The notes under the pieces were generated by a model. The model did no database searches and was not told the origin of the DNA. It saw only the letters and a list, made by a program, of their open reading frames with translations. DNA of 64,000 nt. It comes from Chitinophaga sancti (GTDB lineage: Bacteria > Bacteroidota > Bacteroidia > Chitinophagales > Chitinophagaceae). The position numbers and the translations under genes are program-made. The stretch spans positions 248,001 to 312,000 of the forward strand of contig NZ_CP139247.1 in the NCBI RefSeq assembly GCF_034087045.1, read 5' to 3'. Of the stretch, positions 1 through 64,000 are shown piece after piece; positions within the stretch are counted from its first letter, which is position 1; every line of letters starts with the position of its first letter.

Positions 1-740
1 GTTAAGATGGGTCTTTCCTGGTTACCCTCTACATAATTGAACCAGTCTCCATCCTTACTATACAATAAGAAATCATCTCCATATTTTAAATACAATGGAT
101 CTGGTTCCGGCGCACTACCGTCAGCAGGGATCCTCGTAGTAGAACAACCATAGATCCTGCCAGGCCCAGGTGTGAACCTAAACCGAATCTGGGGAAAATC
201 AGTCGTCGGTTGAATAAACTGCACATGGCCCAGTGGTAATTTTCTACCCGAAACAAAGTTATCACACTCTCCTTCTACGGGTATCAATTGATGCGACTGT
301 ATATAAGTGATCTCCGCATTGATCTTATCCTTCTCACTCTGTGTACGACGATACAATTTAATGTTCGCCAGGTGGACATGCCATGAAATACTATCCAGGT
401 TCAAACCTGCTTTTGTCAACAGGTCTGTCGTGAGAGGAACCAACTGATCCGGATTGTCTGTTGTAATGGCAAACACTTCCAGGAATGGTGCTACAGGCCG
501 CACCGTACCATTTTTCACATCTATGTTAGTTGCATCTTTGAAGATGACTTTATCAGGTGTGAATTTTGTCATGATCCCTGTGGTGGGATCTACTTTATAA
601 GATTCCTCTACTGTAATTTTTCTAAAATCAAGTGGATTTGTCGGGTCTACATCCAGCCTAAAAGCATCCATAGGCAATGAAGAGGAACCCAATCGCCCAA
701 TAGCGATAGGAGGCAAAATCCTTAAACCAGAAATTTGCAT
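1..740 (-). CDS. Hypothetical protein, C-terminus cut by window edge
   Basis: An open frame of about 246 codons starts at an ATG at 740-738 and runs off the left edge without a stop. The N-terminus reads MQISGLRILPPIAIGRLGSS, with no signal peptide. The pattern of a short strand, then PxIxIxRxGxS, then a hydrophilic beta-rich region faintly recalls the first residues of LodA/GoxA-type quinoprotein oxidases, but the resemblance is too short to name the family. It lies 142 bp downstream of the ferritin-like gene at 883-2391 on the same strand, so the two probably form one unit. A bare ferritin-like protein beside a large beta-rich protein suggests an oxidative enzyme pair; this is inference. 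No function is assigned. Confidence 0.7.
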   Translation of the reverse strand, partial: MQISGLRILPPIAIGRLGSSSLPMDAFRLDVDPTNPLDFRKITVEESYKVDPTTGIMTKFTPDKVIFKDATNIDVKNGTVRPVAPFLEVFAITTDNPDQLVPLTTDLLTKAGLNLDSISWHVHLANIKLYRRTQSEKDKINAEITYIQSHQLIPVEGECDNFVSGRKLPLGHVQFIQPTTDFPQIRFRFTPGPGRIYGCSTTRIPADGSAPEPDPLYLKYGDDFLLYSKDGDWFNYVEGNQERPIL

Positions 741-882
741 ACAATATGTTTATGTGGGTGAATTAAATGGTTTCGAGAATGATGACATTCGGAAATGCGA
801 TCAATCTTCTGGTAAAAAATAAAACAGTTACGCAGAATCAATTCCTTCCTAATAAACTAAACAGCCTCAATCACCTCCATCC

Positions 883-2391
883 CTACTTCATACACACCTT
901 ATCCCCCGCCAATATCGCATCCGCCACCTCCATCAACTTCCTATCCGCCGCCTGCAATGAATACAAATAAGTACTATACTGCTGATCACCAAACGCCAGT
1001 AACGCTGAAATAATCCCCAACGAAGCATCCAGCAAATCCTTATGCACCCGCCACCTATTCTTCTCCCCAAAAGGTAAATCCAACGTATAAGGCGACAAAA
1101 ACGGCGGCCCCGCCTTCTTATCCGTTCCCCCACCCGCAGGCAAATTCATCAACACATTCGCCAGTGTCCGCAAATTATACATCTCCCCAAACGTCGCATG
1201 TATAATCATACCCCTCGGTGAATTCACCATATCATTATACCCATCTCCCAACAAAAAACTATGCGTTAAAAAATTCAACAACATCCGATACCGCACATCG
1301 AATAAATTCGCCCAGAACTTCGTCTGAAAATCCGTAATCATACTCACCCCATCACTCGGTATCGCACTCTGCTCAGGAGAAACATAAGGATTCGTGAGAA
1401 TATTCTTAGAAGGATTAAACGTTGCAGGCAATTTCCGCCATGCTTTATAAATATTTAAAAACCGCTGGAAATGCGATTCATCTGCATCATCCGCATCCGG
1501 GTTCTCCCCCTGCTCTGCAATCGCTTTCACAGCAGCAACGGTATCTGTACGACAGGTTAATGGCACCACCAACACATTCGGTGTATTCGCCGGACTCGCA
1601 TGCGTTGAATTCCCCCTCGCGCCATGATCATACCCACGCTGCCATTCATCCTGCTTTGCCTGAAAAGGATATGTTTCCACACCAAAGACATCATCTGGTA
1701 TCATCTCTTCATTTTCCAACAATTCAATGATGCTTTCAAACAACACACTAATCGGATCGCCTATATTCGTCGAAGGTAGCAACGCTTTAATCTCCTGCTT
1801 GATCGCCTTTGTCTCTGCATCATCACTATCCTGTACATTCAGCCACCCTGCAGGTGACTCTGCATACACATACTTGGCCAGAGAAGCTTTGGACAATGGC
1901 TCCAACGTAAAATCAAACGGGTACAAAGATGAATCATAAGGAAAATCCTGCCTGGCAAAATTCAATGGCGCACCAATCACCCGCAGTACATTTTGAATAG
2001 ATACAAAATGCCCCATCTCTTCCTTTGCTATACCCATGATGACTTCCTGCCAACTCTTCACCAGGTCTTTCTGTGCATCAGGCACATGATCGCCGCCCAG
2101 GCTGTACGCGGCATACAAATATTGCACCATGAGACTGTGCTCTAACTCCGCATCTACATGGAGCATATAAGTTAACCAGTCTTTAGGATTGAACTCCGGC
2201 GGAATCAGCGGGCCTGCGGTAATACCCTCCGCACTAAATGTAGAGCTATCTCCCGCAATAAATCCGGAGATACCTTCGGCCGTACCTTCCGTACTAATAA
2301 ACGCTGCTGCTCTCAGGGCGGTGACACCCCTTCTTTCAGGACGTGCCTGATCCAGCAGAAATGACAAATGTCGCTGCATGCTACTTCTCAT
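883..2391 (-). CDS. Ferritin-like domain protein (VioB/RebD-type, PF12902-like)
   Basis: The 502-residue protein carries a long helical ferritin-like domain from about residue 70. A first helix (LMVQYLYAAYSLGG) follows the segment HVDAELEHS, and a second has KEEMGHFVSIQNVLRVIG, giving the E...E..H pattern of diiron four-helix bundles. This arrangement is typical of the ferritin-like domain found alone or at the N-terminus of VioB/RebD-type iminophenyl-pyruvate dimer synthases. The C-terminal half (residues about 330-500) is mostly helical and contains a second EMYNLRTL segment. The first 60 residues are low-complexity and not a clear signal peptide. The next gene downstream (1-740) is probably co-transcribed. 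Substrate unknown; an oxidative role is inferred from the metal-binding pattern. Confidence 0.75.
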   Translation of the reverse strand: MRSSMQRHLSFLLDQARPERRGVTALRAAAFISTEGTAEGISGFIAGDSSTFSAEGITAGPLIPPEFNPKDWLTYMLHVDAELEHSLMVQYLYAAYSLGGDHVPDAQKDLVKSWQEVIMGIAKEEMGHFVSIQNVLRVIGAPLNFARQDFPYDSSLYPFDFTLEPLSKASLAKYVYAESPAGWLNVQDSDDAETKAIKQEIKALLPSTNIGDPISVLFESIIELLENEEMIPDDVFGVETYPFQAKQDEWQRGYDHGARGNSTHASPANTPNVLVVPLTCRTDTVAAVKAIAEQGENPDADDADESHFQRFLNIYKAWRKLPATFNPSKNILTNPYVSPEQSAIPSDGVSMITDFQTKFWANLFDVRYRMLLNFLTHSFLLGDGYNDMVNSPRGMIIHATFGEMYNLRTLANVLMNLPAGGGTDKKAGPPFLSPYTLDLPFGEKNRWRVHKDLLDASLGIISALLAFGDQQYSTYLYSLQAADRKLMEVADAILAGDKVCMK

Positions 2392-2620
2392 AGAATGAAA
2401 TAGTTAGGGTCGTGGAGGTGATTGAGTTGTGGTTATAAAAATGTTATAAAATGCTGCCTTAATTGATCATTATTCACATGAGGGCTTCCATAATCAGCAT
2501 ATTTAACGTCTCGAAAAAGAATATGTTCACCGCACAGAAAAAATTATAATTTTCTAATTCATTTTGATAAATTTATCTCCACAGGTCTAAATTCATTCAC
2601 ACATTCCACTTCATGCACTT

Positions 2621-5194
2621 ATGAATAAGCGAATCAGCCTTATTTTCTTAGCCCAGGCGCTCTGTCTTTCCCTTTCCGCGCAGATCCAGGTAAAACAACT
2701 GCTCACGGAAGGTTTAAAAGATCCACAAACTATTGATAATGCACATCCCCGCTTCAGCTGGAAACTCAGCACGGAGCAAAAGAATACCCTTCAATCGGCC
2801 TATGAAATTACCGTAATGGATGGAAAGAAGACCACATGGACGAGTGGTAAGATCACCTCCGACGAGTCTTTGCATGCCCCCTATGAAGGTGACGCCCTCA
2901 CGCCCGGCAAACTATATAGCTGGAAAGTAAAGGTGTGGGATAACCATGGTCATAACAGCGCTTCTACCGAACCCGCTTACTTCCGCATGGGAATTACGGA
3001 TTGGAAAGCAAAATGGATAGAACCCGGTTACACCGAACCAGCCACTAACCGCCCATGTCCTATTTTCAAAACCAGTTATCGTAATGGAAAGAAAATAGCT
3101 TCGGCCATCGCGTACATCACCAGTCATGGTTTGTACGAAGCCCGTATCAACGATAAAAAAGTAGGTGACGGTTTCCTCACGCCTGGTTTTACCAGCTATA
3201 ACAAACGCCTGCAATACCAGGCATACGATGTCACCAACCTCCTGCAATCAGGCGATAACAATATTGAAATCACCGTAGGTTCCGGTTGGTACAGGGGCAC
3301 CATCGGCTGGGGCGAGAATAAATATGGTAAGACACTGGGCGTGTTATACCAAATGGAAGTCACCTACACCGACGGCACTAAAGAAACCATCATCTCCGAC
3401 GAGCACTGGAAATCAGGCACTGGCAAGATCACCTACTCCGAAATCTATAACGGCGAATGGCAGGATAACCGCAAAGAAACTACCTGGACGGGGGTGAAAG
3501 TGATCGACGTTCCCCTGAACAACCTGGTAGCAAGCGTGGCGCCTCCTGTTACCAAACACGAGGTGTTCAGCAATATCAAGATGATCAAAACGCCGGCCGG
3601 TGAAAATGTGATCGACTTTGGCCAGAACCTCTCCGGCTTTGTTCACTTCAAAGCCAGCGGTCAACCCGGCGATAGCATCATCCTCGAACATGGTGAGATC
3701 CTGGACAAGAAAGGCAACTTTTACAATGCCAACCTGCGCACCGCTGCTGCTAAAGACATCTTCGTTCTCAGCGGCAAAGGCGAAGAATTCTTCGAACCAC
3801 ATTTTACCTTCCATGGTTTCAGATACGTAAGAGTGAAGACCAAAGCGAAAATGACCGGCATCGAAGCGGTGGCCATTTATTCAAATACGCCCGCTACCGG
3901 CACTTTCGAATGTTCTAACGCGATGATCAACCAACTCCAGCATAATATTCAATGGAGCCAGGTGGACAACTTCGTAGACATACCGACCGATTGCCCACAG
4001 CGTGATGAACGTCTTGGGTGGACAGGCGATGCCCAGGCCTTTGTGCAAACGGCTTCCTTCAATCACAACGTCAATACCTTCTTTACTAAATGGCTCCGTG
4101 ACCTGGCAGCTGATCAGTTACAAAATGGTTCCGTGCCTTACGTGATTCCAAACGTACTGGGCAATGACGCCACGGGTTCTGCCGGCTGGGGAGATGCCGC
4201 CACCGTTGTGCCATGGACGATGTACCAGGTATATAGCGATAAACGGCTCTTAGAACAACAATATCCTTCCATGAAGGGATGGGTTGATTTCATCCAACTG
4301 CAATCTCCCAATAACATGTGGGCGAGTGGCTATCACTTTGGCGACTGGTTATCTTATAAATCAGAGAACCGCTATGCCGATACCTATACTTATATCACCA
4401 CCCAATGTTACTATGCGTTATCCACACAACTCGTGATTAATGCCGCCAAAGTGCTCGGCAAACAGGATGATGTGGAAAAATATTCCGCCTTACTGAAAAA
4501 AATCAAAGACGCCTTTTGTGCAGAGTATGTGACCCCCAATGGTCGTATCATGTCGAATACCCAGACCTCTTATGTACTGGCGCTGGCATTTGACATGCTA
4601 CCAGAAAACATCAGGGCGATGGCGGCAAAAAACCTTGTGGATGACATTGCCAGCTATAATAATCACCTGACCACCGGCTTCCTGGGCACTTATTTATTGT
4701 CAAACACGTTGACCAGGTTTGGCTATACCGATGTTGCCTACAAGCTCTTATTGCAAGAGACCTATCCGTCCTGGTTATACCCTGTAAAAATGGGTGCGAC
4801 CACGATATGGGAGCGTTGGGACGGCATGAAGACTGACAGTACTTTCCAGACAACAGATATGAACTCCTTTAACCACTACGCCTATGGCGCGATCGGAGAT
4901 TGGATGTATAAGAACATCACTGGCATCAATATGGACTCCACCACCACCGGCTTTAAAAAGATCAAAATTATGCCAAGACCGGGTGGTAACCTGACTTATG
5001 CAAAGGCCGGTTATGAGAGTGGATACGGCAAAATTGGCGTAGACTGGAAAATCCAGGACAATAAATTTATGATGGATGTAGAGATACCTGTTAACACCAC
5101 TGCCGAAATCTATGTACCTGGAAAAGAAGGGAAAGAGGAAGTCGGAAGCGGTAAATACCACTATGAATCCACTATCAATACCACAAATAAGTAG
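2621..5194 (+). CDS. Alpha-L-rhamnosidase, glycoside hydrolase family 78
   Basis: This 857-residue secreted enzyme should release alpha-L-rhamnose from pectic or glycoside substrates. It starts with a signal peptide (about 20 residues ending SLSAQ). An N-terminal beta-sandwich and rhamnosidase N-domain (about 20-320) precede an (alpha/alpha)6 barrel (about 420-780) and a C-terminal beta domain. The family signature DCPQRDERLGWTGD is intact, placing the general acid at Glu463; the second conserved glutamate is Glu731 in TTIWERWDG. Length and domain order match full-length GH78. It is divergent from the ferritin-like gene and is followed 94 bp later by an acyl-CoA dehydrogenase, so it looks monocistronic. 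No SusC/SusD pair lies nearby. Confidence 0.95.
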   Translation: MNKRISLIFLAQALCLSLSAQIQVKQLLTEGLKDPQTIDNAHPRFSWKLSTEQKNTLQSAYEITVMDGKKTTWTSGKITSDESLHAPYEGDALTPGKLYSWKVKVWDNHGHNSASTEPAYFRMGITDWKAKWIEPGYTEPATNRPCPIFKTSYRNGKKIASAIAYITSHGLYEARINDKKVGDGFLTPGFTSYNKRLQYQAYDVTNLLQSGDNNIEITVGSGWYRGTIGWGENKYGKTLGVLYQMEVTYTDGTKETIISDEHWKSGTGKITYSEIYNGEWQDNRKETTWTGVKVIDVPLNNLVASVAPPVTKHEVFSNIKMIKTPAGENVIDFGQNLSGFVHFKASGQPGDSIILEHGEILDKKGNFYNANLRTAAAKDIFVLSGKGEEFFEPHFTFHGFRYVRVKTKAKMTGIEAVAIYSNTPATGTFECSNAMINQLQHNIQWSQVDNFVDIPTDCPQRDERLGWTGDAQAFVQTASFNHNVNTFFTKWLRDLAADQLQNGSVPYVIPNVLGNDATGSAGWGDAATVVPWTMYQVYSDKRLLEQQYPSMKGWVDFIQLQSPNNMWASGYHFGDWLSYKSENRYADTYTYITTQCYYALSTQLVINAAKVLGKQDDVEKYSALLKKIKDAFCAEYVTPNGRIMSNTQTSYVLALAFDMLPENIRAMAAKNLVDDIASYNNHLTTGFLGTYLLSNTLTRFGYTDVAYKLLLQETYPSWLYPVKMGATTIWERWDGMKTDSTFQTTDMNSFNHYAYGAIGDWMYKNITGINMDSTTTGFKKIKIMPRPGGNLTYAKAGYESGYGKIGVDWKIQDNKFMMDVEIPVNTTAEIYVPGKEGKEEVGSGKYHYESTINTTNK

Positions 5195-5224
5195 ACATTA
5201 TCTCCGGATAATCATCGATTAATA

Positions 5225-5256
5225 TTGGCAAGACAACGGTCAAAATCCTATATTTA
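5225..5256 (+). promoter_or_regulatory. Bacteroidota-type promoter of the acyl-CoA dehydrogenase gene
   Basis: TTG at 5225-5227 and TATATTTA at 5249-5256 are separated by 21 bp, close to the TTG-N19/21-TAnnTTTG pattern of Bacteroidota sigma factor promoters. Transcription would begin near 5261, about 28 nt before the chosen ATG at 5289. Confidence 0.5.
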
Positions 5257-5288
5257 GGCCCCGATTGCTTTTTTTAAAGGATGATAAT

Positions 5289-6782
5289 ATGGAAAATTCA
5301 AGGAGTCTAACAGAGTTTATCGCTGATTTTGAGCGGGCGCTTAGACGAATATTTTATGAACAAAATGATATTAATCAGTTAAGTCTTCAGCGGGGCTTAC
5401 CCGATAATATATGGAAGGATATTATGGACATGGCGCCTCTTTCTGTAGCCATACCAACGGCATACGGAGGTAGAGGAGCGGTGGTAAAAGAATGTCTTTC
5501 ATTATTGTCTGCCGCGGCATATGAGTCTTTGCCGCTATCGCTGACCTTTGGGATTAATATCGCTTTGTTCCTGGAGCCGCTGGCCAAATACGGTAATGAC
5601 AAAATAAAGAAGGAAGTATTTGACAACTTCCTCCACAACCAAAGTATGGGGGGCCTCATGATCACGGAGCCCGATTTTGGGAGTGATGCCTTGAATATGA
5701 TGACGGCTTACAAGGAGCTGACTGACACTTTCGCCATCAAAGGTTCTAAGCACTGGCAAGGTCTGACCGGCCAGGCAAATTACTGGCTGATTGCTGCCAG
5801 GAAAGAACAGGAAGATGGCAGTTTGTCAAGAGACGTGGATTTCTTCATGGCAGACAACTGTAAGAAAGAGCAAAAGATCATCGTGGAGTCATATTACAAT
5901 AATCTTGGTTTGTACATGATTCCCTATGGATTGAATAAAATCGACATCCAGGTGCCTAAGGAACAGATATTGATTCCGGAAAGCACCGGTATCAAGATGA
6001 TGCTGGACATCCTGCACAGAAGCAGGATGCAGTTCCCGGGAATGGGTATGGGCTTTATCAAACGAATGTTGGACGAAGCACTGGATCATACCAAGAACAG
6101 GATGGTAGGTGCGGGCAACCTCTACGCCATGGACTCCATTAAGTTCCAGCTGTCACGTATACAAACAGCCTTTACCATCTGCTCTGCGATGTGTTACAAA
6201 AGCAGCAAGATCAGCGGTATTGAAAATAACCTGGCTACAGAAGGACTGGAAGCGAACAGTATGAAGGCCCTCGTGACCGACCTGATGCACGAGTCCGCCC
6301 AGCTGTGTTTGCAGTTGTCCGGCGCCAACGGCTATAAGATCAGTCATATCGCGGGTAGAGGTATCGTAGACAGCCGGCCTTTCCAGATCTTTGAAGGTTC
6401 CAACGAGATGTTGTACACACAGATTGCGGATGTGGTGATGAAGAAGATGAAACGCCATCATACCAGCAGCCTGTACGACTTCCTGTCTACCTTCCCATTG
6501 ACACAGCGATCTTCAGAATACTTTAAAGAACAGCTTGCCGTTGATGTATCCACTACCCTGACCCAACGTAAGATGGTGGACCTGGGTAAGATCATCAGCA
6601 GACTCATTTGTACAGATTATACACTGGAAATGGAGGATGCAGGGTTCAGGAAAGACCTGGTAGAGAACTGTATTGGCAACGTGCGGATGGAAATAGCGCA
6701 CCTGGTATCCAATCTGGGGATTTCGAACCTGTCAGTTCCGGTAGACGACTATCGGGCAGACAGTGACTGGTTCTCCCTATAA
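5289..6782 (+). CDS. Acyl-CoA dehydrogenase family protein
   Basis: This flavoprotein is expected to catalyse alpha,beta-dehydrogenation of an acyl-CoA or acyl-carrier-protein thioester. I start it at ATG 5289, preceded by AAAGGA with 7-nt spacing, rather than at the in-frame TTG at 5265, which lies almost at the likely transcription start. At 497 residues it is about 100 longer than ordinary family members, with the extra part after the catalytic core. The flavin-loop region MITEPDFGSDA, the middle beta-domain and the C-terminal helical domain are all present. The catalytic base is probably Glu369 in FEGSNEMLY. A strong terminator follows and the gene stands alone, so the thioester substrate cannot be deduced. 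The long C-terminal extension resembles that of fused or polyketide-associated dehydrogenases, which is inference. Confidence 0.9.
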   Translation: MENSRSLTEFIADFERALRRIFYEQNDINQLSLQRGLPDNIWKDIMDMAPLSVAIPTAYGGRGAVVKECLSLLSAAAYESLPLSLTFGINIALFLEPLAKYGNDKIKKEVFDNFLHNQSMGGLMITEPDFGSDALNMMTAYKELTDTFAIKGSKHWQGLTGQANYWLIAARKEQEDGSLSRDVDFFMADNCKKEQKIIVESYYNNLGLYMIPYGLNKIDIQVPKEQILIPESTGIKMMLDILHRSRMQFPGMGMGFIKRMLDEALDHTKNRMVGAGNLYAMDSIKFQLSRIQTAFTICSAMCYKSSKISGIENNLATEGLEANSMKALVTDLMHESAQLCLQLSGANGYKISHIAGRGIVDSRPFQIFEGSNEMLYTQIADVVMKKMKRHHTSSLYDFLSTFPLTQRSSEYFKEQLAVDVSTTLTQRKMVDLGKIISRLICTDYTLEMEDAGFRKDLVENCIGNVRMEIAHLVSNLGISNLSVPVDDYRADSDWFSL

Positions 6783-6800
6783 GAACGATATTTAGTTAAT

Positions 6801-6831
6801 ATAAGCGCTGGCAACAGCGCTTATGTTTTTT
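6801..6831 (+). terminator. Intrinsic terminator after acyl-CoA dehydrogenase
   Basis: A perfect 10-bp stem (ATAAGCGCTG paired with CAGCGCTTAT, loop GCAA) is followed by a T-rich stretch at 6825-6831. Confidence 0.85.
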
Positions 6832-6849
6832 ATAGCCAAAAATAAACCG

Positions 6850-6857
6850 TACCTTTG
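6850..6857 (+). promoter_or_regulatory. TAnnTTTG promoter element with a roughly 200-nt leader
   Basis: TACCTTTG matches the Bacteroidota -7 element exactly. The next start codon on this strand is at 7059, so the transcript would carry an untranslated leader of about 195 nt. That length is unusual here (other genes in the window have 20-30 nt) and is what cold-shock type mRNAs have. No clear -33 TTG is seen at the expected spacing. Confidence 0.5.
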
Positions 6858-7058
6858 CTGTAATTTAGCATCTGTCTGGCACTATTACACAATACTAAAT
6901 ATCCAACACTAACAGCGATCCAGACTAATACTACACCTTGCTATTACTTATCAATTGAGATGATAGTTAGCCTCGTATGGGGATGCCATTTTCTATTAAT
7001 TTTATTACTAACATCGATCAATTCCTTTTGATCTATTCTATCACCAATTTTTTTTACT

Positions 7059-7271
7059 ATGGCAATAAGCTGGAATAAAAAGACAAAAGAGAATAAAAAG
7101 AAGGTTGCAAAGCAGCAGAAAGAGGACAGGAAACAGGAGAGGAAAGCGAATTCTGCAAAAGGACAAGGCCTGGAAAGTATGATGGCTTACCTGGATGAAG
7201 ATGGCAACCTGACCACGGTTCCGCCAGAGGAACGTGAGAAAGTTAAAAAAGAAGATAAAGAACAAGAATAA
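7059..7271 (+). CDS. Small basic protein resembling the N-terminal part of Bacteroidota cold-shock proteins
   Basis: The 70-residue protein is nearly half Lys/Arg/Glu, with a charged helix (about residues 5-35) followed by LESMMAYLDEDGNLTTVPPE. From memory of the family, this matches the N-terminal extension of Bacteroidota cold-shock domain proteins: a charged helix, then a 'MMAYVDExGNITxxPPD' motif, then the OB-fold. Here the frame stops after the extension and a hairpin terminator follows at once, so the RNA-binding cold-shock domain is absent. It could be a free-standing form of the module or a deletion remnant. The intact motif and the long leader argue for a functional small RNA-associated protein, but this is inference. 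Confidence 0.8.
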   Translation: MAISWNKKTKENKKKVAKQQKEDRKQERKANSAKGQGLESMMAYLDEDGNLTTVPPEEREKVKKEDKEQE

Positions 7272-7299
7272 TTAAAGGGGAGAGCCCCCCCTTTAATTA
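7269..7299 (+). terminator. Hairpin terminator after the small basic protein
   Basis: A 12-bp stem (TAATTAAAGGGG with CCCCTTTAATTA) overlaps the stop codon region. The A/T-rich lower stem may provide the weak tail, since no separate T tract follows. Confidence 0.6.
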
Positions 7300-7353
7300 A
7301 TGTTCTAGTGGAGTGATGGTTTCACGTTTATGTTTTTAGCAATGCCTTTGTGT

Positions 7354-7500
7354 TTAGGTTTTTAACATTGTCTTTACCACACTCTTCCTATGCTTAGATA
7401 CAGGAATCTCCTTCTCTGTATAGTTCAATCCCAGAATACTGCTTACATGCAACTTATTTATTAAATGCCATCTGGTAAATCCAAACCTGCTTATAAGCAT
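7354..7500 (-). pseudogene. Possible LytTR-domain remnant (48 codons)
   Basis: A 48-residue frame ends with the segment EIPVSKHRKSVVKTMLKT. The pattern of hydrophobic-Pro-(I/V)-(S/A)-x-x-(R/K)-(K) near a C-terminus resembles the last strand and helix of LytTR DNA-binding domains, such as the intact one in the regulator at 14162-14851 (ELPIARNRKEKLFELL). The receiver domain and the first part of LytTR are missing and no start signal is evident. I treat it as debris of a lost regulator; it could also be a chance frame. Confidence 0.3.
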
Positions 7501-7548
7501 ATCATTTAAATACAATTAGATGCGCTATCCGATTCGTCAAATAGCCGT

Positions 7549-7659
7549 CTATTTATGAACCAATATCTGCAGCAGGTTCTTTAATCCTTTATTTTCCTTC
7601 TCACTTTTAATGACATTATGGAGTATGATCTCCCTGATTAATGACAATGTTTGTTTCAT
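7549..7659 (-). CDS. Small ORF of unknown nature (36 aa)
   Basis: A 36-codon frame from ATG 7659 encodes an amphipathic, lysine-rich peptide (MKQTLSLIREIILHNVIKSE at its start). It has no convincing ribosome binding site and no recognised family. It may be an unannotated small protein or part of the same decayed locus as 7354-7500. Listed only because it is the best frame in an otherwise empty interval. Confidence 0.2.
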   Translation of the reverse strand: MKQTLSLIREIILHNVIKSEKENKGLKNLLQILVHK

Positions 7660-7925
7660 CTTTTGCGGGTAAAACTAACAATGCATCACAAGAGGAATAA
7701 TAAAGAATGTAAAAATGGGAGCAATGAGTTTGAATCTGGAAGCTTTACCAGAAATATCATTTGTGCACTACTAAGGTCAGATTTCTCACTCTTACATCAT
7801 TATTAATCATGCAATTCTTAATCACAATAAAAATGTAAAAATTCCCTTTTTTATTGAATTTCCTGATGTAACTTAATATTGTAATGGCCCTGCAATAGGG
7901 TTCATTAGCCAATACACCACGATTT

Positions 7926-8858
7926 ATGAGTGCAAATTATTCTCGACTCCTTCGGGATGACGACTTAGTACAACATTTTATTGAAAAAGTTCTTCAATTC
8001 AGAACTACTCCAAAAATCATCAGGAAAATTGTGACAAGTGAGAAAATGTTGATGGATTTTAAGGAGGAAGAAAACACGTTAATTAGTACAAAGCATAGAG
8101 ACAGAGATTATGTAAGTGAACTGGATAGATGGAACTTAAGAGAACGTATCATTTCCGAATTGTACACACTACAAAGATTGGAGAATGACGATGAAACAAT
8201 ACTGGGGGCAGGAGGTGCCTTACCTCGAACACCTGTAAGATCTGAAAGAAGGGCCTTCATACTGATAGGGCCACCGGCATCAGGAAAATCTTCAATAGCA
8301 AATGCTATATCTGAAGATGAAGGTGCTATCATCTTAGATTCTGATTTCGCCAAAAGGAAATTACCTGAATTTGAATATGACTGCGGGGCCACACTTGTTC
8401 AGGAAGAATCAAATAAAATTATTTTTGGCTTTGGAGAAAATAATCCACAAAACATTCAATCATTATATAACCGGGCTATTGAAAATGGGAACAATTTGGT
8501 AATTCCTAAAGTTGGACCAGATCCAAAATCTATAATTAAACTCGCCGAAACGCTGACTAAAATTGACTATCAGGTCAACTTAACATTAGTTTCTCTAAAA
8601 CGGAGAGAAGCTACCATCAGGGCATTACATCGTTTTAATGCTACCAAAAGGTATGTTCCACTGGGGTATATATTTGATCAGGTTGGAAACGACCCGCTGC
8701 TGACATATTACTTAGTGAAAGAGAAAGGGCAGGAATTTTTTAGCAGCTTTGGAGCTATTAGTACTGATGTTATTCTAAACGAAGCCCCTGAATGTATTGA
8801 TCTAAAAGGAGATAATCCGGCTAAAAAATATAAACTTAATCAAAATCGATTTTTTTAA
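7926..8858 (+). CDS. Zeta-toxin-like nucleotide/sugar kinase
   Basis: The 310-residue protein contains a P-loop GPPASGKSS (Lys121) followed by ILDSDFAKRKLPEF (Asp138, Asp140). This is the arrangement of zeta toxins, where the DxDxFR-type motif binds the UDP-GlcNAc substrate. A strand GNNLVIPKVG corresponds to the zeta segment that normally reads GYNLVIEGT. An N-terminal helical extension of about 95 residues precedes the kinase core and is not part of classical zeta. There is no epsilon-type antitoxin upstream; a 64-residue basic protein follows 15 bp downstream and may be the antidote or partner. The AT-rich composition against neighbouring genes and the isolated context suggest horizontal acquisition. 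Cytoplasmic. Toxicity is inferred only from family. Confidence 0.8.
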   Translation: MSANYSRLLRDDDLVQHFIEKVLQFRTTPKIIRKIVTSEKMLMDFKEEENTLISTKHRDRDYVSELDRWNLRERIISELYTLQRLENDDETILGAGGALPRTPVRSERRAFILIGPPASGKSSIANAISEDEGAIILDSDFAKRKLPEFEYDCGATLVQEESNKIIFGFGENNPQNIQSLYNRAIENGNNLVIPKVGPDPKSIIKLAETLTKIDYQVNLTLVSLKRREATIRALHRFNATKRYVPLGYIFDQVGNDPLLTYYLVKEKGQEFFSSFGAISTDVILNEAPECIDLKGDNPAKKYKLNQNRFF

Positions 8859-8873
8859 CCAAACTGGCTTCAT

Positions 8874-9068
8874 ATGCAAAAGAATATTATGACCGGGAAA
8901 ATTTCTAAAAAGAAAAACAGAAGAGTTCCTAGAGGTTTTAAAAAAACAGACGCGCTGGTAAACAAAATGGACAGATACTACAGAGCGCTCTCTTACATTT
9001 ATAAAGTGGAATCCGAAGCAATTGATATAATGATTGCATCTACAAATGCTTTTATTGCAAAGCAATAA
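8874..9068 (+). CDS. Small basic protein paired with zeta-like toxin
   Basis: The 64-residue protein has a strongly basic N-terminus (GKISKKKNRRVPRGFKKTD) and a helical, mildly hydrophobic C-terminus. It starts 15 bp after the zeta-like stop codon, so the two are probably co-transcribed; a 17-bp stem terminator follows. No family is recognised. The size and linkage fit an antitoxin or small accessory protein, although zeta antitoxins usually precede the toxin and are acidic, which argues against direct homology to epsilon. Confidence 0.6.
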   Translation: MQKNIMTGKISKKKNRRVPRGFKKTDALVNKMDRYYRALSYIYKVESEAIDIMIASTNAFIAKQ

Positions 9069-9118
9069 ATCTGCAGATACTTTTTATTTCTCAGATTAAA
9101 TTCATAATATAAATATTA

Positions 9119-9156
9119 TCAATAGCGCCTGCATTTACCAATGCAGGCGCTATTGA
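9119..9156. terminator. 17-bp perfect stem downstream of the zeta cassette
   Basis: TCAATAGCGCCTGCATT pairs perfectly with AATGCAGGCGCTATTGA around a TACC loop. There is no long T tract, but the stem is strong enough to act as a transcription end or RNA stabiliser for the toxin cassette. Confidence 0.7.
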
Positions 9157-9244
9157 TTTGTGTCAAATACTCCAATGCATTGGTAACATATATATCTTTC
9201 GCATTCATCCCTTCTTCAAAGTCTTCAGGATTAGCATCCAGCAT
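9119..9244 (-). CDS. Small ORF of unknown function (41 aa)
   Basis: An ATG at 9244 opens a 41-codon frame beginning MLDANPEDFEEGMNAKD and ending in a Cys-containing basic tail. The tail is encoded by the terminator stem itself, so the 3' end is fortuitous or shared. The acidic N-terminus looks protein-like. No family is recognised; it may be a fragment of a lost gene. Confidence 0.25.
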   Translation of the reverse strand: MLDANPEDFEEGMNAKDIYVTNALEYLTQINSACIGKCRRY

Positions 9245-9344
9245 ATTTTAATACTACCATCGTTTGGCGCTCAATCTCTTATATCTTAAGAGATTCTGAA
9301 TTTTTTACAGAAATTCAGCTTAATCTGGTTGTTGCTGAATATTT

Positions 9345-9770
9345 CATGAGCTGGTTAATTCAGCTATTCTGCTCATGAAAATCCCCTTTTTCTGAGCCGA
9401 TTAATTCAGCTATTCAGCTCACGAAATACCCTTTTTCTGAGCCGATTAATTCAGCTATTCGGCTCACGAAACACCCTTTTTCTGAGCCGAATAATTCAGC
9501 TATTCGGCTCACCAAACACCCTTTTTCTGAGCCGATTAATTCAGCTATTCGGCTCACGAAACACCCATTTTTTGAGCCGATTAATTCAGCTATCCGGCTC
9601 ACGAAACACCCATTTTTTGAGCCGATTAATTCAGCTATCCGACTCACGAAACACCCTTTTTCTGAGCCGATTAATTCAGCTATTCGGCTCATGAAATACC
9701 TTTTTTCTGAGCCGATTAATTCAGCTATTCGGCTCACGAAACACCCATTTTTTGAGCCGAATAGCCCTTT
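9345..9770. repeat. Tandem array, 45-bp unit, about nine copies
   Basis: The block ATTCAGC recurs at 9359, 9404, 9449, 9494, 9539, 9584, 9629, 9674 and 9719, a strict 45-bp period. Each unit carries GAGCCGATTAATTCAGC then TATTCGGCTCACG, so GAGCCGA and TCGGCTC form a 7-bp hairpin in every copy. Because 45 is a multiple of three, the minus strand stays open as a 15-residue repeat protein (9414-9776); I do not accept that as a gene. The array lies between the zeta cassette and the receptor operon. Unlike most arrays here, I cannot link its unit to the 3' end of a flanking gene. Confidence 0.95.
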
Positions 9771-9884
9771 TACCAAAAATCCCCCAAACCATTCAATCTA
9801 CCCCCTCCATCCTCCCTACTACCGAAATCTTTTCCCCCTCCCTCCCCATTCTCCCACCTTTACATTCCTAACCAACAAAAACTC

Positions 9885-12266
9885 ATGAAACTAATCAACC
9901 TGCTTTTCTGCCTGCTAGCCATCACTCAATTACACGCCCAACAATTACACGGCACCATCACCGACCCACAAAACCAACCACGCCCTTACGTATTGGTCGT
10001 CCTCGCCACCGATAGCACCTACACCAAAGATGTAATATCAACCATCACTACCGAATCCGGCACCTATTCATTTCAAAACATAAAAGCCGGTCAATACTAC
10101 CTTCGCGCTAACTTCTTAGGCTTAAAAACCTATACCAATAAAGTGACTCTACCAGGAGAACTGAACATCATTATGACCGATTCCTCCTCCCAACTAAACG
10201 AAATCGTCGTAAAAAGCCAAAAACCAACCTTTCAAAAACTCACTGACAAATTCGTCTTCAACGTCGCCAACTCCACCATCACTGCCGGTGGTACCGCCTA
10301 CGACGTACTCACCCACACCCCCTTATTAATCCCCGGTACTAACGGCAATCTCAACATCGCCGGCTTCCCCGCAGGCGCCACCGTCTACATCAATAACCGA
10401 AAATCTTTATTAACAGGAGATGACCTCATGACCTACCTCAAAGGCATGTCTGCCGACAATATCATCAGTGTTGAAGTGATCACCAACCCCTCCGCTAAGT
10501 ACGAAGCAGGGGCCTCCGGTGGCATCATCAATATCTTATTGAAAAAAACAGAAGACGAAGGCTTAAACGGTACCCTGACCTTATCAGACCGTCAAAACAA
10601 ATTCAACGAACAACGCATCTCCGGGTTACTTAACTACAAAAAGAGAAGATACGCCCAACAATTTCAATTAACCGCTACCAACAGCAAAAACTTCATCCAG
10701 TTAAACGCCACCACCCTCTACCCAAAGATAAATGAGACAGAATCACTCAACACCGAAGTGAACTCCACAAACAAAGACATTTATGCCAAAACCGCCATCG
10801 ACTACGAATGCTCTTCCAAAATAAATATCGGCGGCGCCGTTGAATACAAACGCAATACCAATAAAGCCATACAACAAACACTCAACAACATCCAATACCC
10901 CACCTACACCGACTCCTTACTGAACCACGGTAAGGAACCCGGTAACAACAACATTCTCAACAGCAACCTCTATTTCAAATTCAATGACGCTAAAAAAGGT
11001 CGTTCCCTGGATCTCAATGCAGATGGCATTATCTACAACAACAACGATAATAGCGAATTCCTTTCCTATTACAGGAACAAACCATCCGACATCTTCAACG
11101 GCTACAAATCCAATATCAAACAGGAAATCCACAACTACTCCTTCAAAGCCGACTACGCCCAGAAATTCATCTGGAAAACAACGCTGGAAGCCGGTGGTAA
11201 ATACACCTACACCGAAACAAAGAACCCATATAACTTTTATAACTTAGACATCCCCTCCAACGAATACATCTTCAATCCAGGTATCTCAAACTATTTCATC
11301 TACCAGGAAAAGATCATCGCCGCTTACCTGAATTTGCAAAAGAGCTTTACAGAAAAAATATCCCTGAAGGCCGGTGTACGCATGGAATCAACCAGCACCA
11401 CCAACATACAGAAAATCACAAACAAAAACGACTACACCCGCTGGCTTCCATCCGCCATGCTCAACTATGCCATCAACGACAACCACAACCTATCATTTGC
11501 ACTGAAAAGCGATTTTAACAGACCCGCTTTCTGGCAAATGAATCCATTCATGACCTACACCAGCAATAAATCAGGTGTACAAGGCAATCCATTTATCAAA
11601 CCTACTCAAAGCATTCACGCAGAACTCACCTACGTCCACCACCAGCATTATATCTTCATGGCTAGTTATGGCAAAGAGAAAAACCTCTTCCAACAAGTCG
11701 TGACGCTAATACAACCTGACACACTCATCTATTACTGGAACAACTACGGTTTCTCCAAATCCCTTGCACTCACCTCCGTGATCAATAAAACCATTTTAAA
11801 AGATTGCTGGACTGCCAGCATGACCAACGCCCTCGAATGGCGCACCCTCCATGTTACCGCCAATGGCGTAGCATCTGAAAATACATATCCCCTCTACATG
11901 TTGAATATTAACAATAATTTCTCTAATATCGCGCACACAGGCATCGACGCCACCGTGAGCGGAAGTTACTTTAATCAATATGCACAGGCGAATATGCTGA
12001 TCAAATCATTTGGTAATATCAACATCGGTGTGAGTAAGAATTTTCCTAAACCAGCTATAAAAGTGAGTCTCGCAGTAGATGATATATTATACACCAGCTA
12101 TTTCAGATTCCACACACTCCCCAATGACCAAATGATCAACACAGCTGTCAGTAAAAGTAGCACCCGCATGGTACGCGTATCGCTGATGAAAAAATTCGGT
12201 AACAAGAAAATGAAGAAATTTAATTCAAATGATAGCGGCAATCAGCAGGAACAAAACAGGATATAG
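9885..12266 (+). CDS. Outer-membrane beta-barrel receptor (CarboxypepD_reg / plug / TonB-dependent type)
   Basis: The 793-residue protein begins with a signal peptide ending HAQ, then a CarboxypepD regulatory-like domain (about 20-100; LHGTITDPQNQPRPYVLV). A plug domain follows (about 120-220; ISVEVITNPSAKYEAGASGG) and then a large outer-membrane beta-barrel of the PF14905 type. It should bind or import a ligand at the outer membrane with TonB energy. Its stop codon lies 35 bp inside the next gene, and four genes in a row overlap, so ligand binding may be coupled to the kinase/regulator pair behind it. A CACCTTTA box at 9855-9862 may be its -7 element. No SusD partner is present. Confidence 0.88.
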   Translation: MKLINLLFCLLAITQLHAQQLHGTITDPQNQPRPYVLVVLATDSTYTKDVISTITTESGTYSFQNIKAGQYYLRANFLGLKTYTNKVTLPGELNIIMTDSSSQLNEIVVKSQKPTFQKLTDKFVFNVANSTITAGGTAYDVLTHTPLLIPGTNGNLNIAGFPAGATVYINNRKSLLTGDDLMTYLKGMSADNIISVEVITNPSAKYEAGASGGIINILLKKTEDEGLNGTLTLSDRQNKFNEQRISGLLNYKKRRYAQQFQLTATNSKNFIQLNATTLYPKINETESLNTEVNSTNKDIYAKTAIDYECSSKINIGGAVEYKRNTNKAIQQTLNNIQYPTYTDSLLNHGKEPGNNNILNSNLYFKFNDAKKGRSLDLNADGIIYNNNDNSEFLSYYRNKPSDIFNGYKSNIKQEIHNYSFKADYAQKFIWKTTLEAGGKYTYTETKNPYNFYNLDIPSNEYIFNPGISNYFIYQEKIIAAYLNLQKSFTEKISLKAGVRMESTSTTNIQKITNKNDYTRWLPSAMLNYAINDNHNLSFALKSDFNRPAFWQMNPFMTYTSNKSGVQGNPFIKPTQSIHAELTYVHHQHYIFMASYGKEKNLFQQVVTLIQPDTLIYYWNNYGFSKSLALTSVINKTILKDCWTASMTNALEWRTLHVTANGVASENTYPLYMLNINNNFSNIAHTGIDATVSGSYFNQYAQANMLIKSFGNINIGVSKNFPKPAIKVSLAVDDILYTSYFRFHTLPNDQMINTAVSKSSTRMVRVSLMKKFGNKKMKKFNSNDSGNQQEQNRI

Positions 12267-13110
12267 GATCTGGCTGCACCTCCTTTTCTGGGGATTGTAT
12301 TACGGCTTCCTGCTCCTATATTTCTGGAACATCAACTTAATCGGCAGCTCCTTCCATTTGAATAACCATGGCCAGGTGTTCTCACTCTGCGGGATAATGC
12401 TGGTGGTCAGCATATACCTCCACTATGGTGCCGTACATGCGATCATGCCAGTCTATAAAAATAGTATCGTCAGCGGAATTGTGCTGACGATACTATTTTT
12501 ATTTAGCACATTTTGGCTCAGCCATTTTTTATTGACTCACTTATTATACGACCATCGTCTGCAGCCAGAAAGTTTATATTATTCCGAGAAGCTCTTCACC
12601 ATCAAAAATTTATTTTTCTTCTCAAATGTGACCATATATATCACATTTACATCCATCACCTTAAAACTTGCGTTGAGCTATTATACAACTTCTAAAAAAA
12701 CATTATTATTATCTCAGCTAAGAAACGAAACAGAGGTAGAATTTTTGAAATCGCAGATCAAACCTCACTTTCTATTCAATGCCTTGAACTCCATTTATGG
12801 CATCGCATTGAACGACCAGGAAGCGATCAATATCCTGCTCGAATTCTCCAAACTATTAAGATACCTGTTATACAATAGTGACGATCGGGTCGCTTTGGAA
12901 GAAGAAATAGACATTATCAGGATATACGCACACATCAATCGCCAGATCAATCCGGCACTCAATATTACTTTTCATTTTGATAAGGTGGCTAATTGTACGA
13001 TCAAAAAATATGACTTATTTACTCAAGTACAACACATATTCACAAATGTGCCAACAATACAAAAAGAATATAATTTAATACAGGAAAGCGATAAACTATA
13101 TTTTAAATGA
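12229..13110 (+). CDS. LytS/YehU-type sensor kinase lacking its ATPase domain
   Basis: The 293-residue protein has four hydrophobic segments (about residues 13-35, 45-67, 77-103 and 122-142) and then the His_kinase family core SQIKPHFLFNALNSIYG, with the phospho-acceptor at His180. The helix after it (ILLEFSKLLRYLLYNSDD) and the EEEIDIIRIYAHI segment are normal for the family. Where the N-box (PPLLLxPFVENAxKHG) should follow, the protein instead ends in about 40 unrelated residues and stops. Only about 120 nt separate this point from the next gene, too few for an ATPase domain in any frame. It overlaps the receptor by 38 bp and the next kinase by 4 bp (ATGA). It could be phosphorylated only by another protein. 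Confidence 0.85.
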   Translation: MIAAISRNKTGYRIWLHLLFWGLYYGFLLLYFWNINLIGSSFHLNNHGQVFSLCGIMLVVSIYLHYGAVHAIMPVYKNSIVSGIVLTILFLFSTFWLSHFLLTHLLYDHRLQPESLYYSEKLFTIKNLFFFSNVTIYITFTSITLKLALSYYTTSKKTLLLSQLRNETEVEFLKSQIKPHFLFNALNSIYGIALNDQEAINILLEFSKLLRYLLYNSDDRVALEEEIDIIRIYAHINRQINPALNITFHFDKVANCTIKKYDLFTQVQHIFTNVPTIQKEYNLIQESDKLYFK

Positions 13111-14165
13111 ACATTGAAAAACTCATTGCCCTCATCACCCGCAGGAGACTACTTTTTCATGTCTCATACTGGTTGCTGTATAGCATTTTCCGGATATTCA
13201 TTTTACGATATGGGGTTCCTGGTTTAAGTTTGTTATATGCATTTTACAATACATTATATATACTGTTATTAAACATTTTCTTTTTTTTCTACCTCGCATA
13301 CTTTATTCCTCCCCTGTATAGAAAAGGGCGTACCACCACGTGTATTTTACTCCTACTGGCTATCTTTCCGCTATGGGTAGTCTTAACCATGGCGTTCTCA
13401 TTGATGAGTTTACTGTGGGATCATTCGTTTTATCCCGAGATTATAAAAATATTCCAATGGAATAACTTTGCAGCATTTACGAATGCGTTTTATTTATTCG
13501 GAGGAGTGATGTGGGGACTACTGCCCCCGATAATGATAAAGCTCTTATTAGAAACCTACAGACATATTCAACGACAAAAAGACATTCTGCTGTACAATAA
13601 ACAAATGGCCAGGACACAGGCGCATTCCAACTTACCACCAGCATTCATTTTTGGCACATTAAACCTGGTACAGGAAAAACTACAAGACAATCAAAACGCG
13701 CAACAAGCGACTACCCAACTCACTAAACTACTCGACTTCGCATTTTATAAAAGTCAAAATAAAACTGTTACCATACAGGAAGAAATCGAATTCCTGGAAA
13801 GCTATATCGGCTTTGAAAGAATGCGCCATTCACCCAACCGTGTTTCTATTCTTTTTGAACATAGCATAAGTGATAAATACACCTTGCCGCCACTGCTATT
13901 TATCAACTTCATAGAAAATGCTTTTAAACATGGCGTGAACAGTACCATACAACAGTCGTGGGTAAAAATACATTTACATGAAACCAATGGCAGCTTATCT
14001 TTCAAAGTACAAAACAGCTTACCGAAAAACGCGGGTAAAGAAGCCGGTGGCATCGGTTTAAAAAACGTACGCAGGCGACTAGAACTGGAATTCCCGGGTA
14101 AATTCGTACTGAACTCAACGAAATCTGATATATTTGAAATTGACCTGGAAATACAACTGAGATGA
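13107..14165 (+). CDS. LytS/YehU-type kinase with ATPase domain but no phospho-acceptor histidine
   Basis: The 352-residue protein has four predicted membrane segments in its first 160 residues, then the degenerate core SNLPPAFIFGTLNLV. The family consensus is QxNPHFLFNxLN, so the acceptor histidine is replaced by Ala179. The ATPase domain looks complete: N-box LLFINFIENAFKHG (Asn271) and G-box GGIGLKNVRRRLE. It overlaps the preceding His-bearing, ATPase-less protein and the following LytTR regulator by 4 bp each. The simplest reading is a heteromeric kinase in which this subunit provides ATP hydrolysis and the partner provides the histidine. A non-kinase scaffold is the alternative. Confidence 0.88.
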   Translation: MNIEKLIALITRRRLLFHVSYWLLYSIFRIFILRYGVPGLSLLYAFYNTLYILLLNIFFFFYLAYFIPPLYRKGRTTTCILLLLAIFPLWVVLTMAFSLMSLLWDHSFYPEIIKIFQWNNFAAFTNAFYLFGGVMWGLLPPIMIKLLLETYRHIQRQKDILLYNKQMARTQAHSNLPPAFIFGTLNLVQEKLQDNQNAQQATTQLTKLLDFAFYKSQNKTVTIQEEIEFLESYIGFERMRHSPNRVSILFEHSISDKYTLPPLLFINFIENAFKHGVNSTIQQSWVKIHLHETNGSLSFKVQNSLPKNAGKEAGGIGLKNVRRRLELEFPGKFVLNSTKSDIFEIDLEIQLR

Positions 14166-14851
14166 AAGTATTAATTGTAGAAGATGAACCCATCGCCCAG
14201 AATATATTACTGGACTTTTGTGGCAGGATCTCCATTTTATCCACGCCTGATGTAGCGGACAATGCGATTGAAGCTTTTGAGATGATCAAACAGCAACAAT
14301 ACGACCTCCTGCTCTTAGATATCCAGATGCCGGAGATGGATGGTCTGACCCTCGCCAAATTACTCCCCTACAATTCTACCAATATCATATTCACAACCGC
14401 CTATTCAGAATATACACTGGATGCATTCGAACTGAATGTAGTAGATTACCTCATGAAACCCTTTTCTTACGAACGGTTTCAGAAAGCGATTCAGAAAGTG
14501 CTGTCACGCAAAATGCCGGAGGCCACTCCTGCAGAAGATGCGATCTTCATCAAAGTAGATGGTCAGTTTAGAAAATGCCGGTTCCATTCAATATTATATA
14601 TAGAAGCACTCAGTGATTATGTAAAGATCCATACGACCGAAGGGAGTTATCTCTACTTTTCGACCATGAAAGCCATGGAAGAGCGGTTACCTGCCAATAA
14701 GTTTTTCCGTATCCACAACTCGTACATAGTAGCTATTGAAAAGGTTGAAACCCTTTTTGGCAATACCGTGCAGATCACGAATGGCGTGGAACTCCCTATC
14801 GCCAGGAACAGGAAAGAAAAACTGTTTGAGTTGTTAAAGATTAATGAATAG
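14162..14851 (+). CDS. LytTR-family response regulator
   Basis: The 229-residue protein has a receiver domain (residues 1-118) with the acidic pocket VEDEP and the phospho-acceptor Asp53 in LLLLDIQMPEMDG, conserved Thr in IIFTTAYSEY and Lys in LMKPFSY. A LytTR DNA-binding domain follows (about 133-229; FIKVDGQFRKCRF, FFRIHNSYIVAIEKV, ELPIARNRKEKLFELL). It overlaps the preceding kinase by ATGA, so output should be stoichiometric with the sensors. The likely target is the operon itself or other surface genes; no LytTR direct-repeat operator was identified with confidence. Confidence 0.95.
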   Translation: MKVLIVEDEPIAQNILLDFCGRISILSTPDVADNAIEAFEMIKQQQYDLLLLDIQMPEMDGLTLAKLLPYNSTNIIFTTAYSEYTLDAFELNVVDYLMKPFSYERFQKAIQKVLSRKMPEATPAEDAIFIKVDGQFRKCRFHSILYIEALSDYVKIHTTEGSYLYFSTMKAMEERLPANKFFRIHNSYIVAIEKVETLFGNTVQITNGVELPIARNRKEKLFELLKINE

Positions 14852-14892
14852 TGTTAAACATTTCGTAGAAATCGTCAAGTCTTAGAACGTCG

Positions 14893-14995
14893 GTGCCATT
14901 CAACGCTTTCATTAGTCACTCGGATTATCCTTTCAACACTTTCACCAGTCATTCAGATCACCGATTCAACGCCTTCATCAAAAACTCCGGATACC
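14893..14995. repeat. Three-unit 33-bp tandem repeat spanning a gene's stop codon
   Basis: TTCAACGCTTTC (14899), TTCAACACTTTC (14932) and TTCAACGCCTTC (14965) lie exactly 33 bp apart. The third copy is the coding 3' end (MKALNR and stop) of the aldo/keto reductase on the minus strand, whose stop codon is 14958-14960. The two other copies lie outside the gene, with in-frame stops. This is the shortest example of the gene-end arrays in this window. Confidence 0.85.
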
Positions 14996-15947
14996 TCTTC
15001 CCTGCTGCAATTCCCGCCGGCATAATCGCCTCTATACTTTGCAAATCCTCTTGCGTAAGCTGCACTTGCTCTGCTGCAATATTTTCTTCCAGTTTATGTA
15101 TCCGCTTCGTCCCCGGAATAGCAATAATATGCTCCCCCTGCGCCAACACCCATGCCAGTGCTAATTGTGTAGTTGTACACCCTTTCTGTGCAGCCAATAC
15201 CTTAACTTGCTCCACCAGTTCAAGATTCTTATAAAAATTCTCCCCCTGAAAACGCGGCATATTTGGCCGGTTATCTTTCAGATCCCCAGGTGATTTTATA
15301 TCACCAGTCAAAAATCCCCTGCTCAAAGGCGAATAAGCAACAATACCAATCCCCAATTCACGGGTAACAGGCAGCACTTCTGCTTCAATCTCCCTACTCC
15401 AAAGAGAATATTCAATTTGTAATGCTGTAATAGGCGCTACAGCCGCCGCTTTCCTGATGGTAGACGCAGATGCTTCAGAAAGACCTATGTACCGGATAAC
15501 GCCTTTATCCACCATATCCGCCAGTGCACCCACCGTATCTTCAATAGGTACATTCGGATCTACCCGACCAGGAGTATACAGGTCGATGTAATCCGTTTTT
15601 AATCTTTGTAAACTGTAAAGAATAGCATTCTTTAAATAATCAGGATGGGCATTGACAGGGCCAAAACCAAATCCTTTATTCGCTGCCGGGGCGAACATTT
15701 GCCCTGTCTTGACAGAAAGGAAAGCTTTGTCCCGCTTGCCTTTGATCGCTTTGCCGATCAATTCTTCATTGTGACCGGTACGGTAATAATCAGCGGTGTC
15801 TAAAAAGTTATGTCCCAGCTCAAGTGCTCTTTCAATCACTTTAATTGATTCCTGGTCATCTGCTGCGCCGTAGGCGCCTGATAAACTCATACATCCAAGA
15901 CCGATGGATGATACGAGTGGTCCGTTTGTTCCAAGTTTTCTATTCAT
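14958..15947 (-). CDS. Aldo/keto reductase
   Basis: The 329-residue NADPH-dependent oxidoreductase has the family TIM-barrel signatures. The N-terminus reads MNRKLGTNGPLVSSIGLGCM, followed by the Asp-Tyr-Lys-His region (NFLDTADYYRTGHNEELIGK), LQRLKTDYIDLYTPGRVD, IEYSLWSREIEAEVL and the cofactor-binding IIAIPGTKR. The motif 'HNEELIGKAIKG' and the 'IGLSEAS' segment place it with the plant auxin-induced/YajO-like aldo/keto reductases. The usual catalytic Tyr is present in ADYY. It lies downstream of an AraC-type regulator on the same strand, which may control it. Its 3' end is duplicated in the 33-bp array next to it. Substrate unknown. Confidence 0.93.
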   Translation of the reverse strand: MNRKLGTNGPLVSSIGLGCMSLSGAYGAADDQESIKVIERALELGHNFLDTADYYRTGHNEELIGKAIKGKRDKAFLSVKTGQMFAPAANKGFGFGPVNAHPDYLKNAILYSLQRLKTDYIDLYTPGRVDPNVPIEDTVGALADMVDKGVIRYIGLSEASASTIRKAAAVAPITALQIEYSLWSREIEAEVLPVTRELGIGIVAYSPLSRGFLTGDIKSPGDLKDNRPNMPRFQGENFYKNLELVEQVKVLAAQKGCTTTQLALAWVLAQGEHIIAIPGTKRIHKLEENIAAEQVQLTQEDLQSIEAIMPAGIAAGKRYPEFLMKALNR

Positions 15948-15998
15948 GGCACAAATTTCTGTAGAACAACTTAAGAGGAGCCGGACAAAACGTATTAG

Positions 15999-16175
15999 TT
16001 CCCTGACAAATCCTGAATAAAGAAGAAAGATAGGAACTCCCGGAACAGCCTCTCAAAAATCCTGTATAAAAGTGATAACGGTCTTAACCCAGCAGCCCAT
16101 CAAAGTTCCCTGACCAAAAAAGGATAGTACCTACCGGAACAGCCCCCTCACAAATCCTGAATAAACATTGCGATC
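15999..16175. repeat. About four degenerate 48-bp units spanning the stop codon of the AraC gene
   Basis: TCCTGAATAA at 16011, TCCTGTATAA at 16060 and TCCTGAATAA at 16155 mark copies 49 and 95 bp apart, with a weaker copy near 16108. CCGGAACAGCC recurs at about 16040 and 16135. The rightmost copy encodes FIQDL and the stop of the AraC gene at 16148; the others lie between this gene and the aldo/keto reductase promoter. Confidence 0.8.
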
Positions 16176-16990
16176 GTCTGACCAGTGACCTTTTTAAATA
16201 AGCGGGAGAAGTATTCGGGATCATTAAACCCCAGGTCATAAGCCAATTCCTTGATAGAAGAGTTTCTTGCATAAAACAACCTACGCTTTGCCTCCAGTAT
16301 GAGCCGGTTGGTAATAAACTCTTTCGGACTCAAGCCTGAATATTGCTTTACTATGCTATACAAACTGTTTGTATTCAAAGCAAGTTCTTCCGCAATCTCA
16401 ATGATGCTGGGATGATCAGTGAGATTGTTCTCTATCAATAATTTAAAATTGATGTACTTAGCAAGCTTGTCATCCGCAGGCTGCTTATCCACAGCGAAAT
16501 AAGCGGAATTAATTTCTGTTAATAAACTATTGAGGTGCGCCAGTATAAGGTCTGGATCCGTATCCATCGTACTGAGCAATCCGAGTAGCATTTCAAAGAT
16601 AGATTTCAGCCTGGCAGCAGCTGGAGGGGTAAACTTGATTTTCTGGTTGTTGAGAGGATTGATGAGGAAAGGGTATTGTCTTGGTAAGAGCGACAGACTA
16701 CTTTCCTCAAAGCCTAGTTTGAAAAAGTTAATCCCTTTTTTAGAATCAGGTACATGGTGGATTTGATGCGGTAACACAAAGAGGAGCTCGTTTGCCTGTA
16801 TATCGAAATGCTGTAAGTCCACGCCATGGCGGGTAATGCCTTCCAGCACAAAGAGGAACAGGTAATGTGTTTTGCGATGAGCAGGAGAATAGGTCCCCAA
16901 CATTTCTGGTGGAAGGCTCCCGAAAGTAGGGGAGATAATACGGATGGGGAGTTTGTTGTTTTGTGTATGTAGATGAAGGATGGAATCCAT
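16148..16990 (-). CDS. AraC-family transcriptional regulator
   Basis: The 280-residue protein has an N-terminal cupin-like sensor half (RKTHYLFLFVLEGITRHGVD, then ELLFVLPHQIHHVPDS) and a C-terminal double helix-turn-helix. The first HTH is around IIEIAEELALNTNSLYSIVK and the second around SIKELAYDLGFNDPEYFSRL, followed by FKKVTGQ. This is the standard AraC/XylS layout and length. It lies upstream of the aldo/keto reductase, separated by the 48-bp array, and may regulate that gene. The inducer is unknown. Confidence 0.93.
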   Translation of the reverse strand: MDSILHLHTQNNKLPIRIISPTFGSLPPEMLGTYSPAHRKTHYLFLFVLEGITRHGVDLQHFDIQANELLFVLPHQIHHVPDSKKGINFFKLGFEESSLSLLPRQYPFLINPLNNQKIKFTPPAAARLKSIFEMLLGLLSTMDTDPDLILAHLNSLLTEINSAYFAVDKQPADDKLAKYINFKLLIENNLTDHPSIIEIAEELALNTNSLYSIVKQYSGLSPKEFITNRLILEAKRRLFYARNSSIKELAYDLGFNDPEYFSRLFKKVTGQTIAMFIQDL

Positions 16991-17330
16991 GGTATAAAAG
17001 TAGGGAATAACTCAACCATTTCCATCATTCACAAAAAACGACATCTTTAGCTGTTTTAAATAAATCTCTGTATGCAAGATCTCCTTCCCACCATCACAAA
17101 TCCCCCTCCATTATCCACAATCCTGAGACTAGGCACAAAGTAATTAATATCTTATTCTTTCACTCTCACCAACTGCCACCTTCCATAAGTATGCCTGCTC
17201 ACTAAAGCCAATGCCTGCTTGCCCAGGATTATAAGAGATCACCTCAACGCATCATCGATTCGAAAGTTATCACCAACAATTAATATCCCCCGGAATAATT
17301 TTATATTTATCTTAATAGAAATTTTAACCC
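16991..17330. other. Divergent intergenic region, no gene seen
   Basis: The 340-bp interval separates the AraC gene (minus) from an orphan gene (plus). It should contain both promoters, but I see no exact TAnnTTTG box, no palindrome of note and no supported small ORF. Confidence 0.5.
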
Positions 17331-18035
17331 ATGAAGATCCCTGAAGCATTCAACGACATCATCAAAGACCACCTCAATGTCAATGCCGCCTGGCTACCGA
17401 TTACTAACACGTTTCAACTAGGTGACTATGGCATCTTCTCCAACGGCGTATTTATGCAACTAGGCAATATCAAAGAATTTGGTATTCAATATGAAACCGC
17501 CGAAGGCCCGGATAGCAGCATCAACTTCACCTCTTCCGAAACCAGTGTAATCAACTTTTCAGGAGACGTACAGGTAGACGTGATCCCGCCCACAGCCATC
17601 GATGCAAAAGTGACCATGAAATTCGGCCGGAAAGGTTCCTTCTTTGTAAAATCCCCCGTGATCCAGGTAAAAGTAATGCAGAACATTCACCAGATAGGCA
17701 CACAGCTCAAAGCCACTGAAGGCTGGAAAAGAAAATGGAAAGTCGTACACCAGCTATACAACGCTCAGGATGCAGCCATCTTCTCTACCATTGCCGCAGA
17801 TACCGACCTCACCTTTAGTGGCGATGTAAAAGCACTGAAAGCCCTGAATTTAGGCGCTGCAAATATCAATGTAAATACCTCAAAAGAAATGGGGTTAGAA
17901 ATGCATGGAAAGGCGGGCATCATTGCCCTTGGGTTATTTAAATTAAGATGGCTGGGTGGTGGTGTTAAATCAATGGACTTTACCCAACAAGATATAGAAT
18001 TACTACATGGCGAGATAGAAGATGATAGCCTGTGA
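17331..18035 (+). CDS. Conserved-looking hypothetical protein, beta-rich, 234 aa
   Basis: No family is recognised. The protein has no signal peptide, no cysteine and no transmembrane helix by eye. It alternates beta-strand-like segments (FQLGDYGIFSNGVFMQLGNI; VINFSGDVQVDVIPP; AKVTMKFGRKGSFF; VIQVKVMQNIHQIG) with a turn-rich middle, and near the C-terminus has a Gly/hydrophobic stretch (GKAGIIALGLFKLRWLGGGV). The layout could suit a membrane-inserting or lipid-binding beta protein, but I checked for bacterial gasdermin hallmarks (N-terminal cysteine, neighbouring protease) and found none. It converges on the GMC oxidoreductase gene and ends in a terminator that overlaps the stop codon. It looks monocistronic. 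Confidence 0.75.
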   Translation: MKIPEAFNDIIKDHLNVNAAWLPITNTFQLGDYGIFSNGVFMQLGNIKEFGIQYETAEGPDSSINFTSSETSVINFSGDVQVDVIPPTAIDAKVTMKFGRKGSFFVKSPVIQVKVMQNIHQIGTQLKATEGWKRKWKVVHQLYNAQDAAIFSTIAADTDLTFSGDVKALKALNLGAANINVNTSKEMGLEMHGKAGIIALGLFKLRWLGGGVKSMDFTQQDIELLHGEIEDDSL

Positions 18036-18050
18036 GCAATGCTCACAGGC
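18028..18050. terminator. Terminator overlapping the stop codon of the 17331-18035 gene
   Basis: GCCTGTGAGC pairs perfectly with GCTCACAGGC (loop AAT). The stop codon TGA is inside the left arm. It sits between two convergent genes and probably serves both. Confidence 0.75.
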
Positions 18051-18059
18051 CTTGTATCA

Positions 18060-19769
18060 TTATATCGTTCCTTTTTTCATTTCCTTCACCGCATAATCCA
18101 CCGCTCTTGCCGTGAGCGCCATATAGGTCAAACTCGGATTCTGCGTACTGGTCGATGTCATACACGCCCCATCTGTCACAAACACATTCTTCACCAGGTG
18201 CAGCTGGTTCCACTTATTCAATAAAGACGTCTTTGGATCATGCCCCATTCTCACACCGCCCATTTCATGAATATCCAATCCCGGCGCCTGTTTGGAGTCA
18301 CGCGTTTTCAAATCAGTAAAACCTGCCTTTGTATACATATCCGTCATCTGCTCAAAGAAATCTTTCACCATCTTCTCATCATTATCATCATACCCAATAT
18401 TAGTATGTAATAATGGAATACCCCATTCATCTTTCTGATCCTTGTCCAGGTATAAACGACTCTGCTCTTTCGGAATCGTCTCTCCCATCATATGAGAACC
18501 CACACTCCACGGACCTAACTCCTTTTTGAACAAATTATCTTTCAACGCTGTACCAAATCCATCTGGTTTTGAAAACGAAGGACGCATGGCATGGAAGCCT
18601 GCAGCATAACCTCTCAGGAAGTCAGTCTCCTGTTTTACAAGATTCCTGAACCGGGGAATATATGCACTGGTAGGGCGTTTGCCATCAGTCGTATATTCCA
18701 GCAAGCCTTCATACTTGCCAGTGATCACAGCACGGTAATTGTGAAAAGCAAAATACTTTCCTAACAAACCATTGTCATTACCAATACCATTCGGAAAACG
18801 ATCAGAAGTAGAATTCAGGAGGATAATATTTGTATTCACCGCAGCGGCATTCACAAATATCACAGGTGCAAAATATTCAGTAGCAGCATGCGTCTTTGCA
18901 TCAATCACACGTACACCAGTGGCTTTGCCTTTCTGTGCATCGTAGATGATAGAATGTACGACAGAATCAGGTTTCAAAGTAAGATTCCCTGTCTTCTCCG
19001 CCCATGGAATAGTGGAAGCATTGCTACTGAAATAGCCACCAAACGGACAGCCCCGCTGACACAGGTCACGCTTCTGACACTGCATTCTACCTTGCTGCTT
19101 ATGGATTTCCTGTGGCTCAGTTACGTGTGCACAACGTCCATAGATCACATGCCTGTCTTTATAGTTTTTGCCTACAAAGTCCTTGAAGTATTGCTCTACT
19201 TTCGTCAGATCCATGGGAGGGAGGAACTCCCCATCCGGTAAACCGGGTAAGTTATCTTTGTTCCCGGAAATACCGGCAAACTTTTCCACATAACTATACC
19301 AGGGTGCAATATCTTCATACCTGATAGGCCAGTCAACCGCAAAACCATCTCTTGCAGGGCCTTCAAAATCGTAGTTACTCCATCGCTGTGTCTGCCTTGC
19401 CCACAGGAGTGATTTACCACCCACCTGGTAGCCGCGGATCCAATCGAATGGTTTGTCCTGTACATATGGATGTTCCTTATCTTTTACAAAGAAGTGAAGG
19501 GCATCTTCCTTGAATGCATAACATTTGCTCACCACCGGGTTATCTTCCTTTTGCTGGGCGGTGAGTTGCCCACGGTGCGCAAATTCCCATGGCATCATGC
19601 TGGTGGTGGGGTAATCTTTCAGGTGTTTAACATCTCTACCTCTTTCGAGTACTAAAGTCTTCAATCCTTTTTCCGTGAACTCTTTGGCTGCCCAGCCGCC
19701 GCTGATACCCGATCCGATCACAATCGCATCAAAGTTGTGGCTGGTATCGCCAGTATTTATATTTGGCAT
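18060..19769 (-). CDS. GMC-family oxidoreductase, large subunit of a membrane/periplasmic dehydrogenase
   Basis: The 569-residue FAD enzyme has the Rossmann dinucleotide motif AIVIGSGISGGWAAKEF near its N-terminus and the GMC C-terminal region with GVRMGHDPKTSLLNKWNQLH and SLTYMALTARA. A cysteine-rich stretch (CQKRDLCQRGCPFGG) is typical of this subfamily. It has no signal peptide of its own. The small subunit gene lies 5 bp upstream on the same strand and encodes a Tat signal, so the folded FAD protein is probably exported as a complex. Related two-subunit enzymes oxidise sugars or polyols (gluconate 2-dehydrogenase type). The substrate here is unknown. Confidence 0.92.
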   Translation of the reverse strand: MPNINTGDTSHNFDAIVIGSGISGGWAAKEFTEKGLKTLVLERGRDVKHLKDYPTTSMMPWEFAHRGQLTAQQKEDNPVVSKCYAFKEDALHFFVKDKEHPYVQDKPFDWIRGYQVGGKSLLWARQTQRWSNYDFEGPARDGFAVDWPIRYEDIAPWYSYVEKFAGISGNKDNLPGLPDGEFLPPMDLTKVEQYFKDFVGKNYKDRHVIYGRCAHVTEPQEIHKQQGRMQCQKRDLCQRGCPFGGYFSSNASTIPWAEKTGNLTLKPDSVVHSIIYDAQKGKATGVRVIDAKTHAATEYFAPVIFVNAAAVNTNIILLNSTSDRFPNGIGNDNGLLGKYFAFHNYRAVITGKYEGLLEYTTDGKRPTSAYIPRFRNLVKQETDFLRGYAAGFHAMRPSFSKPDGFGTALKDNLFKKELGPWSVGSHMMGETIPKEQSRLYLDKDQKDEWGIPLLHTNIGYDDNDEKMVKDFFEQMTDMYTKAGFTDLKTRDSKQAPGLDIHEMGGVRMGHDPKTSLLNKWNQLHLVKNVFVTDGACMTSTSTQNPSLTYMALTARAVDYAVKEMKKGTI

Positions 19770-19774
19770 ACAAT

Positions 19775-20275
19775 TTATCCTTTATTGACCAATACACTTC
19801 CGTGGAATCGCCCTGGCACAAGCTCGTAGGGGAATACCTTTGTGAGATAATATTCAGAGCCGGTATAACCCTGGATTAATAAGCCTTTGTAAGTGTGATA
19901 GAAAGCGGAAGCATCTCCTGACTCAGCAGCAGTCTCTTCCATTTTTTTCAGGTAAGCGACATCTCCCTTTTCCCAGTCTTTCTGGAAGGCTTTCATACCG
20001 GTAAGGAATTTTTCCCTGTCTGTTTTCGTGAAACAATCATCGACTAGTGTGAGTGCATACTGATCAGCCTTTACCTGGATAGCACCTGGTTTATCTCCGC
20101 CAGGTATCAGGGTATCGGCAAGTGCTGCAAGAGCGCCTGTTTCCTCAGCGCTAAGTACAAAATTATTGAGTTTTTTTCCCGGTGGCTTTTTCTCATTGAA
20201 ACATGAGGGTAAAATAGCAAGACCGGCAGATACGAACAGGACCTGTTTTAAAACGGTTCGTCTGGATACAAGCAT
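19775..20275 (-). CDS. Gluconate 2-dehydrogenase subunit 3 family protein with Tat signal
   Basis: The 166-residue protein starts MLVSRRTVLKQVLFVSAGLA, a Tat signal with the twin arginine at 5-6, followed by a cysteine (LPSC) that could be lipidated. The mature part contains the family pattern LSAEETGALAALADTLIPGG. It should form the small subunit of the GMC dehydrogenase encoded 5 bp downstream and carry it through the Tat pore. The two genes form a simple operon. Subunit III proteins of this type stabilise the large subunit; they have no catalytic centre. Confidence 0.9.
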   Translation of the reverse strand: MLVSRRTVLKQVLFVSAGLAILPSCFNEKKPPGKKLNNFVLSAEETGALAALADTLIPGGDKPGAIQVKADQYALTLVDDCFTKTDREKFLTGMKAFQKDWEKGDVAYLKKMEETAAESGDASAFYHTYKGLLIQGYTGSEYYLTKVFPYELVPGRFHGSVLVNKG

Positions 20276-20360
20276 TGGCGCGTTAGATTTTCATTACGAC
20301 AATAAGGTAGTGGGAATATCCTGTATTTCCAAACATTTGGGATGAGTGGGGTAATGACCA

Positions 20361-21773
20361 TCACTTTCCATACACCTTCATATCCCACAGCATTCCACCG
20401 AACGTAGCCCCTACAATCAGGTTAAATAACTGGTACCGCAGCACTACCGGCGAAGCCAGCACACTAAATCCAACATTGACCAACCAGTAATAGGTAACGA
20501 TTGTCAACGCATACCTGAAATGTTCATTGGCAATAGCACGACCTTCCTGGTATAAATACCGGATCCAACCGATGAGAAAAACAAGCATGGTGATCACCAT
20601 CAGGTAAGGATAAAAATTAAACAACCGGAGTTCTTGTCCCGCACGCTTATACACATGTGTATCCTTATATTGAAACCACTCCTTTGCCACCGGCAGAATA
20701 GTATCTACGCCATCATTATACACACCCAGGTTCTCCGCAGGAGGGAAAACATACTGCAATAAATTCGGGCAGATATAATACTGGATATAAGGCACAGGAT
20801 ACCGTGCAATCAGGTACTTACCATAATCATTCAGCAACGGTGCGATCTCCGCCATTTTGCGCAGGTGGCCTGCATTGTCAGAGATATGCTGAGCACCGGG
20901 TTCTGGTTGTAGTGGCGATCCCGGATCCCAGATAAAGTAAGCCATAATAGGTCGATTGGGTCTATCAGCCATCGGCACAGAATCCAGCCATTGATCCACG
21001 CGTGCCTGGATGTCGGTGAACTGCTTAGGCACCGTATCTTTGGATCTTACCGGCATATGTACATAAGCATACACCGCATTATTCGCCATTTGCCAGCCAC
21101 TAAAAACAGAGAATTGTCGCCTGCCCATATGAGTCTCCGTCTGTCGCGTCGTATACAGAATAAACGCGCCTACAAGGAATACCGCCATTCCTACCGCCCA
21201 CACTTTGACCCACTTTGAATACTGGCAAAACACAATCACCGTCATACTGATCACGGGATAGATCAAAGCATGATAACGTACTGTAAATGCCAGTAAGAGT
21301 ACAAGGAGATGCACGCACAATAAAGGGAAGGTAGGTTTATAAGTCAGCCGGAATAACTGCGCCATCCACACCAGGCTAATCCCGATAAAATACACATCGC
21401 TGGTTACATAATTACTTAAGTAGAGGATAGCGGGGTTTAAAAAGATAATGGCAAAAATGGTCCATTGCAGCCATTTGCTACAAGGTCGTAATGCCAGTAA
21501 GGTGTAAAAGTAGTACAGTCCACAGATGTGGTAGATGAAGAACTGAATAAAAACCAGCAAAGTATCGCTATGAGAAAAGAACCCGGCAAAACGGATCAGT
21601 TTTGCATACCCTACCGGCCATAAATTAGCATCGATATTGGTAGCCGCACTCCGCAGGTAATTGTAGGAGTCCTGCATAAAATTGGGATACGGATACAGGT
21701 ATTTGATCAAAATAAATTGCAGGACCATTGTAACTCCTGCTAAGAAACAGTAATGGTATCGCATTCTCATCAT
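20361..21773 (-). CDS. Polytopic membrane protein, glycosyltransferase (GT-C)-like
   Basis: The 470-residue protein has about ten hydrophobic segments, beginning with residues 8-27, and a large hydrophilic loop near residues 230-320. After the first helix comes YPNFMQDSYNYLRSA, which places an acidic residue in the first outer loop, as in GT-C glycosyltransferases using polyprenyl-phosphate sugars. Helices then alternate with short loops to the C-terminus. The start could be either of the first two methionines (MMRMRY). It is not clearly linked to a pathway; it stands between the dehydrogenase operon and a divergent orphan. Assignment to GT-C is by topology only. Confidence 0.7.
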   Translation of the reverse strand: MMRMRYHYCFLAGVTMVLQFILIKYLYPYPNFMQDSYNYLRSAATNIDANLWPVGYAKLIRFAGFFSHSDTLLVFIQFFIYHICGLYYFYTLLALRPCSKWLQWTIFAIIFLNPAILYLSNYVTSDVYFIGISLVWMAQLFRLTYKPTFPLLCVHLLVLLLAFTVRYHALIYPVISMTVIVFCQYSKWVKVWAVGMAVFLVGAFILYTTRQTETHMGRRQFSVFSGWQMANNAVYAYVHMPVRSKDTVPKQFTDIQARVDQWLDSVPMADRPNRPIMAYFIWDPGSPLQPEPGAQHISDNAGHLRKMAEIAPLLNDYGKYLIARYPVPYIQYYICPNLLQYVFPPAENLGVYNDGVDTILPVAKEWFQYKDTHVYKRAGQELRLFNFYPYLMVITMLVFLIGWIRYLYQEGRAIANEHFRYALTIVTYYWLVNVGFSVLASPVVLRYQLFNLIVGATFGGMLWDMKVYGK

Positions 21774-21931
21774 ACGGCAGGAATTTAATCATTTGATTTA
21801 ATATAAAGTTAGGAGATCCCGGAAAAGCGTGATGCACAATCATTAAAAAAATAAAACGCACCTTTAACCAATTCTTAACTAAACCCAAATTTTACTTTAT
21901 TAGTTTAGTGTAAGAAATCAAACTTGCCAGC

Positions 21932-22480
21932 ATGCACAAAGACCTTATTCAGATTTTTGAACACCAGGCTCCCAACGAATTATCTCATTTCTTTTACGAC
22001 AATGCCATCGCCATAGACCAGCTGATTCAGCAGTACGATGCGTGGAACCTGGAAAATACCCGCCAACAGATGCACCGCATTCGCGAAATCAAAAAAGGGA
22101 TTCGCCAGCGCACAGCCGATCATGGTTGGACCGATATTGACGGATTGGATATTTGTTACCAGTTTTCCAGGCCAGACGTACCTGCTGTCAACATAGAAGC
22201 AGGGTTCATAGCTACGCGTACACAACCGGCGGGAGAGTTTGTCATCAATGTAACCACCACCGGTATACAGGCATGGAATCATTACGAAGACAAGCTGCTG
22301 CAGGAGTATACCAGTTATGAGCCAGTGATTGCCATGCAAAAGACGGTATTGCGGGTAGCGACCATTGGAGGAGATCAACACGATAAGATCGTGGATGCAC
22401 TCCAACAGGTATACGATTTTCTACATACATTGTGTGGTCAGGCACAGGTATACAAGGTGACAGTACCCGGCCTATCCTAA
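21932..22480 (+). CDS. Hypothetical protein, 182 aa
   Basis: No family is recognised. The first 70 residues look helical and charged (LIQQYDAWNLENTRQQMHRI); the rest alternates strands and helices (EFVINVTTTGIQAWNHYEDK; TVLRVATIGGDQHDKIVDAL). There is no signal peptide or membrane segment, so it is probably cytoplasmic. It is divergent from the membrane protein gene and followed by about 390 bp without a gene. It looks like an intact gene by codon use and length. Confidence 0.65.
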   Translation: MHKDLIQIFEHQAPNELSHFFYDNAIAIDQLIQQYDAWNLENTRQQMHRIREIKKGIRQRTADHGWTDIDGLDICYQFSRPDVPAVNIEAGFIATRTQPAGEFVINVTTTGIQAWNHYEDKLLQEYTSYEPVIAMQKTVLRVATIGGDQHDKIVDALQQVYDFLHTLCGQAQVYKVTVPGLS

Positions 22481-22874
22481 TCATAATCAACTAATTAACA
22501 TCTCCTTTTACATCGGAAACCCCTTACTCACCAAGCAGTCTTCAGTTAACATTTTTATCTTTTTTGTTTTATTAACAAGTCATTAACCACTTACCCCAAT
22601 CATTTTGTTAGTTTAGCAAAATGCTGGTCAATGCAGATAAGAAAGGTAGTCATGAGAAGGTATAGATAACTAACTATTCCGGTATTGGAAATACGATTTT
22701 GCTGTAATGGAGCGTCTTACACCCCACCGTTTGAATACCTGGCATTGTTCAAACCCTGCTGACAAACTACCTGGCAATTTGATCATCATATTCATGTTTC
22801 ATATCTCATGTTTCATGTGAAAGTGTTAACGACCTTTTAAGGTGTAAACAAAATCGCCGTTAAAAAACACGATT
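22481..22874. other. Intergenic region, no gene seen
   Basis: The 394-bp interval precedes an AraC-type gene. It is AT-rich at its left end, and CATGTTTCAT occurs twice at 22793-22818. No ORF, terminator or exact promoter box is convincing. Confidence 0.45.
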
Positions 22875-23879
22875 ATGTACCCAGTATTGCACGACGAAAA
22901 TAAGCTGCTTTTAATTGACCGGTTCATTACAGAATATGTGCATGCAGGTCATGTGCCGACGGAATATTTACAATTGGTAATTCCGAGTGGAGGGCTATAT
23001 TTTGAGTCGGATAATGACTTTGATATGTTGTCTCAGCATATGCAGCTGGGGTATTTTTCAGTGTGGTTACATGATATATTTGCGAAGAAAGATATTGTTC
23101 TTTGTCCATATTCCCCTTATCATTTGTGGGCGTTGCATTTTATGTATGAGGACTCATTGCGGGCGGAAACGATCACAATACCGGAGTTTATGTTGGAAGA
23201 GCGGCAGTGTAATTTATTCAATCTTTACTCAGAGATGCACCGGGTGCCTATGAAGGCGGGGCAGAAGGTATTATCGTTTCATATCAATATCATGCCGGCG
23301 AATATTCCGAAGCTGGTGCAACAGTATCCGGGGTTGTACAACCTGGCGAATAAGCGGTTGGAGAAGATCAGTGGTGTGATTAATGACAGACCTTACCGGA
23401 TCAATGCCGTGTGTAACTATCTTGTTCAGCATATCATATCCTGTAAGTATGTAGAGGAGATGGCGCAGTATTATTTGCATAGGTGTTGTGTGGATTTGTT
23501 TCTAAACTTCGCCTTGCAGGATGCCACGCCACCGCCATCGTTACAGTTGTTTACGCCGATACAGACGGTGATGTTGCACCAGGTGTTTAATTATGTGACC
23601 ACAAACCCGCAGATGAGGCATAGTGTAGCGGAACTGGCGAATATGTTTAATATGCCGGGAGCACAGTTGGCACAGGGGTTCAGACATCATTTCTGCATAG
23701 GGATCACGCCGTTTATTAATATGGTGAGGATGATGCATATTTATGATAGTATTATGAAGAAGTCGTTTACCTTGAGGATGATAGCGGCGGCGACGGGATA
23801 TAGGAATGCGATAGATATGTTGAAAGAGGTAGATGCGTACTATGAGTGTAATGTGATGCTGATGCGAAGGGAGCAGTAG
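22875..23879 (+). CDS. Divergent AraC-type helix-turn-helix regulator
   Basis: The 334-residue protein has a C-terminal region with two weak helix-turn-helix units: SVAELANMFNMPGAQLAQGF followed by FRHHFCIGITPFINMVRMM, then TLRMIAAATGYRNAIDMLKE. The spacing and the ITPxxFIxxxRM pattern are those of AraC proteins, but the second unit is degenerate (YRNAIDML instead of the usual FxxxxxFxRxFK). The N-terminal 220 residues are unlike the common cupin sensor and match nothing I recognise. It is probably a transcription factor of a Bacteroidota-specific subgroup. It precedes the Fic gene by about 100 bp on the same strand. Confidence 0.7.
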   Translation: MYPVLHDENKLLLIDRFITEYVHAGHVPTEYLQLVIPSGGLYFESDNDFDMLSQHMQLGYFSVWLHDIFAKKDIVLCPYSPYHLWALHFMYEDSLRAETITIPEFMLEERQCNLFNLYSEMHRVPMKAGQKVLSFHINIMPANIPKLVQQYPGLYNLANKRLEKISGVINDRPYRINAVCNYLVQHIISCKYVEEMAQYYLHRCCVDLFLNFALQDATPPPSLQLFTPIQTVMLHQVFNYVTTNPQMRHSVAELANMFNMPGAQLAQGFRHHFCIGITPFINMVRMMHIYDSIMKKSFTLRMIAAATGYRNAIDMLKEVDAYYECNVMLMRREQ

Positions 23880-23927
23880 GAGATGCTTGATGGTATTGGG
23901 TTTTACCAGATTGATCGTATGATTATT

Positions 23928-23979
23928 TTTTGGCTTATCTATTCATTTCTTCTAATTTTATAGAATAAACAAGCCAAAA
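23928..23979. promoter_or_regulatory. Large interrupted inverted repeat abutting the Fic start codon
   Basis: TTTTGGCTT (23928-23936) pairs with AAGCCAAAA (23971-23979), and inside them TATTC (23940-23944) pairs with GAATA (23963-23967). The right arm ends on the A of the start codon. The position fits an operator or an RNA hairpin that hides the start. No Shine-Dalgarno sequence is seen. Confidence 0.6.
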
Positions 23980-24602
23980 TGGAGATCATTGATATAGAAA
24001 CAAAGCTTGCCAACGACCCGGCATTCCGCAGCTGGGCCAGTCAGATCTTAATAAAATTTGTGAATTCCCCAGTGGGTGACGAAGCGGATGGATTGCACAA
24101 AGTGATCACCGACTACACCTACGCACTCGATATTCTTGATCAATACGATCACCGTACCCTTACAATAGAGGGTGTTCATAGAGCCTCATCTTTCATCGCC
24201 ACCTACGACTCCGCCATGAACGCCATCAAAGGTCTTCGTGACAAATTCGGTGGCAGCAGCCTCTTTGGCAATGAAAAAGATGACTCTTTTAAAGGTTCCA
24301 TCGCCAATATTTACCAATCTTTCGGTGGCAATGACCTTTATCCAAGTATAGAAGAAAAAGCCGCGCATTTGCTTTATTTCGTAGTAAAAAACCATTCATT
24401 TTCCGATGGAAATAAACGCATTGCAGCCTTTCTATTCGTATGGTTCTTAGAAAAAAATGGTATCCTCTACCGGACTGACGGTTCTAAAAGAATTGCAGAC
24501 AATGCCCTGGTAGCACTCACACTGATGATAGCAGAAAGTAAACCGGATGAAAAAGATATCATGGCACAGGTAGTTGTAAACCTGATCAATGATTATAATT
24601 AA
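23979..24602 (+). CDS. Fic-domain protein (C-terminal half of the RhuM-Fic type)
   Basis: The 207-residue protein carries the Fic core NHSFSDGNKRIAAFLFVWFL, with catalytic His139 and the HxFxDGNxR loop intact. The segment DLYPSIEEKAAHLLYF and FGNEKDD resemble the C-terminal Fic part of long RhuM-like proteins, in which it follows an N-terminal DNA-binding-like domain of about 120 residues. That N-terminal part is absent here, and the frame opens directly after an inverted repeat. It should transfer AMP or phosphate from a nucleotide to a target. No antitoxin with the inhibitory (S/T)xxxE(G/N) helix is adjacent. It may be a solitary toxin-like modifier; a defence role is inferred. Confidence 0.85.
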   Translation: MEIIDIETKLANDPAFRSWASQILIKFVNSPVGDEADGLHKVITDYTYALDILDQYDHRTLTIEGVHRASSFIATYDSAMNAIKGLRDKFGGSSLFGNEKDDSFKGSIANIYQSFGGNDLYPSIEEKAAHLLYFVVKNHSFSDGNKRIAAFLFVWFLEKNGILYRTDGSKRIADNALVALTLMIAESKPDEKDIMAQVVVNLINDYN

Positions 24603-24606
24603 ATTA

Positions 24607-24626
24607 GCCGGGCAAGAATGCCCGGC
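24607..24626. terminator. Terminator after the Fic gene
   Basis: GCCGGGCA pairs perfectly with TGCCCGGC around an AGAA loop, 5 nt after the stop codon. No strong T tract follows. Confidence 0.65.
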
Positions 24627-24948
24627 CATATGGATATAGACTAAAAAATTCAATCAATGTGCAATGCTAGACTATTGTTCTCAGAATTCGGTTAATGCGG
24701 AGTTAATGATCTCATATTTTTTCCCTTTTACTCATATTATTTATTATTCGTAAATAATTGTTGTTCATACGAGTCATTACCAGTAAACCATCTACCTACT
24801 GCTACTTAGGAAAAAATGAACGAAATGAACAGTCCGTATGATCGATATTTTCATATATTGCATTTATTATCAGGATCACCTATACCTGATACCCTCCAAA
24901 TAACTATGACTAAAATTTACTATTGTTAACCATTAGCGCTAACACATT
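24627..24948. other. Intergenic region with a palindrome before the next gene
   Basis: The 322-bp interval has no supported gene. The palindrome TTAGCGCTAA at 24933-24942, within GTTAACCATTAGCGCTAAC, ends 6 bp before the ATG at 24949 and could be an operator. Confidence 0.4.
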
Positions 24949-26154
24949 ATGAAAACGCCCTTGAACCCGCTGAATCAGCTGGTAGAAAGCCTGCAATTCC
25001 TTAAACAGCCCGAGGACAATATTACACCGTATGAACTGATCGCTACCATACACCAGGGTACCATCAATGCTATCAGTCATCTGAAAGCAGCACTCGAAAC
25101 ATGCCGGTTAAACGGGCTGCATGAACAGGCCATGCAACGTTACATCCTAATCTGTCAGCAAAGGCTGTGCACCGTAATTGCTGAATTGCCGACTACCTGG
25201 TTGAATACAGAACTATCATCATCACATACTATACAGGAGAACACTGCCCTGTTACGTGCGGATATCTGTTTTCAGCTGGATGAATTTCTGATTTACCTGA
25301 GAGATACGTTTCCTCAATATTTCAACCGGTTGCTACCGTTACCGAATATTCACAGGGAAATCATCAGGCAACAATTGCTACCCGGCATTCCGCTGATTAA
25401 AAGGTGGTTTGAGATAACGGATGATAGCTGTCATGACCTGCAGAATTTGATTATGCAGTTGTTCGATCAATTGGATCCGGCATTGCCTTATCAATTGAAT
25501 GATGCGAAGCTGCAGTTTTTAGTACAGCTACACCAGCATTTACTACGACTACTGGAACAGGAGAATTATAATTTACAGCATCACCAGTTGCAGTATGTGT
25601 TATTTTGCCTGAACTGTAATACCACGGATTTTTACCACTATTGTACGATCTGGCTGACCAGGCAAATGCACCTGGCGAATTCATTTGAAGAGCAGATGAA
25701 GCTGTTGAAAGAGGCGTATAGTGACATGCAACAGTTGCAGTTACGATCAGGGCAGGCGTATTGTCCGGATGCACCGGCGATCAGGGATCTATTGCAGGAA
25801 TGGCTGTTTGTAGAGATCAATTTTCTGGAACGGAAGATGAAAGAGGAACCGGGGGTATTGATAGCACCGGAGAAGATCCGGACGAATATGTCCGTATCGA
25901 TGATGGCGCTGATAGTAAGGCTGCTAAGAGCAATGGGACAACTGTCGCATAAGCATACAGAGGAGGTGTTTCGGTTATTGCCGAAGTACTTTTCGGCGAG
26001 GAGGAATGAGCCTTTTACAGAGAGTATTTTTAGGGCCAAATATAAGGAGGTGACGAATACTACATTGAATAGGATAGCCGGGATAGGGCAGGAGTTGTTG
26101 AAGATGATAAAACCGGAGGAACGGCCAAGGAGAACGAGACGATCGTCTTTTTAA
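24949..26154 (+). CDS. Hypothetical helical protein, 401 aa
   Basis: No family is recognised. The protein is almost entirely alpha-helical by composition, rich in Leu, Gln and His, with repeated segments such as LVQLHQHLLRLLEQENYNLQ and EEQMKLLKEAYSDMQQLQLR. The C-terminus is strongly basic (RPRRTRRSSF). It has no signal peptide or membrane segment. The basic tail and the segment RAKYKEVTNTTLNRIAG could contact nucleic acid, but nothing shows this directly. It is a single gene with its own strong terminator and a palindrome just before the start. Bacteroidota often carry such lineage-specific helical proteins. Confidence 0.7.
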   Translation: MKTPLNPLNQLVESLQFLKQPEDNITPYELIATIHQGTINAISHLKAALETCRLNGLHEQAMQRYILICQQRLCTVIAELPTTWLNTELSSSHTIQENTALLRADICFQLDEFLIYLRDTFPQYFNRLLPLPNIHREIIRQQLLPGIPLIKRWFEITDDSCHDLQNLIMQLFDQLDPALPYQLNDAKLQFLVQLHQHLLRLLEQENYNLQHHQLQYVLFCLNCNTTDFYHYCTIWLTRQMHLANSFEEQMKLLKEAYSDMQQLQLRSGQAYCPDAPAIRDLLQEWLFVEINFLERKMKEEPGVLIAPEKIRTNMSVSMMALIVRLLRAMGQLSHKHTEEVFRLLPKYFSARRNEPFTESIFRAKYKEVTNTTLNRIAGIGQELLKMIKPEERPRRTRRSSF

Positions 26155-26198
26155 TATTTCGGCCCCCTCTGTGAGAGGGGGCCGAAATATTATTTTTC
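26153..26198 (+). terminator. Strong intrinsic terminator
   Basis: An 18-bp perfect stem (arms 26153-26170 and 26174-26191, core GGCCCCCTCT / AGAGGGGGCC, loop GTG) is followed by ATTTTTC. It begins on the stop codon of the preceding gene. Confidence 0.9.
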
Positions 26199-26204
26199 AT
26201 TAAT

Positions 26205-26292
26205 GCTGAATCTGATTCTCTGGTGCCTCATTCTGGCCCTGGTTCCTGAATGCTGGTTCCTGATTCTTGATTCCTTAATCTGATTTCCGATT
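26205..26292. repeat. Short degenerate repeats (CTGGTTCCTGA-type) between convergent genes
   Basis: Variants of CTGGTTCCTGAATG / CTGGTTCCTGATTC / TTGATTCCTTAATC follow each other at about 13-bp spacing between the terminator and the helicase stop codon. The units are too degenerate to define a strict period. No clear copy is found inside the coding 3' end, which is a poly-lysine tail. Confidence 0.45.
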
Positions 26293-26294
26293 TA

Positions 26295-27545
26295 TTACTT
26301 TTTTTTCTTTTTCTTCTTCACCTTCTCCATCTCCGCATGATGCTGGTCAATCAACAACTGCCAGTTATCATTCGGTATATCTTCAGAAAACTTAATCGTC
26401 TCCCTATAATCATTCTTATCAATCTTCATCACCGTAATCTCCTTCCCTAAATACTTTTGAATCTCTTCCAGCACCGGCTTTTCCTCATCACTACAAAAAG
26501 ACACCGCCTGTCCTTTCTGCACTCCACGACCCGTACGCCCTACTCTATGCACATAATTCTCCGGCACATCCGGCAAGTCATAATTCACCACATAATCCAC
26601 ATTCGGAATATCAATTCCTCTCGCATTCACATCAGTAGTAATCAACAACTTCACCTTCCCCGTCTTAAAATCCTCCATCGCCTCCAGCCTGTTCTCCTGC
26701 TCCTTACCACCATGCATCACCAACGCCGGCACCTCTACCCTTGCCATCGCTGCCTGCACACGTTCCGCACGCACCTTTGTTCGCACAAACACGAGGATCT
26801 TCCCTTCCGGAAACTCCTTCACCAACCGCTCCAGGAAGAACCGCTTATCATCCATGCCCACAAACGCTACCGCATGCTGTACATTCTTAGACACCGGATC
26901 TTCAGGGGAAATCTGGATCCTGATCGGATTCGTCACCACAGAATAAGCCAGATCCTTGATATCCTTGTCAATAGTCGCAGAGAAGAACAACGTCTGGTGC
27001 CTGCGGGACATATGTTTCAATACATCTCTGATATCCCTGATAAAGCCCATATCCAGCATATGATCTGCTTCATCCAAAATCAGGGTCTCGGTAAAACTCA
27101 GGTCAATAAATCCCCTGCTGATGAGGTCAAACATCCTACCTGGGGTGGCAATCAATACATCTACCCCCTGCGCCAGCTTTTTCAGCTGGGGCCCTTCGTC
27201 TACACCACCGAAAAGGCCTAATATATTCAGTTTGGTATACTTAGCGATTACAGTAAATACCTCGGCGATCTGGATCGCCAGTTCACGGGTAGGCACCATC
27301 ACGACACATCTTACCTCTCCTTTCGTCTTTCTGGGGAGCCTATCGAGCTTTTGTTGCAGCAGATGCAGCACCGGGATGGCAAAAGCCGCGGTTTTTCCGG
27401 TACCGGTCTGGGCTATCGCCATTACATCGTCCCCCTTCAATATAGATGGGATCGCCTTAAATTGGATATCTGTAGGGCGTTTAAATCCCAATTCCTCCAG
27501 GCTTCTTTTAATCTCCGGGGAAATACGATATTGTTCAAATTTCAT
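26295..27545 (-). CDS. DEAD-box RNA helicase (RhlE-like)
   Basis: ATP-dependent RNA unwinding enzyme. I start it at the methionine of MKFEQYRISPEIKRSLEELG (27545), because the Q-motif (FKRPTDIQ) follows at normal distance; the upstream in-frame extension is unlike the family and overlaps a promoter box. Motifs in order: AQTGTGKTAAF (I), PTRELAIQI (Ia), ATPGRMFDL (Ib), DEADHMLDMGF (II), SATI (III), VMHGGKEQ region, TTDVNARGIDIPNVDYVVNY (V) and HRVGRTGRG (VI). The 416-residue protein ends in a poly-lysine tail typical of RhlE/CsdA-like helicases acting in ribosome assembly or cold adaptation. Cytoplasmic, single gene. Confidence 0.95.
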   Translation of the reverse strand: MKFEQYRISPEIKRSLEELGFKRPTDIQFKAIPSILKGDDVMAIAQTGTGKTAAFAIPVLHLLQQKLDRLPRKTKGEVRCVVMVPTRELAIQIAEVFTVIAKYTKLNILGLFGGVDEGPQLKKLAQGVDVLIATPGRMFDLISRGFIDLSFTETLILDEADHMLDMGFIRDIRDVLKHMSRRHQTLFFSATIDKDIKDLAYSVVTNPIRIQISPEDPVSKNVQHAVAFVGMDDKRFFLERLVKEFPEGKILVFVRTKVRAERVQAAMARVEVPALVMHGGKEQENRLEAMEDFKTGKVKLLITTDVNARGIDIPNVDYVVNYDLPDVPENYVHRVGRTGRGVQKGQAVSFCSDEEKPVLEEIQKYLGKEITVMKIDKNDYRETIKFSEDIPNDNWQLLIDQHHAEMEKVKKKKKKK

Positions 27546-27549
27546 AGTG

Positions 27550-27557
27550 CAAAGATA
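27550..27557 (-). promoter_or_regulatory. -7 element placing transcription start at the helicase ATG
   Basis: On the minus strand TATCTTTG (exact TAnnTTTG) ends 4 nt before the chosen ATG. If used, transcription would start on or next to the start codon and the mRNA would be leaderless or nearly so. Confidence 0.5.
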
Positions 27558-27748
27558 TGGCTGTAGGGGGAATGTACCGAATGTGGGGGGTAAAAGTGGT
27601 TTTCGGGGGTTGGATCTGAGATGATTTTTAGTCAATTTGAATGCGAAAAAATCAGGTTGAGAAAGGGATAATTTTTGTTTTTTTATTCAGAACAATCGCT
27701 GTAAATTCAATAGCAGTAAAGGTTTTAAAATAAAAAACAAATTAAATT

Positions 27749-28021
27749 ATGAATGTCAATTTGCAACAAGAAAAGCAGATAATTTTAGATGCCTTGGATC
27801 GCACCCGAAGTGGTGTGTGGGCTACGGCGCCAGAAATTGCCGGGTATTCAGGCGTCAATCTCGAAAATGTATTAAGGATTGTGTACAATTCCCGTGAATT
27901 TATGAAATGCACTGTTAGAAGTGATGATGGATTGCCCATGTTTACATCCCGGAAGGTATATAAGGCAAGATCTCCATTCTGGCAAAAATTTTATGACTTT
28001 TTAAAAGGAGAGTATGTTTAA
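27749..28021 (+). CDS. Small hypothetical protein, possible winged helix, 90 aa
   Basis: No family is recognised. The protein reads as three helices followed by a beta hairpin: EKQIILDALDRTRSGVWATA, APEIAGYSGVNLENVLRIVY and then KCTVRSDDGLPMFTSRKVYK. The order helix, helix, recognition-like helix, hairpin is that of a small winged-helix DNA-binding fold, which is inference. It overlaps the start of a small membrane protein gene by 8 bp, so the two are translationally coupled. It could be the regulatory half of a two-gene unit. Confidence 0.65.
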   Translation: MNVNLQQEKQIILDALDRTRSGVWATAPEIAGYSGVNLENVLRIVYNSREFMKCTVRSDDGLPMFTSRKVYKARSPFWQKFYDFLKGEYV

Positions 28022-28319
28022 TATCTCTATTTCCGTGCCTTATTGCATGTTAGGCGCATTGGCAGTATTAATATTGCAGTTTATTGATGACTCTAAATTA
28101 AAACTGGAAGATAGGCCGGATTACCTATCACCGCTGTATTACATCAGAGGTATATTAGGACTTATATTGGCTGGTATTCTTGGCTATGTATATTTTCAAA
28201 ATGTACCGCTTATTAGCAATACGTCAATTTATTTCCATACAGGTGCATCCACGCCATTAATAATAAGGACATTGCAGAACACTTTGCCTCCGACGATGAA
28301 GGTAAAAACTAAAAAATAG
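28014..28319 (+). CDS. Small membrane protein coupled to the 27749-28021 gene
   Basis: The 101-residue protein has two hydrophobic segments (residues about 6-24, PYCMLGALAVLILQF, and about 45-63, IRGILGLILAGILGYVYF) and a polar C-terminus ending KVKTKK. No family is recognised. Overlap with the upstream gene suggests a matched pair of a cytoplasmic DNA-binding-like protein and a membrane partner. Such pairs occur among toxin-antitoxin and signalling units, but nothing in the sequence proves either. Confidence 0.65.
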   Translation: MFNISISVPYCMLGALAVLILQFIDDSKLKLEDRPDYLSPLYYIRGILGLILAGILGYVYFQNVPLISNTSIYFHTGASTPLIIRTLQNTLPPTMKVKTKK

Positions 28320-28395
28320 TGAAAAATGTAGCATTTAACCCCTAATTTTTCTCCCTCATAATGCCTAACTTGCTCATTCACAAAACTCTCCCACA

Positions 28396-29106
28396 TTGGC
28401 AAAGGCAAAAACAGACGCTGGCTTACCATCACGCTCTCCCCTCTCCCGATTCTTCATCAACCTCCACCCACTCAAAAGGGTCCTCATCGCCCTGCTCTCC
28501 TGCACCATCGTCTGGCTCTTTATCAAAAACGGAGACATCACTACCCTTCTCAAAACCATGATCCTTTGGGATGTATTCTCCTTCGTCTTCTGCATAGAAT
28601 GTCTATACATTTTCTTCAACCGCACCACCAAAGAAATTCGTGAATACGCCAGACAGGAAGATGGCAGCCGTCTCATGGTATTCATCTTAATCATCCTCGC
28701 CTGTTTTGCCAGCATGCTCATGGTACTACTACTCATGCTATCATCAGAATCCAGGGAAGCCGGACTCGCAATTTACCTCCCTGTAGCCGTGGCCGGCATA
28801 CTACTCTCCTGGGCCATGGTCCACTGTATGTTCGCCATTCACTACGCCCATATCTATTATGACGATGCTGAAGATGACAATACCCGACATGTAGGTGGAT
28901 TAGAATTTCCGGAAGAAAAGAACCCTGATTATCTTGACTTTGCTTATTTCTCTTTCGTAATCGGCATGACATTTCAGGTATCTGATGTAGAAATCAGCAA
29001 TAAAAAATTAAGAAGAATTGCATTACTCCATGGGTTGCTGGCCTTCGGCCTGAATACATTTGTAGTAGCATTAACGATAAACCTGGTAGGTGGGCTGAGG
29101 AATTAA
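28396..29106 (+). CDS. DUF1345-family membrane protein
   Basis: The 236-residue protein has five or six membrane helices and the family signature around AIHYAHIYYDDAED...GLEFPEEKNPDYLDFAYFSF, then IGMTFQVSDVEIS. Both blocks are characteristic of DUF1345. The start is TTG at 28396; no in-frame ATG exists before the first conserved helix. Function is unknown for the whole family. It converges on an HTTM-type gene, and its stop codon lies within the first unit of the tandem array that separates the two genes. Confidence 0.85.
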   Translation: MAKAKTDAGLPSRSPLSRFFINLHPLKRVLIALLSCTIVWLFIKNGDITTLLKTMILWDVFSFVFCIECLYIFFNRTTKEIREYARQEDGSRLMVFILIILACFASMLMVLLLMLSSESREAGLAIYLPVAVAGILLSWAMVHCMFAIHYAHIYYDDAEDDNTRHVGGLEFPEEKNPDYLDFAYFSFVIGMTFQVSDVEISNKKLRRIALLHGLLAFGLNTFVVALTINLVGGLRN

Positions 29107-29436
29107 CAACGACAAGCCCAGGCAATAAACAGGCAACATGACTACGGAATTAACACTAGTAGTGTCTAAGGAACTAATTGTAACAAGCCAAAGCAATTAA
29201 CACTAGCTGGACTAAGCAATTAACACTGGCAGCGCTAAGAAATTAACCGGAACAAGCCAAAGCAATTAACACTAACAGGGCTAAGAATTAACACTAGCTG
29301 GACTAAGAAATTAACCGGAACAAGCCAAAGCCATTAACACTAACAGGGCTAAGAATTAACACTAGCAGCGCTAAGAAATTAACCGGAACAAGCCCAGGCA
29401 ATTAACACTAACAGGGCTAAGCAATTAGCCCTCACT
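29092..29436. repeat. Compound tandem array (about 23-bp units) joining two convergent genes
   Basis: Units of 22-24 bp all start AATTAAC and alternate between CCGGAACAAGCC, ACTAACAGGGCTAAG and ACTAGCTGGACTAAG versions, giving a higher-order period near 68 bp. The left end is the coding 3' end of the DUF1345 gene: GAGGAATTAACAACGACAAG (stop codon inside) against AAGAAATTAACCGGAACAAG further in. The right end (CAATTAGCCCT) touches the stop codon of the convergent gene at 29432-29434. Confidence 0.9.
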
Positions 29437-30391
29437 CCAAACTCCAAAACGCCTGTGTCGCCAGCACCTCTGCCCTCCTCAACATTCTCCTCTCCCTCAA
29501 CGGCCTCACTATCCCCCAATACACCTGCGCTATATACTCCCATCCAAACGCCGCCGTACTAAACACAATCATAATCCCTGCAAACAACTGCAATCCCATC
29601 ATCACAGATATCCCCACATGCAACAAAACCACCGCCACATACGCATACACCCTCGTCTTTCTCCACCAGATAAATATAGGATACCCCATCTCAATCAACA
29701 ACGTACTCCAACAAATCAACTTCGCCAACCATGGATACCCTGCCAGCCACTTCATATCAAATCTCGCAAACTGCCCCTGCATAAATGTCTGCCAGATCGC
29801 CTCCCCATTCCACCACTGTGCACCCATCGCCTTTTCCACACCAGAAGCCAGATACACAATACATAAATGTATCTGCAAAACCCTTATCGACAACCTATTC
29901 CACTCACTTACACTACTCTCATTATTCTTCCACGTAAATGACTCACCCACCGGCATGAGAATACAATAAAATAGCGCAATATGTAAAAACGTCTCCACCC
30001 CATACGCCGCCATAAATCCTGTATTAATAAACATCAGGTGCAAGCCCCATGCTACAATGGCGGCCACTCTTGTAAACATCCCCATCAACAAAAAGATCAG
30101 ACAAACCAAATACACCCCCATCAAGAGATACACCATACTATCCCCAGGTATCCCCGTGGCTGCCGCCAGTGGCTGTAACCAGGATAACTGTGGCATCAGG
30201 GGAGACACAATCCCCTTACTCAATGCCCATGGAATTAACCCATTCACACCATACAACATCACTACATTTCCCAACAACCAACATCCCTGCACCAATCCAA
30301 TAAAAGCGATCCCAATTCTAAAAAACGCCAATGGCTCGCCAGACGCAGGCGATAAAAAAAATCGCTGTAACACACCGGAATACCTGTTCAT
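29432..30391 (-). CDS. HTTM-domain membrane protein (vitamin K-dependent carboxylase-like)
   Basis: The 319-residue protein has about seven membrane helices. The segments PLAFFRIGIAFIGLVQGCWL, WGLHLMFINTGFMAAYGVETF and QIHLCIVYLASGVEKAMGAQWWNGEAIWQT are the typical blocks of HTTM (horizontally transferred transmembrane) proteins related to gamma-glutamyl carboxylase. Catalytic activity has not been shown for most bacterial members. It is probably in one operon with the small anchored protein at 30603-31082, although an 11-bp phased array lies between them. Bacterial HTTM genes commonly travel with a small hypothetical partner. Confidence 0.85.
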   Translation of the reverse strand: MNRYSGVLQRFFLSPASGEPLAFFRIGIAFIGLVQGCWLLGNVVMLYGVNGLIPWALSKGIVSPLMPQLSWLQPLAAATGIPGDSMVYLLMGVYLVCLIFLLMGMFTRVAAIVAWGLHLMFINTGFMAAYGVETFLHIALFYCILMPVGESFTWKNNESSVSEWNRLSIRVLQIHLCIVYLASGVEKAMGAQWWNGEAIWQTFMQGQFARFDMKWLAGYPWLAKLICWSTLLIEMGYPIFIWWRKTRVYAYVAVVLLHVGISVMMGLQLFAGIMIVFSTAAFGWEYIAQVYWGIVRPLRERRMLRRAEVLATQAFWSLE

Positions 30392-30438
30392 AAAATATAT
30401 TTATAGATGAAATAATCATCCCCGGCAGGGGGTATTAG

Positions 30439-30570
30439 AAACCTTCAGGATACCTTTAGAAAACCTTTAAGGAATCTTCAGAAAACCTTCAGGATACCTT
30501 TAAAAAGCCTTTAAGAAATCTTTAAGGAATCTTCAGAAAACCTTTTGGCAACCTTCAAAAAATCATCAGG
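30439..30570. repeat. Twelve 11-bp units in strict phase
   Basis: The motif CCTTCA/CCTTTA/TCTTCA recurs at 30442, 30453, 30464, 30475, 30486, 30497, 30508, 30519, 30530, 30541, 30552 and 30563, exactly 11 bp apart each time. On the minus strand the unit reads TGAAGGTTTTC or TAAAGGTATCC. The array lies 50 bp upstream of the HTTM gene start and 33 bp past the stop of 30603-31082. The period is close to one DNA helical turn. Confidence 0.9.
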
Positions 30571-30602
30571 CCATCCCTAATCCTCCTACCCGACATGTTT
30601 AA

Positions 30603-31082
30603 TTATTGACTGTTCTTCCTATAATCTTTCACCAAAAACGCCTCCCACTTTGGCGGCACCCCTTCTCTAAAATCCTTCATCTCCGGCACCAGTTTACTAA
30701 TCACCGTCACCCTCACCATCGTTCCATCAGCACATTCTTTCAACACATATGCCGCACAACTCCGCGCCAGTAAAGGCTGCGCTTCCTCAATACTGAAAAA
30801 ATTATAGATCGTCTGTATCCGTCTGTTACACTCGGTATTCTGGCCTTCCAATCTCATCACATGCTGAGATTTTCCATCCGCCACTGTATACAATACCGCA
30901 ATTTCATTTCCAATATGCGGAGCGAAAAAACTAAAAATGTTCCCCGCACCTGTAAAGTCGCCATACCTGGATAACCAGGTAGCATGCTTTGTCCACTCCT
31001 TAAAATGAGCTGCATGCAAAGCAGCAACCGTCAAGTGGAACAGCGCGATGCTCATCCAACAAATATGCTTCCACGTTATCAT
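30603..31082 (-). CDS. Hypothetical membrane-anchored protein beside the HTTM gene
   Basis: The 159-residue protein has one N-terminal hydrophobic segment (residues about 6-24) and a soluble domain with three cysteines. The block YGDFTGAGNIFSFFAPHIGN is the best candidate for a conserved core. No named family is recognised, but genes of this size and topology commonly lie next to HTTM-type carboxylase-like genes, so it is probably the partner of 29432-30391. It should face the periplasm. Confidence 0.7.
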   Translation of the reverse strand: MITWKHICWMSIALFHLTVAALHAAHFKEWTKHATWLSRYGDFTGAGNIFSFFAPHIGNEIAVLYTVADGKSQHVMRLEGQNTECNRRIQTIYNFFSIEEAQPLLARSCAAYVLKECADGTMVRVTVISKLVPEMKDFREGVPPKWEAFLVKDYRKNSQ

Positions 31083-31459
31083 AAAAAAGGTTAAAATGAA
31101 GCAGGAAAAAAGTTAAAAGAAGGAGCCAGCTGAAAACAGCGTGTAAGATTTCCAGCTGGCCCCGGGTTAAGTAGTAATAAATGGATGAAGGGCCAAAAAT
31201 GTAATAGGGGTTAATCAAAGGCCGACATCAACAACAACAGCTTAAAGGGGTTAATGAAAAAAGCTGGCCCAAAGTGTTTCTATACAACCAATCAACACAA
31301 TAAAATCAGTTACCTCAATACAGTCAATCTCCTCAATAAGTCCAATTACATCAAAGCAACGAATCCACTCAAACCAAATATTCATGCTTCTTCAGGCACC
31401 CCATCCCCACTCAACTTCGATCTATACCAATTTATTCCCGACCATTCATCATTGATGAA
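31083..31459. other. Intergenic region, no gene supported
   Basis: The 377-bp interval contains a plus-strand frame at 31254-31463 that I reject: low-complexity Asn/Thr/Pro composition and no start signal. CCAGCTG occurs on opposite strands (31129 and 31153), giving a weak hairpin. The left part should hold the promoter of 30603-31082. Confidence 0.4.
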
Positions 31460-32281
31460 CTAATTAATCCCCAATATCGCTCCTCCAGCTACCTCCTCCA
31501 CATTCAACTTCTCAAACCCTCTATCGAGCAAAACAAAATTCGCCCTGATATCTTTCAACACCTGCGGATCAAAACAGCCAATCATATTCGGGAACTTTCT
31601 CCTCAAAATATCCTCCCATCTCAAACTGGTATAAATCGTCAGCTTACTCCCTGCGCCTGGCACCTGTGTAATATCTCCCAATCCATAAAATCCTCTCGTA
31701 AAATAAGGCAGCGCCGTACCCTGTGGTATTGATAACCTAAATTGCTCCAACGGAGACTTCGCCAATACCTTCGTATCTACCACATCCGGTTGCAACCTGC
31801 CCGCTGCTGTCAAAAACGTCTTTGTCGCCAACACCTGCTGCTTAGTAGACAATTCCGTAATCGTCAGATCAGCAAAAGTCTTACTATCAACTTTTTGTAT
31901 TAACGCAGCCGCTCTTTTAGCTATATCCAAATAGGGAATCATGGTAGGACACGTCTTTATCCAGATCTTCTTAAACGGTGCCTTGGTATACCCAATCCTC
32001 TCTAAATAAGGGATAGGAATACCGCCAACGCCGAATTGGGTTTCATCGGATAGACCTCCATAAGTTGCTTTGGTGATGTAATTATTTCCCGGTAATCCGT
32101 CAAATGTAAGCAAATAGGTCTCCGGTGAAAGGTCTTTCAATATGGCATCCATCTCATCACTGCCTGCGGCAGCAGCCACAGCCAATTCCGAATCCGGACG
32201 CAGTGAAGCTTTCTCTTTTGTGCAGGAAAACAAAGTCAGTGCAGCTAATCCAGCTACACCCGCTAATAGTGTGCGTTTCAT
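31460..32281 (-). CDS. Lipoprotein of unknown function, 273 aa
   Basis: The N-terminus MKRTLLAGVAGLAALTLFSC is a lipoprotein signal with the lipidated cysteine at position 20. The mature protein begins TKEKASLRPDSE, an acidic linker, followed by a mixed alpha/beta domain without a recognised family. Repeated phrases such as TYGGLSDETQFGVGG and FYGLGDITQVPG suggest a compact surface domain. It is probably anchored in the outer membrane. It has no co-directional close neighbour and is likely monocistronic. Confidence 0.75.
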   Translation of the reverse strand: MKRTLLAGVAGLAALTLFSCTKEKASLRPDSELAVAAAAGSDEMDAILKDLSPETYLLTFDGLPGNNYITKATYGGLSDETQFGVGGIPIPYLERIGYTKAPFKKIWIKTCPTMIPYLDIAKRAAALIQKVDSKTFADLTITELSTKQQVLATKTFLTAAGRLQPDVVDTKVLAKSPLEQFRLSIPQGTALPYFTRGFYGLGDITQVPGAGSKLTIYTSLRWEDILRRKFPNMIGCFDPQVLKDIRANFVLLDRGFEKLNVEEVAGGAILGIN

Positions 32282-32521
32282 CTTTTGGGGTTTGAGGTTT
32301 TTAATAACAATTGTTTACCGCACAAAAGTCATGGAATTACCTCTTGCCCACAAGCAGAAAAACACCTGTTTTCACAACGTAGAAATACGCAAAATATGGG
32401 GTCAACAAATCAATGGAAGGCGAGCTACACCATAAGGCATAGCCCACCAGATATATAAGTCATCGGTAATGCTACTTACATATCAATTTCGCTAGCTGTC
32501 ATATAGGTTACAGTAATTAAA

Positions 32522-32782
32522 TCATCTGATCCAAACGATCTTGCCAGCCTTGCTGGATTTGTAAGTGCCGGTAGCAGCATCATAATAGTACGTACAGGTA
32601 CCAAAGTGATCGAATTGGCATTCGTAGTCATAACCTTCTATACCTGCTTCGTAATAATTGTTACCGTACTTGTAATATTGAGTTTCCTCACGGTGATCTT
32701 TAGTGAGAGAGCTGGCAATAGCGGAACCGGCACCAATTACAACAGCCAGTGTCATTAACGATAATTTTAAATTTTGAGTCAT
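32522..32782 (-). CDS. Small secreted protein, DUF6520-like
   Basis: I start the gene at ATG 32782 (MTQNLKLSLMTLAVVIGAGS) because the signal peptide begins there; the longer frame adds 11 residues unlike a signal. The mature peptide of about 60 residues contains two cysteines (YECQFDHFGTCTYYYDAATG) and many tyrosines, the usual look of DUF6520 proteins in Bacteroidota. Function is unknown for the family. It is probably exported and disulfide-bonded. It is alone between intergenic regions. Confidence 0.8.
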   Translation of the reverse strand: MTQNLKLSLMTLAVVIGAGSAIASSLTKDHREETQYYKYGNNYYEAGIEGYDYECQFDHFGTCTYYYDAATGTYKSSKAGKIVWIR

Positions 32783-33089
32783 GGGTTTACATTTTGCGGG
32801 TGACAGGGTTAACAAAACTGGGTACGTACTTTAAAATATGGATGATCAAGGCCGTAAAACAATATAACGAAGATATAAGAGTCTGCTGCAATGCTGCCGC
32901 AGTACCCGGCAATAATTATTTTTAACTTTTTATGTCGGGCCTTCACGGCTAAAACGGAATAATATTGAGCTTCACGGCAATGCCACCGCATGCACCCAAC
33001 CAGGAATTCTTCATTTCAATAAGTGTATTTTATACCCTCTTTAAAAACGCCCTTCCATAAAATAATTTCTCTATATCAAAATCTCACCC
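32783..33089. other. Intergenic region, no gene seen
   Basis: About 300 bp between the DUF6520-like gene and the NrtR-like operon. CTTCACGGC occurs at 32940 and 32971 and could reflect an old duplication. No ORF is supported. Confidence 0.4.
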
Positions 33090-33116
33090 TACCTTTGCGT
33101 CAAAATAACACAAAGG
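33090..33116 (+). promoter_or_regulatory. -7 promoter element inside a palindrome: likely NrtR-type operator
   Basis: TACCTTTG at 33090-33097 is an exact -7 element, 23 nt before the ATG at 33121. It overlaps the inverted repeat CCTTTGCGT (33092-33100) / ACACAAAGG (33108-33116), with one mismatched position. A repressor bound here would block the promoter. The first gene behind it encodes a Nudix-type regulator, so autoregulation is the natural inference. Confidence 0.65.
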
Positions 33117-33120
33117 CCAC

Positions 33121-33795
33121 ATGCCATCATTTCATAGTTATAGAAACCCATCGCTGGCAGCGGATCTCGTTGTGTTTGGTTATCAACAAGGCACCCTTTC
33201 CATCCTGCTGCTAAACAGGAATACTGCGCCTTTCAAAGATCAATGGGTACTCCCCGGCGCCTTTCTCCTCATGGAAGAACGGCTCCGTGACACCTGTGCC
33301 CGCATTCTGAAAACCAAACTAGGTATGGACGACCTCTATCTCGAGCAACTCTGCACCTACGACGAACCCGACCGTGACCCAAGAGGCCGCGCCATCGCTG
33401 TTGCCCACTATGCCCTGGTCAACCCCGCGCGATTCGCTATCACCGCAGGTACGATGGCCAATGATGTGAAATGGTTCAATGTGAAAGAGTTACCACCCCT
33501 CGGCTTTGACCATGATATCATCGCCGCCGATGCTTTGAAAAGACTACAGCACCAAATACTCTATTACCCTGTAGGCTTCGAACTGCTCAACGACCTCTTT
33601 ACCATGCCGGAACTGCACGAACTGTATGAATGCATCCTGGATATCAACATTGACAGAAGGAACTTTCGCCGCAAAATTCTCGATGCCGGATACATTATTA
33701 ATACAGGCAATAAGAGAGAAGGATTGCACAACCGCCACCCCGACCTCTATCAATTTAATAAGGAACTAAAAAGTATTCACCTGAGTTTTGGTTAA
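33121..33795 (+). CDS. NrtR-like Nudix-fold transcriptional regulator
   Basis: The 224-residue protein has an N-terminal Nudix fold (about 10-145) and a C-terminal winged-helix-like region (about 150-224; DRRNFRRKILDAGYI and KREGLHNRHPDLY). The Nudix box is degenerate: after GAFLLMEERLRD comes ARILKTKLGM, where a hydrolase needs RExxEE. Metal-binding glutamates are therefore missing and hydrolysis is unlikely. This is the known layout of NrtR regulators, which sense ADP-ribose and control NAD metabolism. It heads an operon of ADP-ribose and NAD-linked enzymes and follows a palindrome over its promoter. The effector is probably ADP-ribose or a related compound (inference). Confidence 0.88.
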   Translation: MPSFHSYRNPSLAADLVVFGYQQGTLSILLLNRNTAPFKDQWVLPGAFLLMEERLRDTCARILKTKLGMDDLYLEQLCTYDEPDRDPRGRAIAVAHYALVNPARFAITAGTMANDVKWFNVKELPPLGFDHDIIAADALKRLQHQILYYPVGFELLNDLFTMPELHELYECILDINIDRRNFRRKILDAGYIINTGNKREGLHNRHPDLYQFNKELKSIHLSFG

Positions 33796-33825
33796 GCCCA
33801 CACACCCTTTCAAAATTTTACTAAG

Positions 33826-34362
33826 ATGACATACGACAACAATTGGCTCATCGCCCAAAAACCAACCCCAACCCTCTGCTTCTTCTGGGGCCACCAACCC
33901 TCCAAAGATGGCAGTATTACCAAATCCTGTTTCAGCCAATGGTGGCATGCCCCTTTTACCGTAGATGAAAAGACATACCCCACCGCCGAACACTGGATGA
34001 TGGCTGGCAAAGCCACCCTATTCGGTGATACTGAAATTGAAAAACAAATACTCAACACCCCTTCCCCTGCTTCAGTAAAAGCACTCGGAAGAAAAGTAGC
34101 CAACTTCGACCCTGCTAAATGGGATGCTGCCAAAAGAGAGATCGTGACCCAGGGGAATTTTCACAAATTCTCCCAACACCCGGATCTCAAAGCATTCCTG
34201 CTCGACACAGGCCATGAAGTGATCGTCGAAGCCAGTCCCATGGATAGAATCTGGGGCATCGGCATGGCCGCTACAAATGTAAACGCCCCATACCCTGAAA
34301 AATGGCGGGGACAGAATCTCCTCGGCTATGCACTCATGGCCGTGCGGGATCTACTTAAATAA
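33826..34362 (+). CDS. NADAR-family protein (YbiA-like)
   Basis: The 178-residue protein carries all family blocks: FFWGHQPSKDG, FSQWWHAPFTVDEKTYPTAE, HWMMAGKA, LGRKVANFDPAKW, KFSQHPDLKAFLLDTG and EASPMDRIWGIGMA, ending NLLGYALMAVRDLL. NADAR proteins act on N-glycosidic bonds of ADP-ribose or riboflavin-precursor type compounds; some remove ADP-ribose from guanine in nucleic acid. It lies 30 bp after the NrtR-like gene and 7 bp before kptA. In this setting a role in clearing ADP-ribosylated nucleic acid or NAD-derived debris is likely, but the exact substrate is inferred. Confidence 0.93.
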   Translation: MTYDNNWLIAQKPTPTLCFFWGHQPSKDGSITKSCFSQWWHAPFTVDEKTYPTAEHWMMAGKATLFGDTEIEKQILNTPSPASVKALGRKVANFDPAKWDAAKREIVTQGNFHKFSQHPDLKAFLLDTGHEVIVEASPMDRIWGIGMAATNVNAPYPEKWRGQNLLGYALMAVRDLLK

Positions 34363-34369
34363 TAATACC

Positions 34370-34900
34370 ATGAATCAAAAAGAAACATCCAAATTTCTCA
34401 GTCTCATCCTCCGCCATCAACCGGAGCTCATCGGACTGCAACTCGATAACAACGGCTGGGCAGATGTAGAGACCCTGCTTGCCCTCGCCGCACGCCGTAA
34501 ACACATTACCAGGGAAGAACTCGAAACTATCGTGGCCGAAAGCGATAAACAACGCTTTGCTTTTAATGAAGACCATTCTAAAATAAGAGCCAACCAGGGA
34601 CATTCTGTTCAGGTAGACCTTGAACTGCCTGTCACCACGCCACCGGAGTTCCTTTATCACGGTACCACCGGCGCCTTCGTGAACGAAATCCTGAAAACCG
34701 GCATTAAAAAAATGAGCCGTCAACACGTTCACCTCAGTATCGACAAAACCACTGCCACCAAAGTAGGCAGCCGCAGAGGTGTACCTGTTATTTTAACAAT
34801 CCGGAGCGGTGACATGCACAGAGACGGCATCCCATTTTTTATATCTGCTAATGGTGTATGGTTGACGGACCATGTACCGGCTAAATACATTTCACAATGA
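34370..34900 (+). CDS. kptA: RNA 2'-phosphotransferase KptA/Tpt1
   Basis: The enzyme transfers an internal RNA 2'-phosphate to NAD+, giving ADP-ribose 1''-2'' cyclic phosphate and nicotinamide. I start it at ATG 34370, where KptA homology begins (KFLSLILRHQPELIGLQLDN); the upstream frame overlaps the NADAR gene. Conserved blocks are RHQPE, NNGWADVE, FLYHGTTGAF and SRQHVHLSID, with the Arg-His-x-Arg-type catalytic residues present. The protein has about 176 residues, normal for the family. Its stop overlaps the next start (ATGA). Its product is an ADP-ribose derivative, which fits the neighbouring ADP-ribose enzymes. Confidence 0.96.
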   Translation: MNQKETSKFLSLILRHQPELIGLQLDNNGWADVETLLALAARRKHITREELETIVAESDKQRFAFNEDHSKIRANQGHSVQVDLELPVTTPPEFLYHGTTGAFVNEILKTGIKKMSRQHVHLSIDKTTATKVGSRRGVPVILTIRSGDMHRDGIPFFISANGVWLTDHVPAKYISQ

Positions 34901-35838
34901 GTGCTCACATTAAAAACGCCCTTCTGGGCCTCGCTGTCGGCGATGCCCTGGGCGTACCCGTTGAATTCCAGTCACGCGACACACTTGAAAAATTCCCTGT
35001 CACCCATATGCGGGAATTTGGCACACACGGCCAACCCGCAGGTACATGGTCCGACGATAGTTCGCTCACTTTCTGTCTTGCAGAAACACTCGTGAAAGGA
35101 TATGACCTCCAGGACCTGGCGAACCGCTTTGTCAACTGGCGCTACCATGGCTATTGGACGGCTCACGGCAAAGTCTTTGACGTAGGTAACGCCACGCATA
35201 CCGCTATATATTATTTGTCACAAGGTGCTCCTCCCACCACTGCAGGAGGTAACGAAGAAGATAGTAATGGCAATGGCTCTCTCATGCGTATGCTTCCCCT
35301 CTTATTTTATATAAAGGACCTGGATATTCATGACCGCTATTGTCATGTACGGGATGTATCGAGTCTTACCCACCGTCATATTCGTTCCATTTTCTGTTGC
35401 TTTATTTACCTGGAAATCGCTCTCCTTATTATGAATGGCGAGCCACCTAAAGATGCCTATCTCAATGCCATCACTGCAGTAAACAAATACTTCAAAGAGA
35501 ATAATTTACCCGACGAGAAAGAACAGGGCATATTGGCACCTACGCTTTCCGGCTCCCTGGTAGATAAACCGATCAGTGAGATTCACGGTACCGGCTATGT
35601 GGTACGCACACTCGAAGCTGCTATCTGGATACTCATCCATACAAAGACATATGCAGAGGCTGTGCTTACCGCTGTCAATCTCGGCAATGACACCGATACT
35701 ACCGCAGCAGTGACGGGTGGACTCGCTGGCATGCACTACGGTTGGGAAGAAATTCCAGCTGAATGGTTAAACATTTTAGCAGGAAAGGATAGAATTGAAG
35801 AACTGATTACTAACTTGCAGGTCAAATTCAATATCTAA
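34897..35838 (+). CDS. ADP-ribosylglycohydrolase family protein
   Basis: The 313-residue protein shows the metal-site signatures of the DraG/ARH fold: LLGLAVGDALGVPVEF, GTWSDDSSL, NGNGSLMRMLPL, THRHIRS and VNLGNDTDTTAAVTGGLAG. These bind two Mg2+ and hydrolyse ADP-ribose from proteins or nucleic acid. It overlaps kptA by 4 bp and the phosphoesterase by one base, so the three are translationally coupled. No mono-ADP-ribosyltransferase is present in the window, so its substrate could be host-encoded, phage-encoded or the KptA product. The last is speculative. Confidence 0.94.
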   Translation: MSAHIKNALLGLAVGDALGVPVEFQSRDTLEKFPVTHMREFGTHGQPAGTWSDDSSLTFCLAETLVKGYDLQDLANRFVNWRYHGYWTAHGKVFDVGNATHTAIYYLSQGAPPTTAGGNEEDSNGNGSLMRMLPLLFYIKDLDIHDRYCHVRDVSSLTHRHIRSIFCCFIYLEIALLIMNGEPPKDAYLNAITAVNKYFKENNLPDEKEQGILAPTLSGSLVDKPISEIHGTGYVVRTLEAAIWILIHTKTYAEAVLTAVNLGNDTDTTAAVTGGLAGMHYGWEEIPAEWLNILAGKDRIEELITNLQVKFNI

Positions 35839-36569
35839 TGACCCGGACGTTTGTAATTGGAGATATTCATGGTGCATTGAAAGCATTGGAACAACTGCTA
35901 GGTCAACTCCTGTTGCAACCGACGGACAGACTTATATTCCTGGGCGACTATGTAGATGGATGGTCGCAATCCGCACAGGTGATTGAATACCTGATGGTGC
36001 TCCAGGAAAAATATGACTGCCTTGTCATCAAAGGAAATCACGATGCCTGGTGCGAACGCTGGCTGAATGGGGAAGAACCAGACCCTGTGTGGTACAGGAA
36101 TGGTGGCAAACAAACAATCGCCAGCTATGAAAATGTATCTCCTGAACGTAGGTTAGTACACCTGGAATGGTTGCAAAGGCTGACCCTTTATTATATAGAT
36201 GATCAGAACAGGTTATTCCTGCATGCTGGTTTTGCAAGTATGCATGGTCCTGAGAAAGAACATTACGATACAAACTTTTACTGGGACCGCTCACTGTGGG
36301 AAATGGCGCTGTGTATGGATACGCGGATCAAAAAAGATTCAATACTTTACCCGAAAAGATTATTATTATTTAAAGAGATTTTCATTGGCCATACTCCCAC
36401 GGTGAATTATGATATCACCACACCAATGAATGCCTGCAATGTGTGGAATGTGGATACAGGCGCGGCATTTATGGGAAGGATCTCTGCCATGGATATCGAT
36501 ACAAAAGAGTATTGGCAGAGTGAACCCGCCTATGTTTTTTACCCGGGAGAAAAAGGTCGAAACAAATAA
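35838..36569 (+). CDS. Calcineurin-like metallophosphoesterase
   Basis: The 243-residue phosphoesterase has the motifs TFVIGDIHGALKALEQL, FLGDYVDGW, IKGNHDAWC, FLHAGF and FIGHTPT, in the order of bacterial serine/threonine or diadenosine phosphatases, and so a dinuclear metal centre. It is the last gene of the NAD/ADP-ribose operon and starts on the stop codon of the glycohydrolase. A role in processing phosphorylated ADP-ribose products such as ADP-ribose cyclic phosphate is attractive but inferred. A terminator follows immediately. Confidence 0.93.
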   Translation: MTRTFVIGDIHGALKALEQLLGQLLLQPTDRLIFLGDYVDGWSQSAQVIEYLMVLQEKYDCLVIKGNHDAWCERWLNGEEPDPVWYRNGGKQTIASYENVSPERRLVHLEWLQRLTLYYIDDQNRLFLHAGFASMHGPEKEHYDTNFYWDRSLWEMALCMDTRIKKDSILYPKRLLLFKEIFIGHTPTVNYDITTPMNACNVWNVDTGAAFMGRISAMDIDTKEYWQSEPAYVFYPGEKGRNK

Positions 36570-36589
36570 AAGACGGGCACCCGTCTTTT
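36568..36589. terminator. Bidirectional terminator between convergent genes
   Basis: AAAAGACGGG pairs with CCCGTCTTTT around a CA loop, with A/T-rich flanks on both sides. It ends the ADP-ribose operon and the convergent lipoprotein gene. Confidence 0.85.
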
Positions 36590-37199
36590 ATTTTATCACC
36601 ATTTCTTTCTTAACTAATGTCAGGTGCTCATCATTCGGATCTTCCTGATAATAATATACTATCCCATCTTCTAACACAATCCTGTTCTGCAAATCCTCAT
36701 CACTTAAATAATTACACCCGTTATACACCAGCCATGGATCTGTTACCTGTTTCCATCCATTCTTCGTAAACGCCCAACTACTCATCACATAAGTACAGCC
36801 ATGCAAAGGGGCCTGGTATACAGAAATATCATCCCTGCCATCACTATTTAAATCCCCTTCATTAATCAACCTGATTTCCCCAAAACCTTTTACCAAAGGT
36901 TTGATATCCGGATTTGAAAACCGGATCACATACTCATCCTGACCTTCTTTTTCCATTGCTTTTCTGTACAATACGCCATATGCCGAATCCCAATTTCCAT
37001 CTCCATTAAAATCACCTTCAACCCTGACTGTATCAGGTACAGCTTCCGGATTTACAGGAGGCGCGCCTTCAGTCATAATGCCGGTATCGACTTTTGCTGA
37101 ATAACTTAAAAACGAATCCGGGCTATTGGCTGATTTTTCTCCAGCAGAGTTGCATGCGACTACACCTGCAAGAAGGATAAAAAGAAGGTTTTTATACAT
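36588..37199 (-). CDS. Lipoprotein of unknown function, 203 aa
   Basis: The signal MYKNLLFILLAGVVACNSAG has a lipobox ending in Cys16. The mature region contains DGNWDSAYGVLYRK and NSDGRDDISVYQ, two D-x-(D/N)-x-D type calcium-binding loops like those of FG-GAP/VCBS repeats (FNGDGNWDSAYG, LNSDGRDDISVY). This suggests a small surface lipoprotein with beta-propeller-like repeats. No enzyme signature is present. It shares a terminator with the ADP-ribose operon but is on the opposite strand. Confidence 0.78.
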   Translation of the reverse strand: MYKNLLFILLAGVVACNSAGEKSANSPDSFLSYSAKVDTGIMTEGAPPVNPEAVPDTVRVEGDFNGDGNWDSAYGVLYRKAMEKEGQDEYVIRFSNPDIKPLVKGFGEIRLINEGDLNSDGRDDISVYQAPLHGCTYVMSSWAFTKNGWKQVTDPWLVYNGCNYLSDEDLQNRIVLEDGIVYYYQEDPNDEHLTLVKKEMVIK

Positions 37200-37255
37200 G
37201 AATCTAGCTTATTCAGGCAAAAGTATTAATTTCATTTTGATAATACATAATACAT

Positions 37256-37702
37256 ATGCTCACGACTACTCTTAAAGCCCTGTTTCGCAGAGACCTTGAA
37301 AAATTGGTTCAGGAACTATCGCAATATACTAATGAAAGTAAAATCTGGTATACAGAGATAGGGATCAGTAATAGTGCGGGGAACCTCGCATTGCACCTGG
37401 TTGGCAATCTGAATACATATATAGGTTTACACCTGGGGAACACAGGGTATGTCCGTAACCGTGAATTGGAATTTTCTCAGAAAGATGTAGCGAGAACTAC
37501 ATTGATTAAAATGATTGAGGATACAATTGTGGTGATAGATAAAGTAATGGATGAACTGACACCCGAACAGGTAGAAGCATTATACCCGATAGAAGTATTT
37601 GGCGGACCAATATACACAGGGCATTTTTTAGTACACTTAAGCGGACATTTAATGTACCATTTAGGCCAGGTAAATTATCACAGGAGGCTATTGGATTTTT
37701 AA
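37256..37702 (+). CDS. DinB-superfamily protein
   Basis: The 148-residue four-helix protein has histidines spaced as in DinB/YfiT metalloproteins: one in LALHLVGNLNTYIG, and a pair in GHFLVHLSGHLMYHLGQVNYHR. These would bind a divalent metal. Family members act as thiol-dependent transferases or have unknown roles. It is cytoplasmic and stands alone. Confidence 0.88.
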   Translation: MLTTTLKALFRRDLEKLVQELSQYTNESKIWYTEIGISNSAGNLALHLVGNLNTYIGLHLGNTGYVRNRELEFSQKDVARTTLIKMIEDTIVVIDKVMDELTPEQVEALYPIEVFGGPIYTGHFLVHLSGHLMYHLGQVNYHRRLLDF

Positions 37703-37856
37703 CACTGCCTATTTACGCCCATTTTTTTTGAAATCACCTATTGCATATCCATGATTTTTCACTTCATGCAGATGAATGCTTCCTTTTCATGCCCTTATCG
37801 CTCAATGCAATACCCGCATCTCACTGCGCCCTGGTTATCATCGAAAACCCTTTCCC

Positions 37857-37870
37857 CGCAAACGTTTGCG
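37857..37870. promoter_or_regulatory. LacI-family-like operator upstream of the pectate lyase gene
   Basis: CGCAAACGTTTGCG is a perfect 14-bp palindrome with the central CG typical of LacI/GalR family operators. It lies 73 bp before the ATG of the PL9 gene and no other gene starts nearby. Confidence 0.55.
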
Positions 37871-37942
37871 TAAATATATCTCCCCATACCTGATCACCTG
37901 CCAAACAAATCCATGTAAATTCAGGTAAAATAACTCTCCGTT

Positions 37943-40171
37943 ATGAAAACACTTTTACTAGCGCTGCTATGTTTGGCAGGAGCTAACCTCTCCTATGCGC
38001 AAACCCTCTATGTTTCCCCCAGCGGATCTGCCTCGAACACCGGTACCAGCATCAGTGCCCCGACTACACTTGCCAACGCACTGGCAACTGTAACCGCCGG
38101 CAGCACTATTTACTTAAGAGGAGGCACCTATAGTTTATCAGCCTCCGTAATTATCACTGCCAGTAACAATGGTACTGCTTCCGCGTACAAGAGTGTCGTT
38201 GCCTATACTGGCGAAACCCCTGTATTAGATTTTTCAGGCATGGCGATTGCCGATGCCAATCGTGGCGTCATCCTCGATGGCGACTACTGGCATTGGACAG
38301 GCATCACCATCCAGGGTGCTGGTGACAATGGTATGCTGTTGGCGGGCAATAGCAACATCATCGAAAAATGTATCTTTAAAGGTAACCACGACAGCGGTCT
38401 GCAATTGAGTCGCTATGTGACTTCAAACACTACCCTGGCTTCATGGCCGACGAACAACACCATCCTCAATTGCGAAGCGTACGACAACCAGGACCCTGAC
38501 AATGAAGACGCCGATGGATTTGCCGCTAAACTCACCTGTGGCACAGGCAATGTATTCAATGGCTGTATCTCTCACAACAACATTGATGATGGATACGATC
38601 TCTATGCAAAAGATGACACAGGCCCTATTGGCCCTGTTACGCTTATCAACTGTGTCGCTTATGGAAATGGAACACTGAGTAGCGGCAATACCTCCGGCGA
38701 TGGTGATAAGAATGGATTTAAATTAGGTGGCAGCGGTATTGCAGTAGCACATATCGTGCGTCGTTGTGTATCTTTCAACAATGGCCACCATGGCTTTACG
38801 GACAACAACAACCCAGGTGCGATCGAAATGACTAACAACACCAGTTACAACAATGCGGAATCTAACTTCAACTTCCGCACGGGTAGTACAGCTACTTTCA
38901 AAAACAACCTTTCTTACAATGCAGGTGCATCTGACGCCACCAATGGTACAGATGTAACGCCAACGAACGTATGGTGGAAGAGTGGCGCCAGCTCTAACAC
39001 AGGCGGCCTGGTAGTAAGCAGTGCCGACTTCCAGAGTCTTTCCCCTTCGGTAACTAAAAACAGTGATGGTAGTCCAAACTTTGGCACCTTCCTCGCACTG
39101 GCAAGTGGTAGTGATTTGATAGACAAAGGTGTAACTACTACAGGCATTACCTATTCCGGTTCAGCACCTGATATTGGCGCACGTGAATCCGGTGGTAGTA
39201 CCAATCCTTCTACTTATACGGTGAGTGTAACAGTATCTCCATCAGCAGGGGGTACAGTTACCCTGAGTCCAGGTGGAAGCTCATACACTTCAGGCACAGT
39301 CGTAACACTGACGGCGACACCTGCCAGTGGGTATACATTTAGTAGCTGGGGAGGTAGTGCGAGTGGCACATCTACTACGACTACAGTAACTGTCACTTCA
39401 AACTTATCAGTAACCGCCAGTTTCAACAGCACCAGTACCGGTGGAGGTGCCACCCTGCATATTGACGATGCTGCAACAAGTACCGGTGGATATTGTAGTG
39501 CAGATGGTAGCAGGCAAAATACTTATTCAGGTGCAGATGGCGGATATTATATCAACCTGAGTAACGCAAGTGGCAAAGGGGTGAATTATAGTGTGAGCGT
39601 GCCTGCAGCAGGAACTTATTCTTTTGTATGGCGGTATTCGAATGGAGGTACGACTGTATCCACTACTGCAAAGTTATTGGTCAATGGCAGCACCGCAGTA
39701 TCAAGTGTATCATTCCCCAAAACCAGTAGCTGGACGGCATGGACCACGACAGCAGCAGTAACAGCGACATTGGCAGCGGGTGTGAATACGATTAGAATAG
39801 AAACACTTTCTTCTACAGAATTTGCATTGATAGACTGGTTGGAAGTAACAGGCACAACGCCGACAGCAGGTGCTTGTAGCTCATCAGCAAGAGCAGTCGC
39901 ACCGGCGAAACTGGAATTGACAGATACAAGAGTATACCCTAATCCAGCTACCCAGACCGCTGTTATTAGTTTTTATAATGAAAAGACAGATCGGGTACAG
40001 GTTAGGATGTACAGTTCGAATGGGCAATTGTTAAAGACAGTAGTGGATAAAGAGTTGCCGGCAGGTAATAACCAGTTGACGGTGGATGTGAGTAGTTTGC
40101 CGCAATCACTGTATTTAATAAAAGTAGAAAATTCAGCAGGTAGTAATACCCTGAAACTGATCAAGCAATAA
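37943..40171 (+). CDS. Secreted pectate lyase, PL9 type, with carbohydrate-binding and T9SS domains
   Basis: The 742-residue protein should cleave polygalacturonate by beta-elimination. It begins with a signal peptide ending SYAQ. A right-handed beta-helix (about 20-420) contains NCEAYDNQDPDNEDADGFAA then KLT, the PL9 calcium site and catalytic lysine (Lys196), and later NVFNGCISHNNIDDGYDLYA. It is followed by a bacterial repeat domain (VSVTVSPSAGGTVTLSPGG), a CBM35/CBM6-like domain (about 505-640) and a type IX secretion C-terminus (VYPNPATQTAVISF to SNTLKLIKQ). The palindrome 73 bp upstream may bind a LacI regulator. It is a single gene closed by a terminator. Confidence 0.9.
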   Translation: MKTLLLALLCLAGANLSYAQTLYVSPSGSASNTGTSISAPTTLANALATVTAGSTIYLRGGTYSLSASVIITASNNGTASAYKSVVAYTGETPVLDFSGMAIADANRGVILDGDYWHWTGITIQGAGDNGMLLAGNSNIIEKCIFKGNHDSGLQLSRYVTSNTTLASWPTNNTILNCEAYDNQDPDNEDADGFAAKLTCGTGNVFNGCISHNNIDDGYDLYAKDDTGPIGPVTLINCVAYGNGTLSSGNTSGDGDKNGFKLGGSGIAVAHIVRRCVSFNNGHHGFTDNNNPGAIEMTNNTSYNNAESNFNFRTGSTATFKNNLSYNAGASDATNGTDVTPTNVWWKSGASSNTGGLVVSSADFQSLSPSVTKNSDGSPNFGTFLALASGSDLIDKGVTTTGITYSGSAPDIGARESGGSTNPSTYTVSVTVSPSAGGTVTLSPGGSSYTSGTVVTLTATPASGYTFSSWGGSASGTSTTTTVTVTSNLSVTASFNSTSTGGGATLHIDDAATSTGGYCSADGSRQNTYSGADGGYYINLSNASGKGVNYSVSVPAAGTYSFVWRYSNGGTTVSTTAKLLVNGSTAVSSVSFPKTSSWTAWTTTAAVTATLAAGVNTIRIETLSSTEFALIDWLEVTGTTPTAGACSSSARAVAPAKLELTDTRVYPNPATQTAVISFYNEKTDRVQVRMYSSNGQLLKTVVDKELPAGNNQLTVDVSSLPQSLYLIKVENSAGSNTLKLIKQ

Positions 40172-40179
40172 TTGACAGA

Positions 40180-40210
40180 CCTCGCCTTTTGCCTGTTGGC
40201 AGGGGCGAGG
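40180..40210 (+). terminator. Terminator after the pectate lyase gene
   Basis: CCTCGCC (40180-40186) pairs with GGCGAGG (40204-40210), with GCC/GGC inside and loop TGTT. A T-rich stretch follows, after which the 60-bp array begins. Confidence 0.8.
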
Positions 40211-40625
40211 TTTACTTTACGTATTGAAAGGATTTCATTTACGGTCGATAAGCCTTCGCAGGTGGGGGTACTTTACATATTGAAAGGATTTCTATTCCCC
40301 TCAGTAAGCCCTCGCAGGTGGAAGGTTTTATTTTATGCATTGAAAGGATTTCTTTCCCCCTCTGTAAGTCTTCGCAAGTGGAGGTTTTGTTTTATGCATT
40401 GAAAGGATTTCTTTCCCCCTCTGTAAGCCCTCGCAGGTGGAGGTTTTGTTTTTATGCATTGAAAGGATTTCTTTCCCCCTCTGTAAGCCCTCGCAGGTGG
40501 AGGTTTTGTTTTTATGCATTGAAAGGATTTCTTCCCCCCTCTGTAAGTCTTCGCAAGTGGAGGTTTCTATTTTACATATTGAAACAATTCCACCTCCCCA
40601 TAAGTCAGTTTTCGCAACCTGCCGC
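40211..40625. repeat. Tandem array, 60-bp unit, about seven copies, entering a gene's 3' end
   Basis: GAAAGGATTT recurs at 40226, 40282, 40342, 40401, 40461 and 40521 (56-60 bp apart). Each unit carries GCATTGAAAGGATTTC and CCTCGCAGGTGGAGG. The seventh unit (from about 40570) is the coding 3' end of the minus-strand gene: ACATATTGAAACAATTCC and TTTTCGCAACC match the unit in order, and the stop codon at 40567-40569 is within it. Reading frames across the array are products of the 60-bp period. Confidence 0.93.
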
Positions 40626-40881
40626 TATAAGGTGCGGATACAATTGTAATAGAATATTCGATCGTTTCCCATTGATAATCATCAGTATCTTTCTTCCTAA
40701 TAGCCTTATCACCGATCCGTTCCCAGGAAAACTTGTCCTGGTGAGTCAGTGTTTGTTTATCCCAGGAATAATAAGTGCCACTCCCATCGGCTTTAAATTC
40801 ATAAGCCCATCCCCAAATGCCATGTAAACCACTCCCATCGTCCAGGTCATTTTCCCAGGTACCAAGAATCTCATCTACCAT
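40567..40881 (-). CDS. Small hypothetical protein, 104 aa
   Basis: The protein begins MVDEILGTWENDLDDGSG and is beta-rich with many aromatic residues (GIWGWAYEFKADGSGTYYSW). The pattern LxGTWxxD...YxFxxDGxGTYYxW resembles small lipocalin-like beta-barrels of about 100 residues. There is no signal peptide. The last 15 or so codons form the terminal unit of the 60-bp array. Function unknown. Confidence 0.7.
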   Translation of the reverse strand: MVDEILGTWENDLDDGSGLHGIWGWAYEFKADGSGTYYSWDKQTLTHQDKFSWERIGDKAIRKKDTDDYQWETIEYSITIVSAPYSGRLRKLTYGEVELFQYVK

Positions 40882-40989
40882 ATATATAAATTTAAATCAT
40901 ACAATCAAGTTACTATAAATCCTCCCTAATTATTCTTATTTTAATAGCAGCAAGGAAGTATTACCAGAACAACCCATATATCAACCAAA

Positions 40990-42573
40990 ATGTCAATTTC
41001 CAGAAGGGAGTTCCTCACCAGAACAGGAACAATGGCTGCCGCCTATCCGGCCATGCTGGCTTTAGGGATGTTACAGGAAGCGCCTGCGCATGCCTTTTCG
41101 CTCAATGGCAGTGGCAAGGGCAAACACATTATCATTCTAGGCGCCGGTCTTGCAGGAATGGCAGCGGCTTATGAACTATTAAAACTCGGCTATCAATGCA
41201 CCATTCTTGAAGCCCGTCAGCGGTCAGGAGGGCGTGTATGGAGTATCCGAAAGGGAGCGACCCATACTGAAACCGATCTTCCTGTACAAACGGCTACATT
41301 CGACGAAGGGCTTTATTTCAATGCGGGGCCATCGCGTATCCCGCATCACCATGCATTGACATTACATTACTGTAGAGAGTTGCAGGTGCCGATCCAGGTG
41401 TATAACAACATCAACGAAGCGGCCTATTTCTTCGCCGAAGGCAAAGGGGCGCTTTCCAACAGGAAGATCCGGGTCCGGGAAATTCACAACGACCTCCGGG
41501 GGTATACTGCAGAACTACTTGCCAAAGCGATAGATCAGCACAAACTCGACACAGGTCTTACAACTGAAGATACCCAGAAAATATTGGAATACCTAAGGGC
41601 AGAAGGAGGGCTGGACATCGATAAACTATACAAAGCCTCCGACAGAAGAGGGTACATCGAAGGACCCGGTGCTGGCGAACTTCCCGGCAAAATCGCACCA
41701 GCACATAGTCTGGCGGATATTATCAATTCCGGTCTTGCTGATCCTGACTTCTACAATGTATCTGAATATGTATATGAACTACAGATGACCATGTTCCAGG
41801 CGATTGGCGGCAATGACCAGATTCCAAAAGCCTTTGAGAAGAAGGTAGGACAATGTATACATTTTGGTTGCGAAGTAACGGGAATTCACAACCAGGCAGA
41901 AGGTGTGAAGATTAGTTATAAAGATGCGAAAGGCGCCAAAGAAATCGTTGCCGACTATTGTATTTGTACGATTCCCACACCAGTGCTGAGTAATATAGAT
42001 AACAACTTCTCTTCTGATGTGAGTCGTGCGATAGATTACATTCCTTATATGATCACGGGCAAGATAGGGATGCAGTTTAAAAGAAGATTCTGGGAAGAAG
42101 ATGAACACATCTACGGAGGTATTACACATACGAACAATGAACTCACCCAGATCTTTTATCCCTCTTATGATTATCTATCGAAAAAAGGCATACTGCTAGG
42201 ATATTACAACTTTAATGAAAAAGCCAGACAGACAGGGAGTCTGTCGCACCAGCAAAGGGAAAAATTAGCGATGGATAAGGGAAGGTTGATACATCCGCAA
42301 TATGATAAAGAATTTGAAAGTTCATTTTCAGTGAGCTGGCATAAGACGCCTTATAGCATGGGCGGATGGGCCTTGTATAATAGCGCTACCAGACAATCAC
42401 ATTATAAAAGCCTGTTGCAGGCGGATAAGCGGGTATACTTTGCAGGCGAACATACTACTTATCTGAATGCATGGATGGCAGGAGCGTTAGAATCTGCAAG
42501 AAGGACAGTGACGGATTTACATGCGAGAGTATCAGAACAACGGATCTCTTATCCTATTACAACCAACATCTAA
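40990..42573 (+). CDS. Exported flavin amine oxidase
   Basis: The 527-residue enzyme starts with a Tat signal (SRREFLTRTGTMAAAYP) and has the FAD Rossmann motif HIIILGAGLAGMAAAYELLK, then RSGGRVWSI. The C-terminal amine-oxidase block is FAGEHTTYLNAWMAGALESA. It resembles L-amino-acid oxidases and monoamine oxidases, which oxidise an amine to an imine with production of H2O2. Tat export as a folded FAD protein would place it in the periplasm. It is followed 6 bp later by an exported PLP aminotransferase and then by a Hint protein, so all three form one operon. Substrate unknown. Confidence 0.92.
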   Translation: MSISRREFLTRTGTMAAAYPAMLALGMLQEAPAHAFSLNGSGKGKHIIILGAGLAGMAAAYELLKLGYQCTILEARQRSGGRVWSIRKGATHTETDLPVQTATFDEGLYFNAGPSRIPHHHALTLHYCRELQVPIQVYNNINEAAYFFAEGKGALSNRKIRVREIHNDLRGYTAELLAKAIDQHKLDTGLTTEDTQKILEYLRAEGGLDIDKLYKASDRRGYIEGPGAGELPGKIAPAHSLADIINSGLADPDFYNVSEYVYELQMTMFQAIGGNDQIPKAFEKKVGQCIHFGCEVTGIHNQAEGVKISYKDAKGAKEIVADYCICTIPTPVLSNIDNNFSSDVSRAIDYIPYMITGKIGMQFKRRFWEEDEHIYGGITHTNNELTQIFYPSYDYLSKKGILLGYYNFNEKARQTGSLSHQQREKLAMDKGRLIHPQYDKEFESSFSVSWHKTPYSMGGWALYNSATRQSHYKSLLQADKRVYFAGEHTTYLNAWMAGALESARRTVTDLHARVSEQRISYPITTNI

Positions 42574-42579
42574 AAACTT

Positions 42580-43857
42580 ATGATGATGCGTACCACCAAC
42601 AAATCAATTAACAGGCGGGATTGGTTAAAGGCCACCGCGCTATTTACCGGAGGATTGACAATGTTGCCACCTGTGTTGCAGGGGTTGCAGGCGGCGCCTC
42701 CAGCGGAGGCTGCTGTTACAACTTTAGAACCGCCTGTTTCAGCTTTAGGTCATTCCGGGTTAACTGCCACCTCATTGACCGGTTTCTCTGCAGAAACAGC
42801 CTCTCCTCTTACGGGCTTACATGCCGATGCTGCTATTGAGCCCCGCATTCCCGGCATACTCAAAGCCCGCTTATTTGCCAATGAAAACCCATTCGGCCCC
42901 TCGGCAGTTGCTAAAAAAGCAATGATGGACAGTATGGACAATGGCTATCAATATCCATTCATGCTACTCAAAGACCTGGAAGCAAAAATTTGCGCCTATG
43001 AAGGTCTCGATGCGAAAATGCTCATGACAAGTGCGGGTTCTTCTCCTTTATTATTAGGTACCGCTATTACATTATTAAGTAATGGTGGAAATGTCGTGAG
43101 TGCAGACCCTACTTACGATGACTTACCTACCCGTTGCGAAAAAATAAAAGCCACCTGGATCAAAGTGCCGTTAAAAGCAGATTACACCCATGACCTGGAT
43201 GCAATGGAAAAGGCGATAAATAAAGACACAAAACTCGTTTACATCTGCAATCCCAACAACCCTACGGGCACTATTGTAGACGTAGCAAAATTAAAAGACT
43301 TCTGCGAGCGGGTATCAAAAAAAGTCCCCGTCTTTGTTGATGAGGCCTACATTGATTACCTCCCTGATCCAGCCGCTACTACACTCATAGAAAGTGTAAA
43401 GAAAGGGCAGAATCTCATTATCGCGCGCACCTTTTCAAAAGTATATGGGCTGGCCGGACTTCGTATTGGTTACGTCATTGCCCAACCAGCTATGATCGAT
43501 CTGTTAGGCCATTATTCCGCTGCCGGTGGATATGCATTGTCATTACCAGCTATAACTGCTGCATTGGCAAGTTATAATGACAAGCCTTATATAGATGATG
43601 TGAAAAAGAAAATGGAAGCCAGTAAAAGCTTCTTGTATGAAACACTGAAAAAAGAGGGTTATACATATATTCCTTCACATACCAATTTCGTCATGTTCCC
43701 ATTAAAAATGGAAGGCCAGCGTTTTGTAGAAGAAATGGGTAAACGGGGTGTAGGGCTGCGCAACTGGAAACTAAATAACGAGGATTGGTGCAGGATCAGC
43801 ATTGGCCGTCTGGATGAAATGCAGGCATTTGCAGCTGCTTTTAAAGAATTATCTTAA
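42580..43857 (+). CDS. Exported aminotransferase, histidinol-phosphate aminotransferase-like
   Basis: The 425-residue PLP enzyme starts with a Tat-type signal (SINRRDWLKATALFTGG) and a low-complexity linker to about residue 85. The fold type I core follows, with YICNPNNPTGTIV, FVDEAYIDYLPD and RTFSKVYGLAGLRIGYVIAQ, in which Lys287 is the PLP lysine. This is HisC-like, but a cytoplasmic HisC would not carry an export signal. It lies 6 bp after the amine oxidase. A Tat-exported PLP enzyme paired with an amine oxidase suggests periplasmic amine or amino-acid handling. Exact chemistry is unknown. Confidence 0.9.
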   Translation: MMMRTTNKSINRRDWLKATALFTGGLTMLPPVLQGLQAAPPAEAAVTTLEPPVSALGHSGLTATSLTGFSAETASPLTGLHADAAIEPRIPGILKARLFANENPFGPSAVAKKAMMDSMDNGYQYPFMLLKDLEAKICAYEGLDAKMLMTSAGSSPLLLGTAITLLSNGGNVVSADPTYDDLPTRCEKIKATWIKVPLKADYTHDLDAMEKAINKDTKLVYICNPNNPTGTIVDVAKLKDFCERVSKKVPVFVDEAYIDYLPDPAATTLIESVKKGQNLIIARTFSKVYGLAGLRIGYVIAQPAMIDLLGHYSAAGGYALSLPAITAALASYNDKPYIDDVKKKMEASKSFLYETLKKEGYTYIPSHTNFVMFPLKMEGQRFVEEMGKRGVGLRNWKLNNEDWCRISIGRLDEMQAFAAAFKELS

Positions 43858-43865
43858 ATAGAATT

Positions 43866-44849
43866 ATGCGCACACTACTATTATTATATTTTTGTTTTGG
43901 TTGGATATACACAGCATTCGCACAATCAAGACCCATTCGCACGGACGAATACGACAAAGCAAAGACATTTACAGTAAAAGACCTGGATAACGATACGTAT
44001 GTAAAGTTCAACAACGCGTACGTACTGGATCGTTATGAAATGCGCAAGCCATATATCATCACGGGAGATGATGGATTGAAGAAGCGCATCGACCTTTATC
44101 GCTTAGTCGCCAAAGACAGTATGATGGATATTGGGACTGTTATTTTCTACACAAATGAGAAAGGCACTTTGTACACAGCGGTATTGCCTTTGTTCAACAG
44201 TAATCCTGAAATCTGGAATAAGTACTTTGAAGATATTCATGCGATAGACAAAGTAGAGAAAAACTATGTGTTAAAATTATCCTACGTGCTCTCACGCGAG
44301 TTTAGTTTCCAGTTATATAAATCCATGAATGGGGGGAAAGATGTAAAAGCAGAAGGCGCGACCTATGGCACCGACATTTGTTTTCCAGGAGATGAACAGG
44401 TGACACTGGCCGATGGTTCGCAGAAGACACTGAAGAACATTCTCCCCGGGGATAAAATCATTAGTCTCGATGCGGTGACACATACGACCAGTATTATGAA
44501 AGTAAAAGAACTGGTGGTACATCAACCTGCGAATTATGCAATTACGCAATTACTGGCGGTACATATAGTAGCGAATGATACACAGGATGCACATGTAGTG
44601 AGTATTTCCGGGAAAATATTACAGGCAACACCAAATCATCCCATACAAACATCAGCAGGGAAGAAGAAGATGGGAGAGGTGAGTGATGGAGAAGAGTTGT
44701 TGTGTATAGATGAGCAAAGTAAACAGGTACTCACTTATGTAGTGGTAAATAAAACAGAAAAAGCGAATGGTACGCAGCCTGTATATAATATCGTAGCAGA
44801 AGGAGAGGGAACGTTTATTATGAACAACATGATGGTTTTGCAGAAATAA
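43866..44849 (+). CDS. Exported Hint-domain (Hedgehog/intein) protein
   Basis: The 327-residue protein has a signal peptide (ending TAFAQ), an N-terminal beta-rich domain (about 20-170) and a Hint domain (about 175-327). The Hint start is GTDICFPGDEQVTLADGSQK, with Cys at the expected cleavage position. Block B is ATPNHPIQTSAG, with the conserved His, and the end is AEGEGTFIMNNMMVLQK. The intein C-terminal Asn plus Cys/Ser is not present, so splicing is unlikely and Hedgehog-like N-terminal cleavage or cyclisation is the option. The third gene of the amine oxidase operon; it may release or attach the preceding domain, which is inference. Confidence 0.88.
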   Translation: MRTLLLLYFCFGWIYTAFAQSRPIRTDEYDKAKTFTVKDLDNDTYVKFNNAYVLDRYEMRKPYIITGDDGLKKRIDLYRLVAKDSMMDIGTVIFYTNEKGTLYTAVLPLFNSNPEIWNKYFEDIHAIDKVEKNYVLKLSYVLSREFSFQLYKSMNGGKDVKAEGATYGTDICFPGDEQVTLADGSQKTLKNILPGDKIISLDAVTHTTSIMKVKELVVHQPANYAITQLLAVHIVANDTQDAHVVSISGKILQATPNHPIQTSAGKKKMGEVSDGEELLCIDEQSKQVLTYVVVNKTEKANGTQPVYNIVAEGEGTFIMNNMMVLQK

Positions 44850-44870
44850 ATATTAGTCGATATACCTTAT

Positions 44871-44911
44871 AAAAAAAGCGTTACTCACGTGCAGTGAGTA
44901 ACGCTTTTTTT
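44871..44911 (+). terminator. Strong intrinsic terminator of the amine oxidase operon
   Basis: AAAAAAAGCGTTACTCAC pairs with GTGAGTAACGCTTTTTTT around a short GTGCA loop. The stem is nearly perfect with a long T tract. Confidence 0.93.
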
Positions 44912-45049
44912 ATAAATAACAATCGTATTATCATTTAAAAAACCACATTATAAAGTGAGAAAAATTTTGAATTAATTGCGTGATTTTTCAACCTATATTC
45001 GTTAGCTTTAGATAGACAATTCCATTGTAGAAAAACCAAAATCCACAAC

Positions 45050-45592
45050 ATGTCAACCTCATTTTACAATTTTGATCATTACATAGAAGCAAATGAAAAA
45101 CGGGATACAGCAATAAGAACCGAATATGATAAAACGATTAGTCGGGTATCAAATATTTTAATTATTTATACAGGCATATCTGCATTTCTGGTTTCAATAT
45201 GCAAAGATTTTTTTTCCTTCCCATTTAATATCTGGTATTTTACAGCATTGATGTTATTTGGGATTCTTTTCCTGATATCATTTGTGTATGCGATTCGATT
45301 TTTATTTCCAATCGTCATTCCATTTCTCAGGGCACCCAAAAAGTACTTCGGAGAATTGCGATCAGAACTGGAAGCTACCCTTTCTAATGAGTCTGAGCTT
45401 ACAGATGATATAAAAGAGCGGATAAATCAACAGATAAAAAACTCGTATTTAGAGGAATTAAAAGGCTCCATTGATTTCAATAGTGAAGTTGTTACACGCA
45501 AACAAGGATATTACAACAAAGCATTAAAACATGCAATATTTTGCATATTCCCATTCATCATATGCGTCATATTCTATTTAAGTCATAAATAA
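45050..45592 (+). CDS. Small membrane protein of unknown function, 180 aa
   Basis: The protein has an N-terminal charged helix, two central membrane segments (about 32-50 and 58-85), a charged cytoplasmic-looking region (about 95-150) and a C-terminal membrane segment (FCIFPFIICVIFYLSH). Two membrane helices plus a long charged helical loop resemble effector-like small membrane proteins such as Pycsar or S-2TM proteins, but no conserved motif proves this. It is markedly AT-rich against the neighbouring operons and is followed 11 bp later by a 64-residue gene. A two-gene cassette of foreign origin is plausible. Confidence 0.7.
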   Translation: MSTSFYNFDHYIEANEKRDTAIRTEYDKTISRVSNILIIYTGISAFLVSICKDFFSFPFNIWYFTALMLFGILFLISFVYAIRFLFPIVIPFLRAPKKYFGELRSELEATLSNESELTDDIKERINQQIKNSYLEELKGSIDFNSEVVTRKQGYYNKALKHAIFCIFPFIICVIFYLSHK

Positions 45593-45603
45593 AAAACAAT
45601 AAA

Positions 45604-45798
45604 ATGAATGAAGTAAAGATTTCAAAACTTAAACCGAACTCAAATCCTGAACCTAATACAGGAACCATGTTCTTTGGTATTCCTGAAGACCAGCAGGTTA
45701 AGGTAGAACTTGGGTTTATTAATTTCTGGACTGGTAAAATCACTCCGGGAAAGTTCATATTACCAAATGGGAAAGAAATATTAGTTTACCCATATTAA
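45604..45798 (+). CDS. Small hypothetical protein, 64 aa
   Basis: The protein is rich in Pro, Asn and Gly at its start (SKLKPNSNPEPNTGTMFFG) and then strand-like (KVELGFINFWTGK, KFILPNGKEILVYPY). It has no signal and no cysteine. It lies 11 bp after the membrane protein and shares its terminator, so the two are one unit. No family is recognised. Beta-rich small proteins of this size are often regulators or lids of the upstream protein. Confidence 0.6.
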   Translation: MNEVKISKLKPNSNPEPNTGTMFFGIPEDQQVKVELGFINFWTGKITPGKFILPNGKEILVYPY

Positions 45799-45801
45799 AA
45801 G

Positions 45802-45831
45802 GAGCGCATTTGCTTTCGGGCAAATGCGCTC
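45802..45831. terminator. Terminator of the 45050-45798 pair
   Basis: GAGCGCATTTGC pairs perfectly with GCAAATGCGCTC around TTTCGG. It starts 3 nt after the stop codon and is followed by TTCTAT. Confidence 0.8.
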
Positions 45832-45905
45832 TTCTATAACCTAAACTATTTTATACACTTTTTATCAATCAAAACATTACTCCCCTCTCTTCTCAATCCC
45901 CCCAT

Positions 45906-46655
45906 CTATTTTTGCAACAGCGTATCCACCTCCGGTACCACCCCCTGGCTATCCACCATCAAATCATTATACTCAATCCTACTCGTCTCCGACAAATCCC
46001 TACTCACATCGCCCTCTTTCATCCCCTTCACAAATTCCCCTTTCTGTATAATACATATTGCCCCATACACATTATTCATACTCAACTGTACCCACACTTC
46101 TGCACCTCTATTCCTCAACACATACGTATTCAACTCAATCCCTCCAAATCCCACAGTAAAGCCTCTTTCCTTATCATAAATCTCCGCATCACCCACTCTC
46201 TCCATCTCTGCCTTCGTCGGTATATCCGTACTCACCTTCACGCCTCCCACACTCGCTATCATCTTATCATAACTCTTCTCCACCTTCGAAATACTAAACA
46301 TGGCCGGTCTACTTTCCTCCCTCACCAACTCCGCCTTAAACGTCTTCCCTTCCACCGGCATCAACTTCCCATCAGCGAGAAAATATTCCTCACCACTATA
46401 CTTCCACTTCACATTCCTATACTGATACCCTTTCGGCGCTGGGAAAAAAGGGAAATCTCCCAAATCTAAATTCGTCTTTGGTACCTTGCTCATATTAAAT
46501 GCAGCACGTGCAACAGCAGGATAAGTCTCTGCAGTATCTGCAGCTACCATGGTATCTGTAATTGTGCTATCATTATGGACAATAGGTTGTTTATGCGGTT
46601 GGCAGGCTGGAAGTATATACAATATAGGGATTAGAGCATAGATATACCGTTTCAT
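45906..46655 (-). CDS. Lipoprotein of unknown function, 249 aa
   Basis: I start at ATG 46655 (MKRYIYALIPILYILPACQP), which gives a lipobox with Cys18. An eight-residue longer start is possible but places the charged end wrongly. The mature protein has a linker and a beta-rich domain with YQYRNVKWKYSGEEYFLADG and RDLSETSRIEYNDLM. No family is recognised. It is probably on the periplasmic face of a membrane and is monocistronic; a terminator-like hairpin lies between it and the upstream EF-G gene. Confidence 0.72.
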   Translation of the reverse strand: MKRYIYALIPILYILPACQPHKQPIVHNDSTITDTMVAADTAETYPAVARAAFNMSKVPKTNLDLGDFPFFPAPKGYQYRNVKWKYSGEEYFLADGKLMPVEGKTFKAELVREESRPAMFSISKVEKSYDKMIASVGGVKVSTDIPTKAEMERVGDAEIYDKERGFTVGFGGIELNTYVLRNRGAEVWVQLSMNNVYGAICIIQKGEFVKGMKEGDVSRDLSETSRIEYNDLMVDSQGVVPEVDTLLQK

Positions 46656-46751
46656 AGAATGCATATATTTGGCTGACATTAAACAACAATCATGCTAATA
46701 AAAGTTGGCTAGCTAGGAAGACAAATATAATACCCTCATATTCAATATACA

Positions 46752-46782
46752 AGAGGCCAGCCAAAAAGATTCGGCTGACCTC
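46752..46782 (-). terminator. Terminator after the EF-G paralogue gene
   Basis: On the minus strand GAGGTCAGCC pairs with GGCTGGCCTC around AATCTTTTT, with one mismatch. It lies 100 bp past the EF-G stop and before the lipoprotein gene. Confidence 0.6.
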
Positions 46783-46882
46783 CTGATTTTTCGGGATTTT
46801 CCATAATCCGGAACGATATTCCATCACCTCTCCACACTCGCGGGACACTAGAAATAAAGTCATTTACGGCATTCATTCCCCA

Positions 46883-48871
46883 TCACACCACCACACTAGC
46901 CGGCGCCAGCTCATACCCTTCAAACGTAATCGACACAGCAGCCCTTCCCGCACACAACGATCTCAACGTATCCACATACCCAAACAACTCTGCCAACGGT
47001 ACATCTGCAGTAATCACCTGCGCATTCCCTCTCATTTCCATATTCCTTATCATACCGCGCCTTCTATTCATATCCCCCGTCACCACACCTGTATACTCCT
47101 CAGGCGTAGTCACCTCCACACTCATCACTGGCTCCAACAACCTTGGCCTGGCCTGCGCCGCCACACGCTTAAAACCAATAATCGCAGCATGTTCAAAATC
47201 CAATGCATGAGAATCATTATCATGAATCACACCATCCAACAACCGCACTCTCATAGACTGCATTGGATACCCAGCTAATACACCCGTCTTCATCGACTCT
47301 TCAAAACCTTTCTGCACAGCAGGAATATATTCTCTGGGAATCGCACCACCCTTAATCTCATTCACAAACTCCAATCCAGCCAACCCATCTTCACGAGGTC
47401 CTAGTTCAAACTGGATCACCGCAAAACTACCACTACCACCATTCTGCTTCTTATACACTTCCTTGTGGATAACTGAAGATGTAAACACCTCCTTATAAGC
47501 AATCTGCGGTTGACCTTTACTCACTTCTAACTGGTAATTCGTCGCTATCTTTTCAAGGACCACTTCCAGGTGCAACTCACCCATACCTTTCAGGATCGTC
47601 TGTCCGGAAGCCGCATCCACACTCACCTGCAATGTAGGATCTTCATCCACCAATCTTGCCAGCACTTCACCCAACCTGTTCGCATCTTTCGCCTGTTTCG
47701 CTTCCACCGCATAACCAATCATTGGCTCAGGAAAATGAATGCTTTCCAAAGAAACAGGATGTGCAGGATCAGACAGCGTATCACCCGTACGCACTTCTTT
47801 CAGACCTACTACCGCCCCAATATCACCAGCACCAATTTCTTCCACAGCTTCAAACTTGTCTGACATGATACGCAGCAATCTGCTGACACGTACTTTCTTA
47901 TTTGTACGACTATTCCACACCATGTCACCAGTACGCAACGCACCAGTATACACTCTCACCAAAGTCAACTTACCGGCATACTCATCTGCCATGATCTTGA
48001 ATGCTAACGCCGCCAAAGGGCTTTCGATGTCCGCAGGAGAAGGCAAATAACGCACCACCGCATCCAGCAAAGGCTGTACACCTCTATTCCGATACGCCGC
48101 CGCTGCCAGCACAGGTATCAACACACGACTCAGTGTCGCCTTTCTGATAGCAGTATACAAATCCTCATTCGTTATACTAGCCGGATCATCTGTATACTTT
48201 TCAAAGATGTACTCATCAACCAATGACAACTCTTCCAGCAATGTTTGCCTTGCTTGCAAGGCAGCCTGTTGCAAAGTAGCAGGTATCTCAGTAACCACAA
48301 ATTGTTTACCATCATCACCATTCCATACATATGCCTGCATAGTGACCAGATCAATCACACCAGAAAAATTATCCTCTGCACCAATTGGTATCTGCACCGG
48401 CACAGCATTCGCCTGCAACATATTTCTAATCTCCCGGACTACATGCTGGTAGTCCGCACCCTGTCTATCCATCTTATTGATGAGCACTATTCTCGGCACT
48501 CCATACTTATCCGCTTGTCTCCACACCGTTTCAGATTGTGGTTGTACACCGGACTTCGCACAGAACACCACGACACCACCATCCAACACACGCAGCGAAC
48601 GTTCTACTTCCGCCGTAAAGTCAATGTGACCGGGGGTATCAATCAGATTAATCTGATGATCTTTCCAATAAGTAGTAATGGCAGCAGAAGATATCGTGAT
48701 ACCACGCTTTTCTTCCTGCGGATCACTATCCATGACAGTATTCCCTTCATCGACACTACCTAATTTATGCGTCAAACCCGTGTAGTACAACATACGTTCA
48801 TTGACGGTAGTTTTACCAGCATCGACATGGGCCATGATTCCTATATTCCTATATTGAGATAAACGTTTCAT
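46883..48871 (-). CDS. fusA: Elongation factor G paralogue
   Basis: The 662-residue translational GTPase has G1 AHVDAGKTTVNERMLYYTG, the G2 Thr in EEKRGITISS, G3 LIDTPGHIDF and G4 LINKMDR, then EF-G domains II-V (domain IV RPRLLEPVMSVEV, GDMNRRRGMI). It is shorter than ordinary EF-G (about 690-710), mainly in the G' insertion. The overall resemblance is to EF-G, not to Tet(M/Q), although its length and leader are like those of ribosome-protection genes. It is a single gene behind a 340-nt leader, whereas housekeeping fusA normally sits in the str operon, so this is a second copy. Symbol is a family name. Confidence 0.88.
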   Translation of the reverse strand: MKRLSQYRNIGIMAHVDAGKTTVNERMLYYTGLTHKLGSVDEGNTVMDSDPQEEKRGITISSAAITTYWKDHQINLIDTPGHIDFTAEVERSLRVLDGGVVVFCAKSGVQPQSETVWRQADKYGVPRIVLINKMDRQGADYQHVVREIRNMLQANAVPVQIPIGAEDNFSGVIDLVTMQAYVWNGDDGKQFVVTEIPATLQQAALQARQTLLEELSLVDEYIFEKYTDDPASITNEDLYTAIRKATLSRVLIPVLAAAAYRNRGVQPLLDAVVRYLPSPADIESPLAALAFKIMADEYAGKLTLVRVYTGALRTGDMVWNSRTNKKVRVSRLLRIMSDKFEAVEEIGAGDIGAVVGLKEVRTGDTLSDPAHPVSLESIHFPEPMIGYAVEAKQAKDANRLGEVLARLVDEDPTLQVSVDAASGQTILKGMGELHLEVVLEKIATNYQLEVSKGQPQIAYKEVFTSSVIHKEVYKKQNGGSGSFAVIQFELGPREDGLAGLEFVNEIKGGAIPREYIPAVQKGFEESMKTGVLAGYPMQSMRVRLLDGVIHDNDSHALDFEHAAIIGFKRVAAQARPRLLEPVMSVEVTTPEEYTGVVTGDMNRRRGMIRNMEMRGNAQVITADVPLAELFGYVDTLRSLCAGRAAVSITFEGYELAPASVVV

Positions 48872-48938
48872 AAAATAAATGATAAAAAAAAGCGCCTCCC
48901 GTTTGGTAACGAGAGGCGCTTGCTATGTGCAAATGCAT
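48849..48938 (-). CDS. Possible leader peptide overlapping the EF-G start
   Basis: An ATG at 48938 opens a 29-codon frame beginning MHLHIASASRYQTGGAFFYH that runs through the terminator-like hairpin and ends at 48849, inside the EF-G gene. Short translated leaders of this kind are used by tet(M) for attenuation. There is no recognised ribosome binding site, so it is only a candidate. Confidence 0.4.
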   Translation of the reverse strand: MHLHIASASRYQTGGAFFYHLFYETFISI

Positions 48939-48965
48939 TCCCTGTTACCGGACTAGTCTGGTAAT
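48884..48965 (-). promoter_or_regulatory. Attenuator-like structure in the EF-G leader
   Basis: A terminator hairpin (stem AAGCGCCTC with GAGGCGCTT, 48890-48898 and 48913-48921, then a run of seven U) lies 13 nt before the EF-G ATG. Upstream, RNA segments at 48956-48965 and 48944-48953 pair with each other (8 of 10 positions). The second also contains GGUAAC, complementary to GUUACC in the terminator loop (48905-48910). So pairing of the upstream segments allows termination, and pairing with the loop could prevent it. Confidence 0.6.
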
Positions 48966-49214
48966 TACGATAATCAATAATTTAATTGTCAGGAGCATCA
49001 TGCTATTAAATAATATAATTGCTAAAAGATTAATTTGACTCACGGGGGAGACAAGGCTTACTTGAAAAACAATAAAAGCGATTGTGGGAGTGTGTAGTAG
49101 ATAATACAACATATCCGGGTGCAAGGCTGCCTCCCCGTCTTAAATAAAGACGATACAAGTACTGGCAATTACTGCCCTTATTACTGTACGATATGAGTTA
49201 TGAGTAAACATGGT

Positions 49215-49245
49215 GCAAATATATAAAGAATATCTATGAAAACAA
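49215..49245 (-). promoter_or_regulatory. Promoter of the EF-G paralogue with long leader
   Basis: On the minus strand, TTTTG (ending at 49242) and TATATTTG (49222-49215) are 19 bp apart, an exact match to the Bacteroidota promoter pattern. Transcription would start near 49209, giving about 340 nt of leader before the ATG at 48871. GGGGGAG (49044) and CTCCCC (49131) could pair across it. Confidence 0.65.
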
Positions 49246-49279
49246 AATCCACATAGGGGGCATTGATTATCAATACCCT

Positions 49280-49287
49280 TAATTTTG
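49280..49287 (+). promoter_or_regulatory. -7 element for the 49303-49605 gene
   Basis: TAATTTTG matches TAnnTTTG, 15 nt before the ATG; a TTG at 49263 is slightly too close (14 bp). Confidence 0.4.
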
Positions 49288-49302
49288 TCGTAATTTACTG
49301 TT

Positions 49303-49605
49303 ATGACTAAGGATCGGAAATCACCACATATACTAAATACCTCTACGAATTTGTTAGGCTTTTGCCTGATCGTATTGACATCTATCAAGGTAGCGCGGTT
49401 CAACCACGTCACGGTGATTGATGATGTAACAGGTGTAGCAGCTATATTGCTGATGGCCAGCTGCCTGTTTTCCTTCCTATCCCTGCGTTCTTCCAGGCCA
49501 CAGTGGAGTGAAAAACTGGAAACGGCAGCTGATTATATCTTTCTGGCCGCTCTGGTGTGCATCAGTATCACCATTGTTTTTGTATCCTTTAATTTATTGA
49601 CGTAA
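49303..49605 (+). CDS. Small membrane protein, 100 aa
   Basis: The protein has three hydrophobic segments (about 16-28, TNLLGFCLIVLTSIKV; 42-60, GVAAILLMASCLFSFLSLRS; 78-97, FLAALVCISITIVFVSFNLL) with short charged links (RSSRPQWSEKLETAAD). No named family is recognised, though small three-helix proteins of this look are widespread in Bacteroidota. Its last codons (FNLLT and stop) form the first unit of the 61-bp array. Confidence 0.72.
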   Translation: MTKDRKSPHILNTSTNLLGFCLIVLTSIKVARFNHVTVIDDVTGVAAILLMASCLFSFLSLRSSRPQWSEKLETAADYIFLAALVCISITIVFVSFNLLT

Positions 49606-50300
49606 ACTAGGCTTCTTTATTGGGATACATCATTATAAAATTTGCAGCCTTAATTTGTTGACGTAAACTAGTCTTCTTTATTGGGATACACCATTATAAA
49701 ATTTGCAGCCTTAATTTTTTGACGTACACTAACCTTCTTTATTGGGATACACCATTATAAAATTTGCAACCTTAATTTGTTGACGTACACTAACCTTCTT
49801 TATTGGGATACACCATTATAAAATTTGCATCCTTAATTTGTTGACGTACACTAACCTTCTTTATTGGGATACACCATTATAAAATTTGCATCCTTAATTT
49901 TTTGACGTAAACTAGTTTTCTTTATTGGGATACACCATCATAAATTTGCAGCCTTAATTGATTGAAGTAAACTAGTCTTCTTTATTGGGATACACCATTA
50001 TAAAATTTGCAGCCTTAATTTTGTTGACGTAAACCAACCTTCTTTATTGGGATACACCATTATAAAATTTGCAGCCTTAATTTTGTTGACGTAAACCAAC
50101 CTTCTTTATTGGGATACACCATTATAAAATTTGCAGCCTTAATTTTGTTGACGTAAACCAACCTTCTTTATTGGGATACACCATTATAAAATTTGCAGCC
50201 TTAATTTGTTGACGTAAACTAGTTTTCTTTATTAGTACCCACCTACATAAATTGGCCATCCAGTAATTTATTGCCCTAAACTACTCTTCCTTATTGGCAT
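49588..50300. repeat. Tandem array, 61-bp unit, 12 copies, joining the 3' ends of two convergent genes
   Basis: The block CGTA recurs at 49601, 49662, 49723, 49784, 49845, 49906, 49966, 50028, 50090, 50152 and 50213, with a twelfth related copy at 50274. Unit landmarks are TTGACGTAAACTAG, TTTATTGGGATACACC and TATAAAATTTGCAGCC. The first unit contains the plus gene's stop TAA (49603-49605); the last contains the minus gene's stop (50281-50283). In a single unit these positions are one or two bases apart, as if two genes with almost touching stop codons had been separated by amplification of the junction. Confidence 0.95.
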
Positions 50301-51222
50301 CCATGATTTCATCATTTTCCACCTTCAACATAAAATAAGGGAATGCGGATTTCTTCTTTTGCAACAACACGACAAATGGTTTATCAAAAATAAGATTGGG
50401 TGGACGCTTCACCTCTCCTGAATCCAATGCAGCCGCAGCTACGGTCAATTCTGCTGAATCAACTACTTTCGCGCCATCCTGATCCAATGTAAAAGAGGTC
50501 TTCTGACGGGCAGTTTTTATTTTATAGGGCTGTCCTTTTGCCTTAAAATCGATTCCTTCCAGTTCCTTAAAGTGCTCTTCCTCCATAAATTTCAATACCG
50601 GTATCTGCAATGAAGCATACTCCGTAATCTTTGTACCCTTCCTGATAGCCCCCTGAACCTGCTGCAGGATGACATGTAGGTTAGCACCCTTATTAAATCC
50701 CTTTGCCAATATCATATCGGAAGACTTATCCTTTGAATCTAAATTCATCACAAAATGATCTTCATCTCTATAATAAATAAGGTGCGCTTCTCCAATAATT
50801 TCCGGATCATAATCTATCATACCAAAGGCTTTCACTGGCTTACCATTAAAATTAAATGGCTGATGCAGTGGTTGCATTGGCACTTCAAACCCTAAATCTT
50901 TTTGAAAATTAACCAGTAAAGTAATTTGCTCCCCATCTATCCTCACATCCTTTTTATACTCCTTAGGCCCTAACAAATCCCCTGATAACGGACTATCATT
51001 CATCCACTTCACCGCCTTCGCCTTATTATTAATTGGCGCACCTACCTGTTTCCTCATTTCATTCCATGCCAATGTAAAACTTGCCGAAAACGCAATATTC
51101 TTACTCACATCCACCGGCGTCAGCATATTGGGAACAATCTGTGATCTCGAATAATATCTTGTTTTTTTACAGGCGATCATCAGCACCATGGCCGCCAGCA
51201 AATAGGGATATAAAGTTTTCAT
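50281..51222 (-). CDS. Serpin-like lipoprotein
   Basis: The 313-residue protein has a lipoprotein signal (MKTLYPYLLAAMVLMIACKK, lipid Cys18). The C-terminal part resembles serpins: SAELTVAAAALDSGEVKRPP recalls the small-residue hinge before the reactive loop, and NLIFDKPFVVLLQKKKSAFP matches the conserved FxADRPFxFLI strand. The N-terminal half contains NIAFSASFTLAWNEMRKQVG, like the serpin helix A region. It is shorter than a usual serpin (about 370). If inhibitory it would act on proteases at the cell surface; a non-inhibitory role is equally possible. Confidence 0.65.
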   Translation of the reverse strand: MKTLYPYLLAAMVLMIACKKTRYYSRSQIVPNMLTPVDVSKNIAFSASFTLAWNEMRKQVGAPINNKAKAVKWMNDSPLSGDLLGPKEYKKDVRIDGEQITLLVNFQKDLGFEVPMQPLHQPFNFNGKPVKAFGMIDYDPEIIGEAHLIYYRDEDHFVMNLDSKDKSSDMILAKGFNKGANLHVILQQVQGAIRKGTKITEYASLQIPVLKFMEEEHFKELEGIDFKAKGQPYKIKTARQKTSFTLDQDGAKVVDSAELTVAAAALDSGEVKRPPNLIFDKPFVVLLQKKKSAFPYFMLKVENDEIMDANKEE

Positions 51223-51261
51223 AACTCTAAGTTATAACAAAAATCGGCTACCTTTACCCTG

Positions 51262-52182
51262 ATGGTCAACAGGGTCATATTTTTCATAGCCAGTCAAACA
51301 CATATTCTCGATCTCGCCGGACCAGTACAGGTGTTCTACGAGGCAACAGAATATGGGCATCCCTATGAAATTATTTATCTCTCCGATCAACCGGAAAAAG
51401 CCTGCTCTTCCGGTTTGATGATTGGCCAGCTCCAGCACATTCATGATATTACGATCCGGCAGGATGACATCATTTTTATTCCCGGGTTTCAGTTGCAGGC
51501 AGACAATCATGGCCTCCGGGATTGGTTGATCCACATCGCTCATACTGGCGCCACCCTTTGCTCTGTATGTACAGGTTCTTTTGCCCTGGCCGCCGCCGGT
51601 ATTCTCAATGGACATGGTTGTACAACCCACTGGAAATATACCCAACGCCTCCAGGAGGAATATCCGGATACAAAGGTTTTCACGAACCGCCTCTTTGTAA
51701 AAAGTGGCAATATCTACACCAGCGCCGGCATCACCACAGGTATCGACCTGGCACTTTTTATTATTGAAGAACGCCATGGTCCTGCTTTTGCCTGGCAACT
51801 GGCTGCTGAGCTGGTAGTGTATATTCGCCGTGATGGCGATGATTCCCAGCAAAGCGTCTATCTGCAATATCGCCGGCATATTAATAATCATATTCATCAG
51901 GTACAGGATTTTATCATTCATCATCTTGACCAGAAGCTATCTCTTGATATTTTGGCAGCGCAGGTGCATACTGGATCACGGAATCTGACCAGGATGTTTA
52001 AGGCTGCAACCGGGATTACTATTGGGCAGTATATTGATAAACTGAGGGTGGAAAAGGCGGTTAATTTATTAAAGGAGAAAAACAAGGTTACGATTGTGGC
52101 GCAGCAATGTGGGTTTAAAAGTGTGGTGCAGTTGAGGACGATGGTGAAAAAACATACGGGAGCGTTGCCGTCTAAGGTGTAA
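51262..52182 (+). CDS. GlxA-family transcriptional regulator (DJ-1/PfpI plus AraC HTH)
   Basis: The 306-residue protein has an N-terminal DJ-1/PfpI domain (about 5-185; VIFFIASQTHILDLAGPVQV, nucleophile-elbow CSVCTGSFALAAAG) and a C-terminal AraC HTH (about 205-306; LSLDILAAQVHTGSRNLTRM, then VTIVAQQCGFKSVVQLRTM). This is the standard GlxA layout. It starts 40 bp from the divergent serpin-like gene, with a TACCTTTA box at 51250. It precedes an exported PfpI protein, which it may control. Confidence 0.92.
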   Translation: MVNRVIFFIASQTHILDLAGPVQVFYEATEYGHPYEIIYLSDQPEKACSSGLMIGQLQHIHDITIRQDDIIFIPGFQLQADNHGLRDWLIHIAHTGATLCSVCTGSFALAAAGILNGHGCTTHWKYTQRLQEEYPDTKVFTNRLFVKSGNIYTSAGITTGIDLALFIIEERHGPAFAWQLAAELVVYIRRDGDDSQQSVYLQYRRHINNHIHQVQDFIIHHLDQKLSLDILAAQVHTGSRNLTRMFKAATGITIGQYIDKLRVEKAVNLLKEKNKVTIVAQQCGFKSVVQLRTMVKKHTGALPSKV

Positions 52183-52255
52183 TCAGGTGGGTGGTGATGT
52201 CAAAGATGTCCCGATTCTTTCCTTCCTTGTCCTTCTTCCTCCTTTATTCACCTCC

Positions 52256-52263
52256 TACCTTTG
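52256..52263 (+). promoter_or_regulatory. -7 element of the exported PfpI protein gene
   Basis: TACCTTTG matches the Bacteroidota element exactly and ends 21 nt before the chosen ATG at 52285. Confidence 0.6.
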
Positions 52264-52284
52264 CCCCATAAACTTACCGCCATT

Positions 52285-53043
52285 ATGAAACGGATCATTT
52301 CAATCGTGCTTTTTACCATGCTGACCGCCTTTGCCAGTGCACAAACCTATATTTGCCCACCCTGCAATGGCCCCAGCTGCGACACCCTCACCTTCACCAA
52401 TCCCGGCAACTGTCCCCACTGTGGCATGAAGTTGATTAAAAAAGGAGATGAAATCAAGAGACTAAACGTCTGCTTCTACCTCTATGACGGCGTTGAAGTC
52501 CTGGACTTTGCAGGCCCACTGGAAGTATTTTCCTATGCAGGCTGCAATATCTATATCGTATCCAAGACTACAGACCCGCTTCATGCCCAGGGTGTACTCA
52601 GGGTATTACCTACCTACAGTATTGAAAATGCCCCTCCTGCTGATATCTTTGTCACCTTTGGAGGCAATGATGATGTAGCGGCTAATGACCCGGAAGTGAT
52701 TAAATGGATTCAATCCCGGATTCCTAATACCAAATACTTTATGTCCGTATGTACCGGTGCCTTTATCCTTGGCAAAGCCGGTATCCTGGATCATAAAACA
52801 GTGACCACTTTCCACAACAGCATTGAAAACCTGCGAAAAGCATTGCCTAACAGCACCGTATTGGCTGATAAACGTTTTGTAGAGGATGGAAATGTATTAA
52901 CAACCGCAGGAATTTCTGCTGGTATAGATGGGGCGCTGCACCTGGTAGAGAAATTACGCGGACATGATGCGGCGGTACAGATTGCGAAACATATGGAATA
53001 TGATAAATGGGTGCCAGGCGAAGGACTGGTTGTAAAGCAATAA
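52285..53043 (+). CDS. Exported DJ-1/PfpI protein with N-terminal metal-binding motif
   Basis: I start at ATG 52285, where a signal peptide begins (MKRIISIVLFTMLTAFASAQ). The mature N-terminus has TYICPPCNGPSCDTLTF and GNCPHCGMKLIKKGD, two CxxC pairs like the heavy-metal-binding domain found before copper transporters. A DJ-1/PfpI domain follows (YLYDGVEVLDFAGPLEVF, MSVCTGAFILGKAGILDHKT), with the elbow cysteine in SVCTGAF. Its AraC-type neighbours on either side carry the same domain without export signals. A periplasmic glyoxalase/metal-linked role is possible; the specific function is unknown. Confidence 0.85.
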   Translation: MKRIISIVLFTMLTAFASAQTYICPPCNGPSCDTLTFTNPGNCPHCGMKLIKKGDEIKRLNVCFYLYDGVEVLDFAGPLEVFSYAGCNIYIVSKTTDPLHAQGVLRVLPTYSIENAPPADIFVTFGGNDDVAANDPEVIKWIQSRIPNTKYFMSVCTGAFILGKAGILDHKTVTTFHNSIENLRKALPNSTVLADKRFVEDGNVLTTAGISAGIDGALHLVEKLRGHDAAVQIAKHMEYDKWVPGEGLVVKQ

Positions 53044-53142
53044 CAATTAAAACCTGGCTGTAAAGCAATAAAATTAGAATCTGGTTTCCTAAAACAACAA
53101 AAATCAAGATTATATCAAGGTCTTCCTTGCGCCATCAAGAAC

Positions 53143-53192
53143 CTGAATGAAACAGGCTGTATCAAACTTATGATACAGCCTGTTTCATTCAG
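53143..53192. terminator. Perfect 22-bp hairpin after the PfpI gene
   Basis: The arms 53143-53164 and 53171-53192 are perfectly complementary (start CTGAATGAAACAGGCTGT), with loop AACTTA. There is no T tract. It could be a bidirectional terminator or an RNA element; CCATC/GATGG flank it further out. Confidence 0.6.
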
Positions 53193-53354
53193 TGCGATGG
53201 AAACATCATTCAGATACCTGAAGGAATCAACTATTCATTTAAGCGATACCCAGGAGGTTCATTTATTTTTAATACAACCTTTTACTTTATACAAAGACTG
53301 CATTCGGTATACTGTATATTACAAACGTCACCATTACCCTACAACGGCCTACCT

Positions 53355-53825
53355 ATACTGCATTCGCAGCTATTATCCTACTGCCTGCTTTATTCTACAA
53401 TAGCCGCCATTATCCTACTGCCTGCTTTATTCTGCATTCGCAGCTATTATCCTACTGCCTGCTTTATTCTACATTCGCAGCTATTATCCTACCGCCTGCT
53501 TTATTCTGCATTCGCAGCTATTATCTTACCGCCTGCTTTATTCTGCATTCGCAGCCATTATCCTACTGCCTGCTTTATTCTACATTCGCAGCCATTATCC
53601 TACCGCCTGCTTTATTCTACATTCGCAGCTATTATCTTACCGCCTGCTTTATTCTGCATTCGCAGCCATTATCCTACTGCCTGCTTTATTCTACAATAGC
53701 CGCTAGTATCCGACTGCCTGCTTTATTCTACAATAGCCGCCATTATCCGACTACATGCTTTATTCTACAATCGTCTCTTGATTCTGCTACTGCTGCCATT
53801 ACACTGCAATCGCCTCCTTATTATA
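53355..53825. repeat. Tandem array, 37-bp unit, 12 copies plus a coding copy
   Basis: The anchor CATTCGCAGC (or CAATAGCCGC) recurs at 53361, 53398, 53435, 53472, 53509, 53546, 53583, 53620, 53657, 53694, 53731 and 53768, strictly 37 bp apart. A related copy (CAATCGCCTCC) at 53807 is the coding 3' end of the minus-strand GlxA gene, whose stop codon is 53799-53801. Each unit also has TATCCTACTGCCTGCTTTAT. On the plus strand a weak reading frame (53170-53403) crosses the first copies; I reject it. Confidence 0.93.
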
Positions 53826-54782
53826 TTTATTCCGATACTCCACCGGCGATAACCCCGTCTTCCTCTTAAATACAGTTCTAAACGCCTTATTATCCGCATA
53901 CCCCACCTCACACATCACCTCATTGATATTTTTACGGCTGGTTTCAAACCCTTTCTTAGCAGCTTCTATCTTCACCCGTTGAATATATTCTGAAACCGTA
54001 TTGCTGGTCGCCTTCTTAAATCTCCTTTCAAAACTCCTTCTCCCCATCGTACAAAGCGACGCCAATTGGTCAACCGTAATCCGCTCCTGGAAATTTTGCT
54101 CAATAAAATCCTGTGCCCGCTTAATATCATCATCCTTATGATCCCGCTGTCCGCGGAACATGATAAATGGTGACTGACTAAACCTATCAATTTCAATAGC
54201 AAAAAATTTTGCACAGAAGATTGCCATTTCCCTATCAGTATATTTTTCTACCAGGTACAGGAGTAAATTCCAGAAAGAATTTGCCCCTCCACTGGAATAA
54301 ATCCCGTTCTCATCGGTAATAATCCTGTCAGATACCATTTCCACATCAGGAAACATTTTTCTGAACAGGTGCTCAGACTGCCAGTGAGTACTGCATTTCT
54401 TACCATCCAGCAAACCAGTGGCTGCCAACAAAAATGCGCCTACACATAGACTGGCAACTTCCGCTCCACGTTCATACTGTGCCCTGATCCAGGGGAAGAA
54501 ATCGCTGTTGGCGGCAATGACCTTGTCCATTTCCCCATTTACCGCAGGGATAATGATCAGGTCAGTAGTGAAGTTATCCTGTATACTCAGATCCGGGGTT
54601 ACTTTACAAAATCCATCGTATACCATAGCATCGTGGGTCAAGCCTACCAGTTGGATAGTGAATAATGGATCTTCTCCCCGGTCGGTCAGGAAGCGATTCA
54701 CATTAAAGAACATTTTGTGTGTGCCTTCAATACAGCCCAGGGACGCGGCACCTCTGGGGATTAATATAGATATGTGTTTCAT
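53799..54782 (-). CDS. GlxA-family transcriptional regulator (DJ-1/PfpI plus AraC HTH)
   Basis: The 327-residue protein has the same two domains as 51262-52182 but is clearly a different subfamily. The PfpI part has VASLCVGAFLLAATGLLDGK, with the elbow cysteine, and the HTH part has ITVDQLASLCTMGRRSFERR, then INEVMCEVGYADNKAFRTVF. The C-terminus (EYRNKYNKEAIAV) is the template-like unit of the 37-bp array. Upstream lies another array (65-bp units) in its promoter side. No obvious target gene nearby other than the PfpI cluster. Confidence 0.9.
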   Translation of the reverse strand: MKHISILIPRGAASLGCIEGTHKMFFNVNRFLTDRGEDPLFTIQLVGLTHDAMVYDGFCKVTPDLSIQDNFTTDLIIIPAVNGEMDKVIAANSDFFPWIRAQYERGAEVASLCVGAFLLAATGLLDGKKCSTHWQSEHLFRKMFPDVEMVSDRIITDENGIYSSGGANSFWNLLLYLVEKYTDREMAIFCAKFFAIEIDRFSQSPFIMFRGQRDHKDDDIKRAQDFIEQNFQERITVDQLASLCTMGRRSFERRFKKATSNTVSEYIQRVKIEAAKKGFETSRKNINEVMCEVGYADNKAFRTVFKRKTGLSPVEYRNKYNKEAIAV

Positions 54783-54849
54783 GGTTGTAGGTCATCTTGT
54801 GCGAACCCTAAGTTACTGAAAAATGTAACTTAATGACCGATGCCAATCA

Positions 54850-55295
54850 ACCAGGTTGAATGCATTAGTAAAATGCCATTCAATGACCAGGATAAATCCT
54901 CTTTTACCCATCTTTGCAAGTTAATTGCATTGGCAAAATGCCGCCCAATGACCCCGACAAATCCTCTTTCACCCATCTTTGCAAGTTAATTGCATTGGCA
55001 AAATGCCACCCAATAACCAGAACAAATCCTCTTTTACCCATCTTTGCAAGTTAATTGCATTAGTAAAATGCCACCCAATGACCAGGACGAATCCTCTTTC
55101 ACCCACCTTTGCAAATTAATTGCATTGGCAAAATGCCACCCAATGACCCCAACAAATCCTCTTTTACCCATCTTTGCAAATTAATCGCATTGGCAAATGC
55201 CACCCAATAACCCGGACAAATCCTCTTTTACCCACCTTTGCAAAATGACACTCAATAATTCTCTTTTCAACATGCCCATCAATGCCCCATACTAA
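54850..55295. repeat. Tandem array, 65-bp unit, six copies
   Basis: CTTTGCAA recurs at 54912, 54977, 55042, 55107, 55172 and 55236 (64-65 bp). Unit landmarks are ACCCATCTTTGCAA and GCATTGGCAAAATGCC, the second being an inverted repeat (GCATT/AATGC). The right end runs into the coding 3' end of the minus-strand gene at 55279-55749 with weaker identity (about 15 of 21 positions around its stop codon). Each unit also holds CATCTTTG or CACCTTTG, one base from the TAnnTTTG promoter element. Confidence 0.9.
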
Positions 55296-55749
55296 TCACC
55301 CTCGTTGCCTTCCATTGCCCATCCTTCAATCGCCATACCTGCACAAATTTCATCAACCCTACCTCTTCCTTTCCATTCTCCTTATGAATAAACCGATGCT
55401 CCCCCACCTCAATCGCCCCAAACCCCGGCATAGGATACACCTCCAATGAACCCTCTACCAACTCCCTCCTCAACCCACTCGCAGCATTCCGCTCAAACAT
55501 CGACTTAAAATTCTTCATAGTAGTCCCATAATCACTCACCCCACCACCATCATTATAAAACTCCACATCTTCCGCAAATACCTTTTCAAGTACCGGCATA
55601 TCATGCGTATTAAATGCATTGAACATCACACTGTCCATATGTGCAATCGTATCATACAATGCCTTGTCTTTAGGAACGTATCTGGACTTTTGGGCGAAGG
55701 TTAACTGGCAAAGAACCATGCACAGCAACAATAGAATCTTATTTTTCAT
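55279..55749 (-). CDS. Secreted NTF2/SnoaL-like protein (DUF4440 type)
   Basis: The 156-residue protein has a signal peptide (ending TFAQ) and a cone-shaped NTF2-like domain: helix SVMFNAFNTHDMPVLEKVFA, then strand EDVEFYNDGGGVSDYGTTMK and the final strands MKFVQVWRLKDGQWKATRVIS. This is the DUF4440/SnoaL pattern. Such proteins bind small ligands or act as isomerase-like accessory proteins. It lies after the GH81 gene on the same strand but is separated by a terminator. Confidence 0.88.
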   Translation of the reverse strand: MKNKILLLLCMVLCQLTFAQKSRYVPKDKALYDTIAHMDSVMFNAFNTHDMPVLEKVFAEDVEFYNDGGGVSDYGTTMKNFKSMFERNAASGLRRELVEGSLEVYPMPGFGAIEVGEHRFIHKENGKEEVGLMKFVQVWRLKDGQWKATRVISMGH

Positions 55750-55760
55750 ATCCTCAATTT

Positions 55761-55799
55761 AAAAAAAAGCCGGCATCTATACAAGAGGCCGGCTTTTTT
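55761..55799 (-). terminator. Terminator after the GH81 gene
   Basis: AAAAAAGCCGGC pairs with GCCGGCTTTTTT across a 13-nt loop, between the GH81 stop and the NTF2-like gene start. Confidence 0.85.
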
Positions 55800-55812
55800 C
55801 ACACATTTATTC

Positions 55813-58800
55813 TTATAGCTTTACAAACTTGCTCGTCTTAGCACCCATCCGAATTAAATACACCCCAGGTGTCAACCCGGTAACAGATACAGTATTCACA
55901 CCCGTAGTCACTTTACCCGCCTGTATCACATTCCCCTTCAAATCGGTAATAGTATAATACCCACTGGCAGTCGCACTCACATACACCTGATCCTGCGCAG
56001 GATTAGGATATACAAGTGATGTTGTAGTCGCCTTAGCAGCACTTACAACACTTGCCGTAGTCGTCGCATCGCTCGCCGTACCACAAACTTCAAATTCATA
56101 AATAGAATAACCATAAGGCGTATTCCTTTGCACACCATACATCCTGAGATACCGATAATCTTTACCGATATTATCAATCAAATCTGTACGATTGCCTGTA
56201 GTAGTATTTATATAATGCCCGATCGTATCCCAGGTAAGCGTATCCGTTTTAGCACCTAAGATATAGTACTCTTTCGCATTCGCGACCTCCCACGTAAGCA
56301 TGATTTTATTAACATGCGACACCACACCCATATCTACCGTGATCCACTGCGGATCGGTAAACTGACTCTCCCAACGACTTCCCTGGTTCCCATCAATCGC
56401 CGCAGCTGCTGTACCAGAAGAAGCTGTAGCTGATGCAGGCACCAGGTTGTAACAACCCGTAGGCGTTGACCCTGAATCAGGTAATATCGGATACGTCAAC
56501 AATGTCCTTGCAGGCACTGAAAAGGAAGCCACCTCACCGCCACTGGCATCATACACCTTACAGGTACTGGCACTTGCAGAAGGGTTATAAGCCACCGCAT
56601 GACTGAAAGTACCATTCTTTTCAAACACACTGCTACTTGGGAAATTCGTATGATATTTAAAAGAGAAATCACCCAGATTTTGATGTGCATGTGTATAATA
56701 ATAAGTCATACCAGACACCTCGTAATCCATAATGTAGTCGGTATCTGTTACTGGCAACAATAAATTCTTCGCCATAAACGCCGCTGCATATGTAGGATCG
56801 AATATTTGTTTCCAGCCTAAAGCCACATGCGCCCAGTCATCCCCAAAATCAGTTTCATCTTTGTGCCCATCTACTGCAAGTGTTTCACTCATCATATTCG
56901 CATATTCCTGTTGTGCCCATACAGTATCCCTGGCGGCAAATTTAAACCCTGGATTGACAGGCAGGTATTGAATAGCATGAATATGCATAGGACTGGCACT
57001 GAAATAAGTCCCATAAGCAAACCCCTGGTTAGAAAGGATGCCTACTACAGAATGATTATACGTGGAAGGCAGGTTACGTTTCTTCCAGTCAAACCAGTAC
57101 TCAAGTGCAGCATACGTTTCACTACTATACCCAAAGGCAGCAGCTGCCCGCATAGCAGGGTCATTCAGTTCATCAGCAAGCAGGAACAGACCAATCCATG
57201 ATTGAATCGCCTCTGAAGAAGATTCCTGGTTATTGCCTGAAGAAGAGCTGGTACCACCGGCATAACTATGGCCGATCCATGGATCGAAGGTACGCAGGAA
57301 TGGCAGTGTGGTATCAGTTCTATCCCAGTTCGCATATTGCTTAGCAATCAGTTTGATCATGTCTCCGTATTCACTCAGGAAGTCAGGATCGACCATACCA
57401 TATAATGCCGCTGCTAATGTAAAATACCCATAATGAAAATGGTTATCAGTAAAGTAAGCAGAAGTATATGATTCATTGAAACCTACCAGGGCACCCCATC
57501 GATCATATTTAGCAAAGAACTTTTCTGTCTCACCAGGTGTATAGATGAGCCAGTTCACGAGTGCTTCTTTTGTTTTTGCTTTTAAGGATGCATAGGCCTG
57601 ATGGTTCAGTTCCTTTGCCATCACCGTATACTTTGCAAAGTTGAGGATGTCTTTACCTCCCCAGTAGGTATCCCCGCCGTAGTCCTTCTTTTTAGAGAAC
57701 TGCGTCAACAGGTTATACATGTCACTGGCATTGTAAGGTGCAGCATCGCCGTCACGCTTATAGGGTGCATTGAAGTTAGGCAGTATACCTCCGAAGTCAT
57801 AAGTGAAAGACCAGCTATTGCCGATAGAAGTTTTCATCGTACCGCGTGGACTTATATAACTATAGGCACTGAAAGTAACATTGTGTGTGGCATCGTCATA
57901 GAGGTGGGGCAGGAAACCTTGAATAGTAGGACCGGCGGCGGCACCTTTCAGGTTGGTAGTGGTAAGGTTCCAGTTCACAACGACCTTGCCTGCGCTGGTA
58001 TTATAATCATAAGATACGGTTGAATTGATTGGCTTGTTAAAAGCATATTGTTCATACGTATTTAAATCGGTAGCTGCCTGTAAAGCAGAGACTACAAAAT
58101 ATGCATGCCCGTTATTCGTATTCAGAACCAGTTTTTCAGCCTGGTTACCGTCAGAAGCCCATCGGGTACCCAAGTTACCATCGTTTACATTCCCAGCTAC
58201 AAAATTTGCTTCTGTTGAAGAGACAGTAACTTTCTTGTTCTGAGAGAGTAATGTGGCATTGTTGAATACCTGCATTTCCCAAAGAGAGTAGGCATAAATA
58301 GTACCTCTTTCTCTGAGAACGATTTGCACATAGCGGGCAGTGGTATCTTTAAAAGACAAAGTGTCGGTACCACCATCACCACTGATCACAGCAGCTACGG
58401 TAGCCCAGGTAGTGGTATCATTAGATACCTGGATACTGTAGCCAGACGCGTAAGCGGTTTCCCAGCTTAACCTGACAGCGTTGATGTTTTGAGAGGTACC
58501 TAAGTCAATTCTTACGAATTGTTGTCCCTGAATGGCGGCGGTAGTATTGCCATCGAGGTGGATACCTAAATAACGACCATCTGTTTTGATGACAAAAGAT
58601 TTATTAGTGGGGAGCTCCAGGGCATCGCCGGTGCTGGTGAGGTAGGAGCCGCCTTTTTCGAGCGCGATTTCCGGATTGATACCTTGAGTTTCAAACCAGA
58701 AAAACGGGATGCCGTGATACATGGTGACATCCATGTTTTTGTTGTGTGTACTATCTGGCAGAGACATCACGACACCCCAATCGGACCAGTCTTTGGCAAT

Positions 58801-59193
58801 GGCTTTTTCGGGTGCATAACCATCTGCTTTGATGCTCATGTATCCACCATATTCGAGGTTAGAACCATCGGCGACAAAGCTGTTGGCGAAATAAAGTTTG
58901 GTACCAAAGTTTTCCGGATCGGCGGAGAGTGGGTACGCCCAGAGCATACCGGCATACTGAGATACGATCAGGTCAGTCCACCAATCGTTGGTAGGAATGC
59001 CCTGATGTTTTCTATTTTCGGCTACGTAAATGGGCGCAGTGTACACGAATGCCTGTAAGGAGGCGTCGAGTTCAGTGGCCGGAGGAAAAGAGGCGTAGCT
59101 ACCTGCACCGACAGATACAGGTGATTGGGCATGTAGTTGCCATGTGCTGATAGATAGCACGACTGCTAACAGGTAAAGGTTTTTCATGGTCAT
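55813..59193 (-). CDS. Secreted endo-beta-1,3-glucanase, GH81, with discoidin-like and T9SS domains
   Basis: The 1126-residue protein should hydrolyse beta-1,3-glucan. It has a signal peptide (ending LHAQ) and GH81 N-terminal blocks (IPTNDWWTDLIVSQYAG). The catalytic region has DNHFHYGYF (Asp583) and NNQESSSEAIQSW (Glu657, Glu661). A discoidin-like segment is inserted at about 215-350 in unusual order. A second complete discoidin-like domain (about 925-1045) and a type IX secretion C-terminus (LVYPNPAQDQVYVS to KTSKFVKL) follow. Fungal or algal glucan is the likely target. A single gene with terminator; the first or third codon may be the true start (59193 or 59187). Confidence 0.92.
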   Translation of the reverse strand: MTMKNLYLLAVVLSISTWQLHAQSPVSVGAGSYASFPPATELDASLQAFVYTAPIYVAENRKHQGIPTNDWWTDLIVSQYAGMLWAYPLSADPENFGTKLYFANSFVADGSNLEYGGYMSIKADGYAPEKAIAKDWSDWGVVMSLPDSTHNKNMDVTMYHGIPFFWFETQGINPEIALEKGGSYLTSTGDALELPTNKSFVIKTDGRYLGIHLDGNTTAAIQGQQFVRIDLGTSQNINAVRLSWETAYASGYSIQVSNDTTTWATVAAVISGDGGTDTLSFKDTTARYVQIVLRERGTIYAYSLWEMQVFNNATLLSQNKKVTVSSTEANFVAGNVNDGNLGTRWASDGNQAEKLVLNTNNGHAYFVVSALQAATDLNTYEQYAFNKPINSTVSYDYNTSAGKVVVNWNLTTTNLKGAAAGPTIQGFLPHLYDDATHNVTFSAYSYISPRGTMKTSIGNSWSFTYDFGGILPNFNAPYKRDGDAAPYNASDMYNLLTQFSKKKDYGGDTYWGGKDILNFAKYTVMAKELNHQAYASLKAKTKEALVNWLIYTPGETEKFFAKYDRWGALVGFNESYTSAYFTDNHFHYGYFTLAAALYGMVDPDFLSEYGDMIKLIAKQYANWDRTDTTLPFLRTFDPWIGHSYAGGTSSSSGNNQESSSEAIQSWIGLFLLADELNDPAMRAAAAFGYSSETYAALEYWFDWKKRNLPSTYNHSVVGILSNQGFAYGTYFSASPMHIHAIQYLPVNPGFKFAARDTVWAQQEYANMMSETLAVDGHKDETDFGDDWAHVALGWKQIFDPTYAAAFMAKNLLLPVTDTDYIMDYEVSGMTYYYTHAHQNLGDFSFKYHTNFPSSSVFEKNGTFSHAVAYNPSASASTCKVYDASGGEVASFSVPARTLLTYPILPDSGSTPTGCYNLVPASATASSGTAAAAIDGNQGSRWESQFTDPQWITVDMGVVSHVNKIMLTWEVANAKEYYILGAKTDTLTWDTIGHYINTTTGNRTDLIDNIGKDYRYLRMYGVQRNTPYGYSIYEFEVCGTASDATTTASVVSAAKATTTSLVYPNPAQDQVYVSATASGYYTITDLKGNVIQAGKVTTGVNTVSVTGLTPGVYLIRMGAKTSKFVKL

Positions 59194-59348
59194 TCTGAGT
59201 TTTTATGGATATGTCTAATTAATGGAATGCGATCATGGTTTTCGAGGGAATAAAATTACTAAATATATGGAGGGGAAATATGATTAAAATCAGTACCGGG
59301 GAAGGTGTGGCTAGTCCCGGTACGATTCACTATTGAACTGATGTGGGT

Positions 59349-60416
59349 TTATGCGACAAGCTCTCTTTTTACACCTTCTATTTCCATAATTAATTCCGAC
59401 CCATAGGCCGTAGCAGGTGTTTGATATCCTGATTTAAATTCCTTATTCAATACTTTCTTTGTAATCAACAATGCTGCCAATGCAGTCAATGTATAAGCTT
59501 CAGGCACTACCATATTTGCAGTAAGTACGTCTCCTTTCGCATTACTCACCTGTGCCCAGATAAGTGTATTTGTTTTATCCCGCATTACCTGATCCGGCCC
59601 CGGTGATTGACTTTTCACAATTGCATTGGCAATGCCACGTACAAGTTGTGTCCTCAGCAACCAATTATAAGCACCTTGTCCTTTCAGGAAAAACCAGGCT
59701 GCTTTGTTGATATTAATATACGTCTCAATGTTCGGGATACCAGTGGAAACATAAGCCGTACTCAAATCGCCCCATGGCAAACTCATGGTAAACAGCTTCT
59801 TTTGCACCCCGGGGAATTGCACATACATCCCCTTTTTTCCAACAGGTTCTTCCACCAATTTCCCATCTACTCTTGACAAACCGGGTAGTCCCAATTTAAG
59901 CACGGTATTAATAGCCGTTCCTCTTGATAAAGCACTATTCAATATAGCAAATGCGATCTTCAATGAAGTCGCATCCGGCATTTGTTGCTTCAACCATAGT
60001 GCAAGGCAGTCAGTCGGTACTACATCGTAACCTGCACCTGGCAGGAGCATCACACCACTATCGCGGGCCGCCTTATCGTAAGTGCGGATCATGTCATAAA
60101 TAATCGCATCACCATTCAAATCCAGGTAATGCCGACCTTCGGTAATACATGCTTCGACCAGTTGCTTTGCTGTAAAGTCATACGGTCCGGCAGCATTTAC
60201 AACAACAGCGACCTCCTGCAAAGCCTGTTGCATAGCAGGTTTATCATCCAATGCAAATACCCTGACAGGCAAGTTCAACGCTGCCCCTAATTTCTCCAAA
60301 GCCTGTTTATTTCTACCAGCCAATATAGGTTGCAAGCCAAATGCTGCCGCGTAGCGTGCTATTAATTCTCCGGTATAGCCATTTGCTCCATAGAGCAGGA
60401 ATGTTTGATCCAACAT
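59349..60416 (-). CDS. Saccharopine-dehydrogenase-like NAD(P)-binding protein
   Basis: I start at ATG 60416 (MLDQTFLLYGANGYTGELIA). This gives a Rossmann fold with GANGYTG near the N-terminus, then AVVVNAAGPYDFTAKQLVEA and HYLDLNGDAIIYDMI. It fits the saccharopine-dehydrogenase/trans-acting enoyl-reductase family of about 350-400 residues. A hydrophobic stretch near residues 300-320 may bind a lipid or membrane. It lies 25 bp after the DUF6526 gene on the same strand. Substrate unknown; these proteins act as short-chain reductases or oxidoreductases. Confidence 0.88.
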   Translation of the reverse strand: MLDQTFLLYGANGYTGELIARYAAAFGLQPILAGRNKQALEKLGAALNLPVRVFALDDKPAMQQALQEVAVVVNAAGPYDFTAKQLVEACITEGRHYLDLNGDAIIYDMIRTYDKAARDSGVMLLPGAGYDVVPTDCLALWLKQQMPDATSLKIAFAILNSALSRGTAINTVLKLGLPGLSRVDGKLVEEPVGKKGMYVQFPGVQKKLFTMSLPWGDLSTAYVSTGIPNIETYININKAAWFFLKGQGAYNWLLRTQLVRGIANAIVKSQSPGPDQVMRDKTNTLIWAQVSNAKGDVLTANMVVPEAYTLTALAALLITKKVLNKEFKSGYQTPATAYGSELIMEIEGVKRELVA

Positions 60417-60441
60417 GGGAGAAATGTACAAATATTCTTTG

Positions 60442-60879
60442 TTATACTCTCATATAATCGCCCTGCCAATCCACAACTGCACGCTTAATCTGGTCAGGGG
60501 GGAGGTTTTCGGCAACGGCTCTTTTCACCAGGTCAGGCAATTCTCCATCAGATGCGAACCTGAGGGCCAGGATCTGACCCAGGGAAAGATTCTTTTCTAA
60601 TAGCTCAAACCGCTGGCCGGTGAGGGTGAAATATCTGAATCTTACTTCTAATCTGACAATCCTATCCTGGGTTGTAAGGGCGTAATGCTGTCTGAGCATG
60701 AAGCCGAGCCAACCGATGAGGAGTAATAGGAGGGTAATGAATATCCATTCCCATGATGCATCCGGATGTTTAATGGCGAAGAAGATACTGCATATAATAC
60801 CTACTAAAAGGACAGGGTAGAATACGAAGTGATGAGGTGGGTAGTACCGGATGTGGTTTTGATAGTTTTGTTTTTTCAT
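60442..60879 (-). CDS. DUF6526-like membrane protein
   Basis: The 145-residue protein has an N-terminal segment MKKQNYQNHIRYYPPHHFVF, two membrane helices (about 18-35 and 43-62) and a soluble C-terminal part with ALTTQDRIVRLEVRFRYFTL and LGQILALRFASDGELPDL. These blocks are those I associate with DUF6526, a Bacteroidota family of unknown function. It precedes the saccharopine-dehydrogenase-like gene by 25 bp and may be co-transcribed with it. Confidence 0.8.
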   Translation of the reverse strand: MKKQNYQNHIRYYPPHHFVFYPVLLVGIICSIFFAIKHPDASWEWIFITLLLLLIGWLGFMLRQHYALTTQDRIVRLEVRFRYFTLTGQRFELLEKNLSLGQILALRFASDGELPDLVKRAVAENLPPDQIKRAVVDWQGDYMRV

Positions 60880-61002
60880 GTGGTAAAAATAGAAAAGTCC
60901 TCTATTGAAGAGGACAATCTAATAAAATAAAATTATAATTCTTACTGCTGAATAGCCATGAATTTCCTTAAAGCTCCGTTATTGGACAGGACATCATTCA
61001 AC

Positions 61003-61800
61003 TTACGCACTCACCCTCGATGGCGCCACACCATATGCTTTCTTAAACACAAACGAAAAATGTGACAGATCCTTAAACCCAACTTCCAAATACACATCAG
61101 TAGATTTCCAACCTTTCTCCTTTATCAAAAAATATGCATCCTCCAATCGCTTCTGTTGCAACCACTTCCCGGGGGTGGTATGAAACACCTTCTCAAAATC
61201 CCGCTTAAACGTTGCTAAACTCCGCCCTGTCAAATACGCAAACCTGCTGATATCCACATTAAATTTATAATGCTCATTCATATACGCTTCCAGGTCTATT
61301 TTTCCCGGCGCACTAAAATCAAACAACAAATTCTTCAATTCAGGCTTCAATTGCAATAATAGCATTGCCGCCTCCTTCACCTTCATCATTGTCAACATGG
61401 GGTTATGTACACCCTGGCCATCTATATAAGGCTGCAATGAATCCCTATAATGTGTCAATAACTGGTGCTCCGGCAAATGGAAATTCTTCTCCCCACGAAA
61501 AATGCCATCTGCCTTCAGGCCGGTCTCCTGACTTAAACTATGTAACAACTCCTGATCTATCCTTATCCCCACTGTCTTAAAATCACCTCCTCCAACTGGC
61601 GGAATCTTTACAAACTTCGCCAATTGATTCCTCGCAAAGAACCTGAAATCACCTTCTTTAAACACATAATGCACGCCATCTAAATACACCTCCTGCGTAC
61701 CTGCGACTACATAACCTAACGAATGTTCTCCAATGAAATTCTCCCCCTCCCTACTCACGTGATGGTAACATGACACCAGTATTCTATCCTTTTCTAACAT
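61003..61800 (-). CDS. AraC-family regulator
   Basis: The 265-residue protein has an N-terminal cupin-like domain (SLGYVVAGTQEVYLDGVHYV, FKEGDFRFFARNQLAKF) and a C-terminal HTH (VDISRFAYLTGRSLATFKRD, then STDVYLEVGFKDLSHFSFVF). It starts 130 bp after the aldehyde dehydrogenase stop on the same strand and may regulate that gene. Start at 61800 is supported by the continuous cupin domain. Inducer unknown. Confidence 0.9.
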   Translation of the reverse strand: MLEKDRILVSCYHHVSREGENFIGEHSLGYVVAGTQEVYLDGVHYVFKEGDFRFFARNQLAKFVKIPPVGGGDFKTVGIRIDQELLHSLSQETGLKADGIFRGEKNFHLPEHQLLTHYRDSLQPYIDGQGVHNPMLTMMKVKEAAMLLLQLKPELKNLLFDFSAPGKIDLEAYMNEHYKFNVDISRFAYLTGRSLATFKRDFEKVFHTTPGKWLQQKRLEDAYFLIKEKGWKSTDVYLEVGFKDLSHFSFVFKKAYGVAPSRVSA

Positions 61801-61929
61801 AAGTTACAATTAAATTTCGGCAGGAATTTCACTTCCTGCCGGTCATTCTTGTTCATTATTTCAAGCGTTATTCTGATCTGTTCATTCTCTGAACATAGCG
61901 ATCAGCCGTACTTATTGCTTCAATATCTC

Positions 61930-63348
61930 TCAATCCCGAATAATCGTCTTCGGCTCCACATACTCCTCCAATCCAAAGGTACCATATTCTCTCCCTATCC
62001 CTGACTGTTTAAACCCTCCAAACGGCGCCAAAGGATCATGCTGCAAGCTATTCACCATCACTCTGCCTGCCACTATCTGCTCCGCCACCTTCCTCGCTCT
62101 CTCTTCATTCGTACTACTCACATACGCTGCCAATCCATATGTCGTATCATTCGCCATCGCTATCGCCTCTTCCTCTGTTTTATATGTCAACACAGAAATC
62201 ACCGGTCCAAATATTTCCTCCCTCGCTATCCGCATACCAGGCGTTACATTTGTAAACACTGTTGGCTTTACAAAGTTACCACCTTCCAATCCTTCCGGAT
62301 GCCCTGTTCCACCAACTAATACCTCAGCACCCTGCTCCATACCCAATTGAATATAGGACTGTACCCGCTCATATTGCTTTACACTTACCATAGGCCCGAT
62401 GGCAGTACCTGCATCTGTAGGATCACCCACCTTCACATTCGCCACCTCCTCTTTCAACAATGCCTTCACTTCATCCAAACGCGCCTCCGGCACCAACAAT
62501 CTCGTACCCGCTATACATGCCTGTCCACTATTCATAAAACCGGCTGCCACCGCCATCGGAATTGCCTTTGAAAAATCAGCATCATCAAGTATGATATTGG
62601 GAGATTTTCCTCCTAACTCCAACGTCACTCTCTTCATCGTATCTACTGCTCCTCTGGCGATCGTTTTTCCCACAGCTGTTGAACCAGTAAAAGAAATCTT
62701 CGCCACATCCGTATGACGTGTCAACTCAGCACCTACTACATTCCCCAGGCCATTCACCACATTGTAAATCCCTGCCGGCAAACCGGCTTCATGAAATGCT
62801 TCCAGCACTACCTGTGTCTGCAATGCACTCATTTCACTTGGTTTAATTACCACTGTACAACCAGCAGAAATCGCAGTAGCCAGCTTTCCACAAATGAAGT
62901 TTGCATTTGCATTCCATGGTGTAATAATGCCTACCACTCCCAACGGCTCCATTCTCACCACTGATCGACCCACCTTTCTCTCAAATTCAAAATCAAATAA
63001 TACCTCCTGTGCATGCAGAAAAGCGGCCAGCGCCATCTCTGTACTTGCCTTTGCACGTGACACCGGCGCACCATATTCCTGGATAGTAGCAGCAGTCAGA
63101 TCATCAATACGCAAAGCAAGTGCATCGTGTAATTTTTGCAGGTATTTAATACGAATCTCCCTCGAAGAAATAGAAAACGTCTTAAATGCTTCCTTTGCAC
63201 TTGCTATCGCCAACTGTGTATCTGTTTCATCACCAAGTCTTACCTGACCAATGACCGAATTTGTAGCTGGATTAATCAGCTCAAACATTTCCTGTCCATG
63301 CGGGGTTACAAATGCCCCATTGATATAAATTTTATCTATCGTTTTCAT
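61930..63348 (-). CDS. Aldehyde dehydrogenase family protein
   Basis: The 472-residue NAD(P)-dependent enzyme has the NAD region ITPWNANANFICGKLATAIS, SFTGSTAVGKTI, the catalytic Glu in VTLELGGKSPNIIL and catalytic Cys278 in NSGQACIAGTRLLV. The C-terminal LAPFGGFKQSGIGREYG completes the family. Length is normal. A promoter box lies just upstream, and an AraC gene lies downstream; together they may form a stress-response or catabolic unit. Substrate aldehyde unknown. Confidence 0.95.
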   Translation of the reverse strand: MKTIDKIYINGAFVTPHGQEMFELINPATNSVIGQVRLGDETDTQLAIASAKEAFKTFSISSREIRIKYLQKLHDALALRIDDLTAATIQEYGAPVSRAKASTEMALAAFLHAQEVLFDFEFERKVGRSVVRMEPLGVVGIITPWNANANFICGKLATAISAGCTVVIKPSEMSALQTQVVLEAFHEAGLPAGIYNVVNGLGNVVGAELTRHTDVAKISFTGSTAVGKTIARGAVDTMKRVTLELGGKSPNIILDDADFSKAIPMAVAAGFMNSGQACIAGTRLLVPEARLDEVKALLKEEVANVKVGDPTDAGTAIGPMVSVKQYERVQSYIQLGMEQGAEVLVGGTGHPEGLEGGNFVKPTVFTNVTPGMRIAREEIFGPVISVLTYKTEEEAIAMANDTTYGLAAYVSSTNEERARKVAEQIVAGRVMVNSLQHDPLAPFGGFKQSGIGREYGTFGLEEYVEPKTIIRD

Positions 63349-63367
63349 AATTGATATTTTGATAGAT

Positions 63368-63375
63368 CAAAGGTA
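63368..63375 (-). promoter_or_regulatory. -7 element of the aldehyde dehydrogenase gene
   Basis: On the minus strand TACCTTTG is an exact match to TAnnTTTG and ends 19 nt before the ATG at 63348. No -33 TTG is clear. Confidence 0.55.
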
Positions 63376-63504
63376 GGGAGAGAAGGGGTCACGCTGTTTT
63401 GTTCTAAAGCTCAAATTACTTTGTTATAAGGGTCAGGTTACATGGTACAATAAATTAAAGTTGCACTGCCAAAAAGGATAGGATAGGATTAACTTGCTTT
63501 AATG

Positions 63505-63945
63505 GATCAGCTTACATTTCTGCAAAGGATCTGCTTACCATTCTGCAAAAAATCAACTTACCTTCCTGCAAAGGATCGATTACCTTCCTGCAAAGGATCA
63601 GCTTACCTTCTGCAAAAAATCAACTTACCTTCCTGCAAAGGATCTGCTTACTTGCTGCAAAGAATCGATTACCTTCCTGCAAAGGATCAGCTTACCTTCT
63701 GCAAAAAATCAACTTACCTCCCTGCAAAGAATCTGCTTACCTTCCTGCAAAGAATCTGCTTACTTGCTGCAAAGAATCTGCTTACCTTCCTGCAAAGGAT
63801 CTGCTTACCTTCCTGCAAAGAATCTGCTTACCTTCCTGCAAAGAATCTGCTTACTTGCTGCAAAGAATCTGCTTACCTTCCTGCAAAGAATCGATTACCA
63901 TAGCTTTAATGGAATGATTACCCTGCTGCAAACAATCTGCTTACC
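63505..63945. repeat. Tandem array, 23-bp unit, about 19 copies
   Basis: The unit CTGCTTACCTTCCTGCAAAG plus AAT recurs with a 23-bp period (for example 63790, 63813 and 63836); variants have CGATTACC, TTGCTGC or CTGCAAAAAATCAAC. The right end reaches the stop codon (63941-63943, TTA) of the partial minus-strand gene, where GTAGGGTAAGCAGATT matches the unit GAAGGTAAGCAGATT. The 23-bp period is not a multiple of three, so frames over the array are chance. Confidence 0.93.
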
Positions 63946-64000
63946 CTACATTATCCTTTAATATCCGGTTCAAACTCCTTACACTAATCCCCATATACCC
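63941..64000 (-). CDS. C-terminal end of a helix-turn-helix regulator, cut by the right edge
   Basis: The last 19 codons before a TAA read GYMGISVRSLNRILKDNVG. The Gly-hydrophobic-(S/T)-x(2)-(S/T)-L-x-R pattern is that of the recognition helix at the end of Crp/Fnr-type or related HTH regulators. The rest lies outside the window. Its stop codon falls in the last unit of the 23-bp array. Confidence 0.45.
   Translation of the reverse strand, partial: GYMGISVRSLNRILKDNVG

Follow-up and report, generated by a model that had tools for sequence, protein, structure and literature searches.

The tandem arrays found in a 64-kb stretch of the Chitinophaga sancti chromosome are most probably ordinary intergenic minisatellites that are born by slippage and tolerated at the 3′ ends of genes. 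Their association with gene ends is a real observation, for which an ordinary mechanism filtered by selection provides an explanation, while the rate at which arrays occur in this region is left unexplained. The stretch, hereafter the window, comprises bases 248001–312000 of the single-contig genome of 8.32 Mb (G000, the own genome).

Ten arrays had been listed in the window in a preceding sequence-only reading. Nine of these were called by Tandem Repeats Finder (TRF), and the remaining one, at 16.0 kb, is too degenerate for TRF and was recovered by self-alignment with a score of 55.5, compared with a maximum of 32.5 among 200 shuffles (Table 1). No array with a score of at least 90 was obtained from 30 dinucleotide-shuffled windows, in which the top score was 54. 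The genes flanking the arrays, delimited here and throughout by simple gene calls made in this analysis, are ordinary and unrelated; they include those for a response regulator, an aldo/keto reductase, AraC regulators, a TonB-type outer-membrane protein, a glycoside hydrolase 81 and an aldehyde dehydrogenase, among others. A search of the window against Rfam families gave no match at the gathering thresholds. The short repeat lying across a stop codon at 53 kb was absent from the original list and has the same form in the related genomes G014 and L023.

Table 1 Tandem repeats of the window and their relation to flanking gene ends. Positions are those of the window, p values are from the edge-copy test described in the text, and L and R denote a 3′ end to the left or right of the array.
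Repeat	Position	Context	Detection	Relation to gene ends
45-bp x 9.3 array	9342..9760	between two + genes	TRF	no gene-end match; 3′ p=0.96, 5′ p=0.079
33-bp x 2.5 array	14896..14977		TRF	final copy is 3′ end of aldo/keto reductase gene 14958–15947 (−), PF00248; R, p=0.002
degenerate array, ~48 bp	15950..16160		self-alignment	final copy is 3′ end of AraC-type gene 16148–16990 (−); R, p=0.002
68-bp (~3 x 23) x 4.1 array	29147..29427	between convergent genes	TRF	outlying copy is 3′ end of DUF1345 gene ending at 29106 (+); L, p=0.010
11/44-bp array	30438..30561	between two − genes	TRF	no gene-end match; R, p=0.34
60-bp x 6.4 array	40199..40574	convergent genes	TRF	overlaps 3′ end of 40567–40881 (−); R, p=0.027
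61-bp x 10.5 array	49589..50233	between convergent genes	TRF	matches both 3′ ends: 49303–49605 (+), L, p=0.002; 50281–51222 (−), R, p=0.004
28-bp x 2.1 repeat	53026..53084	across stop codon 53041–53043 of + gene	TRF	
37-bp x 11.4 array	53354..53773		TRF	end copy resembles 3′ end of 53799–54782 (−); R, p=0.017
65-bp x 5.9 array	54861..55243	two − genes	TRF	weakly resembles 3′ end of 55279–55749 (−); R, p=0.094
23-bp x 17.5 array	63506..63945		TRF	5-bp edge overlap with stop of − gene starting at 63941; R, p=0.25

The units had been described as mutually unrelated, and unit-pair scoring across a 252-kb region agrees with this description: the mean similarity of 210 pairs was 12.9, compared with 12.6 for shuffled units, and the best pair scored 25, compared with 21. 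A common mobile unit or a dispersed family of the MIRU type was ruled out, as the loci have no common unit sequence among these pairs. The MIRU of mycobacteria are tandem spacer units that overlap stop codons and belong to a single related family across loci, whereas the Chitinophaga units are unrelated between loci.

The terminal unit of eight of the ten arrays had been equated with the 3′ coding end of a flanking gene. The best of the comparisons used the actual edge copies, with the limits of each array widened manually until they reached the spacer edges and 996 CDS 3′ ends from the own-genome sample as controls, and yielded p<0.03 for 7 of the 15 array-facing 3′ ends, where 0.45 would be expected. 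The equation held at 14.9, 16.0, 29.1, 40.2, 49.6 and 53.4 kb, was borderline at 54.9 kb and failed at 63.5 kb, where no match wider than the overlap with the stop codon was detected. Apart from the ends given with their side in Table 1, the five other 3′ ends had values of 0.77 to 0.96, and none of the five 5′ ends facing window arrays fell below 0.05, the lowest value being 0.079. The result for the right-hand end at 53.4 kb depends on the settings, being 0.062 with TRF edges and 600 controls. A cruder test with the consensus unit and 400 controls was strong for the arrays at 14.9, 16.0 and 49.6 kb, gave 0.022 at 40.2 kb and 0.072 at 29.1 kb, and returned 0.24, 0.30 and 0.41 at 53.4, 54.9 and 63.5 kb, respectively; the original ranking of the fits into strong and weak was about correct.

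The association with 3′ ends extends beyond the window. In 1.264 Mb of the own genome, sampled as 61 stretches that include the window, 51 arrays scored at least 120, 38 of them in spacers. Arrays were present in 12 of the 117 convergent spacers, in 24 of the 602 tandem ones and in 2 of the 139 divergent ones. A set of 96 Chitinophaga arrays with a score of at least 100 was compiled from four genomes, with sisters pooled and common arrays counted in each. In this set, 47 of 110 3′ ends matched the array at p<0.03, compared with 7 of 82 5′ ends, and an array edge overlapped 41 of 110 3′ ends and 6 of 82 5′ ends. The own genome alone gave gene-end matches at 27 of 56 3′ ends and 4 of 40 5′ ends. 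The gene-end pattern is therefore real and not a product of chance, and the proposal that arrays are tied to gene 3′ ends and arise repeatedly is borne out. The periods of these 96 arrays range from 11 to 100 bp (10–110 bp kept) and exhibit no phasing at 3, 10.5, 11 or 11.5 bp (Rayleigh p 0.33 to 0.88); a few arrays of the own-genome sample have longer periods of up to 327 bp. The repeat units of Ehrlichia ruminantium, by comparison, measure ~150 bp, while most Chitinophaga units lie between 11 and 100 bp.

Among named records, those closest to one window protein are from [Flexibacter] sp. ATCC 35208 (99% identity) and Chitinophaga silvisoli (96%). A corresponding region is present in the close genomes G014 (97% for another window protein), G050 and G031 (both 91%). 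An array found in an orthologous spacer of one species is often missing or has a different period in the next, and array presence varies freely. When G000 and G014 were compared, with arrays scoring below 100 excluded, 8 of the 11 arrays of equal period (within 1 bp) differed by at least 0.5 unit. Copy number also varies between G014 and L023, a draft assembly that is 97% identical to it over the stretch. The array at 49.6 kb, which has 10.5 copies in the window, has 4.4 copies in the L023 draft and corresponds in G014 to a 124-bp segment without a called array, where the 64-bp spacer has a direct repeat of 12 bp with a spacing of 62 bp. Sister genomes provide in this way a natural time series for the birth, growth and loss of minisatellites.

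Thirteen arrays are single-copy in the sister, a count that leaves out those at 209508 and 137790 (no usable single-copy match), those whose sister has an array of its own and those lacking an ortholog pair. In five of these births the sister segment that corresponds to the array covers a 3′ end and in two a 5′ end; the other six segments contain no gene end. In 3 of the 13 births the sister carries a direct repeat (12, 9 and 7 bp long) whose spacing departs from the period by at most one base and which is longer than that at any alternative spacing within 40 bp of the period. The spacing ranks in the top 7% in another 2 (one with a repeat outside the matched segment), and the other 8 show no such signal.

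The arrays had been proposed to originate from a dedicated process in which the 3′ ends of genes are copied outward again and again, and the excess of matches at 3′ over 5′ ends (47/110 versus 7/82) is in favour of such a process. However, outward copying is not needed, because random placement of units predicts the 3′ overlaps observed. The null placed one unit of the observed length, taken as the founder, at random on an ancestral spacer whose length was itself estimated from the present array; 12 G014 arrays common to G000 were left out and 84 were kept, 80 of which were usable in the main run. Arrays overlapped 31 of 87 3′ ends, compared with 27.3 expected (32.5 if 5′ overlaps are excluded), and 5 of 73 5′ ends, compared with 13.8 expected. 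No 3′ excess appeared in any of nine null variants, which dropped 1 to 9 of the considered arrays each where no placement was possible and which included 0, 40 or 80 bp left free at 5′ ends, the own genome only and scores of at least 120; the mildest gave 35 of 91 overlaps versus 36.5 expected (P=0.73), and stricter ones gave a 3′ deficit. As 3′ overlaps are at the expected level and 5′ overlaps below it, the asymmetry reflects a shortage at 5′ ends rather than a surplus at 3′ ends.

The inner units likewise do not appear as copies of the present coding end. At the 28 edges (sisters pooled) of arrays that matched a gene end and comprised three or more units, likeness to the array was 96.1% for inner pieces and 88.8% for the coding copy, with the inner value higher at 20 edges and equal at 3 (Wilcoxon p=0.001). 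The coding copy is less array-like than the inner pieces, indicating that the inner units do not have the coding end as a permanent template. Considering also that six of the 13 births lie wholly in intergenic DNA and two span a 5′ end, outward copying of gene ends is very unlikely indeed.

We infer that the molecular step is slippage and that 5′ ends are avoided because of selection. A segment of ~10 to 100 bp would be duplicated head-to-tail when replication slips between direct repeats several bases long that occur by chance, a form of short-homology illegitimate recombination, and further slippage or unequal recombination would then cause the duplicate to grow, shrink and homogenise. Selection would set where the arrays persist. 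A duplication that runs from the last codons past the stop would leave the protein unaltered because the stop codon is retained in the first copy, whereas one near a start or promoter would disturb expression and be lost, so that arrays would accumulate downstream of genes. Units that are long relative to the spacer would often include the stop codon by chance. Selection alone can make random duplications mimic a machine for copying gene ends, since those spanning a stop are silent and those spanning a start are not. A point against slippage is that a clear flanking direct repeat accompanies only 3 of the 13 births, although such repeats could have been erased by later drift.

Bacterial minisatellites and VNTRs likewise consist of head-to-tail units of ~10 to 100 bp with copy numbers that vary among close relatives; the arrays described here differ in their high regional density, their unrelated units and their clear bias towards 3′ gene ends, stop codons included. 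Slippage between short repeats has been described as one way in which small variable segments arise in bacterial genomes (PMC2884548), and non-coding tandem repeats undergo active expansion and contraction in Ehrlichia ruminantium (PMC10710844), which resembles Chitinophaga in this respect and differs from it in phylum and lifestyle. The intergenic tandem repeats described for planctomycetes are from a phylum other than that of Chitinophaga, and the passages describing them make no mention of overlap with gene ends. No earlier description of gene-end arrays in Chitinophaga was found in the titles and abstract beginnings of the open literature, among the matches listed.

Termination, insulation of convergent genes and supply of C-terminal variants had been suggested as roles for the arrays, and none of them appears to be supported by these data, judged at the level of sequence. 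The interiors of the arrays are unstructured, unlike ordinary DNA downstream of genes. For 110 array-facing 3′ ends, the fold z of the array interior averaged −0.53, with 8% below −2, and that of 80 divergent spacers averaged −0.31, whereas 110 samples of ordinary downstream DNA averaged −2.23, with 45% below −2 (arrays versus downstream DNA, p=2.6e-6). REP/BIME elements or terminator arrays with a stable hairpin unit were ruled out by the same difference in mean z.

We compared spacers of at least 30 bp between an array-rich region or hotspot, defined as the window and the following 80 kb, and the other sampled stretches of the own genome. In the hotspot, arrays were present in 8 of the 22 convergent spacers, 10 of the 58 tandem ones and none of the 27 divergent ones; elsewhere the corresponding counts were 4 of 83, 14 of 382 and 2 of 110. 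A preference for convergent spacers, as insulation of convergent genes would entail, is seen in the hotspot but hardly outside it, and because each convergent spacer has two 3′ ends, the rates per 3′ end are about equal in the hotspot (8/44 and 10/58). A function as transcription terminators or insulators, kept at gene ends by selection, would be in keeping with the location of the arrays mainly downstream of genes and with the richer convergent spacers of the hotspot, counted per spacer. Nevertheless, the array interiors fold little better than shuffles, much like the divergent-spacer controls, and array presence varies freely among orthologous spacers, which makes such a function very unlikely.

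The presence of stop codons and gene-end coding sequence within the units would also suit a source of C-terminal protein variants. In 22 gene–array comparisons between G000 and G014, in which five genes were counted from both sides, the C-terminal 25 residues were nevertheless identical save for point changes, with the exception of a single coding-repeat gene (193531–193878 in the coordinates of the 252-kb region). A role in C-terminal variation is extremely unlikely.

Slippage followed by selection leaves one feature unaccounted for, namely the frequency of arrays per tandem or convergent spacer, which is ~5 to 7.5 times higher in the hotspot than elsewhere. The 80 kb downstream of the window, which lay outside the choice made in the sequence-only reading, contain 12 non-coding arrays, while the 80 kb upstream and the 80 kb that correspond to them in G014, mostly of lower GC, contain no array scoring at least 120. 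Within the stretches fetched from three complete genomes, the main cluster is similarly far downstream of dnaA, at ~257–382 kb in G000, 175–310 kb in G014 and 240–355 kb in G050. Sister stretches away from the hotspot had no array in 80 kb of G014 and one in 80 kb of G050.

A regional or clade-specific mutator might raise tandem duplication in this dnaA-linked region, with the 3′ pattern resulting from selection, and this reading, which is compatible with slippage as the duplication step, is possible but on balance doubtful. The richer convergent and tandem spacers of the hotspot and the comparable distance from dnaA in the three genomes argue for it, as does the scarcity of arrays in relatives. 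In G026, G007 and G047, 160 kb of DNA surrounding the orthologous genes contained no array, although the DNA that aligns there matches only window positions ~20–49 kb, a portion holding three of the window arrays that score at least 120. Across seven other Chitinophaga, 800 kb of sequence, these 160 kb included, contained two non-coding arrays, compared with 21 in 1.02 Mb of spaced own stretches. Against a mutator, arrays are no more frequent in divergent spacers of the hotspot than in those elsewhere (0/27 versus 2/110), the window was chosen for its arrays, and an own stretch at 8.2 Mb has five arrays too. The enzymes that were checked provide no candidate: loss of mutS was rejected as a cause because the gene is present in 11 of 11 genomes, and loss of sbcD shows no correlation, two array-rich genomes having the gene and two lacking it. 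Strand (GC3) skew was rejected as well, being strong in the hotspot of G000 and G014 but near zero across much of the array-rich part of G031.

GC content has no monotone link with the arrays across 60 own stretches (Spearman −0.003); 27 of 33 non-coding arrays occur in 23 stretches with a GC of 0.40–0.44, 6 in 27 stretches above this range and none in 10 stretches below 0.40. In one Chitinophaga clade, the domain lying ~0.17 to 0.38 Mb away from dnaA could, tentatively, be a minisatellite nursery maintained by a clade-specific, position-bound process such as altered replication or repair. Such a nursery might, with equal reserve, include ~5 to 7.5 times more duplications per tandem or convergent spacer and sharp borders to low-GC islands. 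If a regional hotspot of this kind is real, it would be a tractable system in which to ask why the rate of tandem duplication varies along a bacterial chromosome. Arrays also occur in other lineages, with two in a 3.9-kb locus of G035, outside the 800-kb sample, and one or two in each of the 13-kb loci of C. barathri and the Bacteroidota records L033, L038 and L039.

On the plus strand, the GC skew at third codon positions is negative on both sides of dnaA in the source genome (G000 168001-420000, which includes the window, and 8200001-8220000). Most of the 10-kb bins there have values between -0.1 and -0.5, and the value at 8.2 Mb is -0.43; over most of the sampled genome the skew is close to zero. 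A negative skew was also observed in the close genome G014; the skew is mixed in G050, and much of the G031 sequence has values near or above zero.

GC-poorer DNA, with 20-kb means of 0.34-0.41, adjoins the array-rich region in two sisters (G000 168001-248000 and G014 880001-960000), and neither of these low-GC stretches contains a tandem-repeat array with a Tandem Repeats Finder score of at least 120. Elsewhere in G000, the GC content falls to 22% across 20 kb (L007, G000:C1:2000001-2020000), compared to 38-47% in most of the sampled stretches.

The glycoside hydrolase gene listed below and its neighbour are absent from this locus in G014, G050 and the draft assembly L023, and are present in G031.

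Genes near arrays in the window
Feature	Window position	Location
Zeta-toxin-like kinase gene	7926-8858	upstream of the array at 9.3 kb
Gene for a glycoside hydrolase of family 81, with one neighbour	54889-59295	

In G050, a 285-bp repeat of ~38 copies spans almost 11 kb (bases 31-10966 of L166, G050:C1:500001-520000) and sits within a called gene corresponding to a very large repetitive protein.
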